Made by a program: the position numbers and the translations under genes
Assembly: GCA_964017185.1 (NCBI GenBank)
Contig: OZ024873.1
Location: 51,384,760-51,448,759, forward strand
Reading direction: 5' to 3'
DNA length: 64,000 bases
Source of the DNA: Rugalucina vietnamica
Taxonomy: Eukaryota > Mollusca > Bivalvia > Lucinida > Lucinidae
The notes under the pieces: generated by a model
The model's database searches: none
Seen by the model: only the letters and a program-made list of their open reading frames with translations
What the model was told of the DNA's origin: nothing
Shown here: positions 1-64,000 of the stretch, one piece after another
How the letters are laid out: each line of letters begins with the position of its first letter
Position numbering within the stretch: the first letter of the stretch is position 1

Positions 1-329
1 TCGTAATGTTTGTTGCAGCAGCATTTTTTTTATAATACATAGGTTAGCCAGTTGAGATCTTGGTTTAATTCTTATTTAATAATCGCGAATGACGATAGAA
101 ATCATCGGCTAATTTCGTTGTCCTAGTAAAAATGGTTTTATTAAAGCTAATGATAATCTCTGTATTTTTGGTGTCTTTGGTTGGGATTTTAACTTAATTA
201 CATCAAAAGTTTCTGTTGCACGTGTTCGCCAGTTGAACACTAGGTTTGTTTCTATTTAGTTTTATTTGTTTATGAAATCTTTCTTTATGAAATCGAGGAT
301 GACCCAGGGCAAATAGTTTTCGACGTTGA
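1..329. other. AT-rich stretch, no gene seen
   Basis: I see no open frame with coding character, no RNA gene and no clear inverted-repeat ends. A short piece near 115-165 (a 'gtccta..aaaaatggttttatta' run) is a distant relative of the tandem unit at 330-446. Confidence 0.5.
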
Positions 330-446
330 CCCCAGTAATAACGATAATCGGCGTCCCAGGAAAAGTGGTTTATCATCATTATACCTGTCCCCAGTAAAAC
401 GATAATCGGTGTCTCAGGAAAAGTGGTTTATCTTCATTACACTACT
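330..446. repeat. Two-copy ~59-bp tandem repeat
   Basis: The block starting 'ccccagtaa..acgataatcgg' at 330 recurs at 389 with few changes. Both copies then run through 'aggaaaagtggtttatc'. A third, more diverged copy may lie upstream near 115-165. No function is visible. Confidence 0.75.
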
Positions 447-649
447 TTTAATTGTGCCTGCCTCTCTGTCGTGCTCGTTGCCTTTCGTTTCGGTTGAAAC
501 TTAGCTGGATGGATACCTTGTTGGGAAAGAGCTAGTCATTGTGTTGTCGGAAGAATGTTTTGTTGAGTTTTATGTATATTCTTTCCCACCTGGTGTCTAT
601 GTTGGGACTTTAAATTTAAATGTGTCGATTTCGTGTCCCTCTTTTCTTA

Positions 650-712
650 CTTTCCCGTATATAAAAGTGGGATTTAAGGGGCTTTATACTGCACGGACAT
701 GTTTCCCTGACG
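650..712 (-). repeat. Family B fragment
   Basis: The string 'tataaaagtgggatttaagg' followed by 'gcacggacatgtttccctga' matches one end of the family B hairpin repeats at 3280, 18018 and 31690. Only that end is here. The 99-codon open frame running through 541-840 overlaps this repeat and shows no protein-like features, so I do not call it a gene. Confidence 0.6.
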
Positions 713-894
713 AAATCAAGAAATACAGATGGTCTTTCTCATTAGTGAGAGACGAACGACCAAAACGTTTTGAGAATCTGTTCGCTGACAGCATTTCATT
801 GCTACAAATATTGGACGTCTTGCATTTGCCTATCATTTAATGTTGAAACAAAGCAATATAATATAACTCAGACGTAACGTGTTAAAGTGAGACC

Positions 895-1128
895 GGCCCC
901 GAGGTTGTAAAACTTTTTTCAAGCTCAACTCAACTGAGCACGAAATTTCAATCGCTCATAGATGTTAAAATAGTCAAGATTGCAAGACGATTCAGGTTCT
1001 AAACTATAACTCTAGTAATTTATCCTGCTCATAAATGTTAAAATACCAACAATTTTAAAAATTATGAGCGGGATAAATTTTAGTCTCAGCTGAGATGAGC
1101 ATGGAAAAAGTTTTATAACCTCGAGGCC
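895..1128. mobile_element. Short inverted-repeat element, family O
   Basis: About 234 bp with imperfect terminal inverted repeats of roughly 40 bp. The left end reads GGCCCCGAGGTTGTAAAACT. The right end, on the other strand, reads GGCCTCGAGGTTATAAAACT, and both continue into an ACTCAACTGA/TCAGCTGAGA block. The interior is AT-rich with a second small inverted pair ('gtaatttatcctgctcataa' against 'attatgagcgggataaat'). There is no coding capacity, and I could not fix the target duplication. Confidence 0.7.
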
Positions 1129-1195
1129 TGGTGTACCAGGAATAAAGTGCTATGGTTTGATCCACTACAGAAGCTGAAAGCGAGATGTGTCCGTA

Positions 1196-1328
1196 CCCAG
1201 CAGGCACATGACGTCAAAATGATGTCAGATCGACGTCGATGCGACGTCATGACGTCGCATCGACGTTGATATGACGTCATTTTGACGACGTTGATATGAC
1301 GTCATTTTGACGTCATGTGCCCGCTGGG
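1196..1328. mobile_element. TGACGTCA-rich MITE, family M copy 1
   Basis: A 133-bp near-palindrome flanked on both sides by TA (1194-1195 and 1329-1330). The ends are CCCAGCAGGCACATGACGTC and its inverted counterpart GACGTCATGTGCCCGCTGGG. The body is almost entirely iterations of ACGTC/GACGT in both orientations, centred on a GCGACGTCATGACGTCGC core. The TA duplication resembles that of Tc1/mariner-type elements, but TA alone does not settle the superfamily. It is non-autonomous. Confidence 0.85.
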
Positions 1329-1330
1329 TA

Positions 1331-2125
1331 AAATCTGTGTTAGCCCCCAACCCCGTATTTTTATCCTGACCTTACCTAGGCGGCGCTTCTGTTGTGGTTC
1401 CATCTACTTTGAATGTTTGATGTACTTTTGTGCTTTGTGATTCTTTTGTGCGAATTAATATTTTAGTTAAGCTACATGTAAGGTTAAAGTGGTCAACTTA
1501 AAAAGAAATAGCTGCTCACTCGCTTGTTGATAATTACTTGTTCCAGCCTGGATTTGGTGTTCTGAATTACAACATTTGCTGAACACTGCTATATTTTATC
1601 TTTTAAAAATGAAAAGCTATATATTTTCGTGTATGTTTGACACGATCAACCTGGGGCTGGGGAAATGGCTGTGATAATTTTAAGGAAATAATCGAGAAAA
1701 TATTTTTTTTTTAGTTTCGTGTGCAAAATAGTTTCGTGGGCAAATGTTTCGTAGCAGCACATGAGATATTGGTGTATCTTTAATTTCAGTAGCGTAGTTT
1801 GACGTCACAGAATAAGTACAAGCAATAAGAACGAAAATTTAGGTCTTCCATTCACAATTATATTGACGCAGGTCTGTGCTTATCATATATTTATATAAGA
1901 ATTGTAGTTATATATGCATCTAAACTGTATTCAAAACGTGATGTTTTTCCGAAGATCAACCCCTTTACTTCCCTGAGGCGACTTGATCACCAATTTCGTA
2001 CAACTTTATAATCAAATGCGCCGCTTCTCCAATGATGGAAACATATCGTATGTAACTAATACCATCAAATAGGTGAAAACGGATACTGAAGGGGTATTTC
2101 ACTACTGTAACATTTGTTCTTCCAT
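1331..2125. other. No gene seen
   Basis: AT-rich sequence without a convincing open frame, RNA gene or element ends. It separates the family M copy from a TTTC microsatellite. Confidence 0.5.
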
Positions 2126-2135
2126 TTCTTTCTTC

Positions 2136-2166
<31 letters not shown>

Positions 2167-2170
2167 TTTT
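2126..2170. repeat. (TTTC)n microsatellite
   Basis: An imperfect TTTC tetranucleotide run of about 45 bp. The reverse-strand open frame across it owes its Lys/Glu-rich start to the repeat. Confidence 0.9.
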
Positions 2171-2445
2171 GTTTCGCCAAGTTACCTTGTTATTTTCAAC
2201 TAGATTTCATATAATCAAATTGTAAAAGTAGCCAAATTTTAGTTGAATGGTTGTGTGTTTTACGCCCCACTCTACACCTTAGGTCATATGGATACAGGAC
2301 ATCGGTTTAAAGGCTCTTCCGAAAGACGGATTATCCCGGGATTAATTGACGACCTCTGGTTTTTGCAAGGCGAGCGACCTGAGCACAACGTCATAAGGGC
2401 ATCTGTACTAAATTTTTGTCAGCATTAAATAAAAACTTAAAAATT

Positions 2446-2679
2446 GAGCCCTCGCATGTGAAAACCAACAATCTGCATATGCGAAAACAAAGACGCAGAT
2501 CAGCTTCGCAGTAACTGCGAAGCTGATCAGCGCCTTTGTTTTCGCTACACGGATAGTACAATCCCTCTTCTTCTTAAATCCAAAATTTCAAGCTTCTTAC
2601 TTTATGCTTTGACTGTACAGCCTGGTTTGTGTCGGACCTTGTCGGAACCCAAATTGTTGGTTTTCTCACGCACAGGCTC
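2446..2679 (+). mobile_element. Hairpin MITE, family A copy 1
   Basis: A 234-bp element starting GAGCC and ending GGCTC. The left subterminal string AAAACCAACA and the right TTGGTTTTCTC form inverted ends of about 25 bp. The left half carries a ~58-bp near-perfect palindrome, AAAACAAAG..GATCAGCTTCGC / GCGAAGCTGATC..CTTTGTTTT. The asymmetric right half contains 'ctgtacagcctggtttgtgt'. The flanks read AATT and GATT, a one-mismatch 4-bp duplication. No coding capacity. Confidence 0.85.
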
Positions 2680-3030
2680 GATTCATTAAGTATGCTCAAA
2701 TGATAGGCTTTCTCTCTCTCTTAGTCCACAGAATCGCAAAATTTGGATTTCAAATCCGATTTCCGCGAAGATGTGGACTCGGAGAGACCAAAAAAAATAG
2801 TAAAAGTAAGCAATTGTCAGGAACTGGAGCAATCAGAAGGAATTGCCCTCTCCAGAAACCGGCTTGGGGAAAATTGAATTGAAAATCAGGTACTCATACA
2901 AAAAGAACGTAAGCCGAGCGATTTTTTTTTCTTTTGCAAGACAAGAAGAAAGGAGGAATTTAAGGTCAATCATGCGAGTATTTTCAGCATGTATCTTATT
3001 GTATCATTCGTTTCGACATAATTTTTAATC
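2680..3030. other. No gene seen
   Basis: A spacer between a family A element and retroposon-like sequence. The short open frames here have no recognisable features. Confidence 0.45.
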
Positions 3031-3034
3031 GATC

Positions 3035-3260
3035 CCACTCGGGGCACAGTGTTGTGTCCTTGAACAAGGAACATTAAATCGCCACCCCATTGTCGTCGCG
3101 AGGTAGCAGTTGACTTCTGGGCTTTGGGGAGCGCGGTGGCATAGTGGTAAAGCGTCGGACTCCGAATCGAGAGGCCTTGGGTTCGATCCCCACAAGCGGT
3201 ACTGTGTTGTGTCATTGTGACAACATTAAAGCGAAAGCATTTAATTATTCGCCATCACGG
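3035..3260 (+). mobile_element. tRNA-derived SINE sequence, probably two partial copies
   Basis: Positions 3127-3201 are tRNA-like: an A-box match (TGGCATAGTGG) and a B-box match (GGTTCGATCCC) at normal spacing. The anticodon stem does not pair (TCGGA against TCGAG), so this is a retroposon head and not a working tRNA. After it comes 'actgtgttgtgtcattgtga', like the body of invertebrate tRNA-SINEs. A similar body string ('cacagtgttgtgtccttg') lies upstream at about 3045, pointing to a second, headless copy in the same orientation. Boundaries are approximate. Confidence 0.65.
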
Positions 3261-3279
3261 GGCGGGATTATGCACATAG

Positions 3280-3602
3280 CGCATCAGGAAAACATGTCCG
3301 TGTAAAGTATACCCCCTCAAACCCCATTTTATGTAGTAAAACTGGGGTATGCAGGGGTATACCTATTTTTCTTATTTTTGCTCCAAAACATAGATTGTGG
3401 GTGCACGTTAGAACCGCCTCGGCGAGGCTGTTCTAACGTGTACCCACAATCTATGTTTTGAGCAAAAATAAGAAAAATATCAAAATTTTTTCAGCTGAAA
3501 ATTTTCAATTTTTAAAGCTCAAAAAATCTCTGTTTATTGCATAGGCAAGTTTTCGTAATGGTACGAACGAAAGCGTCATTTTAAAGTATGCATATTATCT
3601 TG
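3280..3602 (+). repeat. Family B hairpin repeat, copy 1
   Basis: Contains 'catgtccgtgtaaagtatac' and a strong hairpin at about 3366-3476. One arm reads ttcttatttttgctccaaaa and the other is its inverted copy, around a GCCTCGGCGAGGC loop. The tail 'aattttttcagctgaaaatt' through 'gcataggcaagttttcgtaa' is shared with the copy at 18018. No coding capacity. The ends are uncertain. Confidence 0.7.
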
Positions 3603-3606
3603 AATT

Positions 3607-3846
3607 AGCCGCCGCATGGGAAAACAAACCTTCTGCATAGGCGAAAACAAAGACGCAGATCAGCTTCGCGGTAACAGCGAACTCAGCGGCTGATCAGCGC
3701 CTTTGTTTTCACTACACGGGTAATGCAATTCCTCTACTTTCTAAATCTAAAATTTCCAGCCTATATCAATTTTCTGTGACTGTACAGTCCGGTTTGTGTG
3801 GTACCTGGTCGGAACCCAAATTGTTTGTTTTCTCACACACAGGCTC
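3607..3846 (+). mobile_element. Hairpin MITE, family A copy 2
   Basis: A 240-bp copy with the same order of parts as copy 1. The first G is lost (AGCCGCC). It is flanked by a perfect 4-bp duplication, AATT (3603-3606 and 3847-3850). The central palindrome is damaged by an insertion in the loop. It sits directly against the end of a family B repeat. Confidence 0.87.
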
Positions 3847-3879
3847 AATTAAAATGAGCAGCAGGTTTAAAAAAGCTTC

Positions 3880-3925
3880 GAAAAATTCATTACGAAAACA
3901 CGCCCATGCAATCACAGGACGTTTG
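3880..3925 (-). repeat. Family B fragment
   Basis: The run 'ttcattacgaaaacacgccc' is the reverse of the tail of family B copy 1 ('gcataggcaagttttcgtaa'). The rest of the family is absent. It lies inside a 111-codon reverse open frame (3766-4101) that is repeat-derived and not a gene. Confidence 0.5.
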
Positions 3926-4056
3926 GTGTTAGAAGCTAAATAAATAGCTACAAATCCCATAGAAACTGTGGCAAAGACAAAAAGAAACTCAATTTGAAGT
4001 AAATATAGTTTTAACAAGTCAATCCAATGCCACATAGAAATAAGTATTACATAATT

Positions 4057-4290
4057 GAGCCGCCTCATGGGAAAACCAACAATCTGCATAGGCGAAAACA
4101 AAGACGCAGATCAGCTTCGCGGTAACCGCGAAGCTGATCAGCGCCTTTGTTTTCGCTACTCGGATAGTACTATTCCTCTTCTACTTAAATCCGAAATTTC
4201 AAGCTTCTAGCTCTTTTCTGTGGTTGTACAGGCCGGTTTGTGTCGGACCTGTTCGGAAACCACAATGTTGGTTTTCCCACGAGGCGGCTC
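4057..4290 (+). mobile_element. Hairpin MITE, family A copy 3
   Basis: A 234-bp, well-preserved copy. The ends are GAGCCGCCTCATGGGAAAAC and the inverted GTTTTCCCACGAGGCGGCTC. The central palindrome ...CTTCGCGGTAACCGCGAAG... is intact. The flanks are AATT and ATAT, so the 4-bp duplication is not preserved here. Confidence 0.87.
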
Positions 4291-4365
4291 ATATATAAAA
4301 CAATAACTGTTACTGTTCAGTTCCAGATCTGGTAAATAGTTCCTGAAATATGTCTCCAAATGGTA

Positions 4366-4473
4366 CCCAGCGGGCACATGACGTCATGATGACGTCATAT
4401 CAACGTCGATGCGACGTCATAACGTCGCATCGACGTCGACCTGACGTCATCATGACGTCATGTGCCTGCTGGG
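4366..4473. mobile_element. TGACGTCA-rich MITE, family M copy 2
   Basis: A 108-bp palindrome flanked by TA (4364-4365 and 4474-4475). The ends are CCCAGCGGGCACATGACGTC and the inverted GACGTCATGTGCCTGCTGGG. The body repeats TGACGTCA, CAACGTCGATGCGACGTC and its reverse. It is close to copy 1 but shorter. Confidence 0.87.
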
Positions 4474-4500
4474 TAGTTTCAAAAAGTAGTGACTATGATC

Positions 4501-4732
4501 TCAAGTAACGTCTCCAAATAGTAGTTTTAAGCAGTAGTGACTATGATGACTCCTCAAAAGTAGTAGTTTTAATGAGAGCATCAATAATCCAACTCCCTGC
4601 TCTAGTTACCATCTGTAGTCGACGTCATATCACTCTATCGTCAACGTCACATGACGTTGACGTCAACTGACATTATATTATTTATAGAAATTATAGGAAA
4701 TCCAGACAAATCTAAAAATAGACTAAATACCA
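4501..4732 (+). repeat. Segment X, uninterrupted copy (empty target of the giant foldback)
   Basis: This ~232-bp block runs from TCAAGTAACGTCTCC to GACTAAATACCA. It recurs as two halves, 5301-5330 and 31341-31543, with the 26-kb element between them. At 4525-4531 the single TTTTAAG here equals the sequence duplicated at the two edges of that element. The block also contains 'acgttgacgtcaactgacat'. Whether X belongs to an older repeat is unknown. Confidence 0.85.
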
Positions 4733-5300
4733 TTAACTATAATATTTTATTGTGGAGAAACCACAACACTCCCCAACAACATAATTTTATCAATAATACT
4801 TTCAGTGAGTAACCTTTTCCCCCATATAGAAGTTCTTCTTGGAGTTTTATTCTCGCCCCTTTACAGCTTGTTTGTAATGTCTCGATGCTGTTCTCTTCCA
4901 TAGTTCTCTGTCATTCTCGACTATTCATATCAGTTAAGTGGTTCGAATCATCCGGTTCGCGGGACCAAGTATGTGGCGAACACAATAAATATATATTTTA
5001 GTGTCATTATTTTAATAAGTTGATATAATATTTAGCCACATATAGAAAGTTAAAACTGTTAAGAGTTACTGGGGTCTATCTAGTTTACAGTCCACAGCTA
5101 TTAGAATCCACAGGTCCAAAGTCGTAGTTTCCAGATAGTAGTTACAGTTCTTGATCTGTGATCCCTCAATAGTGTGAAAGTCCCTTCTAAATAGCACCAG
5201 TTTATATCTTTTTGTAGCTTGGTTGAATTATAATTCCAGTTTTATATTAAAATCACTTAACAATGTCACTTATGTAATCAATCTACTTTGTTGTCAACGT
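4733..5300. other. Spacer between the two X copies, no gene seen
   Basis: AT-rich sequence with scattered 'gtagtttcca'-type strings that recall segment X. I found no open frame or RNA gene that I can support. Confidence 0.45.
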
Positions 5301-5439
5301 CAAGTAACGTCTCCAAATAGTAGTTTTAAGCACGAACGTCAAGTTAGTTGTCGGTTGTCGGTTGACGGTTGACTATTCAAAAAACTAAGTTATTTTTGGT
5401 CAACTTTGCACTTAGCTTTTTTCTGCCACTATTCGATCT

Positions 5440-8400
5440 TAGTTTTTTTGTGTCAAAATCAAAGTTTTTTCTATGTTGGAAAAAAATCGAACTTAGTTTT
5501 TCGAATAGTCAACCGACAACTAGTTGTCAGTTGACTATTCGGACTTAGTTTTTTTGTGTCAAAATCAAAGTTTTTTCTATGTTGGAAAAAAATCGAACTT
5601 AGTTTTTCGAATAGTCAACCGACAACTAATTGTCAGTTGACTATTCGGACTTAGTTTTTTTGTGTCAAAATCAAAGTTTTTTCTATGTTGGAAAAAAATC
5701 GAACTTAGTTTTTCGAATAGTCAACCGACAACTAGTTGTCAGTTGACTATTCGGACTTAGTTTTTTTGGGTCAAAATCAAAGTTTTTTCTATGTTGGAAA
5801 AAAATCGAACTTAGTTTTTCGAATAGTCAACCGACAACTAGTTGTCAGTTGACTATTCGGACTTAGTTTTTTTGGGTCAAAATCAAAGTTTTTTCTATGT
5901 TGGAAAAAAATCGAACTTAGTTTTTCGAATAGTCAACCGACAACTAGTTGTCAGTTGACTATTCGGACTTAGTTTTTTTTGGTCAAAATCAAAGTTTTTT
6001 CTATTTTGGAAAAAAATCGAACTTAGTTTTTCGAATAGTCAACCGACAACTAGTTGTCAGTTGACTATTCGGACTTAGTTTTTTGTGTCAAAATCAAAGT
6101 TTTTTCTATGTTGGAAAAAAATCGAACTTAGTTTTTCGAATAGTCAACCGACAACTAGTTGTCAGTTGACTATTCGGACTTAGTTTTTTTGGGTCAAAAT
6201 CAAAGTTTTTTCTATGTTGGAAAAAAATCGAATTTAGTTTTTCGAATAGTCAACCGACAACTAGTTGTCAGTTGACTATTCGGACTTAGTTTTTTTGGGT
6301 CAAAATCAAAGTTTTTTCTATGTTGGAAAAAAATCGAACTTAGTTTTTCGAATAGTCAACCGACAACTAGTTGTCAGTTGACTATTCGGACTTAGTTTTT
6401 TTTGGTCAAAATCAAAGTTTTTTCTATGTTGGAAAAAAATCGAACTTAGTTTTTCGAATAGTCAACCGACAACTAGTTGTCAGTTGACTATTCGGACTTA
6501 GTTTTTTGTGTCAAAATCAAAGTTTTTTCTATGTTGGAAAAAAATCGAACTTAGTTTTTCGAATAGTCAACCGACAACTAGTTGTCAGTTGACTATTCGG
6601 ACTTAGTTTTTTTGTGTCAAAATCAAAGTTTTTTCTATGTTGGAAAAAAATCGAACTTAGTTTTTCGAATAGTCAACCGACAACTAGTTGTCAGTTGACT
6701 ATTCGGACTTAGTTTTTTTGGGTCAAGATCAAAGTTTTTTCTATGTTGGAAAAAAATCGAACTTAGTTTTTCGAATAGTCAACCGACAACTAGTTGTCAG
6801 TTGACTATTCGGACTTAGTTTTTTTGTGTCAAAATCAAAGTTTTTTCTATGTTGGAAAAAAATCGAACTTAGTTTTTCGAATAGTCAACCGACAACTATT
6901 TGTCAGTTGACTATTCGGACTTAGTTTTTTTGGGTCAAGATCAAAGTTTTTTCTATGTTGGAAAAAAATCGAACTTAGTTTTTCGAATAGTCAACCGACA
7001 ACTAGTTGTCAGTTGACTATTCGGACTTAGTTTTTTTTGGGTCAAAATCAAAGTTTTTTCTATGTTGGAAAAAAATCGAACTTAGTTTTTCGAATAGTCA
7101 ACCGACAACTAGTTGTCGGTTGACTATTCGGACTTAGTTTTTTTGGGTCAAAATCAAAGTTTTTTCTATGTTGGAAAAAATCGAACTTAGTTTTTCGAAT
7201 AGTCAACCGACAACTAGTTGTCGGTTGACTATTCGGACTTAGTTTTTTTGGGTCAAAATCAAAGTTTTTTCTATGTTGGAAAAAAATCGAACTTAGTTTT
7301 TCGAATAGTCAACCGACATCTAGTTGTCAGTTGACTATTCGGACTTAGTTTTTTGTGTCAAAATCAAAGTTTTTTCTATGTTGGAAAAAAATCGAACTTA
7401 GTTTTTCGAATAGTCAACCGACAACTAGTTGTCGGTTGACTATTCGGACTTAGTTTTTTTGGGTCAAAATCAAAGTTTTTTCTATGTTGGAAAAAAATCG
7501 AACTTAGTTTTTCGAATAGTCAACCGACAACTAGTTGTCAGTTGACTATTCGGACTTAGTTTTTTGGGTCAAAATCAAAGTTTTTTCTATGTTGGAAAAA
7601 AATCGAACTTAGTTTTTCGAATAGTCAACCGACAACTAGTTGTCAGTTGACTATTCGGACTTAGTTTTTTTGTGTCAAAATCAAAGTTTTTTCTATGCTG
7701 GAAAAAAATCGAACTTAGTTTTTCGAATAGTCAACCGACAACTAGTTGTCAGTTGACTATTCGGACTTAGTTTTTTTGGGTCAAAATCAAAGTTTTTTCT
7801 ATGTTGGAAAAAAATCGAACTTAGTTTTTCGAATAGTCAACCGACAACTAGTTGTCAGTTGACTATTCGGACTTAGTTTTTTTGGGGTCAAAATCAAAGT
7901 TTTTTCTATGTTGGAAAAAAATCGAACTTAGTTTTTCGAATAGTCAACCGACAACTAGTTGTCAGTTGACTATTCGGACTTAGTTTTTTTTGGTCAAAAT
8001 CAAAGTTTTTTCTATGTTGGAAAAAAATCGAACTTAGTTTTTCGAATAGTCAACCGACAACTAGTTGTCAGTTGACTATTCGGACTTAGTTTTTTGTGTC
8101 AAAATCAAAGTTTTTTCTATGTTGGAAAAAAATCGAACTTAGTTTTTCGAATAGTCAACCGACAACTAGTTGTCAGTTGACTATTCGGACTTAGTTTTTT
8201 TGTGTCAAAATCAAAGTTTTTTCTATGTTGGAAAAAAATCGAACTTAGTTTTTCGAATAGTCAACCGACAACTAGTTGTCAGTTGACTATTCGGACTTAG
8301 TTTTTTTGGGTCAAGATCAAAGTTTTTTCTATGTTGGAAAAAAATCGAACTTAGTTTTTCGAAAAGTCAACCGACAACTAGTTGTCAGTTGACTATTCGG

Positions 8401-11400
8401 ACTTAGTTTTTTTTGGGTCAAAATCAAAGTTTTTTCTATGTTGGAAAAAAATCAAACTTAGTTTTTCGAATAGTCAACCGACAACTAGTTGTCAGTTGAC
8501 TATTCGGACTTAGTTTTTTTGGGTTAAAATCAAAGTTTTTTCTATGTTGGAAAAAAATCGAACTTAGTTTTTCGAATAGTCAACCGACAACTAGTTGTCG
8601 GTTGACTATTCGGACTTAGTTTTTTTGGGTCAAAATCAAAGTTTTTTCTATGTTGGAAAAAAATCGAACTTAGTTTTTCGAATAGTCAACCGACAACTAG
8701 TTGTCAGTTGACTATTCGGACTTAGTTTTTTGTGTCAAAATCAAAGTTTTTTCTATGTTGGAAAAAAATCGAACTTAGTTTTTCGAATAGTCAACCGACA
8801 ACTAGTTGTCGGTTGACTATTCGGACTTAGTTTTTTTGGGTCAAAATCAAAGTTTTTTCTATGTTGGAAAAAAATCGAACTTAGTTTTTCGAATAGTCAA
8901 CCGACAACTAGTTGTCAGTTGACTATTCGGACTTAGTTTTTTGGGGTCAAAATCAAAGTTTTTTCTATGTTGGAAAAAAATCGAACTTAGTTTTTCGAAT
9001 AGTCAACCGACATCTAGTTGTCAGTTGACTATTCGGACTTAGTTTTTTTGTGTCAAAATCAAAGTTTTTTCTATGTTGGAAAAAAATCGAACTTAGTTTT
9101 TCGAATAGTCAACCGACAACTAGTTGTCGGTTGACTATTCGGACTTAGTTTTTTTGGGTCAAAATCAAAGTTTTTTCTATGTTGGAAAAAAATCGAACTT
9201 AGTTTTTCGAATAGTCAACCGACAACTAGTTGTCAGTTGACTATTCGGACTTAGTTTTTTTGGGTCAAAATCAAAGTTTTTTCTATGTTGGAAAAAAATC
9301 GAACTTAGTTTTTCGAATAGTCAACCGACAACTAGTTGTCAGTTGACTATTCGGACTTAGTTTTTTTTGGTCAAAATCAAAGTTTTTTCTATGTTGGAAA
9401 AAAATCGAACTTAGTTTTTCGAATAGTCAACCGACAACTAGTTGTCAGTTGACTATTCGGACTTAGTTTTTTTGGGTCAAAATCAAAGTTTTTTCTATGT
9501 TGGAAAAAAATCGAACTTAGTTTTTCGAATAGTCAACCGACAACTAGTTGTCAGTTGACTATTCGGACTTAGTTTTTTTGGGTCAAAATCAAAGTTTTTT
9601 CTATGTTGGAAAAAAATCGAACTTAGTTTTTCGAATAGTCAACCGACAACTAGTTGTCAGTTGACTATTCGGACTTAGTTTTTTTTGGTCAAAATCAAAG
9701 TTTTTTCTATGTTGGAAAAAAATCGAACTTAGTTTTTCGAATAGTCAACCGACAACTAGTTGTCAGTTGACTATTCGGACTTAGTTTTTTTGGGTCAAAA
9801 TCAAAGTTTTTTCTATGTTGGAAAAAAATCGAACTTAGTTTTTCGAATAGTCAACCGACAACTAGTTGTCAGTTGACTATTCGGACTTAGTTTTTTTGGG
9901 TCAAAATCAAAGTTTTTTCTATGTTGGAAAAAAATCGAACTTAGTTTTTCGAATAGTCAACCGACAACTAGTTGTCAGTTGACTATTCGGACTTAGTTTT
10001 TTTTGGTCAAAATCAAAGTTTTTTCTATGTTGGAAAAAAATCGAACTTAGTTTTTCGAATAGTCAACCGACAACTAGTTGTCAGTTGACTATTCGGACTT
10101 AGTTTTTTGTGTCAAAATCAAAGTTTTTTCTATGTTGGAAAAAAATCGAACTTAGTTTTTCGAATAGTCAACCGACAACTAGTTGTCAGTTGACTATTCG
10201 GACTTAGTTTTTTTGTGTCAAAATCAAAGTTTTTTCTATGTTGGAAAAAAATCGAACTTAGTTTTTCGAATAGTCAACCGACAACTAGTTGTCAGTTGAC
10301 TATTCGGACTTAGTTTTTTTGGGTCAAGATCAAAGTTTTTTCTATGTTGGAAAAAAATCGAACTTAGTTTTTCGAATAGTCAACCGACAACTAGTTGTCA
10401 GTTGACTATTCGGACTTAGTTTTTTTTGGGTCAAAATCAAAGTTTTTTCTATGTTGGAAAAAAATCGAACTTAGTTTTTCGAATAGTCAACCGACAACTA
10501 GTTGTCAGTTGACTATTCGGACTTAGTTTTTTTGGGTTAAAATCAAAGTTTTTTCTATGTTGGAAAAAAATCGAACTTAGTTTTTCGAATAGTCAACCGA
10601 CAACTAGTTGTCGGTTGACTATTCGGACTTAGTTTTTTTGGGTCAAAATCAAAGTTTTTTCTATGTTGGAAAAAAATCGAACTTAGTTTTTCGAATAGTC
10701 AACCGACAACTAGTTGTCAGTTGACTATTCGGACTTAGTTTTTTGTGTCAAAATCAAAGTTTTTTCTATGTTGGAAAAAAATCGAACTTAGTTTTTCGAA
10801 TAGTCAACCGACAACTAGTTGTCGGTTGACTATTCGGACTTAGTTTTTTTGGGTCAAAATCAAAGTTTTTTCTATGTTGGAAAAAAATCGAACTTAGTTT
10901 TTCGAATAGTCAACCGACAACTAGTTGTCAGTTGACTATTCGGACTTAGTTTTTTTGGTCAAAATCAAAGTTTTTTCTATGTTGGAAAAAAATCGAACTT
11001 AGTTTTTCGAATAGTCAACCGACATCTAGTTGTCAGTTGACTGTTCGGACTTAGTTTTTTTGTGTCAAAATCAAAGTTTTTTCTATGTTGGAAAAAAATC
11101 GAACTTAGTTTTTCGAATAGTCAACCGACAACTAGTTGTCGGTTGACTATTCGGACTTAGTTTTTTTGGGTCAAAATCAAAGTTTTTTCTATGTTGGAAA
11201 AAAATCGAACTTAGTTTTTCGAATAGTCAACCGACAACTAGTTGTCAGTTGACTATTCGGACTTAGTTTTTTTGGGTCAAAATCAAAGTTTTTTCTATGT
11301 TGGAAAAAAATCGAACTTAGTTTTTCGAATAGTCAACCGACAACTAGTTGTCAGTTGACTATTCGGACTTAGTTTTTTTGGGTCAAAATCAAAGTTTTTT

Positions 11401-11736
11401 CTATGTTGGAAAAAAATCGAACTTAGTTTTTCGAATAGTCAACCGACAACTAGTTGTCAGTTGACTATTCGGACTTAGTTTTTTTGGGTCAAAATCAAAG
11501 TTTTTTCTATGTTGGAAAAAAATCGAACTTAGTTTTTCGAATAGTCAACCGACAACTAGTTGTCAGTTGACTATTCGGACTTAGTTTTTTTTTGGTTAAA
11601 ATCAAAGTTTTTTCTATGTTGGAAAAAAATCGAACTTAGTTTTTCGAATAGTCAACCGACAACTAGTTGTCGGTTGACTATTCGGACTTAGTTTTTTTGG
11701 GTCAAAATCAAAGTTTTTTCTATGTTGGAAAAAAAT
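5440..11736 (+). repeat. 106-bp satellite, left arm (about 60 units)
   Basis: The unit is ~104-108 bp, and most length change is in one T-run. It reads TTGACTATTCGGACTTAG, a T-run, GGGTCAAAATCAAAG, TTTTTTCTATGTTGG, AAAAAAATCGAACTTAG, TTTTTCGAATAGTCAACC. Each unit boundary is a 38-bp palindrome centred on CAACTAGTTG (perfect, or with one mismatched pair). Variants such as GGGTCAAGATC and GACATCTAG recur about 2,012 bp apart, so blocks of about 19 units have been duplicated. No spacers and no coding capacity. Confidence 0.95.
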
Positions 11737-11867
11737 CAGCAGAGTGAAGTTAGTTTGTTTTTCGTTTTTCGTTATTCGACATTCAAGATCAGGTGAAGTT
11801 AGTTTGTTTTTCGTTTTTCGTTATTCGTTTTTCGTTATTCGTTTTTCGTTTTTCGACATTCGAACTG
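11737..11867 (+). repeat. Linker between the two satellites, left arm
   Basis: Positions after AAAAAATCAGCAGAGTG carry two copies of 'gaagttagtttgtttttcg' and several 'cgtttttcgttatt' steps. The reverse copy at about 26097-26221 is the same by eye, including the junctions on both sides. This shows that the two arms are homologous and not just built from the same satellites. Confidence 0.85.
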
Positions 11868-12640
11868 GGACCGAATTTCGTATTTTGACATTCTAAATCC
11901 CATTTTGACATTCGAACTGGGATGGAATTTCGTATTTTGACATTCAAAATCCTATTTTGACATTCGAACTGGGACCGAATTTCTTATTTTGACATTCAAA
12001 ATCCCATTTTGACATTCGAACTGGGACCGAATTTCGTATTTTGACATTCAAAATCCTATTATGACATTCGAACTGGGACCGAATTTCGTATTTTGACATT
12101 CAAAATCCTATTTTGACATTCGAACTGGGACCGAATTTCGTATTTTGACATTCAAAATCCTATTTTGACATTCGAGCTGGGACCGAATTTCGTATTTTGA
12201 CATTCAAAATCCTATTTTGACATTCGAGCTGGGACCGAATTTCTTATTTTGACATTCAAAATCCTATTTTGACATTCGAACTGGGACCGAATTTCTTATT
12301 TTGACATTCAAAATCCTATTTTGACATTCGAACTGGGATCGAATTTCTTATTTTGACATTCAAAATCCTATTTTGACATTCGAACTGGGACGGAATTTCG
12401 TATTTTGACATTCAAAATCCTATTTTGACATTCGAACTGGGACGGAATTTTGTATTTTGACATTCAAAATCCTATTTTGACATTCGAAATGGGACCGAAT
12501 TTCTTATTTTGACATTCAAAATCCCATTTTGACATTCGAACTCGGACCGAATTTCGTATTTTGACATTCAAAATCCCATTTTGACATTCGAACTGGGACC
12601 GAATTTCGTATTTTGACATTCAAAATCCTATTTTGACATC
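11868..12640 (+). repeat. 52-bp satellite, left arm (about 15 units)
   Basis: Each unit has a 32-bp half (GACATTCGAACTGGGACCGA then ATTTCGTATTTT) and a 20-bp half (GACATTCAAAATCCTATTTT), so TTTTGACATTC occurs twice per unit. The order of variant units (GGGATGG, CGAGCTGGG twice, GGGATCG, GGGACGG twice, CGAAATGGG) matches, in reverse, the outer 770 bp of the right-arm array (about 25.3-26.1 kb). Confidence 0.93.
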
Positions 12641-12825
12641 GATTTTGAATGTCAAAATACGAAATTCGGTCCCATTTCGAATGTCAAAATAGGATTTTGA
12701 ATGTCAAAATACGAAATTCGGTCCCAGTTCGAATGTCAAAATAGGATTTTGAATGTCAAAATACGAAATTCGGTCCCAATTCGAATGTCAAAATGGGATT
12801 TTGAATGTCAAAATACGAAATTCGG

Positions 12826-12827
<2 letters not shown>
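12641..12827 (-). repeat. 52-bp satellite, inverted block 1
   Basis: Orientation flips at 12640, where GACATC meets GATTTTGAATGTC. About 3.5 reversed units follow until the array is broken by a CA-repeat. Confidence 0.9.
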
Positions 12828-12887
<60 letters not shown>

Positions 12888-13018
12888 ATTAGTTTATTAC
12901 CAACCAATCTACAAAGATCTTGAAACAACTTTACACTAACATACCTACCTAATGATTTTATATACTTATTTGCACACGCACATGTAAAAATACATACATA
13001 CATACATACATACATACA

Positions 13019-13049
<31 letters not shown>

Positions 13050-13076
13050 GTAAAAATACATACATACATACATACA

Positions 13077-13107
<31 letters not shown>

Positions 13108-13299
13108 GAAAAATACATACATACATACATACATACATACATACATACATACATACATACATACATACATACATACATACATACATACATACATACATAC
13201 ATACATACATACATACATACATACATACATACATACATACATACATACATACATACATACAAACTTCCTTTGTTAAAATACAAACACATACATACATAC

Positions 13300-13330
<31 letters not shown>

Positions 13331-13541
13331 CATACATACATACATACATACATACATACATACATACATACATACATACATACATACATACACATGTAAA
13401 ATACATACATACATACATACATACATACATACATACATACATACATACATACATACATACATACATACATACATACATACATACATACTTCCTTTAATAG
13501 ATTGTATACATACTTATTTGCACACGCACACGTAAAATACA

Positions 13542-13572
<31 letters not shown>

Positions 13573-13818
13573 TTGCTTTTGTTTGTATACATACATACAT
13601 ACATACATACATACATACATACATACATACATACATACATACATACATACATACATACATACATACATACATACGTCTGATGATAGTCGATTCTGTAATC
13701 TTGTATATAGTATGCCACTGTAATTAATATAAGTTAAATAAATAAAAGTCAGGTTGTGTACTGGTGTCCGATGGGGAGGAGGTGCGGACAAAAAAAAAAG
13801 AGAGAGAGAAAAAAAAAA
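12826..13818. repeat. Microsatellite block: (CA)n, (ACAT)n and purine tract
   Basis: (CA)n lies at about 12826-12883. Long ACAT tetranucleotide tracts then run from about 12990 to 13676. They are broken by a short island, 'cttatttgcacacgcac..gtaaaa', which occurs twice (about 12967 and 13515). The block ends in ~110 bp of unique sequence with AATAAATAAAAG and an A-rich/GA-rich run. It is inserted in the reversed satellite, which resumes at 13819. All Tyr-Val-Cys-Met and Thr-His open frames here are translations of the repeat. Confidence 0.92.
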
Positions 13819-14022
13819 TGTCAAAATAAGAAATTCGGTACCAGTTCGAATGTCAAAATGGGATTTTGAATGTCAAAATACGAAATTCGGTCCCAGTTCG
13901 AATGTCAAAATGGGATTTTGAATGTCAAAATACGAAATTCGGTCCAATTTCGAATGTCAAAATAGGATTTTGAATGTCAAAATACGAAATTCGGTCCCAG
14001 TTCGAATGTCAAAATAGGATTT
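13819..14022 (-). repeat. 52-bp satellite, inverted block 2
   Basis: The reversed units continue after the microsatellite block. They end at AAAATAGGATTT, where the array turns back to the forward direction. Confidence 0.9.
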
Positions 14023-15112
14023 CCGAATTTCGTATTTTGACATTCTAAATCCCATTTTGACATTCGAACTGGGATGGAATTTCGTATTTTGACATTCAAA
14101 ATCCTATTTTGACATTCGAACTGGGACCGAATTTCTTATTTTGACATTCAAAATCCCATTTTGACATTCGAACTGGGACCGAATTTCGTATTTTGACATT
14201 CAAAATCCTATTTTGACATTCGAACTGGGACGGAATTTCTTATTTTGACATTCAAAATCCTATTTTGACATTCGAACTGGGACCGAATTTCGTATTTTGA
14301 CATTCAAAATCCTATTTTGACATTCGAACTGGGACCGAATTTCTTATTTTGACATTCAAAATCCTATTTTGACATTCGAACTGGGACCGAATTTCGTATT
14401 TTGACATTCAAAATCCTATTTTGACATTCGAAATGGGACCGAATTTCGTATTTTGACATTCAAAATCCTATTTTGACATTCGAACTGGGACCGAATTTCG
14501 TAATTTGACATTCAAAATCCTATTTTGACATTCGAACTGGGACCGAATTTCTTATTTTGACATTCAAAATCCTATTTTGACATTCAAACTGGGACCGAAT
14601 TTCGTATTCTGACATTCAAAATCCTATTTTGACATTCGAACTTGGACCGAATTTCTTATTTTGATATTCAAAATCCTATTTTGACATTCGAACTTGGACC
14701 GAATTTCGTATTTGGCATTCAAAATCCTATTTTGAGATTCAAACTGGGACCGAATTTCGTATTTTGACATTCAAAATCCTATTTTGACATTCGAACTGGG
14801 ACCGAATTTCTTATTTTGACAATCAAAATCCTATTTTGACATTCGATTTGGCCTTGAATATGCTATTTTGATATTCAAAATACTATTTTGACATTCTATT
14901 TGGTCAGGAATATGCTATTTTGATATTCAAAATCCTATTTTGACATTCCATTTGGTCAGAAATATGCTATTTTGACATTCAATATCCTGTTTTGACATTC
15001 CATTTGGTGAGGAATCTGCTATTTTGATATTCAAAATCCTATTTTGACATTCAAATTTGCCAAGTATATGCTATTTTGATATTCAAAATCCTATTTTGAC
15101 ATTCTATTTGAT
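14023..15112 (+). repeat. 52-bp satellite, forward block with decaying inner edge
   Basis: The first units (from about 14028) repeat in order the start of the left-arm block at 11868: TTCTAAATCCC, then GGGATGG, then a CTTATT unit. This suggests a copied segment. From about 14840 the units change to a diverged type with TATTTGGTCAGGAATATGC and TTTTGATATTC, and the array fades at 15112. Confidence 0.9.
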
Positions 15113-15121
15113 TTTGATATT

Positions 15122-15278
15122 TGGTAGTGGTCGCCCGTTCAGATTCGTTGGTTTTCCCCTGGTTCTCCGAGCTCCTCCACTACGTTGGACCACATAACGC
15201 CAACATCCGCGCCTTCAAGAATGCGTATATAAGTTCAATGAGCTTTCTGTGTGATTGAAATAAGATAAACCTTTTTAG
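15122..15278 (+). mobile_element. Retroposon insertion (SINE-like tail) in the satellite
   Basis: A 157-bp non-satellite insert flanked by TTTGATATT on both sides (15113-15121, 15279-15287), a string native to the interrupted satellite. It holds 'ggttttcccctggttctccg', which resembles a segment common in invertebrate SINE/LINE tails. That is recalled resemblance, not a search. It ends in an A-rich 'gaaataagataaac'. No tRNA head is present, so it would be 5'-truncated. Confidence 0.6.
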
Positions 15279-15287
15279 TTTGATATT

Positions 15288-15413
15288 CAAAATCCTATTT
15301 TGACATTCGATTTTGTCAAGAATATGCTAGTTTGATATTCAAAATCCTATTTGACGGGCTTTTTTTTTTTTTTTTTTTTTTGTATGTTATAATGTGCATA
15401 CCCATATTGTTTG
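15288..15413. repeat. Residual satellite units and poly-T tract
   Basis: Two decayed 52-bp-type units ('gatattcaaaatcctatttt') are followed by a 21-T run at 15361-15381 and ~30 bp of unique sequence. The poly-T could be the reversed poly-A tail of a lost retroposon, but no body is visible. Confidence 0.6.
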
Positions 15414-16107
15414 TTAAGGGGTGCTCACACCACAGCGTATAGCGCCAGCGTATGACGACGTATGCGACATTTTGTCCATACGTTGGTGTACGTTGCACAT
15501 GTTCGGCATAAATTTTGCATAAGTTACGGGTACGCTACAATACGCTGTCATACGTTGTCGTGCGCCGTGTACATGCACAAAATTTCCAACGTATGGCGAC
15601 GTACTGATAATACGTTACTAATAAGTTAGGCGTACGCAACGAATACGCTATGCATAAGTTCACGAACGTTACCTGTAAGTAACTCATACGCTCGCATACG
15701 TTGTCATACGCCAAAGCTCTCCTGTATTTTTAGCGTATGAGAAGCGTATTACCAACGTACGAGCAGCGTTTGCCTGGCGCACTCGGAACGTATGCAGCGT
15801 ATGTGAAACGTGTGAAGAACGTTCTCAGCGTATGCGCAACTTACGCGTAGCGCATTGGTCGGGATTTTATATATAAAAATGGAAGGAATAGGTACTGTGT
15901 TCATGATTAAATAGTCACACGGAAGCATCAAAATGGTATACTCGACCAAAAACAATCTGCACAATTGTGTGTATGGCTAAAATTTTATCCACTGTTATAT
16001 TATCGCTTGTCAAGATAATATTTTTGTAAGGACGGGATGCCTTCAAAGCTCATATTGAATGGCCCTTTATAAAATTGTCGACATATAAAGTTCCAAAGGT
16101 TTTTATA

Positions 16108-17036
16108 CCCCGCCACTTGAAAAAGTGCCGTGTATTATGTTATACCCTCCGCAAAAAATTGCGCTCGAGTGTCCGTCCATCCGTCTGTCTGTCCGTCCGT
16201 CAGCGCTTCGTTTCCGGGCTCTATCTTGAGCATTTATTGACCAATTTTCTTCAAACTTTGTATAGGAGTTCATATTAAGAAGGAGTGGTTTGTGATTGAA
16301 GATGAGTAAATTTCGTCAAATATGTGCAGAGTTATGGCCCTTGATTTACGTTAAAATTACGTTTCCGGGCTCTATCTTGAGCATTTATTGACCAATTTTA
16401 TTCAAACTTTGTATAGGAGTCAATATTAGGAAGGAGTGGTTTGGGATTGAAGATGAGCAATTATTGATCAATTTTCTTCAGACATAGTATAAGAATTCAT
16501 ATTAGGTAGGAGTGGTTTGGGATTGAATATGGGTAAATTTCGTCAAATAAGTACAGAGTTATAGCCCTTGTTTTACGTTAAAATTTCATTTCTAGGCTCT
16601 TTGAGCATTTATTGACCAATTTTCTTCAAAGTTTGTGTAGGAGTTCACATCAGGAAAAAGTGGTTGGGGATTGAAGCTAGATAAATTTCGTCAAAATAAC
16701 TACAGAGTTATGGCCCTTGATTTACGTTAAAATGTCATTTTGATTATTTATCTTGATTTTTATTGACAATTTTTCTTATCAAATTTTGTATAGGAGTTCA
16801 TATCAGGAAGGAGTGGTTTGGGATTGAAGATGGGTAATTGTTTTCAAATAAATACAGAGTAAATGCCCATGATTTATGTAGCAATTTCTTTTCCATGCTC
16901 TATCTTGAGCATCTTTAGACCAGTTTGCTTCATCCTTTGTATATGAATTCATATCTGGAAGGTATGGTTTGGTATTGTAGATTAATGTCATCAAGATATT
17001 CTGTGTATTTGTACTAAATTAAATTTGCGTGGCGGG
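16108..17036 (+). mobile_element. Family J element with internal ~150-bp tandem repeats
   Basis: The ends are CCCCGCCAC and GTGGCGGG, flanked by TA (16106-16107, 17037-17038). After a CCGTCCATCCGTCTGTCTGT run, about five diverged copies follow of a unit containing 'tttgtataggagttcatat', 'aggagtggtttgggattga' and 'gagttatggcccttgattta'. It is inserted inside family C copy 1 and is absent at the matching place of copy 2. I know similar sequences as interspersed repeats of molluscs. No coding capacity. Confidence 0.75.
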
Positions 17037-17053
17037 TATCATGCATGCCTGCA

Positions 17054-17311
17054 GCGCTTTTATTTTTATTTATTTATTTATTTATTTATTTTTTTTTGTA
17101 TTTTTTTTTCAATTCAGTTTAACGTCCCTTTCAAGATTATTTCAACTCATATTATAAGACGGATCAATCGAGAGGTGGGGCAAAACTGACCCATAAACTA
17201 ATTTCAACCTAATTATAGGAAATGATCCTTCTGAGAAACGATATAAGAACTCCACAAAATGCACCTGAAGAATCAGGTATGTAGATTTCCTTAATCATTT
17301 TTCTTTTTCTT

Positions 17312-17354
<43 letters not shown>

Positions 17355-17357
17355 TTT
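17054..17357. repeat. (TTTA)n microsatellites in family C copy 1
   Basis: Two TTTA runs, at about 17054-17100 and 17306-17357, bracket ordinary family C sequence that is also present in copy 2 (for example GAGAAACGATATAAGAA). The second run matches a short 'tttatttatt' in copy 2, so it expanded after insertion or differs between copies. Confidence 0.85.
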
Positions 17358-17381
17358 TTCACTTTTTACTGGATATGTCTA

Positions 17382-17594
17382 AAGTGCCGGTCCCACTGCG
17401 CTTACGATCGCTTAAGATCGCAATACGATTCTCTAAATAATAATTTGGGGATCGTTTCTTTGACCCCAATATGCAAATTAAGTAAGCATAAACACGCTGG
17501 AAAACATTTTACATAGTTTGTCTGCGCAGTCTTATCGCAAAACTAATGATTGCGCAATCGTACGATTGCTTACGATTCAGTGGGACTGGCACTT
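17382..17594. mobile_element. TA-flanked MITE, family K
   Basis: A 213-bp element flanked by TA (17380-17381, 17595-17596). The ends are AAGTGCCGGTCCCACTG and the inverted CAGTGGGACTGGCACTT. The interior iterates GATCGC and CGATTG strings (AAGATCGCAATACGATT, GCGCAATCGTACGATTGC). Family C copy 2 has no insertion here and reads ATGTCTGACTCCC at about 34486, which gives the pre-insertion state and supports the TA duplication. Confidence 0.88.
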
Positions 17595-18017
17595 TAGACT
17601 CACCTTTTTGACGAACATTGAGTTCGTCAGAAGCACGCTGTGCGTACGTTTGGAAAACGTCAGACGTGCGTTGTACATACGCTCCTTATAAGTCACGAAC
17701 GTTATGCTAACGCTGGGCGTACGCTGTTATAAGTCATGGTACGCCAGGGATACGTTATGAATAAGCTACTCATACGTTAGACATACGTTTGCGCTAAGCA
17801 TACGCTTTGCATAAGTTCAGAGAGAGCCTATTCCGGATTTTTAACATAAAATGAACAGCGTATAACAACGTACAACAGCGTACTGGATATTTTTTCATAC
17901 GCTGCTCATACGTTGGCTAATACGTCAAAGTGGTCTGAACGGGCCTTTAAGTTAATGTAGCTCAGTGACCATCATTAAGGGAATAGATGCTTATCCGGCG
18001 TATCGCTTCATCAGAAT

Positions 18018-18270
18018 AGCATGTCCGTGACATGTATACCCCCTTGAACCAAACGTTTGTAGCAAAGCTAGGGTTTGAAGGGGTATACAATTGTTTTGAT
18101 CCAAAACATAGATTTTGTGGGTACTCGTTAGCAATGCCTCGCCGAGACACAAAATCCATGTTTCGAGCAAAAATATGGAAAATATCAAACTTTTTCCTCT
18201 GAAAATTTTCAATTTGTCGCGGCAGTTCAAATTGCTGAATATTGCATGGTCGAGGTTTCGTAATGCATTC
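18018..18270 (+). repeat. Family B hairpin repeat, copy 2
   Basis: Shares 'gcatgtccgtgacatgtata', the hairpin core 'aaaacatagattttgtgggt' and the tail 'gaaaattttcaatttgt' with copy 1. The hairpin's right arm is shortened. It lies inside the giant foldback, between family C copy 1 and family E. Confidence 0.65.
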
Positions 18271-19448
18271 TTATTGCTTTCTCACAACGTATTCATGGTT
18301 GTGTTTTGCTACTGGTTGCACCAGTCCCTGTTGATTGCTTACTTTTAACTTTAAACAAACCCAGAACTCAAACAACAACAAACGTAAGAATCATGTTTTA
18401 AGCCTAGGTTACATTTGCCCCGATCATCGTACGATGTTTCGGTCTGCGATTTTCCCTACGATTTTTAGACATCGTAGATGATCGTGGGCTACGACGTATG
18501 TGTTTAAAATTCATACGGGCATCGTACGATTTCTTTATCTTCCTTTTGTCGACGTTCTGATACAAAAACGCAAGGCCGCATCGTACGGTTGCCGTAGGTC
18601 TCCGCAGATTTTAAGTGGATATCGTACGGATCTCGTGCGATGTCCGTACGGAGTCCCTATACGTTCTGATACAAACGCAAGGAGGCCGTACGGTAGTCGT
18701 AGGGTCTCCGCAGACCTTAAGTGGAAATCGTATAGCTTGCCATGATCGTACGATGCCAATTTTTGCATTTTCGTGCAGTCTCCGTAGGGTGACCTTACGT
18801 TGTCACCACGATTATACGACTTCCAACGAACTCCGTAGCCTCTACGATTTTGTAATAGTCTGCACTATTACAGATTTTTAAAATCGTAAGACCGTAGCCC
18901 GTAGATACGTCGTAGGGCATAATACAGGCGCCATACGGAGACCCTGCGATGATCGAGCGGTTACCGCACGATTTTTGTACGATAATTTGTGGACAAAAAT
19001 CGTACAGTTATCGTAGGGAGGCCGCAACGGGTTCCATAGTATGTTACATTTGCCCAGATCGTTGTACGATTTTTCGGTCTGCGATTTTCCCTACGTTTTT
19101 TTTCAACATCGAAGGTGATCATGGGCTACGACGTAGGTGTTTACAATTCATATGGGCACCGTACGATTTCTTGTTCTGGCTTTCTTCGATGTTTTGAGTC
19201 AGAACCTCTTGGAGATCTTAGGGAAATGGTAGGGTCTCAACACACTTAAAGTGGAAATCGTACGAAGCCGGTGCGATGCCCGTGAGGAGTCCTTACGATT
19301 TCTGACTCAGCCCTTGCGATCTCCCTACGATAGTCGTACGATGTTAGGTGTCCGTCCGTCTTTCGTGTACTACCAAACGTGTACAACCTCACAGTGCATC
19401 TTGGCTAGGGCAAGCGGTTCACACAAGAAACATCACAGAATTATACAG

Positions 19449-19607
19449 ATGACGGGGAAGCAAACCGCACTGAGCAACAGGATTGTGCAGTTCTTCGAAG
19501 ACAGGCCGTACTTCTGTGATATTTCAAACGAACAATAGAACAACAAAGAATTGAAAGACTCAGAACTGCAGCAGTTTGCCGACACTATCGGCAGGAAACG
19601 TAATAGC
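19449..19607 (+). pseudogene. Possible MADF/Myb-like domain relic inside family E
   Basis: From an ATG at 19449 the frame reads MTGKQTALSNRIVQFFEDRP, then YFCDISNEQ, an in-frame TAG at 19536, then NNKELKDSELQQFADTIG. This resembles the start of MADF-type DNA-binding domains (I/V-V-x-x-x-x-D-R-P-x-L-x-D...Y...I-A...G). The TAG stands where the family usually has Tyr, and the central Trp is not seen. Such domains accompany several DNA transposons (e.g. Harbinger-type), so this could be the remnant of the element's own accessory protein. It is cut off by the family F insertion. The match is by eye and short. Confidence 0.35.
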
Positions 19608-20752
19608 TCTGTCACACATTCACGTATCAGCGGCGTATCGCTCGCGTATCTATGAAAATGTCAATACGCCGAGGTCTGAGCCGTATTTTGCTCGTGCGAC
19701 GTATGTACCACGTATGTGTGACGTTCCTGCTACGTTCCCGTGGCGTATACGTGACGTATCTGAACTCGTATGGAATTTCACTTTCGTATGTACGGCGTAT
19801 CAAGGCGTATGTGCTACGTATGTGTGACGTATGTATGGCTTATGAAGTGTACGCGTGACGAATATACGACGTATGTACTACGTTCCATTATTATCTGCGG
19901 CGTATCTGCTTTGCACCAATTGCTTTTTAATACCTATGAGAACAAACGATTGTGTTCACTTTGTTCATGCAGTTCGCATATTATAGCTATCAATTATCAG
20001 GGGTCGAAGATGCCACCGGAGAAATCTAGAGCAACACCGAAGGAAAAAAAAAAACAAATGTGGTGGTGGTGGGGGAGGGGGGCATCTCCTAGTTCCCCAT
20101 CCTGGTCGTAAGAGGACATTAACAAAGATAGAGGCTACACCAAGCATAGCCCTGAAAGAACCCTGCATGGCACTCAGAACCGTGAGAAACAACTGATCCA
20201 TGGCTTCGGAAAAACGAAAACATGCATATAGAAGCATTGAGATTCTCTTAAAAAGCCACAAAATGTTCCCAATACGTCACACATACTCCACAGCAGCGAA
20301 ACGTGCGTAGCACATACGTAGCACATACGCCATTGATACGCGAGATACGCCACACGTACGTCGCTGATAGAAACAAAAAGAGAGTCGATGATACGCCACA
20401 CATACGTCACACATACGTTGCAGATACGAAAGTACGCTGTACATACGTCACGGTTACGTGACATCTTAACCGCGACGTACGTGTGGCGTATGAGGAGTAT
20501 GAGCTACGTATCTACGGCGTACCTGCCATGTTGCTTTCTATGTACCACGTATGTGTGACGTATGTACGGCGTATCCGACCTGCCACGTACGTGCCACGAA
20601 TTTTTAAGTGCACACAAGAAAACGTAACACCTCGGCGTATGAGGAGTTTGAGCTACGTATTCTCACGTATGTACGTACGCGTGACATACCTTTCGTATCT
20701 CGATAAGCCGTAGATACGTGAGTCGATACGCGATAGTGTGACAGCGGTTTAA
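19608..20752. mobile_element. Nested element, family F
   Basis: The left end contains CTGTCACACATTCACGTATC and the right end, on the other strand, CGCTGTCACACTATCGCGTATC. Both ~350-bp arms are built from CGTATGTGTGACGTATG-type strings in both orientations. The 300-bp centre (about 19960-20270) is of different composition and includes an A-run followed by TGGTGGTGGTGG and a G-rich run. A short start-like frame at 20010 (MPPEKSRATPKE) leads into that run. No function can be given. The insertion splits the family E interior. Confidence 0.7.
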
Positions 20753-21280
20753 GTATAGGGAAAGTGTTCTCTTTAAACATCGAAAGAAAAACTTAATTAT
20801 TATCGTATTCTGTTGTAGGTTCGCTTATAAGCTATTGAAAATAGCTGCATGCACGAGTACTCTCACTGGGCATGAGTATTCACAACTTTCGGAAAAAAGC
20901 TACAGCGACTTCGGTTTACAAGAAACAAATATCCTCCCTGTGGCGAATAATTATGTTCAGCGGCTGTTTGGTTCAGATTTTAGAATCATGCGCATTTTCA
21001 TGGGATGTGGCATGTAGCTGGTTGTTAGGCAGTCTACCGTGCTGAGCTGACGGGTCCCATTTGGCTTCACCAAGAAAGGTATCATGTTCGCCAAATCTCG
21101 TCGGGCCATCGGACATGATCGATAAAAACCGCCCTGGGCCGACTTATATTTCTGAACGCAAGACACTGTGAACGACGTCATTTTTGGTCGAAATTTGTTC
21201 GAAACGTAAGGTCATGAAACTGATCGTTTCGGTTCATTCTTGTCCATTCGGTTTTATTTTGACTGGTTGTCATTGTCGCA
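20753..21280. other. Interior of family E, right of the F insertion
   Basis: Non-arm sequence with several short open frames on both strands (60-74 codons at 20835-21017 and 20957-21181). I recognise no domain in them. It may be the remainder of the unit whose start is the MADF-like relic. Confidence 0.4.
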
Positions 21281-21701
21281 AAATATTCGTGATCTATCCA
21301 TATGATGACCGCACGATACCCGTACGATTGTAATAACCTTGCGATATAGCCGTACGTATGTCGCACGATCACCCTGAAGGTCTACAATTATCTTACGATT
21401 TTAGTCCCCAACTTATCATAAAAACCGTGCGGTGACCGCTCGATCACCGCATGGTTTCCGTAAGGCGCCCGTACGATACTACCTACGACGTGTCTACGGG
21501 CTACGGTCTTACATTTTTTAAAAAATTATAAAATTGCAGACTACTACAAAATCGTACTGGAGGCTACGGAGATCGTAGAAAGCCGTAGGAAGCCGTAGAA
21601 TCGTAGGAACATCGTAGGGTCACCCTGTGGAGACCGCACGAAAATGCAAAAAATGACATCGCACGATCATCGCAAGCTAATCGTAGGCCAAATATAACCT
21701 A

Positions 21702-22008
21702 GTCTCTACTCATAGCATTTATCAATTACAAGCAATTACTGTAAAAAAATCTCTAACAGTTTTCCCACTAATGTTTTGGTAACACTAGCACTTACGGATA
21801 GTTTCGGATGAAATTTTTAAACCTTTTTGAGCTAAGCTAAAATAATTTGACTGGGGTTAGATAAGGGTACTTAAGGATGAACATATTATATCCTTAAGTA
21901 CCCTTGTCTTGCATAAATTCGTCACAAAATCTTAGCTATGCCACAAAAATATCCACAAAAATATCAGAATTTCACCCAAACTACTCTTAAGAAATAGTGT
22001 GACATACG
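21702..22008. other. Unique spacer with a 16-bp hairpin
   Basis: Contains a perfect inverted pair, AAGGGTACTTAAGGAT at 21863-21878 and ATCCTTAAGTACCCTT at 21890-21905, with an 11-nt AT-rich loop. No downstream T-run or gene suggests a role. I see nothing else here. Confidence 0.6.
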
Positions 22009-22409
22009 CCCCTGTCTCACTGGAATGCGAGAACTGGAGACAAAATGTTGCGGCGACAGGTTCGCGACACTCGCGCGACAGTCTTGCGAAATATTTTGGC
22101 ATAAAATTTTTTAACATGTTTAAAACTTTCGCGACCAGTTCTCGACTAGTTAAGCTAGTATCTCACTGGCATGCGAATTTAATCTAGTATTCTGCTGGCA
22201 TGCGAATGTCCCTCGACTGTTTTGCGAATTTAATCGGACTTTCGCACGACAATCGTGCGAGTGTCGCACGAGTGTCGTGAGAATTTTCAAGTGTCGCGAA
22301 CAGGTCGCGAAGGTTTTGAACATGTTCAAAAATTTAATGCAATTTTTTTTTGCCAAAATGTTTCGCAAGACTGTCGCGTGCGCGACTGTCTTGAAACAGT
22401 CGTACGACG
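22009..22409. mobile_element. TCGCGA-rich inverted-repeat element, family G
   Basis: Starts near CCTGTCTCACTGGAATGCGAG. It is packed with TCGCGACA, TCGCGCGACAGTC, GCACGAGTGTCG and their reverses. A second internal end ('tatctcactggcatgcgaat' at about 22158) suggests a nested or duplicated copy. 'ttttttaacatgtttaaaac' and 'gaacatgttcaaaaattta' form an inner inverted pair. The right edge abuts the right-arm satellite. Boundaries are approximate. Confidence 0.6.
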
Positions 22410-25400
22410 TTTGAATGTCAAAATACGAAATTCGGTCCCAGATCGGATGTCATAATAGGATTTTGAATGTCAAAATACGAAATTCGGTCCCAGTTCGAAT
22501 GTCAAAATAGGATTTTGAATGTCAAAATACGAAATTCGGTCCCAGTTCGAATGTCAAAATAGGATTTTGAATGTCAAAAGTTCGAATGTCAAAATAGGAT
22601 TTTGAAAGTCAAAATACGAAATTCGGTCCCAGTTCGAATGTCAAAATAGGATTTTGAATGTCAAAATACGAAATTCGGTCCCAGTTCGAATGTCAAAATA
22701 GGATTTTGAATGTCAAAATAAGAAATTCGGACCCAGTTCGAATGTCAAAATAGGATTTTGAATGTCAAAATAAGAAATTCGGTCCCAGTTCGAATGTCAA
22801 AATAGGATTTTGAATGTCAAAATAAGAAATGAAATTCGGTCCCAGTTCGAATGTCAAAATAGGATTTTGAATGTCAAAATACGAAATTCGGTCCAAGTTC
22901 GAATGTCAAAATAGGATTTTGAATGTCAAAATACGAAATTCGGTCCAAGTTCGAATGTCAAAATAGGATTTTGAATGTCAAAATACGAAATTCGGTCCCA
23001 GTTCGAATGTCAAAATACGATTTTGAATGTCAAAATACGAAATTCGGTCCCAGTTCGAATGTCAAAATAGGATTTTGAATGTCAAAATACGAAATTCGAT
23101 CCCAGTTCGAATGTCAAAATAGGATTTTGAATGTCAAAATACGAAATTCGGTCCCAGTTCGAATGTCAAAATAGGATTTTGAATGTCAAAATAAGAAATT
23201 CGGTCCAAGTTCGAATGTCAAAATAGGATTTTGAATGTCAAAATAAGAAATTCTGTCCAAGTTCGAATGTCAAAATAGGATTTTGAATGTCAAAATACGA
23301 AATTCGGTCCCAGTTCTAATGTCAAAATAGGATTCTGAATGTCAAAATAAGAAATTCGGTCCAAGTTCAAATGTCAAAATAGGATTTTGAATGTCAAAAT
23401 ACGAAATTCGGTCCTAGTTCTAATGTCAAAATAGGATTTTGAATGTCAAAATAAGAAATTCGGTCCCAGTTCGAATGTCAAAATAGGATTTTGAATGTCA
23501 AAATAAGAAATTCGGCGCCAGTTCGAATGTCAAAATAGGATTTTGAATGTCAAAATAAGAAATTCGGCGCCAGTTCGAATGTCAAAATAGGATTTTGAAT
23601 GTCAAAATAAGAAATTCGGTCCAAGTTCGAATGTCAAAATAGGATTTTGAATGTCAAAATACGAAATTCGGTCCCAGTTCGAATGTCAAAATAGGATTTT
23701 GAATGTCAAAATACGAAATTCGGTCCCAGTTCGAATGTCAAAATAGGATTTTGAATGTCAAAATAGGATTTTGAATGTCAAAATAAGAAATTCGGTCCCA
23801 GTTCGAAAGTCAAAATAGGATTTTGAATGTCAAAATACGAAATTCGGTCCCAGTTCGAATGTCAAAATAGGATTTTGAATGTCAAAATACGAAATTCGGT
23901 CCCAGTTCGAATGTCAAAATAGGATTTTGAATGTCAAAATACGAAATTCGGTCCCAGCTCGAATGTCAAAATAGGATTTTGAATGTCAAAATACGAAATT
24001 CGGTCCCAGTTCGAATGTCAAAATAGGATTTTGAATGTCAAAATGCGAAATTCGGTCCCAGTTCGAATGTCAAAATAGGATTTTGAATGTCAAAATACGA
24101 AATTCGGTCCAAGTTCGAATGTCAAAATAGGATTTTGAATGTCAATATAAGAAATTCGGTCCAAGTTCGAATGTCAAAATAGGATTTTGAATGTCAAAAT
24201 ACGAAATTCGGTCTCAGTTCGAATGTCAAAATAGGATTTTGAATGTCAAAATACGAAATTCGGTCCCAGTTCGAATGTCAAAATAGGATTTTGAATGTCA
24301 AAATACGAAATTCGGTCCCAGTTCGAATGTCAAAATAGGATTTTGAATTTCAAAATACGAAATTCGGTCCCAGTTCGAATGTCAAAATAGGATTTTGAAT
24401 GTCAAAATACGAAATTCGGTCCAAGTTCGAATGTCAAAATAGGATTTTGAATGTCAAAATAAGAAATTCGGTCCCAGTTCGAATGTCAAAATAGGATTTT
24501 GAATGTCAAAATACGAAATTCGGTCCCAGCTCGAATGTCAAAATAGGATTTTGAATGTCAAAATACGAAATTCGGTCCTAGTTCTAATGTCAAAATAGGA
24601 TTTTTAATGTCAAAATACGAAATTCGGTCCCAGTTCGAATGTCAAAATAGGATTTTGAATGTCAAAATACGAAATTCGGTCCCAGTTCGAAAGTCAAAAT
24701 AGGATTTTGAATGTCAAAATACGTAATTCGGTCCAAGTTCGAATGTCAAAATAGGTTTTTGAATGTCAAAATACGAAATTCGGTCCCAGTTCGAATGTCA
24801 AAATAGGATTTTGAATGTCAAAATACGAAATTCGGTCCCAGTTCGAATGTCAAAATGGGATTTTGAATGTCAAAATACGAAATTCGGTCCGTGTTCGAAT
24901 GTCAAAATAGGATTTTGAATGTCAAAATACGAAATTCGGTCCCAGTTCGAATGTCAAAATAGGATTTTGAATGTCAAAATACGAAATTCGGTCCCAGTTC
25001 GAATGTCAAAATAGGATTTTGAATGTCAAAATACGAAATTCGGTCCCAGCTCGAAAGTCAAAATAGGATTTTGAATGTCAAAATACGAAATTCGGTCCTA
25101 GTTCTAATGTCAAAATAGGATTTTTAATGTCAAAATACGAAATTCGGTCCCAGTTCGAATGTCAAAATACGATTTTGAATGTCAAAATAAGAAATTCGGT
25201 CCCAGTTCGAAAGTCAAAATAGGATTTTGAATGTCAAAATACGAAATTCGGTCCAAGTTCGAATGTCAAAATAGGTTTTTGAATGTCAAAATACGAAATT
25301 CGGTCCCAGTTCGAATGTCAAAATAGGATTTTGAATGTCAAAATACGAAATTCGGTCCCAGTTCGAATGTCAAAATGGGATTTTGAATGTCAAAATACGA

Positions 25401-26096
25401 AATTCGGTCCGTGTTCGAATGTCAAAATGGGATTTTGAATGTCAAAATAAGAAATTTGGTCCCATTTCGAATGTCAAAATAGGATTTTGAATGTCAAAAT
25501 ACGAAATTCCGTCCCAGTTCGAATGTCAAAATAGGATTTTGAATGTCAAAATACGAAATTCCGTCCCAGTTCGAATGTCAAAATAGGATTTTGAATGTCA
25601 AAATAAGAAATTCGATCCCAGTTCGAATGTCAAAATAGGATTTTGAATGTCAAAATAAGAAATTCGGTCCCAGTTCGAATGTCAAAATACGATTTTGAAT
25701 GTCAAAATACGAAATTCGGTCCCAGCTCGAATGTCAAAATAGGATTTTGAATGTCAAAATACGAAATTCGGTCCCAGCTCGAATGTCAAAATAGGATTTT
25801 GAATGTCAAAATACGAAATTCGGTCCCAGTTCGAATGTCAAAATAGGATTTTGAATGTCAAAATACGAAATTCGGTCCCAGTTCGAATGTCAAAATAGGA
25901 TTTTGAATGTCAAAATACGAAATTCGGTCCCAGTTCGAATGTCAAAATGGGATTTTGAATGTCAAAATAAGAAATTCGGTCCCAGTTCGAATGTCAAAAT
26001 AGGATTTTGAATGTCAAAATACGAAATTCCATCCCAGTTCGAATGTCAAAATGGGATTTAGAATGTCAAAATACGAAATTCGGTCCCAGTTCGAAT
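22410..26096 (-). repeat. 52-bp satellite, right arm (about 70 units)
   Basis: Reverse orientation of the left-arm unit (GAATGTCAAAATAGGATTTT then GAATGTCAAAATACGAAATT). Variants repeat in blocks: ATAGGTTTTTGAATG at about 24751 and 25271, TCCGTGTTCG at about 24888 and 25408, and a TTTTTAATGTC unit likewise. All give a ~520-bp (10-unit) higher-order period near the outer end. It is about 3 kb longer than the left-arm block. Confidence 0.95.
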
Positions 26097-26221
26097 GTCG
26101 AAAAACGAAAAACGAATAACGAAAAACGAATAACGAAAAACGAAAAACAAACTAACTTCACCTGATCTTGAATGTCGAATAACGAAAAACGAAAAACAAA
26201 CTAACTTCACTCTGCTGATTT
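26097..26221 (-). repeat. Linker between the two satellites, right arm
   Basis: The inverted copy of 11737-11867: 'aataacgaaaaacg' steps and two copies of 'cgaaaaacaaactaacttc', joining the 52-bp and 106-bp arrays with the same junctions as on the left. Confidence 0.85.
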
Positions 26222-29200
26222 TTTTCCAACATAGAAAAAACTTTGATTTTGACCCCAAAAAACTAAGTCCGAATAGTCAACCGACAACTAGTTGTCGGTT
26301 GACTATTCGAAAAACTAAGTTCGATTTTTTTACAACATAGAAAAAACTTTGATTTTAACCCAAAAAAACTAAGTCCGAATAGTCAACTGACAACTAGTTG
26401 TCGGTTGACTATTCGAAAAACTAAGTTCGATTTTTTTCCAACATAGAAAAAACTTTGATTTTGACCCAAAAAAAACTAAGTCCGAATAGTCAACTGACAA
26501 CTAGTTGTCGGTTGACTATTCGAAAAACTAAGTTCGATTTTTTTCCAACATAGAAAAAACTTTGATTTTGACCCAAAAAAACTAAGTCCGAATAGTCAAC
26601 CGACAACTAGTTGTCGGTTGACTATTCGAAAACTTAAGTTCGATTTTTTTCCAACATAGAAAAAACTTTGATTTTGACCCAAAAAAACTAAGTCCGAAAA
26701 GTCAACTGACAACTAGTTGTCGGTTAACTATTCGAAAAACTAAGTTCGATTTTTTTCCAACATAGAAAAAACTTTGATTTTGACCCAAAAAAACTAAGTC
26801 CGAATAGTCAACTGACAACTAGTTGTCGGTTGACTATTCGAAAAACTAAGTTCGATTTTTTTCCAACATAGAAAAAACTTTGATTTTGACCCAAAAAAAC
26901 TAAGTCCGAATAGTCAACTGACAACTAGTTGTCGGTTGACTATTCGAAAAACTAAGTTCGATTTTTTCCAACATAGAAAAAACTTTGATTTTGACCCAAA
27001 AAAACTAAGTCCGAATAGTCAACCGACAACTAGTTGTCGGTTGACTATTCGAAAAACTAAGTTCGATTTTTTTCCAACATAGAAAAAACTTTGATTTTAA
27101 CCAAAAAAAACTAAGTCCGAATAGTCAACCGACAACTAGTTGTCGTTTGACTATTCGAAAAACTAAGTTCGATTTTTTTCCAACATAGAAAAAAACTTTG
27201 ATTTTGACCCAAAAAAAACTAAGTCCGAATAGTCAACTGACAACTAGTTGTCGGTTGACTATTCGAAAACTTTGATTTTGACCAAAAAAAACTAAGTCCG
27301 AATAGTCAACTGACAACTAGTTGTCGGTTGACTATTCGAAAAACTAAGTTCGATTTTTTTCCAACATAGAAAAAACTTTGATTTTGACCCAAAAAAACTA
27401 AGTCCGAATAGTCAACTGACAACTAGTTGTCGGTTGACTATTCGAAAAACTAAGTTCGATTTTTTTCCAACATAGAAAAAACTTTGATTTTGACACAAAA
27501 AAACTAAGTCCGAATAGTCAACCGACAACTAGTTGTCGGTTGACTATTCGAAAAACTAAGTTCGATTTTTTTCCAACATAGAAAAAACTTTGATTTTGAC
27601 CCAAAAAAACTAAGTCCGAATAGTCAACTGACAACTAGTTGTCGGTTGACTATTCGAAAAACTAAGTTCGATTTTTTTCCAACATAGAAAAAACTTTGAT
27701 TTTGACCCAAAAAAACTAAGTCCGAATAGTCAACCGACAACTAGTTGTCGGTTGACTATTCGAAAAACTAAGTTCGATTTTTTTCCAACATAGAAAAAAC
27801 TTTGATTTTGACACAAAAAAACTAAGTCCGAATAGTCAACCGACAACTAGTTGTCGGTTGACTATTCGAAAAACTAAGTTCGATTTTTTTCCAGCATAGA
27901 AAAAACTTTGATTTTGACCCAAAAAAACTAAGTCCGAATAGTCACCTGACAACTAGTTGTCGGTTGACTATTCGAAAAACTAAGTTCGATTTTTTTCCAA
28001 CATAGAAAAAACTTTGATTTTGACCCAAAAAAACTAAGTCCGAATAGTCAACTGACAACTAGTTGTCGGTTGACTATTCGAAAAACTAAGTTCGATTTTT
28101 TTCCAACATAGAAAAAACTTTGATTTTGACCCAAAAAAACTAAGTCCGAATAGTCAACTGACAACTAGTTGTCGGTTGACTATTCGAAAAACTAAGTTCG
28201 ATTTTTTTCCAACATAGAAAAAACTTTGATTTTGACCCAAAAAAACTAAGTCCGAATAGTCAACTGACAACTAGTTGTCGGTTGACTATTCGAAAAACTA
28301 AGTTCGATTTTTTTCCAACATAGAAAAAACTTTGATTTTGACACAAAAAAACTAAGTCCGAATAGTCAACTGACAACTAGTTGTCGGTTGACTATTCGAA
28401 AAACTAAGTTCGATTTTTTTCCAACATAGAAAAAACTTTGATTTTGACCCAAAAAAACTAAGTCCGAATAGTCAACTGACAACTAGTTGTCGGTTGACTA
28501 TTCGAAAAACTAAGTTCGATTTTTTACAAAACTAAGTTCGATTTTTTTCCAACATAGAAAAAACTTTGATTTTGACCCAAAAAAACTAAGTCCGAATAGT
28601 CAACTGACAAATAGTTGTCGGTTTACTATTCGAAAAACTAAGTTCGATTTTTAGCTCACCTGAGCCGTAGGCTCACAGGTGAGCTTATAGGATGGCCATG
28701 ATCCGGCGTCCGTCCGTCGTCCGTCGTCCGTCGTCCGTCGTCCGTCGTCGTCGTCGTCGTCGTCCACCATTTTCAAAGATCTTCTCCTCTGAAACCGCTT
28801 GGCCAATCAAAGCCAAATTTTATGTGAAGCATCTATAGGAAGGGGGAACCAAAGTGTATATAAATAATCCAGGTCACATGACCAAGATGGCCGCCATGCC
28901 CATATATGGTAAAATCCTTTAAAAATCTTCTTCTCCAGAACCCAAAGGCCTAGGATCTTGAAACTTGGCATGTAGCATAAGTGACTCAAGGTCCACAATG
29001 TGTATATAAATAATGACCTTAGGATGACCTTGACCTATTTTACGGCAAGGTCAACATAGGTCGCTAATGCATTTGAATGGGGAAAACTTTTAAAATGTCA
29101 TTTAAAGTGAATGTCTTGCAGGAAATGGGCAGTAGGACTGAATATTTATGATTCTGAAAAAAATTGGACCCCAGGGGCTCATATGCCCCCACCCTGGGGA

Positions 29201-31229
29201 AATATACATGTATATTTCCAAAATATTCAAACATCTTCTCCTCTGAAACCCCTTGGCCAATCAAAGCCAAATTTTATATGAAGCATCTATAGGAAGGGGG
29301 AACCAATGTGTATATAAATAATCTAGGTCACATGACCAAGATTGCCACCATGCCCATATATGGTAAAAACCTTATAAAAATCTTCTTCTCCAGAACCCAA
29401 AGGCCTAGGATCTTGAAACTTGGCATGTAGCACTAGTGACTCAAGGTCCACAATGTGTATATAAATAATGACCTTAGGATGACCTTGACCTTTTTTACGG
29501 CAAGGTCAACATAGGTTGCCAATGCATTTGAATGGGGAAAACTTTTGAAATGTCATTTAAAGTGAAAGTCTTGCAGGAAATGCACAGTAGGACTGAATAT
29601 TAATGATTCTGAAAAAGATTGGTCCCCAGGAGCTCATATGCCCCCACCCTGGGGCAGTATGCATGTATATTTCCAAAATATTCAAACATCTTCTCTGAAA
29701 CCACTTGGCCAATCAAAGCCAAATTTTATGTGAAGCATCTATAGGATGGGGTAACCAATGTGTATGTAAGTAATCCAGGTCACATGACCAAGATGGCCGC
29801 CATGCCCATTTATGGTAAAAACCCTTCAAAAATCTTCTTCTCCGGAACCGGTGGACCGATTTCAAAGAAACTTGGCATGAAGCATGGATGGCTGAAGTAC
29901 TACAATGTGTATATAAATCATGACCCTGTGAAGACCTTGACCTATTTGACGACAAGGTCAACATAGGTTGCCAATGCATTAGAATTGGGAAAACTGTTAA
30001 CATTTCATTTGAAGGGAATAAATACAATAGAAATTGGCAGATAGACAGAATATTTATTATTCTGAAAACAAATGGCCCAAGGGCTTCATTTGCCCCTGCA
30101 CTGGGGCTAAATACCATAATATTCAAACATGTTTATTTGTATATGTAGTAGATCTCAGGTGAGCGTTTACAGGACCATTGGTCCTCTGGTTTTCCAACAT
30201 AGAAAAAACTTTGATTTTGACACAAAAAAACTAAAGCCGAATAGTCAACTGACAATTAGTTGTCGGTTGACTATTCGATAAACTAAGTTCGATTTTTTTC
30301 CAACATAGAAAAAACTTTGATTTTGACCCAAAAAAACTAAGTCCGAATAGTCAACTGACAACTAGTTGTCGGTTGACTATTCGAAAAACTAAGTTCGATT
30401 TTTTTCAAAACTAAGTTCGATTTTTTTCCAACATAGAAAAAACTTTGATTTTGACCCAAAAAAACTAAGTCCGAATAGTCAACTGACAACTAGTTGTCGG
30501 TTGACTATTCGAAAAACTAAGTTCGATTTTTTTCCAACATAGAAAAAACTTTGATTTTGACCCAAAAAAACTAAGTCCGAATAGTCAACCGACAACTAGT
30601 TGTCGGTTGACTATTCGAAAAACTAAGTTCGATTTTTTTCCAACATAGAAAAAACTTTGATTTTAACCCCAAAAAACCAAGTCCGAATAGTCAACTGACA
30701 ACTAGTTGTCGGTTGACTATTCGAAAAACTAAGTTCGATTTTTTTCCAGCATAGAAAAAACTTTGATTTTGACCCAAAAAAACTAAGTCCGAATAGTCAA
30801 CTGACAACTAGTTGTCGGTTGACTATTCGAAAAACTAAGTTCGATTTTTTTCAAAACTAAGTTCGATTTTTTTCCAACATAGAAAAAACTTTGATTTTGA
30901 CCCAAAAAAACTAAGTCCGAATAGTCAACCGACAACTAGTTGTCGGTTGACTATTCGAAAAACTAAGTTCGATTTTTTTCCAACATAGAAAAAACTTTGA
31001 TTTTGACACAAAAAAACTAAGTCCGAATAGTCAACTGACAACTAGTTGTCGGTTGACTATTCGAAAAACTAAGTTAGATTTTTTTCCAACATAGAAAAAA
31101 CTTTGATTTTGACCCAAAAAAACTAAGTCCGAATAGTCAACTGACAACTAGTTGTCGGTTGACTATTCGAAAAACTAAGTTCGATTTTTTTCCAACATAG
31201 AAAAAACTTTGATTTTGACACAAAAAAAC
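26222..31229 (-). repeat. 106-bp satellite, right arm (about 34 units)
   Basis: Mirror of 5440-11736 and about half as long, interrupted by a 1.5-kb element at 28653-30189. It has its own irregularities. A ~22-bp extra piece (CAAAACTAAGTTCGATTTTT) recurs at about 28525, 30406 and 30853, and one unit at about 27265 is shortened. The outermost unit, next to the terminus, matches the left terminus exactly. Confidence 0.95.
28653..30189 (+). mobile_element. Family I element, copy 1 (GCTCACCTGAG repeat)
   Basis: Inserted in the right-arm satellite, which continues on both sides. The start is AGCTCACCTGAGCC with CTCACAGGTGAGC just inside. Next come CCGTCGTCCGT steps, then three diverged ~450-bp units carrying CTTCTCCTCTGAAACC, CTTGGCCAATCAAAGCC and AAGATGGCCGCCATGCCC. 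The end is CTCAGGTGAGCG, a GGACCATTGGTCC hairpin and TCTGG. A hairpin just before a CTGG-like end recalls Helitron 3' ends, but the 5' end is not the usual TC. The 137-codon reverse frame at 29713-30126 is repeat sequence read through. Confidence 0.8.
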
Positions 31230-31340
31230 TAAGATCGAATAGTGGCAGAAAAAAGCTAAGTGCAAAGTTGACCAAAAATAACTTAGTTTTTTGAATAGTC
31301 AACCGTCAACCGACAACCGACAACTAACTTGACGTTCGTG

Positions 31341-31543
31341 TTTTAAGCAGTAGTGACTATGATGACTCCTCCAAAGTAGTAGTTTTAATGAGAGCATCAA
31401 TAGTCCAACTCCCTGCTCTAGTTACCATCTATCGTCGACGTCATATAACTCTATCGTCAACATGACGTTGACGTCAACTGACATTATATTATTTATAGAA
31501 ATTATAGGAAATCCAGACAAATCTAAAAATAGACTAAATACCA
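31341..31543 (+). repeat. Segment X, right part of the interrupted copy
   Basis: Continues from the second TTTTAAG with CAGTAGTGACTATGATGAC and ends AGACTAAATACCA, matching 4525-4732. The left part is 5301-5330. Together they form a copy of X split by the giant foldback. Confidence 0.88.
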
Positions 31544-31689
31544 GCCACAACAGAAACCCCATTTCTGAATCGCTACGCTCAGCAGCTCAGAAAAAGTGGT
31601 AGGCACTTTGACCATTTTATTTAGCTTGTAGACATTATACGCCAATGTCCTGTGATGTAATATACAGATTTGTCTTTCGTTGTAAAAAC

Positions 31690-31905
31690 TGAAAAAAAAT
31701 CAGTAGAAAATTTATGATATTCTCAAAACATAGATTTTGGGTACACGTTAGAACCGCCTCTCAGAGGCTGTTCTAACGAGTACCCACAATGTATGTTTTG
31801 GATCAGAAATTAGGTATACCCCTGCAAACCCCAATTTTTCTATATAAAAGTAGGGTTCGAGGGGGTTTACTTTTCATGGACATATTTTCCTGATTTAAAC
31901 TAGAT
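31690..31905 (-). repeat. Family B hairpin repeat, copy 3
   Basis: Reverse orientation. The hairpin at about 31722-31801 (tctcaaaacatagattttgg with its inverted partner around CCTCTCAGAGG) is followed by 'aggtatacccctgcaaaccc' and 'catggacatattttcctga'. Beyond it, GGTAAAATACTTTGACCG is shared, inverted, with about 37249-37272, so the family may extend further than I have drawn. Confidence 0.68.
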
Positions 31906-31976
31906 ATAGGTAAAATACTTTGACCGTGCAGCTTGACACCACGCTATACCTGAGATAAAGATATGCATCTGTATAT

Positions 31977-32210
31977 GAGCCGCCTCGTGAGAAAACCAAC
32001 AATCTGCATAGGCGAAAACAAAGACGCAGATCAGCTTCGCGGAAACCGCGAAGCTGATCAGCGCCTTTGTTTTCGCTACTCGGATAGTACAATTCCTCTT
32101 CTACTAAAATCCAAAATTTCAAGCTTCTAGCCTGCATCTGTGCTTCTACAGCCCGGTTTGTGTCGGACCTGTTCGGAAACCACATTGTTGGTTTTCCCAT
32201 GAGGCGGCTC
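31977..32210 (+). mobile_element. Hairpin MITE, family A copy 4
   Basis: A 234-bp, well-kept copy, GAGCCGCCTCGTGAGAAAAC to its inverted end CCCATGAGGCGGCTC. The palindrome CTTCGCGGAAACCGCGAAG has one mismatch. The flanks are ATAT and ATAC (3 of 4 equal). Confidence 0.87.
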
Positions 32211-32618
32211 ATACATATTCATGCGAAGATTTCGTGATTAGAAATACGTAATTGTCAACATGCACGTGTGTATTTTTGACTGGTATTGCACCTCAATGGT
32301 TTATAATAACTATAATTTTTTATGCCTCACTAACCATATTCAAGATGTCATTATGTTTTGCAAAAGTTCTGATAGATATATGCGTCCGAGGGACAAAATA
32401 GTCCATTGTTGAAAGACTGTTTATCTGTCGAAATTATTATTTATCAAAATAAAACTATAACCTTGTTTATGAAAATCAATTGTTTGGTCAATTGTTCTAC
32501 TTGAGAATTTTAATGCTATTAAAGTTTTTAATTGAAAAGTGAGTTTATTGGCCATATAAATAAGTAAATCGTGTTCAGCCATTTTAGTTCGCGGTCTTTG
32601 GGAGACTTAAGTCTAATT
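32211..32618. other. No gene seen
   Basis: AT-rich spacer between two elements. No open frame over 60 codons, no RNA gene signature. Confidence 0.45.
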
Positions 32619-32850
32619 CGCATGCGCCAAAAATACACACGTGTAAATATACTCCGGTGTGCAAATTTTACTCGGGGTAAGCAAATGGCGCATGTGAACG
32701 CAAATACACACCGGAGTATATTTACATATGGGTAAATTTACTCCTGGGTCCGACCAGATGCAAATTTTATTTTTACAAATACACACGTGTTAATTTACTA
32801 TTTTGTTCCATGTGAACGCACAGTAAAATTTATCCATGAGTAATTTTACT
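32619..32850. mobile_element. Short inverted-repeat element, family R
   Basis: Contains a perfect 19-bp inverted pair, GTAAATATACTCCGGTGTG at about 32642 and CACACCGGAGTATATTTAC at about 32704. CGCATGCGCC / GGCGCATG and ACACACGTGT strings also recur on both strands ('aatacacacgtgt' at about 32630 and 32780). I could not define exact ends. Confidence 0.55.
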
Positions 32851-32873
32851 TCAAGTCAATATTCTGCTTTTAG

Positions 32874-35386
32874 CCCAGCAGACATTTGACGTCCGTTGGA
32901 CGTCAGATTGACGTCAGACTTCAACGTCATAATAACGTTAGGGTTAGGTTGATTATGAAAGTTTGTTTGACGTCAAAAACAGACGTCAATCTGACGTGCT
33001 AAAACCAACCTTGGTTTAGCGTCTGAAAGCTGACGTCAATCTGACGTGTTAAACCCGACGTTGGAACCCATGTCATATCAATAGTTTATTCGCATTTTTG
33101 ATTAATATTCTGAAATCCTGAAGTGGATTCAGAAGTGCAGTGATGCACTATTGTACAGTAGTTCCCTTTCACTCCTTTGATAGAGTTACTCGGGACATAC
33201 AAAATGTTTAAAATTTTAAGGGGTGCTCACACCACAGCGTATAGCGCCAACGTATGCCGACGTATGAGATATTTTGTCCATACGTTGGTGTACGTTGCAA
33301 ACGTTCGGCATAAGTTTTGCATAAGTTAGGGGTACGCTACAATACGCTGGCATACGTTGTCGTACGTCGTGTACGCCCAGAAATTTTGTGCACAAAATTT
33401 CCAACGTATGCCGACGTACTGATAATACGTTACTCATAAGTTAGGCGTACGCAACGAATACGTTATGCATAAGTTCATGAACGTTACCTGTAAGTAACTC
33501 ATACGTTCGCATACGTTGTCGTACGCTAAAGCTCACCTGGATTTTTGTTCAGCGTATGAGAAGCGTATGCATAACGCATTTCCAACGTACGAGCAGCGTG
33601 CCCGAAACGTATGCAGCGTATGTTAAACGTGCGAAGAACGTACTCAGCGTATGCACAACTTACGCGTAGCGCATTGGTCAGCGTTCGGGATTTTATGTAT
33701 AAAAATGGAAGGAATAGGGACTGTGTTAATGATTAAACAGCCACACGGAAGCATAAAATAATATACTCGGCCAACTACAAATTGCACAATTGGGTGCATG
33801 GCTAAATTGTATTCACTGTTATATTATCGCTTATCCAGAGAATATTTTTTTGAACTGGATGCCTTCAAAGCTCATATTTGATGACTCTTTATAAAATTGT
33901 CGACATATAAAGAGTCAAAGATTTGTTGAATATTAAAGTCACCTGCTTATTACCAAGCTAACTGAAAATTTAAGCAGGTAAATTCCACAATATGCTGGTT
34001 ATTTTCAGTGTATCGAATAAAACGGAACGTTGTTGAGAAATTGTTATGGGAGACTTCCTAAGCTGTGAGAAGTGTTAAGATTGAAACAGAAAAAGACGCG
34101 AATCTTCAAAACGTTACCCATCATAATATGTTTCTACTAGGTCTACTCAAGTAAAACAATAATACGGGCAGTGTCAATTTGTTTGTTTCGATTTTGGTAT
34201 ACATGGAAGCTTAGTCACTAAAATATATAAAAGATCTATTGCACAATTAAGTATAGTTTATTGTTATATCATGCAAGTTTTCAGCTCCAGTCAGTTATTT
34301 GTCATTATTGATGATTTTGTCAAGTGACCCATAAACTCAGTTCTACCTAATTAAGAAATGGTTCTTCTGAGAAACGATATAAGAAATCCACAAAATGCAC
34401 CCGAAGAATCAGATGTGGAGATTACTTTGGTAATTTTAATTTCCTTTTATTTACATGTATTTATTTATTTTCCATTTTTAATGGATATGTCTGACTCCCT
34501 TTTTTGAAGAACGTCAAGTTCGTTAGAAGCACGCTGTGCATACGTTTGGAATACGTCAGACGTACGTTGTTCATACGCGAACGCTAGGCTAACGCTGGGC
34601 GTACGCTGTTATACGCTGTTGTAAGTCATGATACGCCAGGGATACGTTATGAATAAGTTACTCATACGTTAGACATACGCTCCGTGCGCTAAGCATACGC
34701 TTTGTATACGTTCAGAGAGAGAATTTTCCGGCTTTTTAGCATAGAATGAACAGCGTATGACAACGTACAACAACGTACTGGATGTTTTTTCATACGCTGC
34801 TTATACGTTGGCTAATACGTTGTGGTCTGAGCGGGCCTTAAATCACCCCGATGTTGGTACATCTTATTTAAGCGAAATGTTATTGCTATATGGTGCTAAA
34901 ACCAATGAGACATTATTGTAAGAAATAAGATTATTCTGCATAATCAATAATTTTAAATGGTGAAAAAAACTATCAAAATATACAAATTTTATTTTCATCT
35001 TAATTGAAAGTTTAATAATTTAGTGAAAGACTTTATTTTGATTAATGAATATTTTTTCCCAAATTAATTAAGCATGATGGGCGAAATATGGGATTTCCCA
35101 TACGAGACCCAGATATGACTATTAAGTGACCATTTTGAAATTATTATTTGAATTTGATTTTGTTACATAATGTGCATAAGAAATTATGTCAGTTCAAGGG
35201 CATCTAACTCTGTCGACATATATGGTGTTAGACTGACGTTGAATCCGGCGACAGTTTGACGTCATATCAATACGTCCACTGACGTCAGGACTGGACGTCA
35301 GGTGGACGTTGGTTATTGATTGTATGACGTTGTGACCAAAATACAACTAAAATCTGACGTCAAGTTGACGTCAGGTGCCTGCTGGG
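32874..35386. mobile_element. GACGTC-rich element, family L, hosting a TTAA insertion
   Basis: The left end CCCAGCAGACATTTGACGTC and right end GACGTCAGGTGCCTGCTGGG are inverted (17 of 20). They are related to family M ends, so L may be the longer relative of those MITEs. Arms of ~180 bp iterate TGACGTCA, ACGTCAATCTGACGT and GACGTTGG. Family C copy 2 (33220-34837) sits in the middle, leaving ~890 bp of L. The interior has no open frame of note. The flanks are AG on both sides, not TA, so the duplication is doubtful. Confidence 0.7.
33220..34837 (+). mobile_element. TTAA-flanked element, family C copy 2
   Basis: 1,618 bp, flanked by TTAA at 33216-33219 and 34838-34841. It has the same ends as copy 1 (GGGGTGCTCACACC and, at the right, GTGGTCTGAGCGGGCC). 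It lacks the J and K insertions found in copy 1 and is the better guide to the family's structure. Arms of ~450 bp rich in CGTATG/CATACG enclose ~800 bp of plain AT-rich sequence without a transposase frame. Confidence 0.88.
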
Positions 35387-35617
35387 AGATAACAAATTTT
35401 CACATTTTTTGTTCATAATTTATTATATGACAATTGCTGAAATTGTGGACATCGTTGCTAAATAAGAGTTTATTGCCATTCATCACATTTTAGATTATAT
35501 GGAGTGCAAACAGCCACACTATTGCTTCATCATTCTTGGTGAGATTCTTGGGTCATTTTAACAGTCATGCCTTGTGAAAGGATGATAAAAGGGAACTGTA
35601 TAACTGCTAATTAAGGT
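35387..35617. other. Short spacer, no gene seen
   Basis: AT-rich sequence between family L and a truncated family M copy. Confidence 0.4.
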
Positions 35618-35685
35618 CCCAGCGGACACATGACGTCAAAATGACGTCATATCAACGTCGATGCGACGTCATGACGTCATGACTG
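35618..35685 (+). mobile_element. Truncated family M copy 3
   Basis: Begins CCCAGCGGACACATGACGTC and keeps the 'atatcaacgtcgatgcgacg' centre. It stops after TCATGACGTCATGAC without the right end. It is a 3'-deleted relative of the copies at 1196 and 4366. Confidence 0.75.
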
Positions 35686-35714
35686 AAAAAACTAACATAA
35701 TCGCTAGTAAGATA

Positions 35715-36190
35715 GCAGTCACACATTAGCGTATAAGTGAAACGCGCACCGGGCGTGTTGAAAAAGAATGCAAAACTCCAAATACGCCAGACGCACGTCG
35801 GAGACACGTTCAAAACGCGTAACAAGACTTGTAGTACATTGGGTACGCTTTGTGTACGTCCGGTGCGCGTCGCTATACGCCTCTTTGGGATCAAAAAATT
35901 TAAACATGCTTAATTTTTTCTAGAAGCTCTGCGTGTTTCGTGCGTCTGACTTTTACGACGGTCGCGAATATGAACATGCTTCGAAAGCGTTTGGTGCATG
36001 TTTTAGGCACGCCAGTGTACGCTACATACGCGTTTTATTGCTCCAGTAGCGTGGGCGTAAGCATGTGTGAGACGCGCGTTGAACGCCATTGCTGCACGCC
36101 TACAACGCGAGCTTAGCGTGGCTGGGATGTCACACAAACGTACTCTAAAACTCTATCATACGCCTCAGTCACGCGCTAACGTGTGACTGC
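35715..36190. mobile_element. TA-flanked inverted-repeat element, family D
   Basis: 476 bp flanked by TA (35713-35714, 36191-36192). The ends are GCAGTCACACATTAGCG and the inverted CGCTAACGTGTGACTGC. The arms iterate ACGCG, GCGTA and TACGC strings (AACGCGCACCGGGCGTG, CACGCGCTAACG). The centre holds 'aaatttaaacatgcttaatt' with a reverse partner 'gaacatgcttcg'. The two ~80-codon reverse frames across it have no domain. A partial copy lies at 40565-40705. Confidence 0.82.
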
Positions 36191-36192
36191 TA

Positions 36193-37284
36193 AAGCGAGT
36201 TAAAGGTACAAATTATTTTTATACCTCAAAAATTTTTCAGTGTGTTGAGATTTTGCATACTTTGGGTTATGCTAATGTGTAATGTGTAATTTGCAAAAAT
36301 GAGACCATTTTGATTTTGATGTGATAAAAAAAGATGAGGGGCGGTTCAAACAGATGACGGAGGATCACGGAGGACCTGAGAAACGTTTTTCGGCCGCAAC
36401 ATCTTCATAACTGAGTCAATTGATATCATTGGAAAGGGTCCCTCAGGACCTTTTCCACAGTGTTTACTTTGAATATGAAGAAAATTGTACCCATGATTGA
36501 CTGCTCTCCCTCAATTACGCGTTTTGTCACATAATGTGCTTAATAAAAACTAATGAACCCGTCTATGTTGACTAGACAGCTCACCGCAAACAATTTAATT
36601 TATCCATTGTTGACACTCCCTGTCAAAAAGCGGTAAATATCTAGCAAGCAGTCTCGATCGTGGCGACTTCTTATCATAGCGCATCTAAGTTAAGATCGTA
36701 GATACCCTGATGAGGGGTACAGAAACTATAGGAACTCTATACGGCTGACTTTTAGTCCATCACATCGGACCCATGGGTCTCTTTCCGGTAGTGTGGCTGC
36801 AAGTCAAAATTCAGAACGCTGTCACAAATTGACTGCAAGTTGCCAAATGGTTTTCTACACTGTGACATATCGACATATTTGATTGTAATCGTGTTCTCTT
36901 TAGAATTAGCTTTGATTCTGTAACATCAGAAATTTTAGTCAATGCCTTGAGTGACAGATACACATACTGGTCAAGCGTTCATAACAAGAAACGATATTTA
37001 TACGAAACTGAAACGTATGGGAATCGAAATTAATGACAAACCAGAGAATCAACAACACTGAAATCTAGAGCAAAAGGTATCAACCTGCTGCTGACCTTTT
37101 CATTGGTTTCTTTTTAAAGAAGCCAACTTGTATCTTTCTTGTTTATAGAGGCATGCCGTTCAATTACTCACGTGTTTGAATTACGATAACTGCTCTACCT
37201 AATAATAATATGCGTTCGACCCAGTCACGTGAGTTCAAGGGGCGCGGTCAAAGTATTTTACCTATAACTTCAGCATTCGTCTGA
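36193..37284. other. Longest plain stretch, no gene seen
   Basis: About 1.1 kb of mixed-composition sequence without tandem structure, element ends or an open frame over 60 codons. 'tcattggaaagggtccctca' near 36428 sits in a more balanced-composition stretch, but I cannot support an exon. GCGGTCAAAGTATTTTACC at about 37246 is shared, inverted, with 31908-31930. Confidence 0.5.
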
Positions 37285-37288
37285 TATT

Positions 37289-37495
37289 GAGCTATCGCAT
37301 GAGAAAACCAACAATTTGGGTTTACGACCAGGTGCGACATAAACCGGATTGTACTGTTAAATAAGCAGGCTGGAAGCTAATTTAAAATAAAGACGGATTG
37401 TACTATATGTGTAGCGAAAGCAAAGACTCTGGTCAGCCGTGCATTTATACATATCAGCTGATCTGGGAAAAGTGGGGCTTTCTCATGACGCGGTT
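37289..37495 (-). mobile_element. Hairpin MITE, family A copy 5 (diverged)
   Basis: Reverse orientation and ~207 bp. The flanks are TATT on both sides (37285-37288, 37496-37499). AGAAAACCAACAATTTGGG, a decayed CGACATAAACCGGATTGTAC and TCAGCTGATC remain. Half of the central palindrome is lost. Confidence 0.72.
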
Positions 37496-37524
37496 TATTT
37501 GTACTTTCATCCACCCTCGTACTA

Positions 37525-39745
37525 ATATCATACTATAATTTGAGCGACGTTTGTCTGTTTGTTTGTCTGTTTGTTTGTTCCCCTACTCCCAGGTCCCTGG
37601 GCCGATCTTCACCAAACTTGGAGGGAAGGTGGAGGGCGGCCCTCGATATTAGCTTGAGGGGTTCATTTTTTGAAAGGTCAAGGTCATCGAGGTCAAAGGT
37701 CAAATTTATGGGGGGGGGGGTTTCTGTTTGTTCCCCTACTTCTCCCAGGTCCTTGGGCCGATCTTCACCAAACTTGGTGGGAAGGTTGAGGGTGGCCCCG
37801 GATATTAGCTCAAGGGGTTCGTTTTTAAAGGTCAAGGTCATCGAGGTCAAAGGTCAAATTTCTGTATCTCGGCAGTCCTTGGTCCGATTTGTATGAAACT
37901 TTGTGAGTGTATACAGGTTGATCCCTGGTTAAGATTTATGGGTCCAATTGAGTCAAAGGTCATCGAGGTCAAAGGTCAAATTTATGGGGTTTTTTCTGTT
38001 TGTTCCTCCCAGGTCCTTGGGCTGATCTTCACCAAACTTGGTGGGAAGGTTGAGGGCGGCCCCAGATATTAGCTCGAGGGGTTCATTTTTTACAGGTCAA
38101 GGTCATCGAGGTCAAAGGTCAAATTTCTGTATCTCAGCAGTCCTTGGTCCGATTTGGATGAAACTTTGTGAGTGTATACAGGTTGATCCTTGATTAAGAT
38201 TTATGGGTCCAATTGGGTCAAAGGTCAAATTTACGTGTTTTTTTCTGTTTGTTCCTCCCAGGTCCTTGGGCCGATCTTCACCAAACTTGGTGGGAAGGTT
38301 GAGGGCGGCCCCAGATATTAGCACGAGGGGTTCATTTTTTAAAGGTCAAGGTCAATCGAGGTCAAAGGTCAAATTTCTGTATCTCGGCAGTCCTTGGTCC
38401 GATTTGCATGAAACTTGGTGAGTGTATACAGGTTGATCCCTGATTAAGATTTATGGGTCCAATTGGTTCAAAGGTCATCGAGGTCAAAGGTCAAATTTAT
38501 GGGTTTTTCTCTGTTTGTTCCTCCCAGGTCCTTGGGTCGATCTTCACCAAACTTGGAGGGAAGGTGGAGGGCAGCCCCAAATATTAGCTTGAGGGGTTCA
38601 TTTTTTGAAAGGTCAATCTTTTAAAGGTCAAGGTCATCGAGGTCAAAGGTCAAATTTCTGTATCTCTGCAGTCCTTGGTCCGATTTGCATGAAACTTGGT
38701 GAGTGTATACAGGTTGATCCCCGGTTAAGATTTATGGGTCAAATTGGGTCAAAGGTCATCGAGGTCAAAGGTCAAATTTATGTGTTTTTTTCTGTTTGTT
38801 CCTCCCAGGTCCTTGAGTCGATCTTCACCAAACTTGGAGGGAAGGTAGAGGGTGGCCCCCGATATTAGCTTGAGGGGTTCATTTTTTGAAAGGTCATCGA
38901 GGTCAAAGGTCAAATTTATGTTTGTTTTCTGTTTGTTCCCCTACTTCTCCCAGGTCCTTTGGCCGATCTTCACCAAACTTGGTGGGAAGGTGGAGGGCGG
39001 CCCCGTATGTGCTCGAGGGGTTCTTTTTTTGAAGGTCTAGGTCATCGAGGTCAAAGGTAAAATTTCTGTATCTCGGCAGTCCTTCGTCCGATTTGGATGA
39101 CACTTGGTGAGTGTATACAGGTTGATCCCTGCTTAAGATTTATGGGTCCAATTGGGTCAAAGGTCATCGAGGTCAAAGGTCAAATTTATGTTGTTTTTTT
39201 TTCTGTTTGTTTCCTAGACGGAATATTTCCATCGGTATTCCGTTAGACCTCTCCATACCACGTCACGGGAGAGGAGCGAGGTCACGAAGTGTATCGGAGT
39301 GCAGGTTAGCCAGCTGATCTATTTGTTCCCCTACTTCTCCCAGGTCCTTGGGCCGATCTTCACCAAACTTGGTGGGAAGGTGGAGGGCGGCCTGGGATAT
39401 TAGCTCGAGGGGTTCATTTTTTACAGTTCGAGGTCAAAGGTCAAATTTCTGTATCTCAGCAGTCCTTGGTCCGATTTGGATGAAACTTGGTGAGTGTATA
39501 CAGGTTGATCCCTGATTAAGATTTTTGGATCCACTTGGTTCAAAGGTCAAGGTAATCAAGGTACTAATAATTTGAGCAACGTTTGTCTGTTTGTTTGTTT
39601 GTTCCCCTCTTCCTCCCAGGTCCTTGGGCCGATGTTCACCAAATTTGGAGGGAAGGTGGAGGGCAGCCCCGTAGGGGTTCATTTTTTGAAAGGTCAAGGT
39701 CATCGAGGTCAAAGGTCAAATTTGTTTGTGTTTTTTTTTCCTGTT
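37525..39745 (+). repeat. Family P: ~260-bp tandem array rich in AGGTCA half-sites
   Basis: About eight imperfect units. Each has CTGTTTGTTCC, CCAGGTCCTTGGGCCGATCT, TCACCAAACTTGG, GAGGGGTTCATTTTTT, AAGGTCAAGGTCATCGAGG, TCAAAGGTCAAATTT, CAGTCCTTGGTCCGATTT and GAGTGTATACAGGTTGATCC. A starting string, TTTGAGC(G/A)ACGTTTGTCTG, occurs at 37540 and again at 39572, so two array copies may be joined. An unrelated ~108-bp piece (about 39206-39320, 'cctagacggaatatttccat') interrupts one unit. Open frames on either strand read through the units with changing frames and are not genes. Confidence 0.85.
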
Positions 39746-39877
39746 TGTTTCCCTTATTTGAGATTGTGTGTGTGTGTGAGTGTGTGTCTTATTTGTCTTC
39801 ATCGCCGAAATCATCTTACTGCTACGTCGAGACGGGTAAAATTTACTAGTATTTAAAATTTTGCTAGGCGTGCCCAC

Positions 39878-40084
39878 ATGATGTCTCTAAGGGTCACCTG
39901 GGGCTGTATTGTCCTACTCATCTTCCTACACTATTTGGCGTCCACCAGTGGAGTAGAACTTCTACCGTATGGACCAGACGCTGGCGATCTTGAATTTCCT
40001 GAACGTGAGGACGACGAAATTCTTGACGTCGCGTTCAACAAATCGACCTTCACATTCAATGGCGTCCCGAGAAGCAACGTTACC
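39878..40084 (+). CDS. NIDO-domain secreted protein, first coding exon
   Basis: 69 codons from ATG 39878 (a second ATG follows directly) to a GTAAGT donor at 40085, phase 0. Residues 1-25 form a signal peptide: a basic start MMSLRV, a hydrophobic run CIVLLIFLHYLA and small residues STSG before the likely cut. The mature part opens VELLPYGPDAGDLEFP, then EREDDEILDVAF. This is the characteristic start of the nidogen (NIDO) extracellular domain: a Y-P/G-F/P-G-x-x-x-G-D motif followed by acidic D-D. NKS and NVT are potential N-glycosylation sites. NIDO domains begin nidogens, SNED1, alpha-tectorin and MUC4-like proteins, and the missing C-terminal part prevents a choice. The P array ends ~130 bp upstream, and I see no clear TATA box. 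Confidence 0.8.
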
Positions 40085-40094
40085 GTAAGTATTT

Positions 40095-40329
40095 GAGTCG
40101 CCTAATGAGAAAACAAATACTGTTTTTTTCCGAACAGGTCCGACACAAACCGGCCTGTACAGTCACAGAATCAGTCTAGAGGCTTGAAGTTTCGGAGCTA
40201 AGCAGAAGAGGAATTGTACTATCCGAGTAGCGAAAGCAAAGGCTCTAATCAGCTTCGCTGTTACCACGAAGCTGATCTGCGCCTTTGTTTTCGCATATTC
40301 AAAACGTTTATTTTCTCATGACCTGTCTG
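40095..40329 (-). mobile_element. Hairpin MITE, family A copy 6, in intron 1
   Basis: Reverse orientation and 235 bp, flanked by ATTT (40091-40094, 40330-40333). It starts GAGTCGCCTAATGAGAAAAC and contains CGACACAAACCGGCCTGTAC and the AGCTTCGCTGTTACCACGAAGCT palindrome. The right end is decayed. It begins only 10 nt after the end of exon 1, just behind GTAAGTATTT. Confidence 0.82.
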
Positions 40330-40564
40330 ATTTATTCAAATACTTAACAGCGGAAGGTCACAGTTTTCGTCCTTTTTTTTCTTCCATATATCCGTCCTTC
40401 CTCCTTCTGCCCCTCCCCCTTCATAGTTATATGTTCTTTGTATGTTCTTTATCAACATCCCTACTGACAGTTTTATACCGATTCTTTTGAAACTACGTAA
40501 TGTTTTGAAGATATGCATGCTGTTTGGATAAGATTCGTCACATTTGTCGCAAATTTCTACAGTT
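40330..40564. other. Intron 1 spacer
   Basis: Pyrimidine-rich to mixed intronic sequence ('cttccatatatccgtccttc'). No element ends or exon signals that I can support. Confidence 0.45.
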
Positions 40565-40705
40565 TGAAATCACATGTCGTACTGACTGTACGTGTGGTCG
40601 CTTGGTTACGTGTGGTGCACGTTGCTATACGTCGCTGCGCGCTCTAGGCGCGTTTGGGCTCAAATTTTGTTAAACATGCTTAAAAATTTTCTAGAGGCTC
40701 GGCGT
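40565..40705 (-). repeat. Family D fragment in intron 1
   Basis: 'tttgttaaacatgcttaaaa' followed by 'ttttctagaggctcggcgtg', preceded by GCACGTTGCTATACGTCGC, parallels the interior of family D at about 35845-35930 ('aaatttaaacatgcttaatt', 'ttttctagaagctctgcgtg'). The right part is replaced by the GT tract. Strand relative to the full copy is uncertain. Confidence 0.6.
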
Positions 40706-40710
40706 GTCCC

Positions 40711-40926
<216 letters not shown>

Positions 40927-40982
40927 CGGAAATCCCGAAGACAAGTTTTCTCTCGCCACGGCTCATATGTAAAAGGGACACT

Positions 40983-41198
40983 TAGGTCGGTGTATTGTAG
41001 ATTTCGGTGTATTGTAAATTTCTGTGTATTGTAGATTTCGGTGTTTTGTAAATTTCTGTGTATTGTAGATTTCGGTGTATTGTAAATTTATGAGCATTGC
41101 AGATTTCAGTGAATTGTATTTCTGTGTATTGTAAATTTCGGTGTATTGTATTTCTGTGTATTGTAGATTTCGGTGTATTGTATTTCTGTGTATTGTAG
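40983..41198 (+). repeat. Minisatellite made of splice-acceptor-like units
   Basis: About 13 imperfect ~16-bp units of the type TTTCGGTGTATTGTAGA or TTTCTGTGTATTGTAAA. The last unit, CTGTGTATTGTAG, is itself the 3' splice site of exon 2. TTGTAG or TTGCAG occurs at least five times upstream (about 40994, 41028, 41061, 41096, 41161), each a potential AG acceptor. The sequence is pyrimidine-poor compared with a normal polypyrimidine tract. Confidence 0.85.
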
Positions 41199-41369
41199 AT
41201 TGATGACAATGGTAACGTGAACTTTGAAAGCCAATCTGAATATAGCCAGGATTTCCCGAAAGAAGATTTTGATGTCATAGGAGTACTATGGGATGACATG
41301 GACCCCGCTGATGTATCGCCAGATACACACGTATATTATCGGGAGACCATGGATCCAGCTACTCTATTT
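41199..41369 (+). CDS. NIDO-domain secreted protein, second coding exon
   Basis: 57 codons between an AG at 41197-41198 and a GTAAGT donor at 41370, phase 0 on both sides, so it joins exon 1 in frame (SNVT then IDDNGNVNF). The translation has the expected next parts of a NIDO domain: the N-G-N-V-x-F segment, then DVIGVLWDDMDPADVS and HVYYRETMDPATLF. These fit the family's 'I-A-P-F-W-A-D-V-D...G-x-V-Y-Y-R-E-T' core. Trp31 and the DDMD acids are kept. The domain is incomplete here, since its C-terminal third should follow in later exons. I found none before the satellite at 50009. The missing part lies beyond the window, or the gene is broken. Confidence 0.82.
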
Positions 41370-41373
41370 GTAA

Positions 41374-41530
41374 GTTCATTACAAAAACTTGCCCACGCAT
41401 TTTTTCAGCTGTAAGAATTGAAAGTTTCAATGGAAAATGACATTTTTAATATATTTGCTCAAAACATTGAAACATTGATTGTAGGTACACTCTATGTTAT
41501 GGATCAAAAATAAGAAAATAGTCCTAATTT
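41374..41530 (-). repeat. Family B fragment in intron 2
   Basis: Directly after the exon 2 donor: 'ttacaaaaacttgcccacgc', 'ttttttcagctgtaagaatt', 'tttgctcaaaacattgaaac' and 'gttatggatcaaaaataaga' follow the reversed order of family B copy 1. The hairpin loop is lost. Confidence 0.55.
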
Positions 41531-41747
41531 GGCAAATAGGTCACTGTATGGGTGGCAAGTTTAATATTAATATCCGGGCGTGGTCGGCTAGTCCATCTGT
41601 TCAAATAGGGAGATTATAGAAAAGTCGAACTCAGTCAGACTAGAGCGCTGCCATATATTTACCGTGAGAGATCAGCTACCTGTACTTTGTCCAATCCAGT
41701 GAATTAGACAAACTCGTATTTCATTCTTATTTTCTAATGGAAAACAC
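41531..41747. other. Intron 2 spacer
   Basis: Nothing recognisable. It lies between a family B fragment and a large foldback. Confidence 0.4.
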
Positions 41748-41864
41748 ACCGTTTAGATTCACTGTACACCGTAGAATCAGTGAAAGACACTGTACCAGTA
41801 TAGTGGTAAGAATTTTGCATGTTTCCGTGTTATTCGTTTTGTTTCTGTGACATAGTTTTCAGTT

Positions 41865-42099
41865 GAGCCGCGACGCGAGAAAACCGGTCTTCGGGATTTC
41901 CGACCAGGTCCGACACAAACCGGGCTGCACAGTCTCAGAAGCAGGCTAGAACCTTGAAATTTCGGATATAAGTAGAAGAGGAAATATACTATCCGTGTAG
42001 CGAAAACAAAGGCGCTGATCAGCTTCGCGGTTACCGCGAAGCTGATCTGCGCCTTTGTTTTCGCATAGGCAAAAATCCGGTTTTCTCACGATGCGGCTC
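41865..42099 (-). mobile_element. Hairpin MITE, family A copy 7, with visible empty site
   Basis: Reverse orientation and 235 bp, GAGCCGCGACGCGAGAAAAC to CTCACGATGCGGCTC. It is flanked by AGTT (41861-41864, 42100-42103). The palindrome CTTCGCGGTTACCGCGAAG is perfect. The opposite arm of foldback Q (about 46045-46075, reverse) reads GTTTTCAGTTGATCACTTCG without the element and with one AGTT. This is direct evidence for a 4-bp duplication. Confidence 0.92.
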
Positions 42100-42770
42100 A
42101 GTTGATCACTTTGGTACATGTTCTTGTTTCATCTTATGGTCGACAAACCACAAAAGGTGTTCGTGAGAGCATACAGGAGGCATTCGTTTTGGATAAGCGT
42201 TGTAAAAATGTTTAAAGTCGCTGCATTTTCTCCTCTAGTTTTACTATCAAACATTTCTGAGAAAATAAAATACGCCCAAAAGAAAGAAATACTTTGGAAC
42301 TTTCAATATAAGAAAGCGCATGCTGATCCGCTCAGTCGATGTACGTTTGAAATTCAGTGAAAGGAACTACTGGCCCAGTCAAAGAGAGGTCGATTTATTT
42401 TTTGTTCCCAGTTATAACAATTGGCTGTACGAAGTTATTGAAACTGCTAGTGAGTAAAATTGCCTTGTAAGCGAAGAAATATGCCTTATTTAGGAATAAT
42501 GGGCCAGTTTTTAAACCATATTAGTATATTACATCTTCTCGATTTACATTTGCATTTTGTCAACCCCATTTACTGCAAAAACAGTAAGCGAAAAAAAGTA
42601 CTATAACGCTCGTGTATGGAACGCCAAAGCTGTCTGGTGATAAGGAATTCAAACATTTGATTCATCATCGTCATTGTATCCTGCTCATATTTGATTATAT
42701 GTTGTATAGTGTATTATATAATGTGAAAAGTCCATTATATGTTGGACCAGGTTCTTTTTCTTAAGGTAAT

Positions 42771-43050
42771 TTTCATTATATGATGAGTAAGCATCTTTAT
42801 ATTATGGTAGACTTACATTATATGCTGACACAACCTCATTAATCGTATATTATGAATGTTTCTCATTATATTATGGGCAATTGTCTTTATATGCATCAAG
42901 TTGATTATATGGTTCGATAACTTCATTTTATTATATGGCAAGTGATGAAATATAGAGAAATATGTATTAAATATAACCAATATTTGAAAAAGTTATATTT
43001 TCACATGTGAAAATATAAAAAGTTATATTTTCACATGTGAAAATATAAGA
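42771..43050. repeat. AT-rich ATTATATG-type strings and a duplicated palindrome
   Basis: Strings such as CATTATATGATGAG, TTATATTATGG, CATTATATGCTGAC and GATTATATGG recur every ~25-40 bp. At about 42990-43048 the palindrome TATATTTTCACATGTGAAAA occurs twice in tandem. Confidence 0.6.
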
Positions 43051-43262
43051 TTTGGGAATACGCAAACTACGATTCCACCGTTTCATTTCTAATTTATACA
43101 TATAACTAAATTTTATAATCTATGCTATTGTTGACGCAATGAACGTTCTCACACAATAGCGACGTAATGACGTGACGTAATGACGTCATTTAAGATTTTG
43201 ACGTCATATGCTTTAGCGCGCAACGTGACGATGACTACATGCAATATAATAAAAAGAAAATT

Positions 43263-43412
43263 CAAGTTTTTGTCGTGAATATGACTTTTATTTCATCTCG
43301 TGAAGTGAAAAATTATATATTTCATTCGTGCCTTCGGCACTCATGAAATATAAAAATTTTTCACTTCACTCAATGAAATAAAAGTCATATTCACGACAAA
43401 AACTTGAATATC
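43263..43412. repeat. Long near-perfect hairpin inside foldback Q
   Basis: Arms of ~65 bp: 'ttcaagtttttgtcgtgaat' through 'tatatttcattcgtgcc' pair with 'ggcactcatgaaatataaaa' through 'attcacgacaaaaacttgaa'. The tetraloop-like tip is GTGCCTTCGGCAC. A transcript of either strand would fold strongly. Confidence 0.88.
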
Positions 43413-43576
43413 CTCTATATATGTGCAAACTTCGTTATTTGCGCAAACTCATTATACGATGTGACAAGTTCATACTATAATATATATATAATATTATATG
43501 ATGTGGACGATATTGCGAGAAGAAGAATTACATTGACACCGTTTAGAGAGTTATTGTATACATGCCGGGACTACCG

Positions 43577-43867
<291 letters not shown>

Positions 43868-44455
43868 ATGATCGATTATCACCATCTTCATCAACATCAT
43901 CATCATCGTCAATATGATCTATCATCATCAATATCGATCATCATCATCATCATCATCATAGAACATCATCATCACCATCATCATGATCGATCATCATCAT
44001 CAGTCATCATCATCATCGATCATCACCATGACGATCGATCACCATCATGCTCGATCATCATCATCATCATTGATCATCATGATCGTTCATCATCGTCGAT
44101 CATGATGAGGATGGTCGATCATCATCATCATCGACCATCATCGATCATCATCATTATCGATCATCACCATTATGATCGATTATCATCATCATGATCGATC
44201 ATCATCGTGATCGATCATTATGATCGATCATCATAATCGATCATCATCATCATGATCGATTATCTTCATGATCGATCATTATCATCATCATGTTTCATGA
44301 TCATCTTCTTGATCGATTATCATCATGATCGATCATCATCATCATCATGATGATCGATCATGATAATGATGATCGATCATGACGATGATCGATCATGATG
44401 ATCGATCATGATGGTGATCGATCATGATGATTATCAATCATCATCATGATCGAAC

Positions 44456-44513
<58 letters not shown>

Positions 44514-44673
44514 CGATGATCGATTATGATGATGAGCGACCATGATGATGATGATCGATTATGATGATCGATCATGAAGATCAATCATGATGATGATCGA
44601 TCATGACGATGATCGATCATGATGATCGATCATGATTATCAATCACGATGATTATCGATCATGATGATTAAGA

Positions 44674-44708
<35 letters not shown>

Positions 44709-45000
44709 CGATCATAATGATCGATCGTGATGATTATCGATCATGATGATCGATCATTATGATCGATCATGATGATGATGTTAGATGATCATGATGATCG
44801 ATTATGATCATGATGATCGATCATGATGATGATGATCGATCAGCATGGTGATGATTGATCATGATGGTGATCGATGAAGTTCGATGATGATGATGATCGA
44901 ACATCATCATCATGATCGACGATGATGATCGATCATTATGATGATCGATCGTCATGGTGATGATCGATGTTGATGATGATCGATCATGACCATCAATGAA

Positions 45001-45058
<58 letters not shown>

Positions 45059-45110
45059 TTTAATCATAATGATTATGATGATGATGAGGAGGAGGAGGAG
45101 GATGATGATG
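43868..45110. repeat. CAT/ATG low-complexity tract with GATCGATC words
   Basis: About 1.24 kb composed almost only of CATCAT (left, to about 44340) or ATGATG (right) interspersed with palindromic TGATCGATCA. The strand of the triplet switches near 44345, so the halves can pair. Two pure (GAT)n runs lie at about 44458-44510 and 45003-45055. Confidence 0.93.
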
Positions 45111-46259
45111 TTCATATAATGAAAATTTTCATAATATAAAGAACCTGGTCCATCATATAATGGACTTTTCTCATTATAAAATGCACACTATACAACATAT
45201 AATCAAATGTGAGCAGGATATGATGACGATGATGAATCAAATGTTTTATTTCTTACCATCAGACAGCTTTGGCGTTCTATACTCGTACTAGCGTAGCTAT
45301 TATGACCACTCGTGAAAAAAGACATTGTCCGAGCAATGCTCACACCAGAATAGCTGTTATGACCAATTCATGTACTGTATGCGAACAAATCAAATATAGG
45401 CGCTTTATCACAATTTATGCTAATTGATTCCATCTGCATTGGTTGTTCTTAGACAAGTATATTGTCTCCGGATACCTCTCATGAAGACAGTTATACAAAG
45501 AATGTGGTGTTAATCTAATAGGTACAAAGAGGGAATCAAAATAAGTTCAGAAAACAAAATTGATTATTATTTAAAAACATTTTCAAATATATCGTTTATC
45601 AACATAAGGTAAGGATAAAATACACATTTACACATTTTTCCAGTGCCTCGTCCGCATTGCTCACTTCCTAATTAACGAAAATTTGAACGACTGTACCTAT
45701 CACTGGGTACAGAACCTCTAACACTGTGAGGCTTTTACTTCGTACAATACCTCTCATTCACTGGGACAGTACATGTAGTTTCTTTCTCTGAAATTCGAAC
45801 GTACAGTCCTTTATTGTAAGAAATTTCGGAATCAATGAAGCGGATCTGCAAGAGTTTACTTACATGTATATTGAAAGTTCCGAAGTATTTCTTTCTTTTG
45901 GGCATACTTTATTTTCTAAAAATTGTTTGATTTTAAAACTAGATGAGAAAATGCAGTTTTACAACTCTCGTCCAAAACGAATGTCTCCCGTATGCTCCCA
46001 CGAACACCTTTTGCGATTTGTCGACCATAAGATGAAACAAGAACATGTACCGAAGTGATCAACTGAAAACTGTGACACAGAAACAAGCTTATAACACAAA
46101 ACCATGCTAAATACTTACCATCATCTCACATATTTTGCCCCAAAATATGTTCTATCACTGGTACAGTGTCTTTCACTGATTCTACAGTGTACAGTGAATC
46201 TATAGGGTGAAACATGTGAGTTGATCCGTTCAACTGTATACCTTTAGCTTTTACATTAC

Positions 46260-46705
46260 TGGGAATCACGTAGTATTGCTTACATACAAACAGGTAAATG
46301 ATCGGGTGACACACACTACAATGAGAATGAATTTGACGTTAGATTTTCGAGTTTTCTCCTACAGCGTTTCTTCAGCTGACTGATACAGTAGATAGGTGCA
46401 GTCAATACAGAAATTGAACATGTATTGAAAGAAATCCCGGTTATTTCGTTTTCGCAAACACTTCAATATTATACTACTGTATGGGAAATACTATATTTTC
46501 ATGGGACGGAAGTGTTTGTGAAAACGAAATAATCTGGATTGCATATGTTACTTTCATTCAATAAATCTTCAATTTCTGCATTGACTGCACCTATCTATCA
46601 GTCAATGGGAGAAAACTCAAATTTCTAATCTCAACATTGAACAGAATTTCATTGTGCGTCACCCGATCATTTATCGATTTGTTGGTATACAATACCACGT
46701 GTTTC
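46260..46705. mobile_element. Palindromic element, family S
   Basis: Inverted arms of ~210 bp around about 46485: CACGTAGTATTG at about 46267 against CAATACCACGTG at about 46690, 'aaatgatcgggtgacacac' against 'gtgcgtcacccgatcattt', 'ttatttcgttttcgcaaaca' against 'tgtttgtgaaaacgaaataa', and 'ataggtgcagtcaatacaga' against 'attgactgcacctatctat'. It is not related to the neighbouring foldback Q. Confidence 0.78.
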
Positions 46706-46789
46706 TCAGCTGTGTTTTACCTAGGTCAAAAGAAGACCATACCCAATAATGCATTCATGAAGTAACCTATATGTATTTGACAAATTATA

Positions 46790-46876
46790 TACCCCTGCAA
46801 ACCCCATTTTCACTCGTATAAAAGTGGAGGTTTAAGTGGGTATTTATTGCACGGACGTGTTATCCTGATGTTTTGT
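46790..46876 (-). repeat. Family B fragment
   Basis: 'tacccctgcaaaccccattt', 'aagtggaggtttaagtgggt' and 'cacggacgtgttatcctgat' match the end of family B copy 3. The hairpin part is absent. Confidence 0.62.
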
Positions 46877-46887
46877 TTGATTTGTGG

Positions 46888-48838
46888 GGTTGATCGAGCT
46901 TGATCGGCGGGACTGGTCTGGACGGTCGTCTTTGGTCGGCATCACTCGGGCTTCCTTCCCGATAATTTTTGACATGTCAAAAATATTCGAGTAGAGATCG
47001 TGTAGCAAACCGCTCGGGAAGCGATCGAAAACGAATCAAGAATCAGTCGAGTAGGGATCGGGTCAGTCGAATAGCGATCGTGTAGAGATCTACCTAGATC
47101 GGGATTGAAATATTTGCCGAAATATTTGCCGACTAGGACACGATCAGCCCGACCTAAATTCGACCACTACCCGATGCTTACTCTATCAACACGATTCCTA
47201 CTCGTGCCGAGGTCCAGATCAAGCCGATCTCCATACGACCGTACTCGATCGCTCCCAGATCCATACCCGATCCCGATCTCTACCTGATCGTACACGATCA
47301 CTTCTTGAGCATACCCGATCGCTACTCGAGTGGAACCGATCGTTACCCGACTTTGCACACGCGCAATGAGCTCAGTCAATAGGATCCTTCAAAGAGGCGC
47401 GAAGATATTAATCCGTCTGTCATAAGTCGCTCAGTACTTGAAGACAGAAGTGAAAACTGATGCCGCGAACAGGTAACAAGAGGACCAATGGTCCTGTAAA
47501 CGCTCACCTGAAACCTGAGATATATACCAATAAACTTGTTTGACTAGAATGGTAATATACATGGATATAACCCCAGGGCCGGGTCAGAGCAACCCCTGGA
47601 GTCAATTTCTTTTTCAAATCATAAAACTTCAGTCCATTTGTCAATTTACTGCAAGTTTTGCCCTTCAAATGACATTTTAACAATTTTCCCCATTCAAATG
47701 CATGGGCGACTTAAGTTGACCTTGCCATAAAATAGGTCAAGGCCATCCAAGGGTCGTGACTTATATAAATTTTGTAGAACTCTATTGCCTGATGCTTCAC
47801 GCCAAGTTTCAAAATCATAGGCCTTCTGGTTCTGGAGAAGAAGATTTTTAAAGGTTTTTGCTATTTATAGCCATGGCAGCCATCTTGGTCATGTGACCTT
47901 GACCATTTATACGAACTTTCATTGCCCCTTCTTAATAATCCTCCACATAAAGTTTGGCTTTGATTGGCCAAGCGATTTCAGAGAAGAAGATCTTTGATTA
48001 TCACTTTAATATACATGTACATGTATATTGCCCCGGGGTGGGGGCAGACAGACCCCTGGGGTCCAGATGTTTTCAGAATCATCAATCTTAAGTCCATTTG
48101 CCCATTTCCTGCAAGTTTTTCCCTACAAATGACATTTTAACACTTTTCCGCATTCAAATGCATGAGCGACCTATGTTGACCTTGCCGTAAAATAGGTCAA
48201 GGTCATCCCAGGGTCATGATTTTACCATTTTTTCCCATTCAAATGCATTGGCGACCTAAGTTGACCTTGCCGTAAAATAGGTCAAGGTCATCCTAGGGTC
48301 ATGATTTATATAAACTATGATGGGCTCGCGTCCCTAATGCTACATACCAAGTTTCTTGGAAATCGGCCCACTGGTTCTGGAGAAGAAGATTTTTAAAGGT
48401 TTTTGCTATTTATAGCCATGGCGGCCATCTTGGTCATGTGACCTCGACCATTTATATAAACTTTCGTTCCCCCTTCCGAAGGATGCTCCACATGAAGTTT
48501 GGCTTTGATTGGCCCAGCGGTTTCAGAGGATAAGATCTTTGAAATTGTGGACGGACGACGGACGACGGACGGACGACGGACGGACGCCGGAGCATGGCCA
48601 TCCTATAAGCTCACCTTGTGAGCCTTCGACTCAGGTGAGCTAAAAAGGCGCAACTTGAGTAGAGGTCGAAGCGATCGAGTAACGATCGAGTAATGTGTCT
48701 AGTTTGTCTGGAATTTATCCTGTAAGAATCGATTATTTATCGGGGTGTTCGTGAATCGTGTAGGGCTCCTGTTAAGGTCGGTATGCTCGAGCAGTGATCG
48801 GGTTGTCAGTCGGGTTGAAGTCGTGTAGGAGTCACCCA
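46888..48838. mobile_element. GATCG-word foldback, family H, split by an insertion
   Basis: The left part (to about 47110) repeats GAGTAGAGATCGTGTAG-type strings. The right part (about 47115-47360) repeats the reverse, CTACCCGATCGCTACTCG. A central inverted ATATTTGCCG pair marks the turn. A family I element (47477-48641) splits it, and GATCGAGTAACGATCGAG strings resume to about 48838. The reverse frame at 47167-47379 is built of these words. Ends and target duplication are not resolved. Confidence 0.6.
47477..48641 (-). mobile_element. Family I element, copy 2
   Basis: Reverse orientation of the element at 28653: it starts CAAGAGGACCAATGGTCCTG (the hairpin end) and closes CTCAGGTGAGCTA. Inside are reversed CTTCTCCAGAACC and GGCCATGATCC-type strings, AAGGTCAACTTAGGTCGC-like segments and CGGACGACGGACGG steps. 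One inner segment ('tgaccttgccgtaaaatagg') is locally duplicated at about 48178 and 48263. The end here is CTCTTG against CTCTGG in copy 1. Confidence 0.8.
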
Positions 48839-48969
48839 ATTAAGCCAATAATGCGTTTTGACTTGAAACCACTTTCCCTGGGCAGGCTCAAACCTGAGCG
48901 GTTAAGCAGTAATCAGATGGCTTTCAATCTGAATCAAACTTATTCAATTAGTCAGCATAAATATAATTT

Positions 48970-49202
48970 GAGCCGCCTCATGGGAAAACTAACAATCTGC
49001 ATATGCGAAAAAAAAAACGCAGATCAGCTTCGCGGTAACCGCGAAGCTGATCAGCGCCTTTGTTTTCGCTACACGGATTGTACAATCCCTCTACTTCCTA
49101 AATACGAATTTCATGCTTCTAGCTGTTTTCTGTGACTGTGCAGCATGATTTGTGTCAGACATGTTCGGAAACCACATTGTTGGTTTTCCAACGGGGCGGC
49201 TC
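48970..49202 (+). mobile_element. Hairpin MITE, family A copy 8
   Basis: 233 bp, flanked by perfect ATTT (48966-48969, 49203-49206). The ends are GAGCCGCCTCATGGGAAAAC and CCAACGGGGCGGCTC. The palindrome GCTTCGCGGTAACCGCGAAGC is intact. An A-run replaces part of the left arm. Confidence 0.88.
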
Positions 49203-49206
49203 ATTT

Positions 49207-50008
49207 CATCAAATGCGCAATGCATGAGATGTAAGGTCTGCAATTGCTTGTAAAGTATAAAATGTGTCTGTTTTAGTTTTACGAGGGGGGGGGTCAAAAA
49301 GTTCGAGGAAAAGTGCTGCCAAATTTGTAATAAAACACAACAAGAGAATGGTCTGAATGTCAGTGTGTAGATGCAAAACACTAGTAAACCGATGAGAAGT
49401 AAGAATAGAGCAGTTTTATTAACGAGGGTGAAGTTAGCAGTACCAGCAGTACTGCAGTAATACTGCGGCATTAGCCCAGCAGCACCAGCAGTATTACACA
49501 CCCGGACGAAAGTTACGCCCGTATTGTTCTTTTAGATTACTAGTCTATTGATCTTTTTGAACCATTTAAAATATACTTATATGTTTTTGTGTTTGTTTTT
49601 CTAGCATAACGGGCTGATTCAACAATTTTTCAGTCATGTCGGGACAATGCCACCACTCTCTCATGTGTATTCTTAAGCACCACGAGCCACCGGCTTCTCG
49701 TCTACACTGTCCCAAAAATGATACTATTGGTTTTACCACATTCACATGTACCATTCCCCATATTTAAAGAATTAACATTGCTTATGTCTCACCGGTTCTA
49801 TTTAAATGCAATGCATGCAAGTTACATGCACCGTAGTGCAAAGCCTGGGTCGCGTTGTCCACTAAGTGTCCGGCGTTGTCCTCGAAGTGGCCGTCCTCGA
49901 TTTTTGAAAAAGAGAAATTCAAACACAGATACATATCAAATGCAACTGGAGAACAGTTCTTTCACAACCTTTTGATACAATTAAATTCTAAATGAGGGAC
50001 AAAACTAC
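49207..50008. other. Non-repetitive spacer before the satellite
   Basis: About 800 bp with a G-run at about 49287, AGCAGTACTGCAGTAATACTGC and AGCCCAGCAGCACCAGCAG strings near 49440-49490, and short open frames on both strands (85 codons at 49718, 62 at 49566). None shows a domain, signal peptide or splice context, so I call no gene. I looked here for later NIDO exons and did not find any. Confidence 0.45.
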
Positions 50009-53000
50009 AGGGTGCAATGAGGTCCAAACCGGTTTTTGACCTCCGATCTTACCACCCCAGAGGCTTGAGTTTCTGACCAGACCCTGTTGGGATTGTTGGT
50101 ATGGTAACACTCTTTCAGCTGCGTGGGGTCGGTATACCGGGGTAACTCTTGTTCTCGAGAAAAAGTGGTATACCTATGTTATACACGCTAAAAAGCGAAA
50201 ATACATGCTTTTCAGCAGCAATATGTCACGCAAGTCATGGGCTTGAGTTTCTGGTCTCACCCTTTTTATAATATCGAGTGATGCCCAGTGGATAGAATCA
50301 GACAGGTGGCTATACCGGGATAACTCTTGTTCTCGAGAATTGGGGGGGGGGGGGTCAAAATGGGGGGGTGCAAGGAGGTCCAAACCGGTTTTTGACCCCC
50401 GATCTTACCACCCCAGAGGCTTGAGTTTCTGACCAGACCCTGTTGGGCTTGTTGATATGGTAACACTTTTTCAGCTGCGTGGGGTCGGTATACCGGGATA
50501 ACTCTTGTTCTCGAGAAAAAGTGGTATACCTATGCTATACACGCTATAAAAGCGAAAATACATGCTTTTCAGCAGCAACATGTCACGCAAGTCATGGGCT
50601 TGAGTTTCTGGTCTCACCCTTTTTATAATATCGAGTGATCCCCAGTGGATGGAATCAGATAGGTGGCTATACCGGGATAACTCTTGTTACCGAGAATTGG
50701 GGGGTCAAAATGGGGGGGGGGGTGCAATGAGGTCCAAACCGGTTTTTGACCCCCGATCTTACCACCCCAGAGGCTTGAGTTTCTGACCAGACCCTGTTGG
50801 GCTTGTTGGTTTGGTAACACTCTTTCAGCTGCGTGGGGTCGGTATACCGGGATAACTCTTGTTCTTGAGAAAAAGTGGTATACCTATGCTTACACGCTAT
50901 AAAAGCGAAAATACATGCTTTTCAGCAGCAACATGTCACGCAAGTCATGGGCTTGAGTTTCTGGTCTCACCCTTTTTATAATATCGAGTGATGCCCAGTG
51001 GATGGAATCAGACAGGTGGGTATACCGGGATAACTCTTGTTCTCGAGAATTGGGGGGTCAAAATGGGGGGGGGGGGTGCAATGAGGTCCAAACCGGTTTT
51101 TGACCCCCGATCTTACCACCCCAGAGGCTTGAGTTTCTGACCAGACCCTGTTGGGATTGTTGGTTTGGTAACACTCTTTCAGCTGCGTGGGGTCGGTATA
51201 CCGGGATAACTCTTGTTCTCGAGAAAAAGTGGTATACCTATGTCATACACGCTAAAAAGCGAAAATACATGCTTTTCAGCAGCAATATGTCACGCAAGTC
51301 ATGGGCTTGAGTTTCTGGTCTCACCCATTTTATAATATCTAGTGATGCCCAGTGGATGGAATCAGACAGGTGGCTATACCGGGATAACTCTTGTTCTCGA
51401 GAATTGGGGGGTCAAAATGGGGGGGGGGTGCAAGGAGGTCCAAACCGGTTTTTGACCCCCGATCTTACCACCCCAGAGGCTTGAGTTTCTGACCAGACCC
51501 TGTTGGGCTTGTTGATATGGTAACACTCTTTCAGCTGCGTGGGGTCGGTATACCGGGATAACTCTTGTTCTCGAGAAAAAGTGGTATACCTATGCTATAC
51601 ACGCTATAAAAGCGAAAATACATGCTTTTCAGCAGCAACATGTCACGCAAGTCATGGGCTTGAGTTTCTGGTCTCACCCTTTTTATAATATCGAGTGATC
51701 CCCAGTGGATGGAATCAGATAGGTGGCTATACCGGGATAACTCTTGTTACCGAGAATTGGGGGGTCAAAATGGGGGGGGGGTGCAATGAGGTCCAAACCG
51801 GTTTTTGACCCCCGATCTTACCACCCCAGAGGCTTGAGTTTCTGACCAGACCCTGTTGGGCTTGTTGGTTTGGTAACACTCTTTCAGCTGCGTGGGGTCG
51901 GTATACCGGGATAACTCTTGTTCTTGAGAAAAAGTGGTATACCTATGCTATACACGCTATAAAAGCGAAAATACATGCTTTTCAGCAGCAACATGTCACG
52001 CAAGTCATGGGCTTGAGTTTCTGGTCTCACCCTTTTTATAATATCGAGTGATGCCCAGTGGATGGAATCAGACAGGTGGGTATACCGGGATAACTCTTGT
52101 TCTCGAGAATTGGGGGGTCAAAATGGGGGGGGGGGTGCAATGAGGTCCAAACCGGTTTTTGACCCCCGATCTTACCACCCCAGAGGCTTGAGTTTCTGAC
52201 CAGACCCTGTTGAGATTGTTGGTATGGTAACACTCTTTCAGCTGCGTGGGGTTGGTATACCGGGATAACTCTTGTTCTCGAGAAAAAGTGGTATACCTAT
52301 GCTATACACGATATAAAAGCGAAAATACATGCTTTTCAGCAGCAACATGTGACGCAAGTCATGGGCTTGAGTTTCTGGTCTCACCCTTTTTATAATATCG
52401 AGTGATCCCCAGTGGATGGAATCAGATAGGTGGCTATACCGGGATAACTCTTGTTCCCGAGAATTGGGGGGTCAAAATGGGGGAGGGGATGCAATGAGGT
52501 CCAAACCGGTTTTTGACCCCCGATCTTCCCACCCCAGAGGCTTGAGTTTCTGACCAGACACTATTGGGCTTGTTGGTATGGTAACACCCTTTCAGCTGCG
52601 TGGGGTCGGTATACCGGGATAACTCTTGTTCTCGAGAAAAAGTGGTATAACTATGCTATACACGCTAAAAAAGCGAAAATACATGCTTTTCAGCAGCAAC
52701 ATGTCACGCAAGTCATGGGCTTGAGTTTCTAGTCTCACCCTTTTTATAATATCGAGTGATCCCCAGTGGATGGAATCAGATAGGTGGATATACCGGGATA
52801 ACTCTTGTTCTCGAGAATTGGGGGGCCAAAATGGGGGGGGGGTGCAATGAGGTCCAAACCGGTTTTTGACCCCCGATCTTACCACCCCAGAGGTTTGAGG
52901 TTCTGACCAGACCCTGTTGGGATTGTTGGTATGGTAACACTTTTTCAGCTGCGTGGGGTCGGTATACCGGGATAACTCTTGTTCTCGAGAAAAAGTGGTG

Positions 53001-56000
53001 TACCTATGTTATACACGCTAAAAAGCGAAAATACATGCTTTTCAGCAGCAATATGTCACGCAAGTCATGGGCTTGAGTTTCTGGTCTCACCCTTTTTATA
53101 ATATCGAGTGATGCCCAGTGGATGGAATCAGATAGGTGGCTATACCGGGATAACTCTTGTTCCCGAGAATTGGGGGGTCAAAATGGGGGGTGGGTGCAAT
53201 GAGGTCCAAACCGGTTTTTGACCCCCGATCTTACCACCCCAGAGGCTTGAGTTTCTGACCAGACCCTGTTGGGCTTGTTGGTTTGGTAACACTCTTTCAG
53301 CTGCGTGGGGTCGGTATACCGGGATAACTCTTGTTCTCGAGAAAAAGTGGTATACCTATGCTATACACGCTATAAAAGCGAAAAAACATGCTTTTCAGCA
53401 GCAACATGTCACGCAAGTCATGGGCTTGAGGTTCTGGTCTCAACCTTTTTATAATATCGAGTGATGCCCAGTGGATGGAATCAGACAGGTGGGTATACCG
53501 GGATAACTCTTGTTCTCGAGAATTGGGGGGTCAAAATGGGGGGGGTGCAATGAGGTCCAAACCGGTTTTTGACCCCCGATCTTACCACCCCAGAGGCTTG
53601 AGTTTCTGACCAGACCCTGTTGAGATTGTTGGTATGGTACAACTCTTTCAGCTGCGTGGGGTCGGTATACCGGGATAACTCTTGTTCTCGAGAAAAAGTG
53701 GTATACCTATGTTATACACGCTAAAAAGCGAAAATACATGCTTTTCAGCAGCAACATGTCACGCAGGTCATGGGCTTGAGTTTCTGGTCTCACCCTTTTT
53801 ATAATATCGAGTGATGCCCAGTGGATGGAATCAGACAGGTGGCTATACCGGGATAACTCTTGTTCCCGAGAATTGGGGGGTCAAAATGGGGGGGTGCAAT
53901 GAGGTCCAAACCGGTTTTTGACCCCCGATCTTCCCACCCCAGAGGCTTGAGTTTCTGACCAGACACTGTTGGGCTTGTTGGTATGGTAACACTCTTTCAG
54001 CTGCGTGGGGTCGGTATACCGGGATAACTCTTGTTCTCGAGAAAAAGTGGTATACCTATGCTATACACGCTTTAAAAACGAACATACATGCTTTTCAGCA
54101 GCAACATGTCACGCAAGTCATGGGCTTGAGTTTCTGGTCTCACCCTTTTTATAATATCGAGTGATCCCCAGTGGATGGAATCAGACAGGTGGATATACCG
54201 GGATAACTCTTGTTCTCGAGAATTGGGGGGTCAAAATTGGGGGGGGGGGGATGCAATGAGATCCAAACCGGTTTTTGACCCCCGATCTTACCACCCCAGA
54301 GGCTTGAGTTTCTGACCAGACCCTGTTGGGCTTGTTGGTATGGTAACACTCTTTCAGTTGCGTGGGGTCGGTATACCGGAATAACTCTTGTTCTCGAGAA
54401 AAAGTGGTATACCTATGTTATACACGTTAAAAAAGCGAAAATACATGCTTTTCAGCAGCAACATGTCACGCAAGTCATGGGCTTGAGTTTCTGGTCTCAC
54501 CCTTTTTATAATATCGAGTGATGCCCAGTGGATGGAATCAGACAGGTGGCTATACCGGGATAACTCTTGTTCTCGAGAATTGGGGGTCAAAATGGGAGGG
54601 GGTGCGATGAGGTCCAAACCGGTTTTTGACCCCCGATCTTACCACCCCAGAGGCTTGAGTTTCTGACCAGACCCTGTTGGGCTTGTTGGTATGGTAACAC
54701 TCTTTCAGCTGCGTGGAGTCGGTATACCGGGATAACTCTTGTTCTCGACAAAAAGTGGTATACCTATGTTATACACGCTAAAAAAGCGAAAATACATGCT
54801 TTTCAGCAGCAATATGTCACGCAAGTCATGGGCTTGAGTTTCTGGTCTCACCCTTTTTATAATATCGAGTGATGCCCAGTGGATGGAATCAGACAGGTGG
54901 CTATACCGGGATAACTCTTGTTCTCGAGAATTGGGGGTCAAAATGGGAGGGGGTGCAATGAGGTCCAAACCGGTTTTTGACCCCCGATCTTACCACCCCA
55001 GAGGCTTGAGTTTCTGACCAGACCCTGTTGGGCTTGTTGGTATGGTAACACTCTTTCAGCTGCGTGGGGTCGGTATACCGGGATAACTCTTGTTCTCGAC
55101 AAAAAGTGGTATACCTATGTTATACACGCTAAAAAGCGAAAATACATGCTTTTCAGCAGCAATATGTCACGCAAGTCATGGGCTTGAGTTTCTGGTCTCA
55201 CCCTTTTTATAATATCGAGTGATGCCCAGTGGATGGAATCAGACAGGTGGCTATACCGGGATAACTCTTGTTCTCGAGAATTGGGGGGGCAAAATGGGGG
55301 GGGTGCAAGGAGGTCCAAACCGGTTTTTGACCCCCGATCTTACCACCCCAGAGGCTTGAGTTTCTGACCAGACCCTGTTGGGCTTGTTGATATAGTAACA
55401 CTCTTTCAGCTGCGTGGGGTCGGTATACCGGGATAAGTCTTGTTCTCGATAAAAAGTGGTATACCTATGCTATACACGCTATAAAAGCGAAAATACATGC
55501 TTTTCAGCAGCAACATGTCACGCAAGTCATGGGCTTGAGTTTCTGGTCTCACCCTTTTTATAATATCGAGTGATCCCCAGTGGATGGAATCCGATAGGTG
55601 GCTATACCGGGATAACTCTTGTTCCCGAGAATTGGGGGGTCAAAATGGGGGGGGGTGCAATGAGGTCCAAACCGGTTTTTGACCCCCGATCTTACCACCC
55701 CAGAGGCTTGAGTTTCTGACCAGACCCTGTTGGGCTTGTTGGTTTGGTAACACTCTTTCAGCTGCGTGGGGTCGGTATACCGGGATAACTCTTGTTCTCG
55801 AGAAAAAGTGGTATACCTATGCTATATACGCTAAAAAAGCGAAAATACATGCTTTTCAGCAGCAACATGTCACGCAAGTCATGGGCTTGAGTTTCTGGTC
55901 TCACCCTTTTTATAATATCGAGTGATGCCCAGTGGATGGAATCAGACAGGTGGGTATACCGGGATAACTCTTGTTCTCGAGAATTGGGGGGTCAAAATGG

Positions 56001-59000
56001 GGGGGGGGTGCAATGAGGTCCAAACCGGTTTTTGACCCCCGATCTTACCACCCCAGAGGCTTGAGTTTCTGACCAGACCCTGTTGAGATTGTTGGTATGG
56101 TACAACTCTTTCAGCTGCGTGGGGTCGGTATACCGGGATAACTCTTGTTCTCGAGAAAAAGTGGTATACCTATGTTATACACGCTAAAAAAGCGAAAATA
56201 CATGCTTTTCAGCAGCAACATGTCACGCAAGTCATGGGCTTGAGTTTCTGGTCTCACCCTTTTTATAATATCGAGTGATGCCCAGTGGATGGAATCAGAC
56301 AGGTGGCTATACCGGGATAACTCTTGTTCTCGAGAATTGGGGGGTCAAAATGGGGGGGTGCAAGGAGGTCCAAACCGGTTTTTGACCCCCAATCTTACCA
56401 CCCCAGAGGCTTGAGTTTCTGACCAGACCCTGTTGGGCTTGTTGATATGGTAACACTCTTTCAGCTGCGTGGGGTTGGTATACCGGGATAACTCTTCTTC
56501 TCGAGAAAAAGTGGTATACCTATGCTATACACGCTATAAAAGCGAAAATACATGCTTTTCAGCAGCAACATGTCACGCAAGTCATGGGCTTGAGTTTCTG
56601 GTCTCACCCTTTTTATAATATCGAGTGATCCCCAGTGGATGGAATCAGATAGGTGGCTATACCGGGATAACTCTTGTTCCCGAGAATTGTGGGGTCAAAA
56701 TGGGGGGTTGGGTGCAATGAGGTCCAAACCGGTTTTTGACCCCCGATCTTCCCACCCCAGAGGCTTGAGTTTCTGACCAGACACTGTTGGGCTTGTTGGA
56801 ATGGTAACACTCTTTCAGCTGCGTGGGGTCGGTATACCGGGATAACTCTTGTTCTCGAGAAAAAGTGGTATACCTATGCTATACACGCTATAAAAGCGAA
56901 AATACATGCTTTTCAGCAGCAACATGTCACGCAAGTCATGGGCTTGAGTTTCTGGTCTCACCCTTTTTATAATATCGAGTGATCCCCTGTGGATGGAATC
57001 AGATAGGTGGATATACCGGGATAACTCTTGTTCTCGAGAATTGGGGGGTCAAAATGGGGGGGGGGGTTGCAATGAGGTCCAAACCGGTTTTTGGCCCCCG
57101 ATCTCACCATCCCAGAGGCTTGAGTTTCTGACCAGACCCTGTTGGGCTTGTTAGTATGGTAACACTCTTTCAGCTGCGTGGGGTCGGTATACCGGGATAA
57201 CTCTTGTTCTCGAGAAAAAGTGGTATACCTATGCTATACACGCTATAAAAGCGAAAATACATGCTTTTCAGCAGCAACATGTCACGCAAGTCATGGGCTT
57301 GAGTTTCTGGTCTCACCCTTTTTATAATATCGAGTGATCCCCAGTGGATGGAATCAGATAGGTGGCTATACCGGGATAACTCTTGTTCCCGAGAATTGGG
57401 GGGTCAAAATGGGGGGGTGCAATGATGTCCAAACCGGTTTTTGACCCCCGATCTTACCACCCCAGAGACTTGAGTTTCTGACCAGACCCTGTTGGGATTG
57501 TTGGTATGGTAACACTCTTTCAGCTGCGTGGGGTCGGTATACCGGAATAACTCTTGTTCACGAGAAAAAGTGCTATACCTATGTTATACACGCTAAAAAA
57601 GCGAAAATACATGCTTTTCAGCAGCAACATGTCACGCAAGTCATGGGCTTGAGTTTCTGGTCTCACCCTTTTTATAAAATCGAGTGATGCCCAGTGGATG
57701 GAATCAGACAGGTGGCTATACCGGGATAACTCTTGTTCTCGAGAATTGGGGGGTCAAAATGGGAAGTGTGTGCAATGAGGTCCAAATCGGTTTTTGACCC
57801 CCGATCTTACCACCCCAGAGGCTTGAGTTTCTGACCAGACCCTGTTGGGCTTGTTGGTATGGTAACACTCTTTCAGCTGCGTGGGGTCGGTATACCGGGA
57901 TAACTCTTGTTCTCGAGAAAAATGGTATACCTATGCTATACACGCTATAAAAGCGAAAATACATGCTTTTCAGCAGCAACATGTTACGCAAGTCATGGGC
58001 TTGAGTTTCTGGTCTCACCCTTTTTATAATATCGAGTGATGCCCAGTGGATGGAATCAGACAGGTGGGTATACCGGGATAACTCTTGTTCTCGAGAATTG
58101 GGGGGTCAAAATGGGGGGGGGGGGGGTTGCAATGAGGTCCAAACCGGTTTTTGACCCCCGATCTCACCATCCCAGAGGCTTGAGTTTCTGACCAGACCCT
58201 GTTGGGATTGTTGGTATGGTAACACTCTTTCAGCTGCGTGGTGTCGGTATACCGGGATAACTCTTGTTCTCGAGAAAAAGTGGTATACCTATGTTATACA
58301 CGCTAAAAAAGCGAAAATACATGCTTTTCAGCAGCAACATGTCACGCAAGTCATGGGCTTGAGTTTCTGGTCTCACCCTTTTTATAATATCGTGTGATGC
58401 CAAGTGGATGGAATCAGACAGGTGGCTATACCGGGATAACTCTTGTTCTCGAGAATTGGGGGGTCAAAATGGGGGGGGGGTGTGCAAGGAGGTCCAAACC
58501 GGTTTTTGACCCCCGATCTTACCACCCCAGAGGCTTGAGTTTCTGACCAGTCCCTGTTGGGCTTGTTGATATGGTAACACTCTTTCAGCTGCGTGGGGTC
58601 GGTATACCGGGATAACTCTTGTTCTCGAGAAAAAGTGGTATACCTATGGTATACACGCTATAAAAGCGAAAATACATGCTTTTCAGCAGCAACATGTCAC
58701 GCAAGTCATGGGCTTGAGTTTCTGGTCTCACCCTTTTTATAATATCTAGTGATGCCCAGTGGATGGAATCAGACAGGTGGCTATACCGGGATAACTCTTG
58801 TTCCCGAGAATTGGGGGGTCAAAATGGGGGAGGGGATGCAATGAGGTCCAAACCGGTTTTTGACCCCCGATCTTCCCACCCCAGAGGCTTGAGTTTCTGA
58901 CCAGACACTATTGGGCTTGTTGGTATGGTAACACCCTTTCAGCTGCGTGGGGTCGGTATACCGGGATAACTCTTGTTCTCGAGAAAAAGTGGTATAACTA

Positions 59001-62000
59001 TGCTATACACGCTAAAAAAGCGAAAATACATGCTTTTCAGCAGCAACATGTCACGCAAGTCATGGGCTTGAGTTTCTAGTCTCACCCTTTTTATAATATC
59101 GAGTGATCCCCAGTGGATGGAATCAGATAGGTGGATATACCGGGATAACTCTTGTTCTCGAGAATTGGGGGGCCAAAATGGGGGGGGGGGTGCAATGAGG
59201 TCCAAACCGGTTTTTGACCCCCGATCTTACCACCCCAGAGGTTTGAGGTTCTGACCAGACCCTGTTGGGATTGTTGGTATGGTAACACTTTTTCAGCTGC
59301 GTGGGGTCGGTATACCGGGATAACTCTTGTTCTCGAGAAAAAGTGGTGTACCTATGTTATACACGCTAAAAAGCGAAAATACATGCTTTTCAGCAGCAAT
59401 ATGTCACGCAAGTCATGGGCTTGAGTTTCTGGTCTCACCCTTTTTATAATATCGAGTGATGCCCAGTGGATGGAATCAGATAGGTGGCTATACCGGGATA
59501 ACTCTTGTTCCCGAGAATTGGGGGGTCAAAATGGGGGGTGGGTGCAATGAGGTCCAAACCGGTTTTTGACCCCCGATCTTACCACCCCAGAGGCTTGAGT
59601 TTCTGACCAGACCCTGTTGGGCTTGTTGGTTTGGTAACACTCTTTCAGCTGCGTGGGGTCGGTATACCGGGATAACTCTTGTTCTCGAGAAAAAGTGGTA
59701 TACCTATGCTATACACGCTATAAAAGCGAAAAAACATGCTTTTCAGCAGCAACATGTCACGCAAGTCATGGGCTTGAGGTTCTGGTCTCAACCTTTTTAT
59801 AATATCGAGTGATGCCCAGTGGATGGAATCAGACAGGTGGGTATACCGGGATAACTCTTGTTCTCGAGAATTGGGGGGTCAAAATGGGGGGGTGCAATGA
59901 GGTCCAAACCGGTTTTTGACCCCCGATCTTACCACCCCAGAGGCTTGAGTTTCTGACCAGACCCTGTTGAGATTGTTGGTATGGTACAACTCTTTCAGCT
60001 GCGTGGGGTCGGTATACCGGGATAACTCTTGTTCTCGAGAAAAAGTGGTATACCTATGTTATACACGCTAAAAAAGCGAAAATACATGCTTTTCAGCAGC
60101 AACATGTCACGCAGGTCATGGGCTTGAGTTTCTGGTCTCACCCTTTTTATAATATCGAGTGATGCCCAGTGGATGGAATCAGACAGGTGGCTATACCGGG
60201 ATAACTCTTGTTCCCGAGAATTGGGGGGTCAAAATGGGGGGGTGCAATGAGGTCCAAACCGGTTTTTGACCCCCGATCTTCCCACCCCAGAGGCTTGAGT
60301 TTCTGACCAGACACTGTTGGGCTTGTTGGTATGGTAACACTCTTTCAGCTGCGTGGGGTCGGTATACCGGGATAACTCTTGTTCTCGAGAAAAAGTGGTA
60401 TACCTATGCTATACACGCTTTAAAAACGAACATACATGCTTTTCAGCAGCAACATGTCACGCAAGTCATGGGCTTGAGTTTCTGGTCTCACCCTTTTTAT
60501 AATATCGAGTGATCCCCAGTGGATGGAATCAGACAGGTGGATATACCGGGATAACTCTTGTTCTCGAGAATTGGGGGGTCAAAATTGGGGGGGGGGATGC
60601 AATGAGATCCAAACCGGTTTTTGACCCCCGATCTTACCACCCCAGAGGCTTGAGTTTCTGACCAGACCCTGTTGGGCTTGTTGGTATGGTAACACTCTTT
60701 CAGTTGCGTGGGGTCGGTATACCGGAATAACTCTTGTTCTCGAGAAAAAGTGGTATACCTATGTTATACACGTTAAAAAAGCGAAAATACATGCTTTTCA
60801 GCAGCAACATGTCACGCAAGTCATGGGCTTGAGTTTCTGGTCTCACCCTTTTTATAATATCGAGTGATGCCCAGTGGATGGAATCAGACAGGTGGCTATA
60901 CCGGGATAACTCTTGTTCTCGAGAATTGGGGGTCAAAATGGGAGGGGGTGCAATGAGGTCCAAACCGGTTTTTGACCCCCGATCTTACCACCCCAGAGGC
61001 TTGAGTTTCTGACCAGACCCTGTTGGGCTTGTTGGTATGGTAACACTCTTTCAGCTGCGTGGAGTCGGTATACCGGGATAACTCTTGTTCTCGACAAAAA
61101 GTGGTATACCTATGTTATACACGCTAAAAAAGCGAAAATACATGCTTTTCAGCAGCAATATGTCACGCAAGTCATGGGCTTGAGTTTCTGGTCTCACCCT
61201 TTTTATAATATCGAGTGATGCCCAGTGGATGGAATCAGACAGGTGGCTATACCGGGATAACTCTTGTTCTCGAGAATTGGGGGTCAAAATGGGAGGGGGT
61301 GCAATGAGGTCCAAACCGGTTTTTGACCCCCGATCTTACCACCCCAGAGGCTTGAGTTTCTGACCAGACCCTGTTGGGCTTGTTGGTATGGTAACACTCT
61401 TTCAGCTGCGTGGGGTCGGTATACCGGGATAACTCTTGTTCTCGACAAAAAGTGGTATACCTATGTTATACACGCTAAAAAGCGAAAATACATGCTTTTC
61501 AGCAGCAATATGTCACGCAAGTCATGGGCTTGAGTTTCTGGTCTCACCCTTTTTATAATATCGAGTGATGCCCAGTGGATGGAATCAGACAGGTGGCTAT
61601 ACCGGGATAACTCTTGTTCTCGAGAATTGGGGGGGCAAAATGGGGGGGGTGCAAGGAGGTCCAAACCGGTTTTTGACCCCCGATCTTACCACCCCAGAGG
61701 CTTGAGTTTCTGACCAGACCCTGTTGGGCTTGTTGATATAGTAACACTCTTTCAGCTGCGTGGGGTCGGTATACCGGGATAAGTCTTGTTCTCGATATAA
61801 AGTGGTATACCTATGCTATACACGCTATAAAAGCGAAAATACATGCTTTTCAGCAGCAACATGTCACGCAAGTCATGGGCTTGAGTTTCTGGTCTCACCC
61901 TTTTTATAATATCGAGTGATCCCCAGTGGATGGAATCCGATAGGTGGCTATACCGGGATAACTCTTGTTCCCGAGAATTGGGGGGTCAAAATGGGGGGGG

Positions 62001-64000
62001 TGCAATGAGGTCCAAACCGGTTTTTGACCCCCGATCTTACCACCCCAGAGGCTTGAGTTTCTGACCAGACCCTGTTGGGCTTGTTGGTTTGGTAACACTC
62101 TTTCAGCTGCGTGGGGTCGGTATACCGGGATAACTCTTGTTCTCGAGAAAAAGTGGTATACCTATGCTATATACGCTAAAAAAGCGAAAATACATGCTTT
62201 TCAGCAGCAACATGTCACGCAAGTCATGGGCTTGAGTTTCTGGTCTCACCCTTTTTATAATATCGAGTGATGCCCAGTGGATGGAATCAGACAGGTGGGT
62301 ATACCGGGATAACTCTTGTTCTCGAGAATTGGGGGGTCAAAATGGGGGGGGGGGTGCAATGAGGTCCAAACCGGTTTTTGACCCCCGATCTTACCACCCC
62401 AGAGGCTTGAGTTTCTGACCAGACCCTGTTGAGATTGTTGGTATGGTACAACTCTTTCAGCTGCGTGGGGTCGGTATACCGGGATAACTCTTGTTCTCGA
62501 GAAAAAGTGGTATACCTATGTTATACACGCTAAAAAAGCGAAAATACATGCTTTTCAGCAGCAACATGTCACGCAAGTCATGGGCTTGAGTTTCTGGTCT
62601 CACCCTTTTTATAATATCGAGTGATGCCCAGTGGATGGAATCAGACAGGTGGCTATACCGGGATAACTCTTGTTCTCGAGAATTGGGGGGTCAAAATGGG
62701 GGGGTGCAAGGAGGTCCAAACCGGTTTTTGACCCCCAATCTTACCACCCCAGAGGCTTGAGTTTCTGACCAGACCCTGTTGGGCTTGTTGATATGGTAAC
62801 ACTCTTTCAGCTGCGTGGGGTTGGTATACCGGGATAACTCTTCTTCTCGAGAAAAAGTGGTATACCTATGCTATACACGCTATAAAAGCGAAAATACATG
62901 CTTTTCAGCAGCAACATGTCACGCAAGTCATGGGCTTGAGTTTCTGGTCTCACCCTTTTTATAATATCGAGTGATCCCCAGTGGATGGAATCAGATAGGT
63001 GGCTATACCGGGATAACTCTTGTTCCCGAGAATTGTGGGGTCAAAATGGGGGGTTGGGTGCAATGAGGTCCAAACCGGTTTTTGACCCCCGATCTTCCCA
63101 CCCCAGAGGCTTGAGTTTCTGACCAGACACTGTTGGGCTTGTTGGAATGGTAACACTCTTTCAGCTGCGTGGGGTCGGTATACCGGGATAACTCTTGTTC
63201 TCGAGAAAAAGTGGTATACCTATGCTATACACGCTATAAAAGCGAAAATACATGCTTTTCAGCAGCAACATGTCACGCAAGTCATGGGCTTGAGTTTCTG
63301 GTCTCACCCTTTTTATAATATCGAGTGATCCCCTGTGGATGGAATCAGATAGGTGGATACACCGGGATAACTCTTGTTCTCGAGAATTGGGGGGTCAAAA
63401 TGGGGGGGGGGGTTGCAATGAGGTCCAAACCGGTTTTTGGCCCCCGATCTCACCATCCCAGAGGCTTGAGTTTCTGACCAGACCCTGTTGGGCTTGTTAG
63501 TATGGTAACACTCTTTCAGCTGCGTGGGGTCGGTATACCGGGATAACTCTTGTTCTCGAGAAAAAGTGGTATACCTATGCTATACACGCTATAAAAGCGA
63601 AAATACATGCTTTTCAGCAGCAACATGTCACGCAAGTCATGGGCTTGAGTTTCTGGTCTCACCCTTTTTATAATATCGAGTGATCCCCAGTGGATGGAAT
63701 CAGATAGGTGGCTATACCGGGATAACTCTTGTTCCCGAGAATTGGGGGGTCAAAATGGGGGGGTGCAATGATGTCCAAACCGGTTTTTGACCCCCGATCT
63801 TACCACCCCAGAGACTTGAGTTTCTGACCAGACCCTGTTGGGATTGTTGGTATGGTAACACTCTTTCAGCTGCGTGGGGTCGGTATACCGGAATAACTCT
63901 TGTTCACGAGAAAAAGTGCTATACCTATGTTATACACGCTAAAAAAGCGAAAATACATGCTTTTCAGCAGCAACATGTCACGCAAGTCATGGGCTTGAGT
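50009..64000. repeat. ~353-bp dimeric satellite (about 40 units, runs off the window)
   Basis: Each unit has two related ~176-178-bp halves. Both contain GGCTTGAGTTTCTG and, ~110-125 bp later, TATACCGGGATAACTCTTGT followed by TCTCGAGAA. Half one also has ACCGGTTTTTGACCCCCGAT and CAGCTGCGTGGGGTCGG. Half two has CATGCTTTTCAGCAGCAA, CCCTTTTTATAATATCG and two G-runs (GGGGGGTCAAAATGGGGG) of very variable length. Lengths near 176 bp are of nucleosome size, as in many centromeric or heterochromatic satellites. The similar 64-100-codon reverse frames in many units follow from repetition, and the G-runs shift frame between units. Confidence 0.95.
58790..64000. repeat. 6.35-kb higher-order duplication within the satellite
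   Basis: From about 58790 on, the array repeats the order of variant units seen from about 52440. Rare variants lie 6,346-6,348 bp apart: CTTTAAAAACGAACATAC at 54070 and 60418, GTTCACGAGAAAAAGTGC at about 57556 and 63903, GGGGAGGGGATGC at about 52480 and 58826, TTCTTCTCGAGAAA at about 56494 and 62840. Upstream of 58785 the order differs (GACAGGTGG and TCTAGTGATGCC against GATAGGTGG and TCGAGTGATCCC), which marks the left edge. The right edge is outside the window. About 18 units are involved, nearly identical. Confidence 0.9.

Follow-up and report, generated by a model that had tools for sequence, protein, structure and literature searches.

The nearest precedent that we found for the locus described here is Tetris of Drosophila virilis, a non-autonomous element whose inverted arms hold tandem repeats of ~220 bp, part of which also occurs in the outer tip (PMC4079207; for this and the other papers cited, statements refer to the portions of text available). 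Tetris makes 8-10-bp duplications and has given rise to satellite arrays, and the available text reports its transposase as not found and tentatively names Mutator (PMC4079207). The Tm1 family of root-knot nematodes, a Mutator/Foldback element, ties foldbacks with 9-bp duplications to Phantom/Mutator (PMC3169594). In Galileo of Drosophila the foldback form goes together with a P-type transposase instead, for which the arm repeats hold binding sites (PMC3573991, PMC3688188). Also relevant are Rehavkus and Phantom, which make 9-bp and 8-10-bp duplications respectively and in some elements contain minisatellite (PMC6446971), and the Helentron-derived HINE of the Pacific oyster, which are non-autonomous and scatter satellite-like arrays through the genome (PMC7492417).

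The window analysed here, a stretch of 64,000 nucleotides from the lucinid bivalve Rugalucina vietnamica, contains a 26,008-bp element with arms of ~9 and ~10 kb as assembled. Like Tetris, its family has tip-sharing tandem repeats in the arms, small relatives with the same tips and no transposase that could be found, but Tetris arms reach at most 1,735 bp as against ~9, ~10 and up to ~17.5 kb in the Rugalucina family, complete Tetris copies number three as against 32 tip pairs, and a second nested array is not described in the available account of Tetris (PMC4079207). With Tm1 it shares tandem-repeat arms of variable length, 9-bp duplications and the coexistence of small and large members; Tm1 differs in its ~14-bp repeats and in the Phantom-type transposase carried by some copies, none having been found here (PMC3169594). 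Galileo is alike in its foldback form and the variable tandem repeats of its arms, and differs in its P-superfamily transposase, 7-bp flanks and arms of 18-1,250 bp (PMC3573991, PMC3688188). Rehavkus and Phantom differ in being coding, in inverted ends of only 26-400 and 18-613 bp, and, for Rehavkus, in a one-sided minisatellite (PMC6446971); of the two traits of Rehavkus, 9-bp duplication and PHD-finger transposase, we saw the duplication, and no transposase in the stretches read. HINE have a single central array between unlike flanks and no long inverted arms (PMC7492417). No comparable giant foldback was found in the literature searched, the scope of which excluded most subscription papers, and as far as that literature goes the size, the two nested arrays, the size range and the evidence for separate histories of arms and core are new. 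Arm length is five to ten times that of the foldback families compared, a set that leaves out the older Foldback and sea-urchin TU literature. The element carries, and apparently builds, satellite DNA at an unusual scale, and long inverted repeats of this length are natural substrates for inversions.

Boundaries and parts of the element

Self-comparison together with the ends of other copies places the element at window positions 5332-31339; the window has no N bases. Reading inward from either end, a 96-bp tip is followed by a 106-bp array, a ~112-bp linker and a 52-bp array, and the arms mirror each other, so that the mirror order, both satellites and the inverted tips of the preliminary description are all present. 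That description put the identical outer sequence at ~150 bp; the identity is real and extends further, to 226 bp counted inward from 5331 and 31340. Since the strings surrounding both ends have GTTTTAAGCA in common, the window copy by itself cannot set the boundary. It is set by other copies, in which the tip begins ACGAACGTC and identical 9-mers flank the element (8 of the 9 first-examined copies, the window's included). The duplication of the window copy is therefore GTTTTAAGC, 9 bp, at 5323-5331 and 31340-31348, and the 7 bp originally proposed are its inner part; a 7-bp duplication with the tip CACGAACG is ruled out, as the other copies give 9 bp and the tip ACGAACG. The two arms are unequal, differing in length, monomer order and inserts. 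The parts are:

5323-5331, no strand: left target-site duplication GTTTTAAGC, boundary taken from other copies
5332-5427, plus strand: left tip, 96 bp, ACGAACGTCAAG...
5428-11737, plus strand: left 106-bp satellite array, 59.6 copies
11738-11850, plus strand: left linker
11851-12639, plus strand: left 52-bp array, outer part, collinear with the right arm
12641-14022, minus strand: inverted piece of 52-bp array (12641-12827 and 13817-14022) around CA and ATAC microsatellites
14023-15104, plus strand: left 52-bp array, inner part
15105-22409, no strand: core, type A, with a longest open frame of 115 aa and no transposase domain
22410-26104, minus strand: right 52-bp array
26105-26216, minus strand: right linker
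26217-28652, minus strand: right 106-bp array, inner block
28653-30189, no strand: later insertion of an unrelated dispersed repeat in the right 106-bp array, with a second copy at 47479-48641
30190-31243, minus strand: right 106-bp array, outer block
31244-31339, minus strand: right tip, 96 bp
31340-31348, no strand: right target-site duplication GTTTTAAGC

The 1.5-kb insertion has internal repeats of ~455 bp, and its second copy, outside the element and on the opposite strand, is 76-83% alike. Two pieces of the core (15414-16102 and 17597-17950) resemble sequence to the right of the element (33216-33924 at 85% and 34493-34842 at 83%), so the core contains dispersed genomic repeats. The right part of the window, 50010-64000, is occupied by a 350-bp satellite of ~40 copies with a 95% match, which extends past the window end and has no visible relation to the element.

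A dispersed family with constant tips and variable interiors

The ends of the element were searched for in the assembly to which the window belongs, 1.09 Gb in 47 contigs. A 177-bp end query gave at least 126 matches (best 40 of 417 candidates scored), and a 23-bp tip pattern with up to two mismatches found 82 sites genome-wide, 44 forward and 38 reverse, against none for the reversed pattern. With the 82 tips put in order, neighbours no more than 70 kb apart pair up 32 times as forward-reverse, on 14 contigs, and never as reverse-forward; 17 tips have no partner, and an extra one lies within a pair. Pair sizes run from 72 to 61,045 bp, 22 pairs being at least 20 kb and seven shorter than 1.1 kb. 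The smallest copies bear a sister tip, ACGAACGTAAAG, and the smallest copy with the window-type tip measures 592 bp. All pairs were tested for duplicated flanks, and identical 9-mers border 28 of the 32 (8/9, 10/13 and 10/10), as against none of 90 mismatched-flank comparisons among ten pairs that all have a true duplication. The four pairs without an identical duplication are C1:91415630, C8:9102757, C2:65751763 (3 of 9 positions differ) and C7:30795619 (2 of 9 differ). The 18 duplications compared are 70% A+T, with A or T as the central base in 17. One copy on C12 lies in a host tandem repeat, a neighbouring unit of which is empty. When the two flanks of this copy are put together with a single duplication, they align to that unit across the junction, where a 2-base gap occurs; this copy has a paralogous empty site.

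These data confirm a dispersed, non-autonomous foldback transposon family, with long inverted arms of tandem repeats, arm lengths that vary between and within copies on shared tips, and dispersal with target-site duplications. The foldback-type mobile element with satellite arms that was first read from the window alone is in this way upheld, and other loci with these ends and a duplicated flank, on whose existence that reading had been staked, occur genome-wide. Helentrons have no terminal inverted arms and are not known to make a target duplication, and identity with Helentrons or HINE is ruled out by the inverted tips and the 9-bp duplications. A relaxed tip pattern gave 116 matches against 56 for its control, with no new pairs among the matches listed. 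Also among the matches listed were at least 14 lone unpaired sites of the form ATGAACGT(A/T)AAGTTAGTTG across the genome, e.g., C3:49391397 and C8:1873602.

We read eight copies in full and, of a ninth (C3:17477875), the 10-kb stretch at either end, along with all of seven small sister copies and nearly all of one 10.4-kb sister. Tips are constant and the interior is variable. Type A cores, with a 52-bp inner array, occur in the window, C1:91415630 and C12:17411540. The largest blocks that they share, of 4.6-4.8 kb, have 99.1-99.3% identity, and another of 1.1 kb adjoining one 52-bp array has 95.3-98.0%. Type B (C17:20006665 and C3:17477875) has inner arrays of 46- and 169-bp repeats, and the 3.7 kb of its core that were compared show 98.9% identity. 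Type C (C3:80658665 and C15:41123719) is without an inner array of these kinds, and its C3 core holds pieces of reverse transcriptase in two frames. Two further copies, C9:16662059 and C17:11329217, consist of just tips and 106-bp arrays. The longest arm read, in the C15 copy, holds ~17.5 kb of 106-bp repeats as assembled. The 10.4-kb sister (C7:30795619-30805618) contains a nested non-LTR retrotransposon with endonuclease and reverse transcriptase frames. In a 56-kb copy (read at C4:69995000-70014999) a further, 40-bp satellite was seen in many blocks beside a piece of type A core 99% identical to that of the window, and a 61-kb copy (read at C16:5440000-5449999) has an array of ~6.5 kb whose 105-bp monomer belongs to the sister type.

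Each 106-bp monomer includes a near-palindrome of 38 bp, GAATAGTCAACCGACAACTAGTTGTC[A/G]GTTGACTATTC, in which the inner tip motif stands twice, head to head. Allowing one substitution, this motif was counted 59+59, 23+23 and 9+9 times across the three array blocks, as against zero in 31349-64000. The monomer seems to resemble a small inverted-repeat unit without the outermost tip bases. The palindrome is no better conserved than the other monomer bases (0.0112 vs 0.0083 substitutions per site over 738 monomers), so there is no sign of selection on it, and a role as binding site has no support here. It had been suggested that satellite growth can start from a transposon end or lengthen one. The tip-derived monomer and the 0 to ~17.5 kb of 106-bp array per arm on related tips bear out the connection between end and satellite; the direction of growth is inferred. 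Given this range, and 22 copies of at least 20 kb of which 20 have a readable target duplication, satellite growth, exchange and transposition become measurable copy by copy, in a field where the origin and spread of satellites is an open question.

Histories of arms and core

We compared 738 106-bp monomers from nine copies, keeping spacings of 95-120 bp for this set, 46-58 bp for the 52-bp set and 140-200 bp for the 169-bp set. For order tests arms with fewer than eight monomers were excluded, and arms were aligned as strings of monomers weighted by shared variants; this weighted alignment, with a power check, superseded an earlier collinearity test on exact monomer types that was weak at 1% divergence. 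Mean divergence within arms is 1.5-3.0 differences, apart from 9.4 in the right arm of C3:80658665, and between elements it is 2.4-2.7 differences, or 4.2 for C3:80658665. For 65% of monomers the nearest relative belongs to another element (84% expected), and for 28% it belongs to the same arm (10% expected). When 106-bp arms were compared among the three type A copies, the 12 comparisons scored 4.3-11.5 against shuffled maxima of 4.7-11.5 (five shuffles each), and the five that exceeded their own shuffled maximum did so by at most 2.0. Simulated inheritance of whole arms gave mean scores of 92-381 at 1% divergence and 67-242 at 2%, and a ten-monomer block gave means of 31-50, with single runs as low as 8; conserved whole arms are therefore excluded, and very short conserved blocks could still be present. 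The alignment does detect order in 106-bp arrays where there is any. It picked out block duplications in the left array of the window (monomers 24-36 and 43-55) and in C12:17411540 and C3:17477875; it also matched three monomers of one arm of C1:91415630 with three of the other, and the core-most three monomers of C3:80658665 with those of the C15 copy.

The inner arrays behave differently. Of ten comparisons among the five 52-bp arms with at least 24 monomers, nine are collinear from the linker over 14-20 matched monomers, with scores of 34.5-42.8 against shuffled maxima of 8.6-13.7, whereas the best match of the tenth is next to the core; for the type B 169-bp arrays one comparison in ten stands clearly above its shuffles. 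Hence the linker, the linker-side inner array and the core travel together, and the outer 106-bp arrays do not.

We regard it as likely that the family is a non-autonomous cut-and-paste foldback DNA transposon that relies on a transposase acting in trans, carries satellite derived from its own tip, and has outer arrays that change faster than its core. A transposase supplied in trans, most likely Mutator-like, would recognise the short tip, and insertion would take place at a 9-bp staggered cut, the duplication itself being observed. The 72-bp copy of the sister subfamily has an intact 9-bp duplication, indicating that a tip of ~32-40 bp per end can suffice. The 106-bp satellite consists of tip-derived units and its arrays are altered in length by block duplication, both of which were observed, and three or more kinds of core ride as cargo. 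The loss of order in the outer arrays is likewise observed, and probably reflects exchange, scrambling or rebuilding at a faster rate than change in the core. More tentatively, and in our estimate doubtful, the outer arms may not be inherited with the element at all; around each transposition they would be formed afresh or taken from a pool shared across the genome. If so, the tip would be a seed for newly laid tip-derived satellite, and arms and core would be separate genetic entities on one mobile unit.

In a rival account, outer arrays and core were inherited as one, and it was only after insertion that ordinary unequal exchange and slippage scrambled the arrays where they stood. We hold this to be a genuine possibility, short of probable. 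The block duplications within arrays and the excess of nearest monomers in the same arm both speak for it, as does the slight match of core-most monomers in the window's right arm to those in the left arm of C1:91415630, which scored 6.1 where shuffles reached at most 5.0. However, scrambling in place predicts arms that are uniform within and distinct from one another, whereas in most arms monomers differ about as much inside as between elements, by ~2-3 differences per monomer. This variety within arms argues against long in-place turnover as the sole process.

Candidate transposases and possible exchange between loci

The reading that we prefer depends on a transposase from elsewhere, and the stretches read revealed none between the same ends, where the preliminary description proposed looking for one. 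Ten open reading frames from core types A and B gave one weak Pfam match under the cut-off, and ten from type C and the sister copy gave reverse transcriptase, endonuclease and one weak match, with no transposase. Five slices from the middle of three large copies (20 of 61, 20 of 56 and 10 of 40 kb) contained no transposase-like frame, as judged by open frames of at least 130 aa alone. Searching with PF10551 in six frames, introns ignored, and scoring all 123 candidates, we found 59 matches genome-wide, the nearest 878,682 bp from any tip. None of these 59 belongs to the element or to a partner sharing its tips; a partner whose tips are strongly different or went undetected could still exist. 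One coding MULE locus (L075, C14:25966300-25972300) has 120-bp inverted ends (GGAAGTGTCTCC...) and a 9-bp duplication, AACACTGAA, and its tips are unrelated to those of the family (alignment score 12 vs a shuffled maximum of 13). At a second, L076, terminal inverted ends were not recognised.

A Mutator-like transposase is nonetheless our best guess on the basis of duplication length, as the family duplicates 9 bp in 28 of 32 pairs and the coding MULE of the same genome also duplicates 9 bp. P elements have an 8-bp duplication, and the 9 bp seen here fall outside the 7-8 bp of the P superfamily and Galileo. Mutator-like elements make duplications of 8-11 bp in the available text of PMC6446971, a range that suits the family better than the 7 bp of Galileo, leaving the link to the P superfamily first proposed without support. 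Because no MULE transposase was found, we call the family a foldback by structure and do not class it as a MULE. The enzyme could instead be of another type, e.g., P-type as in Galileo, hAT or Merlin, which we think somewhat unlikely. Foldback structure has arisen with different transposases (PMC3169594, in the portion available) and no MULE lies near the tips, but the prevalence of 9-bp duplications sits poorly with the 7 bp of Galileo (PMC3573991, likewise).

Separate histories of arms and core could also arise if core, linker and inner array were swapped as a cassette, through ectopic recombination or conversion in the shared arrays, with the outer arrays staying at the locus. This would fit the joint movement of the core and the linker-side 52-bp order without the 106-bp order, and the four pairs lacking an identical duplication, the type A copy C1:91415630 among them, could be recombinants. 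Matching duplications in the other 28 pairs, however, mean that single crossovers between loci cannot be the rule, and we consider such swapping improbable as the general explanation. Satellite arrays are hard to assemble and exact array lengths rest on the assembly, yet a mirror symmetry produced by misassembly is hardly credible when the arms differ in length, monomer order and inserts, and when 32 pairs on 14 contigs come with 28 duplications and one empty site.

Two unusual tip arrangements were also recorded. At C12:42003702-42004276 an intact copy has beside it a duplicate of a host repeat unit plus the first 36 bp of the tip, and at least 100 bp of flank are identical. The copy at C17:11328914-11337621 has two tips 140 bp apart at its right end, and the 9-bp duplication adjoins the outer one.
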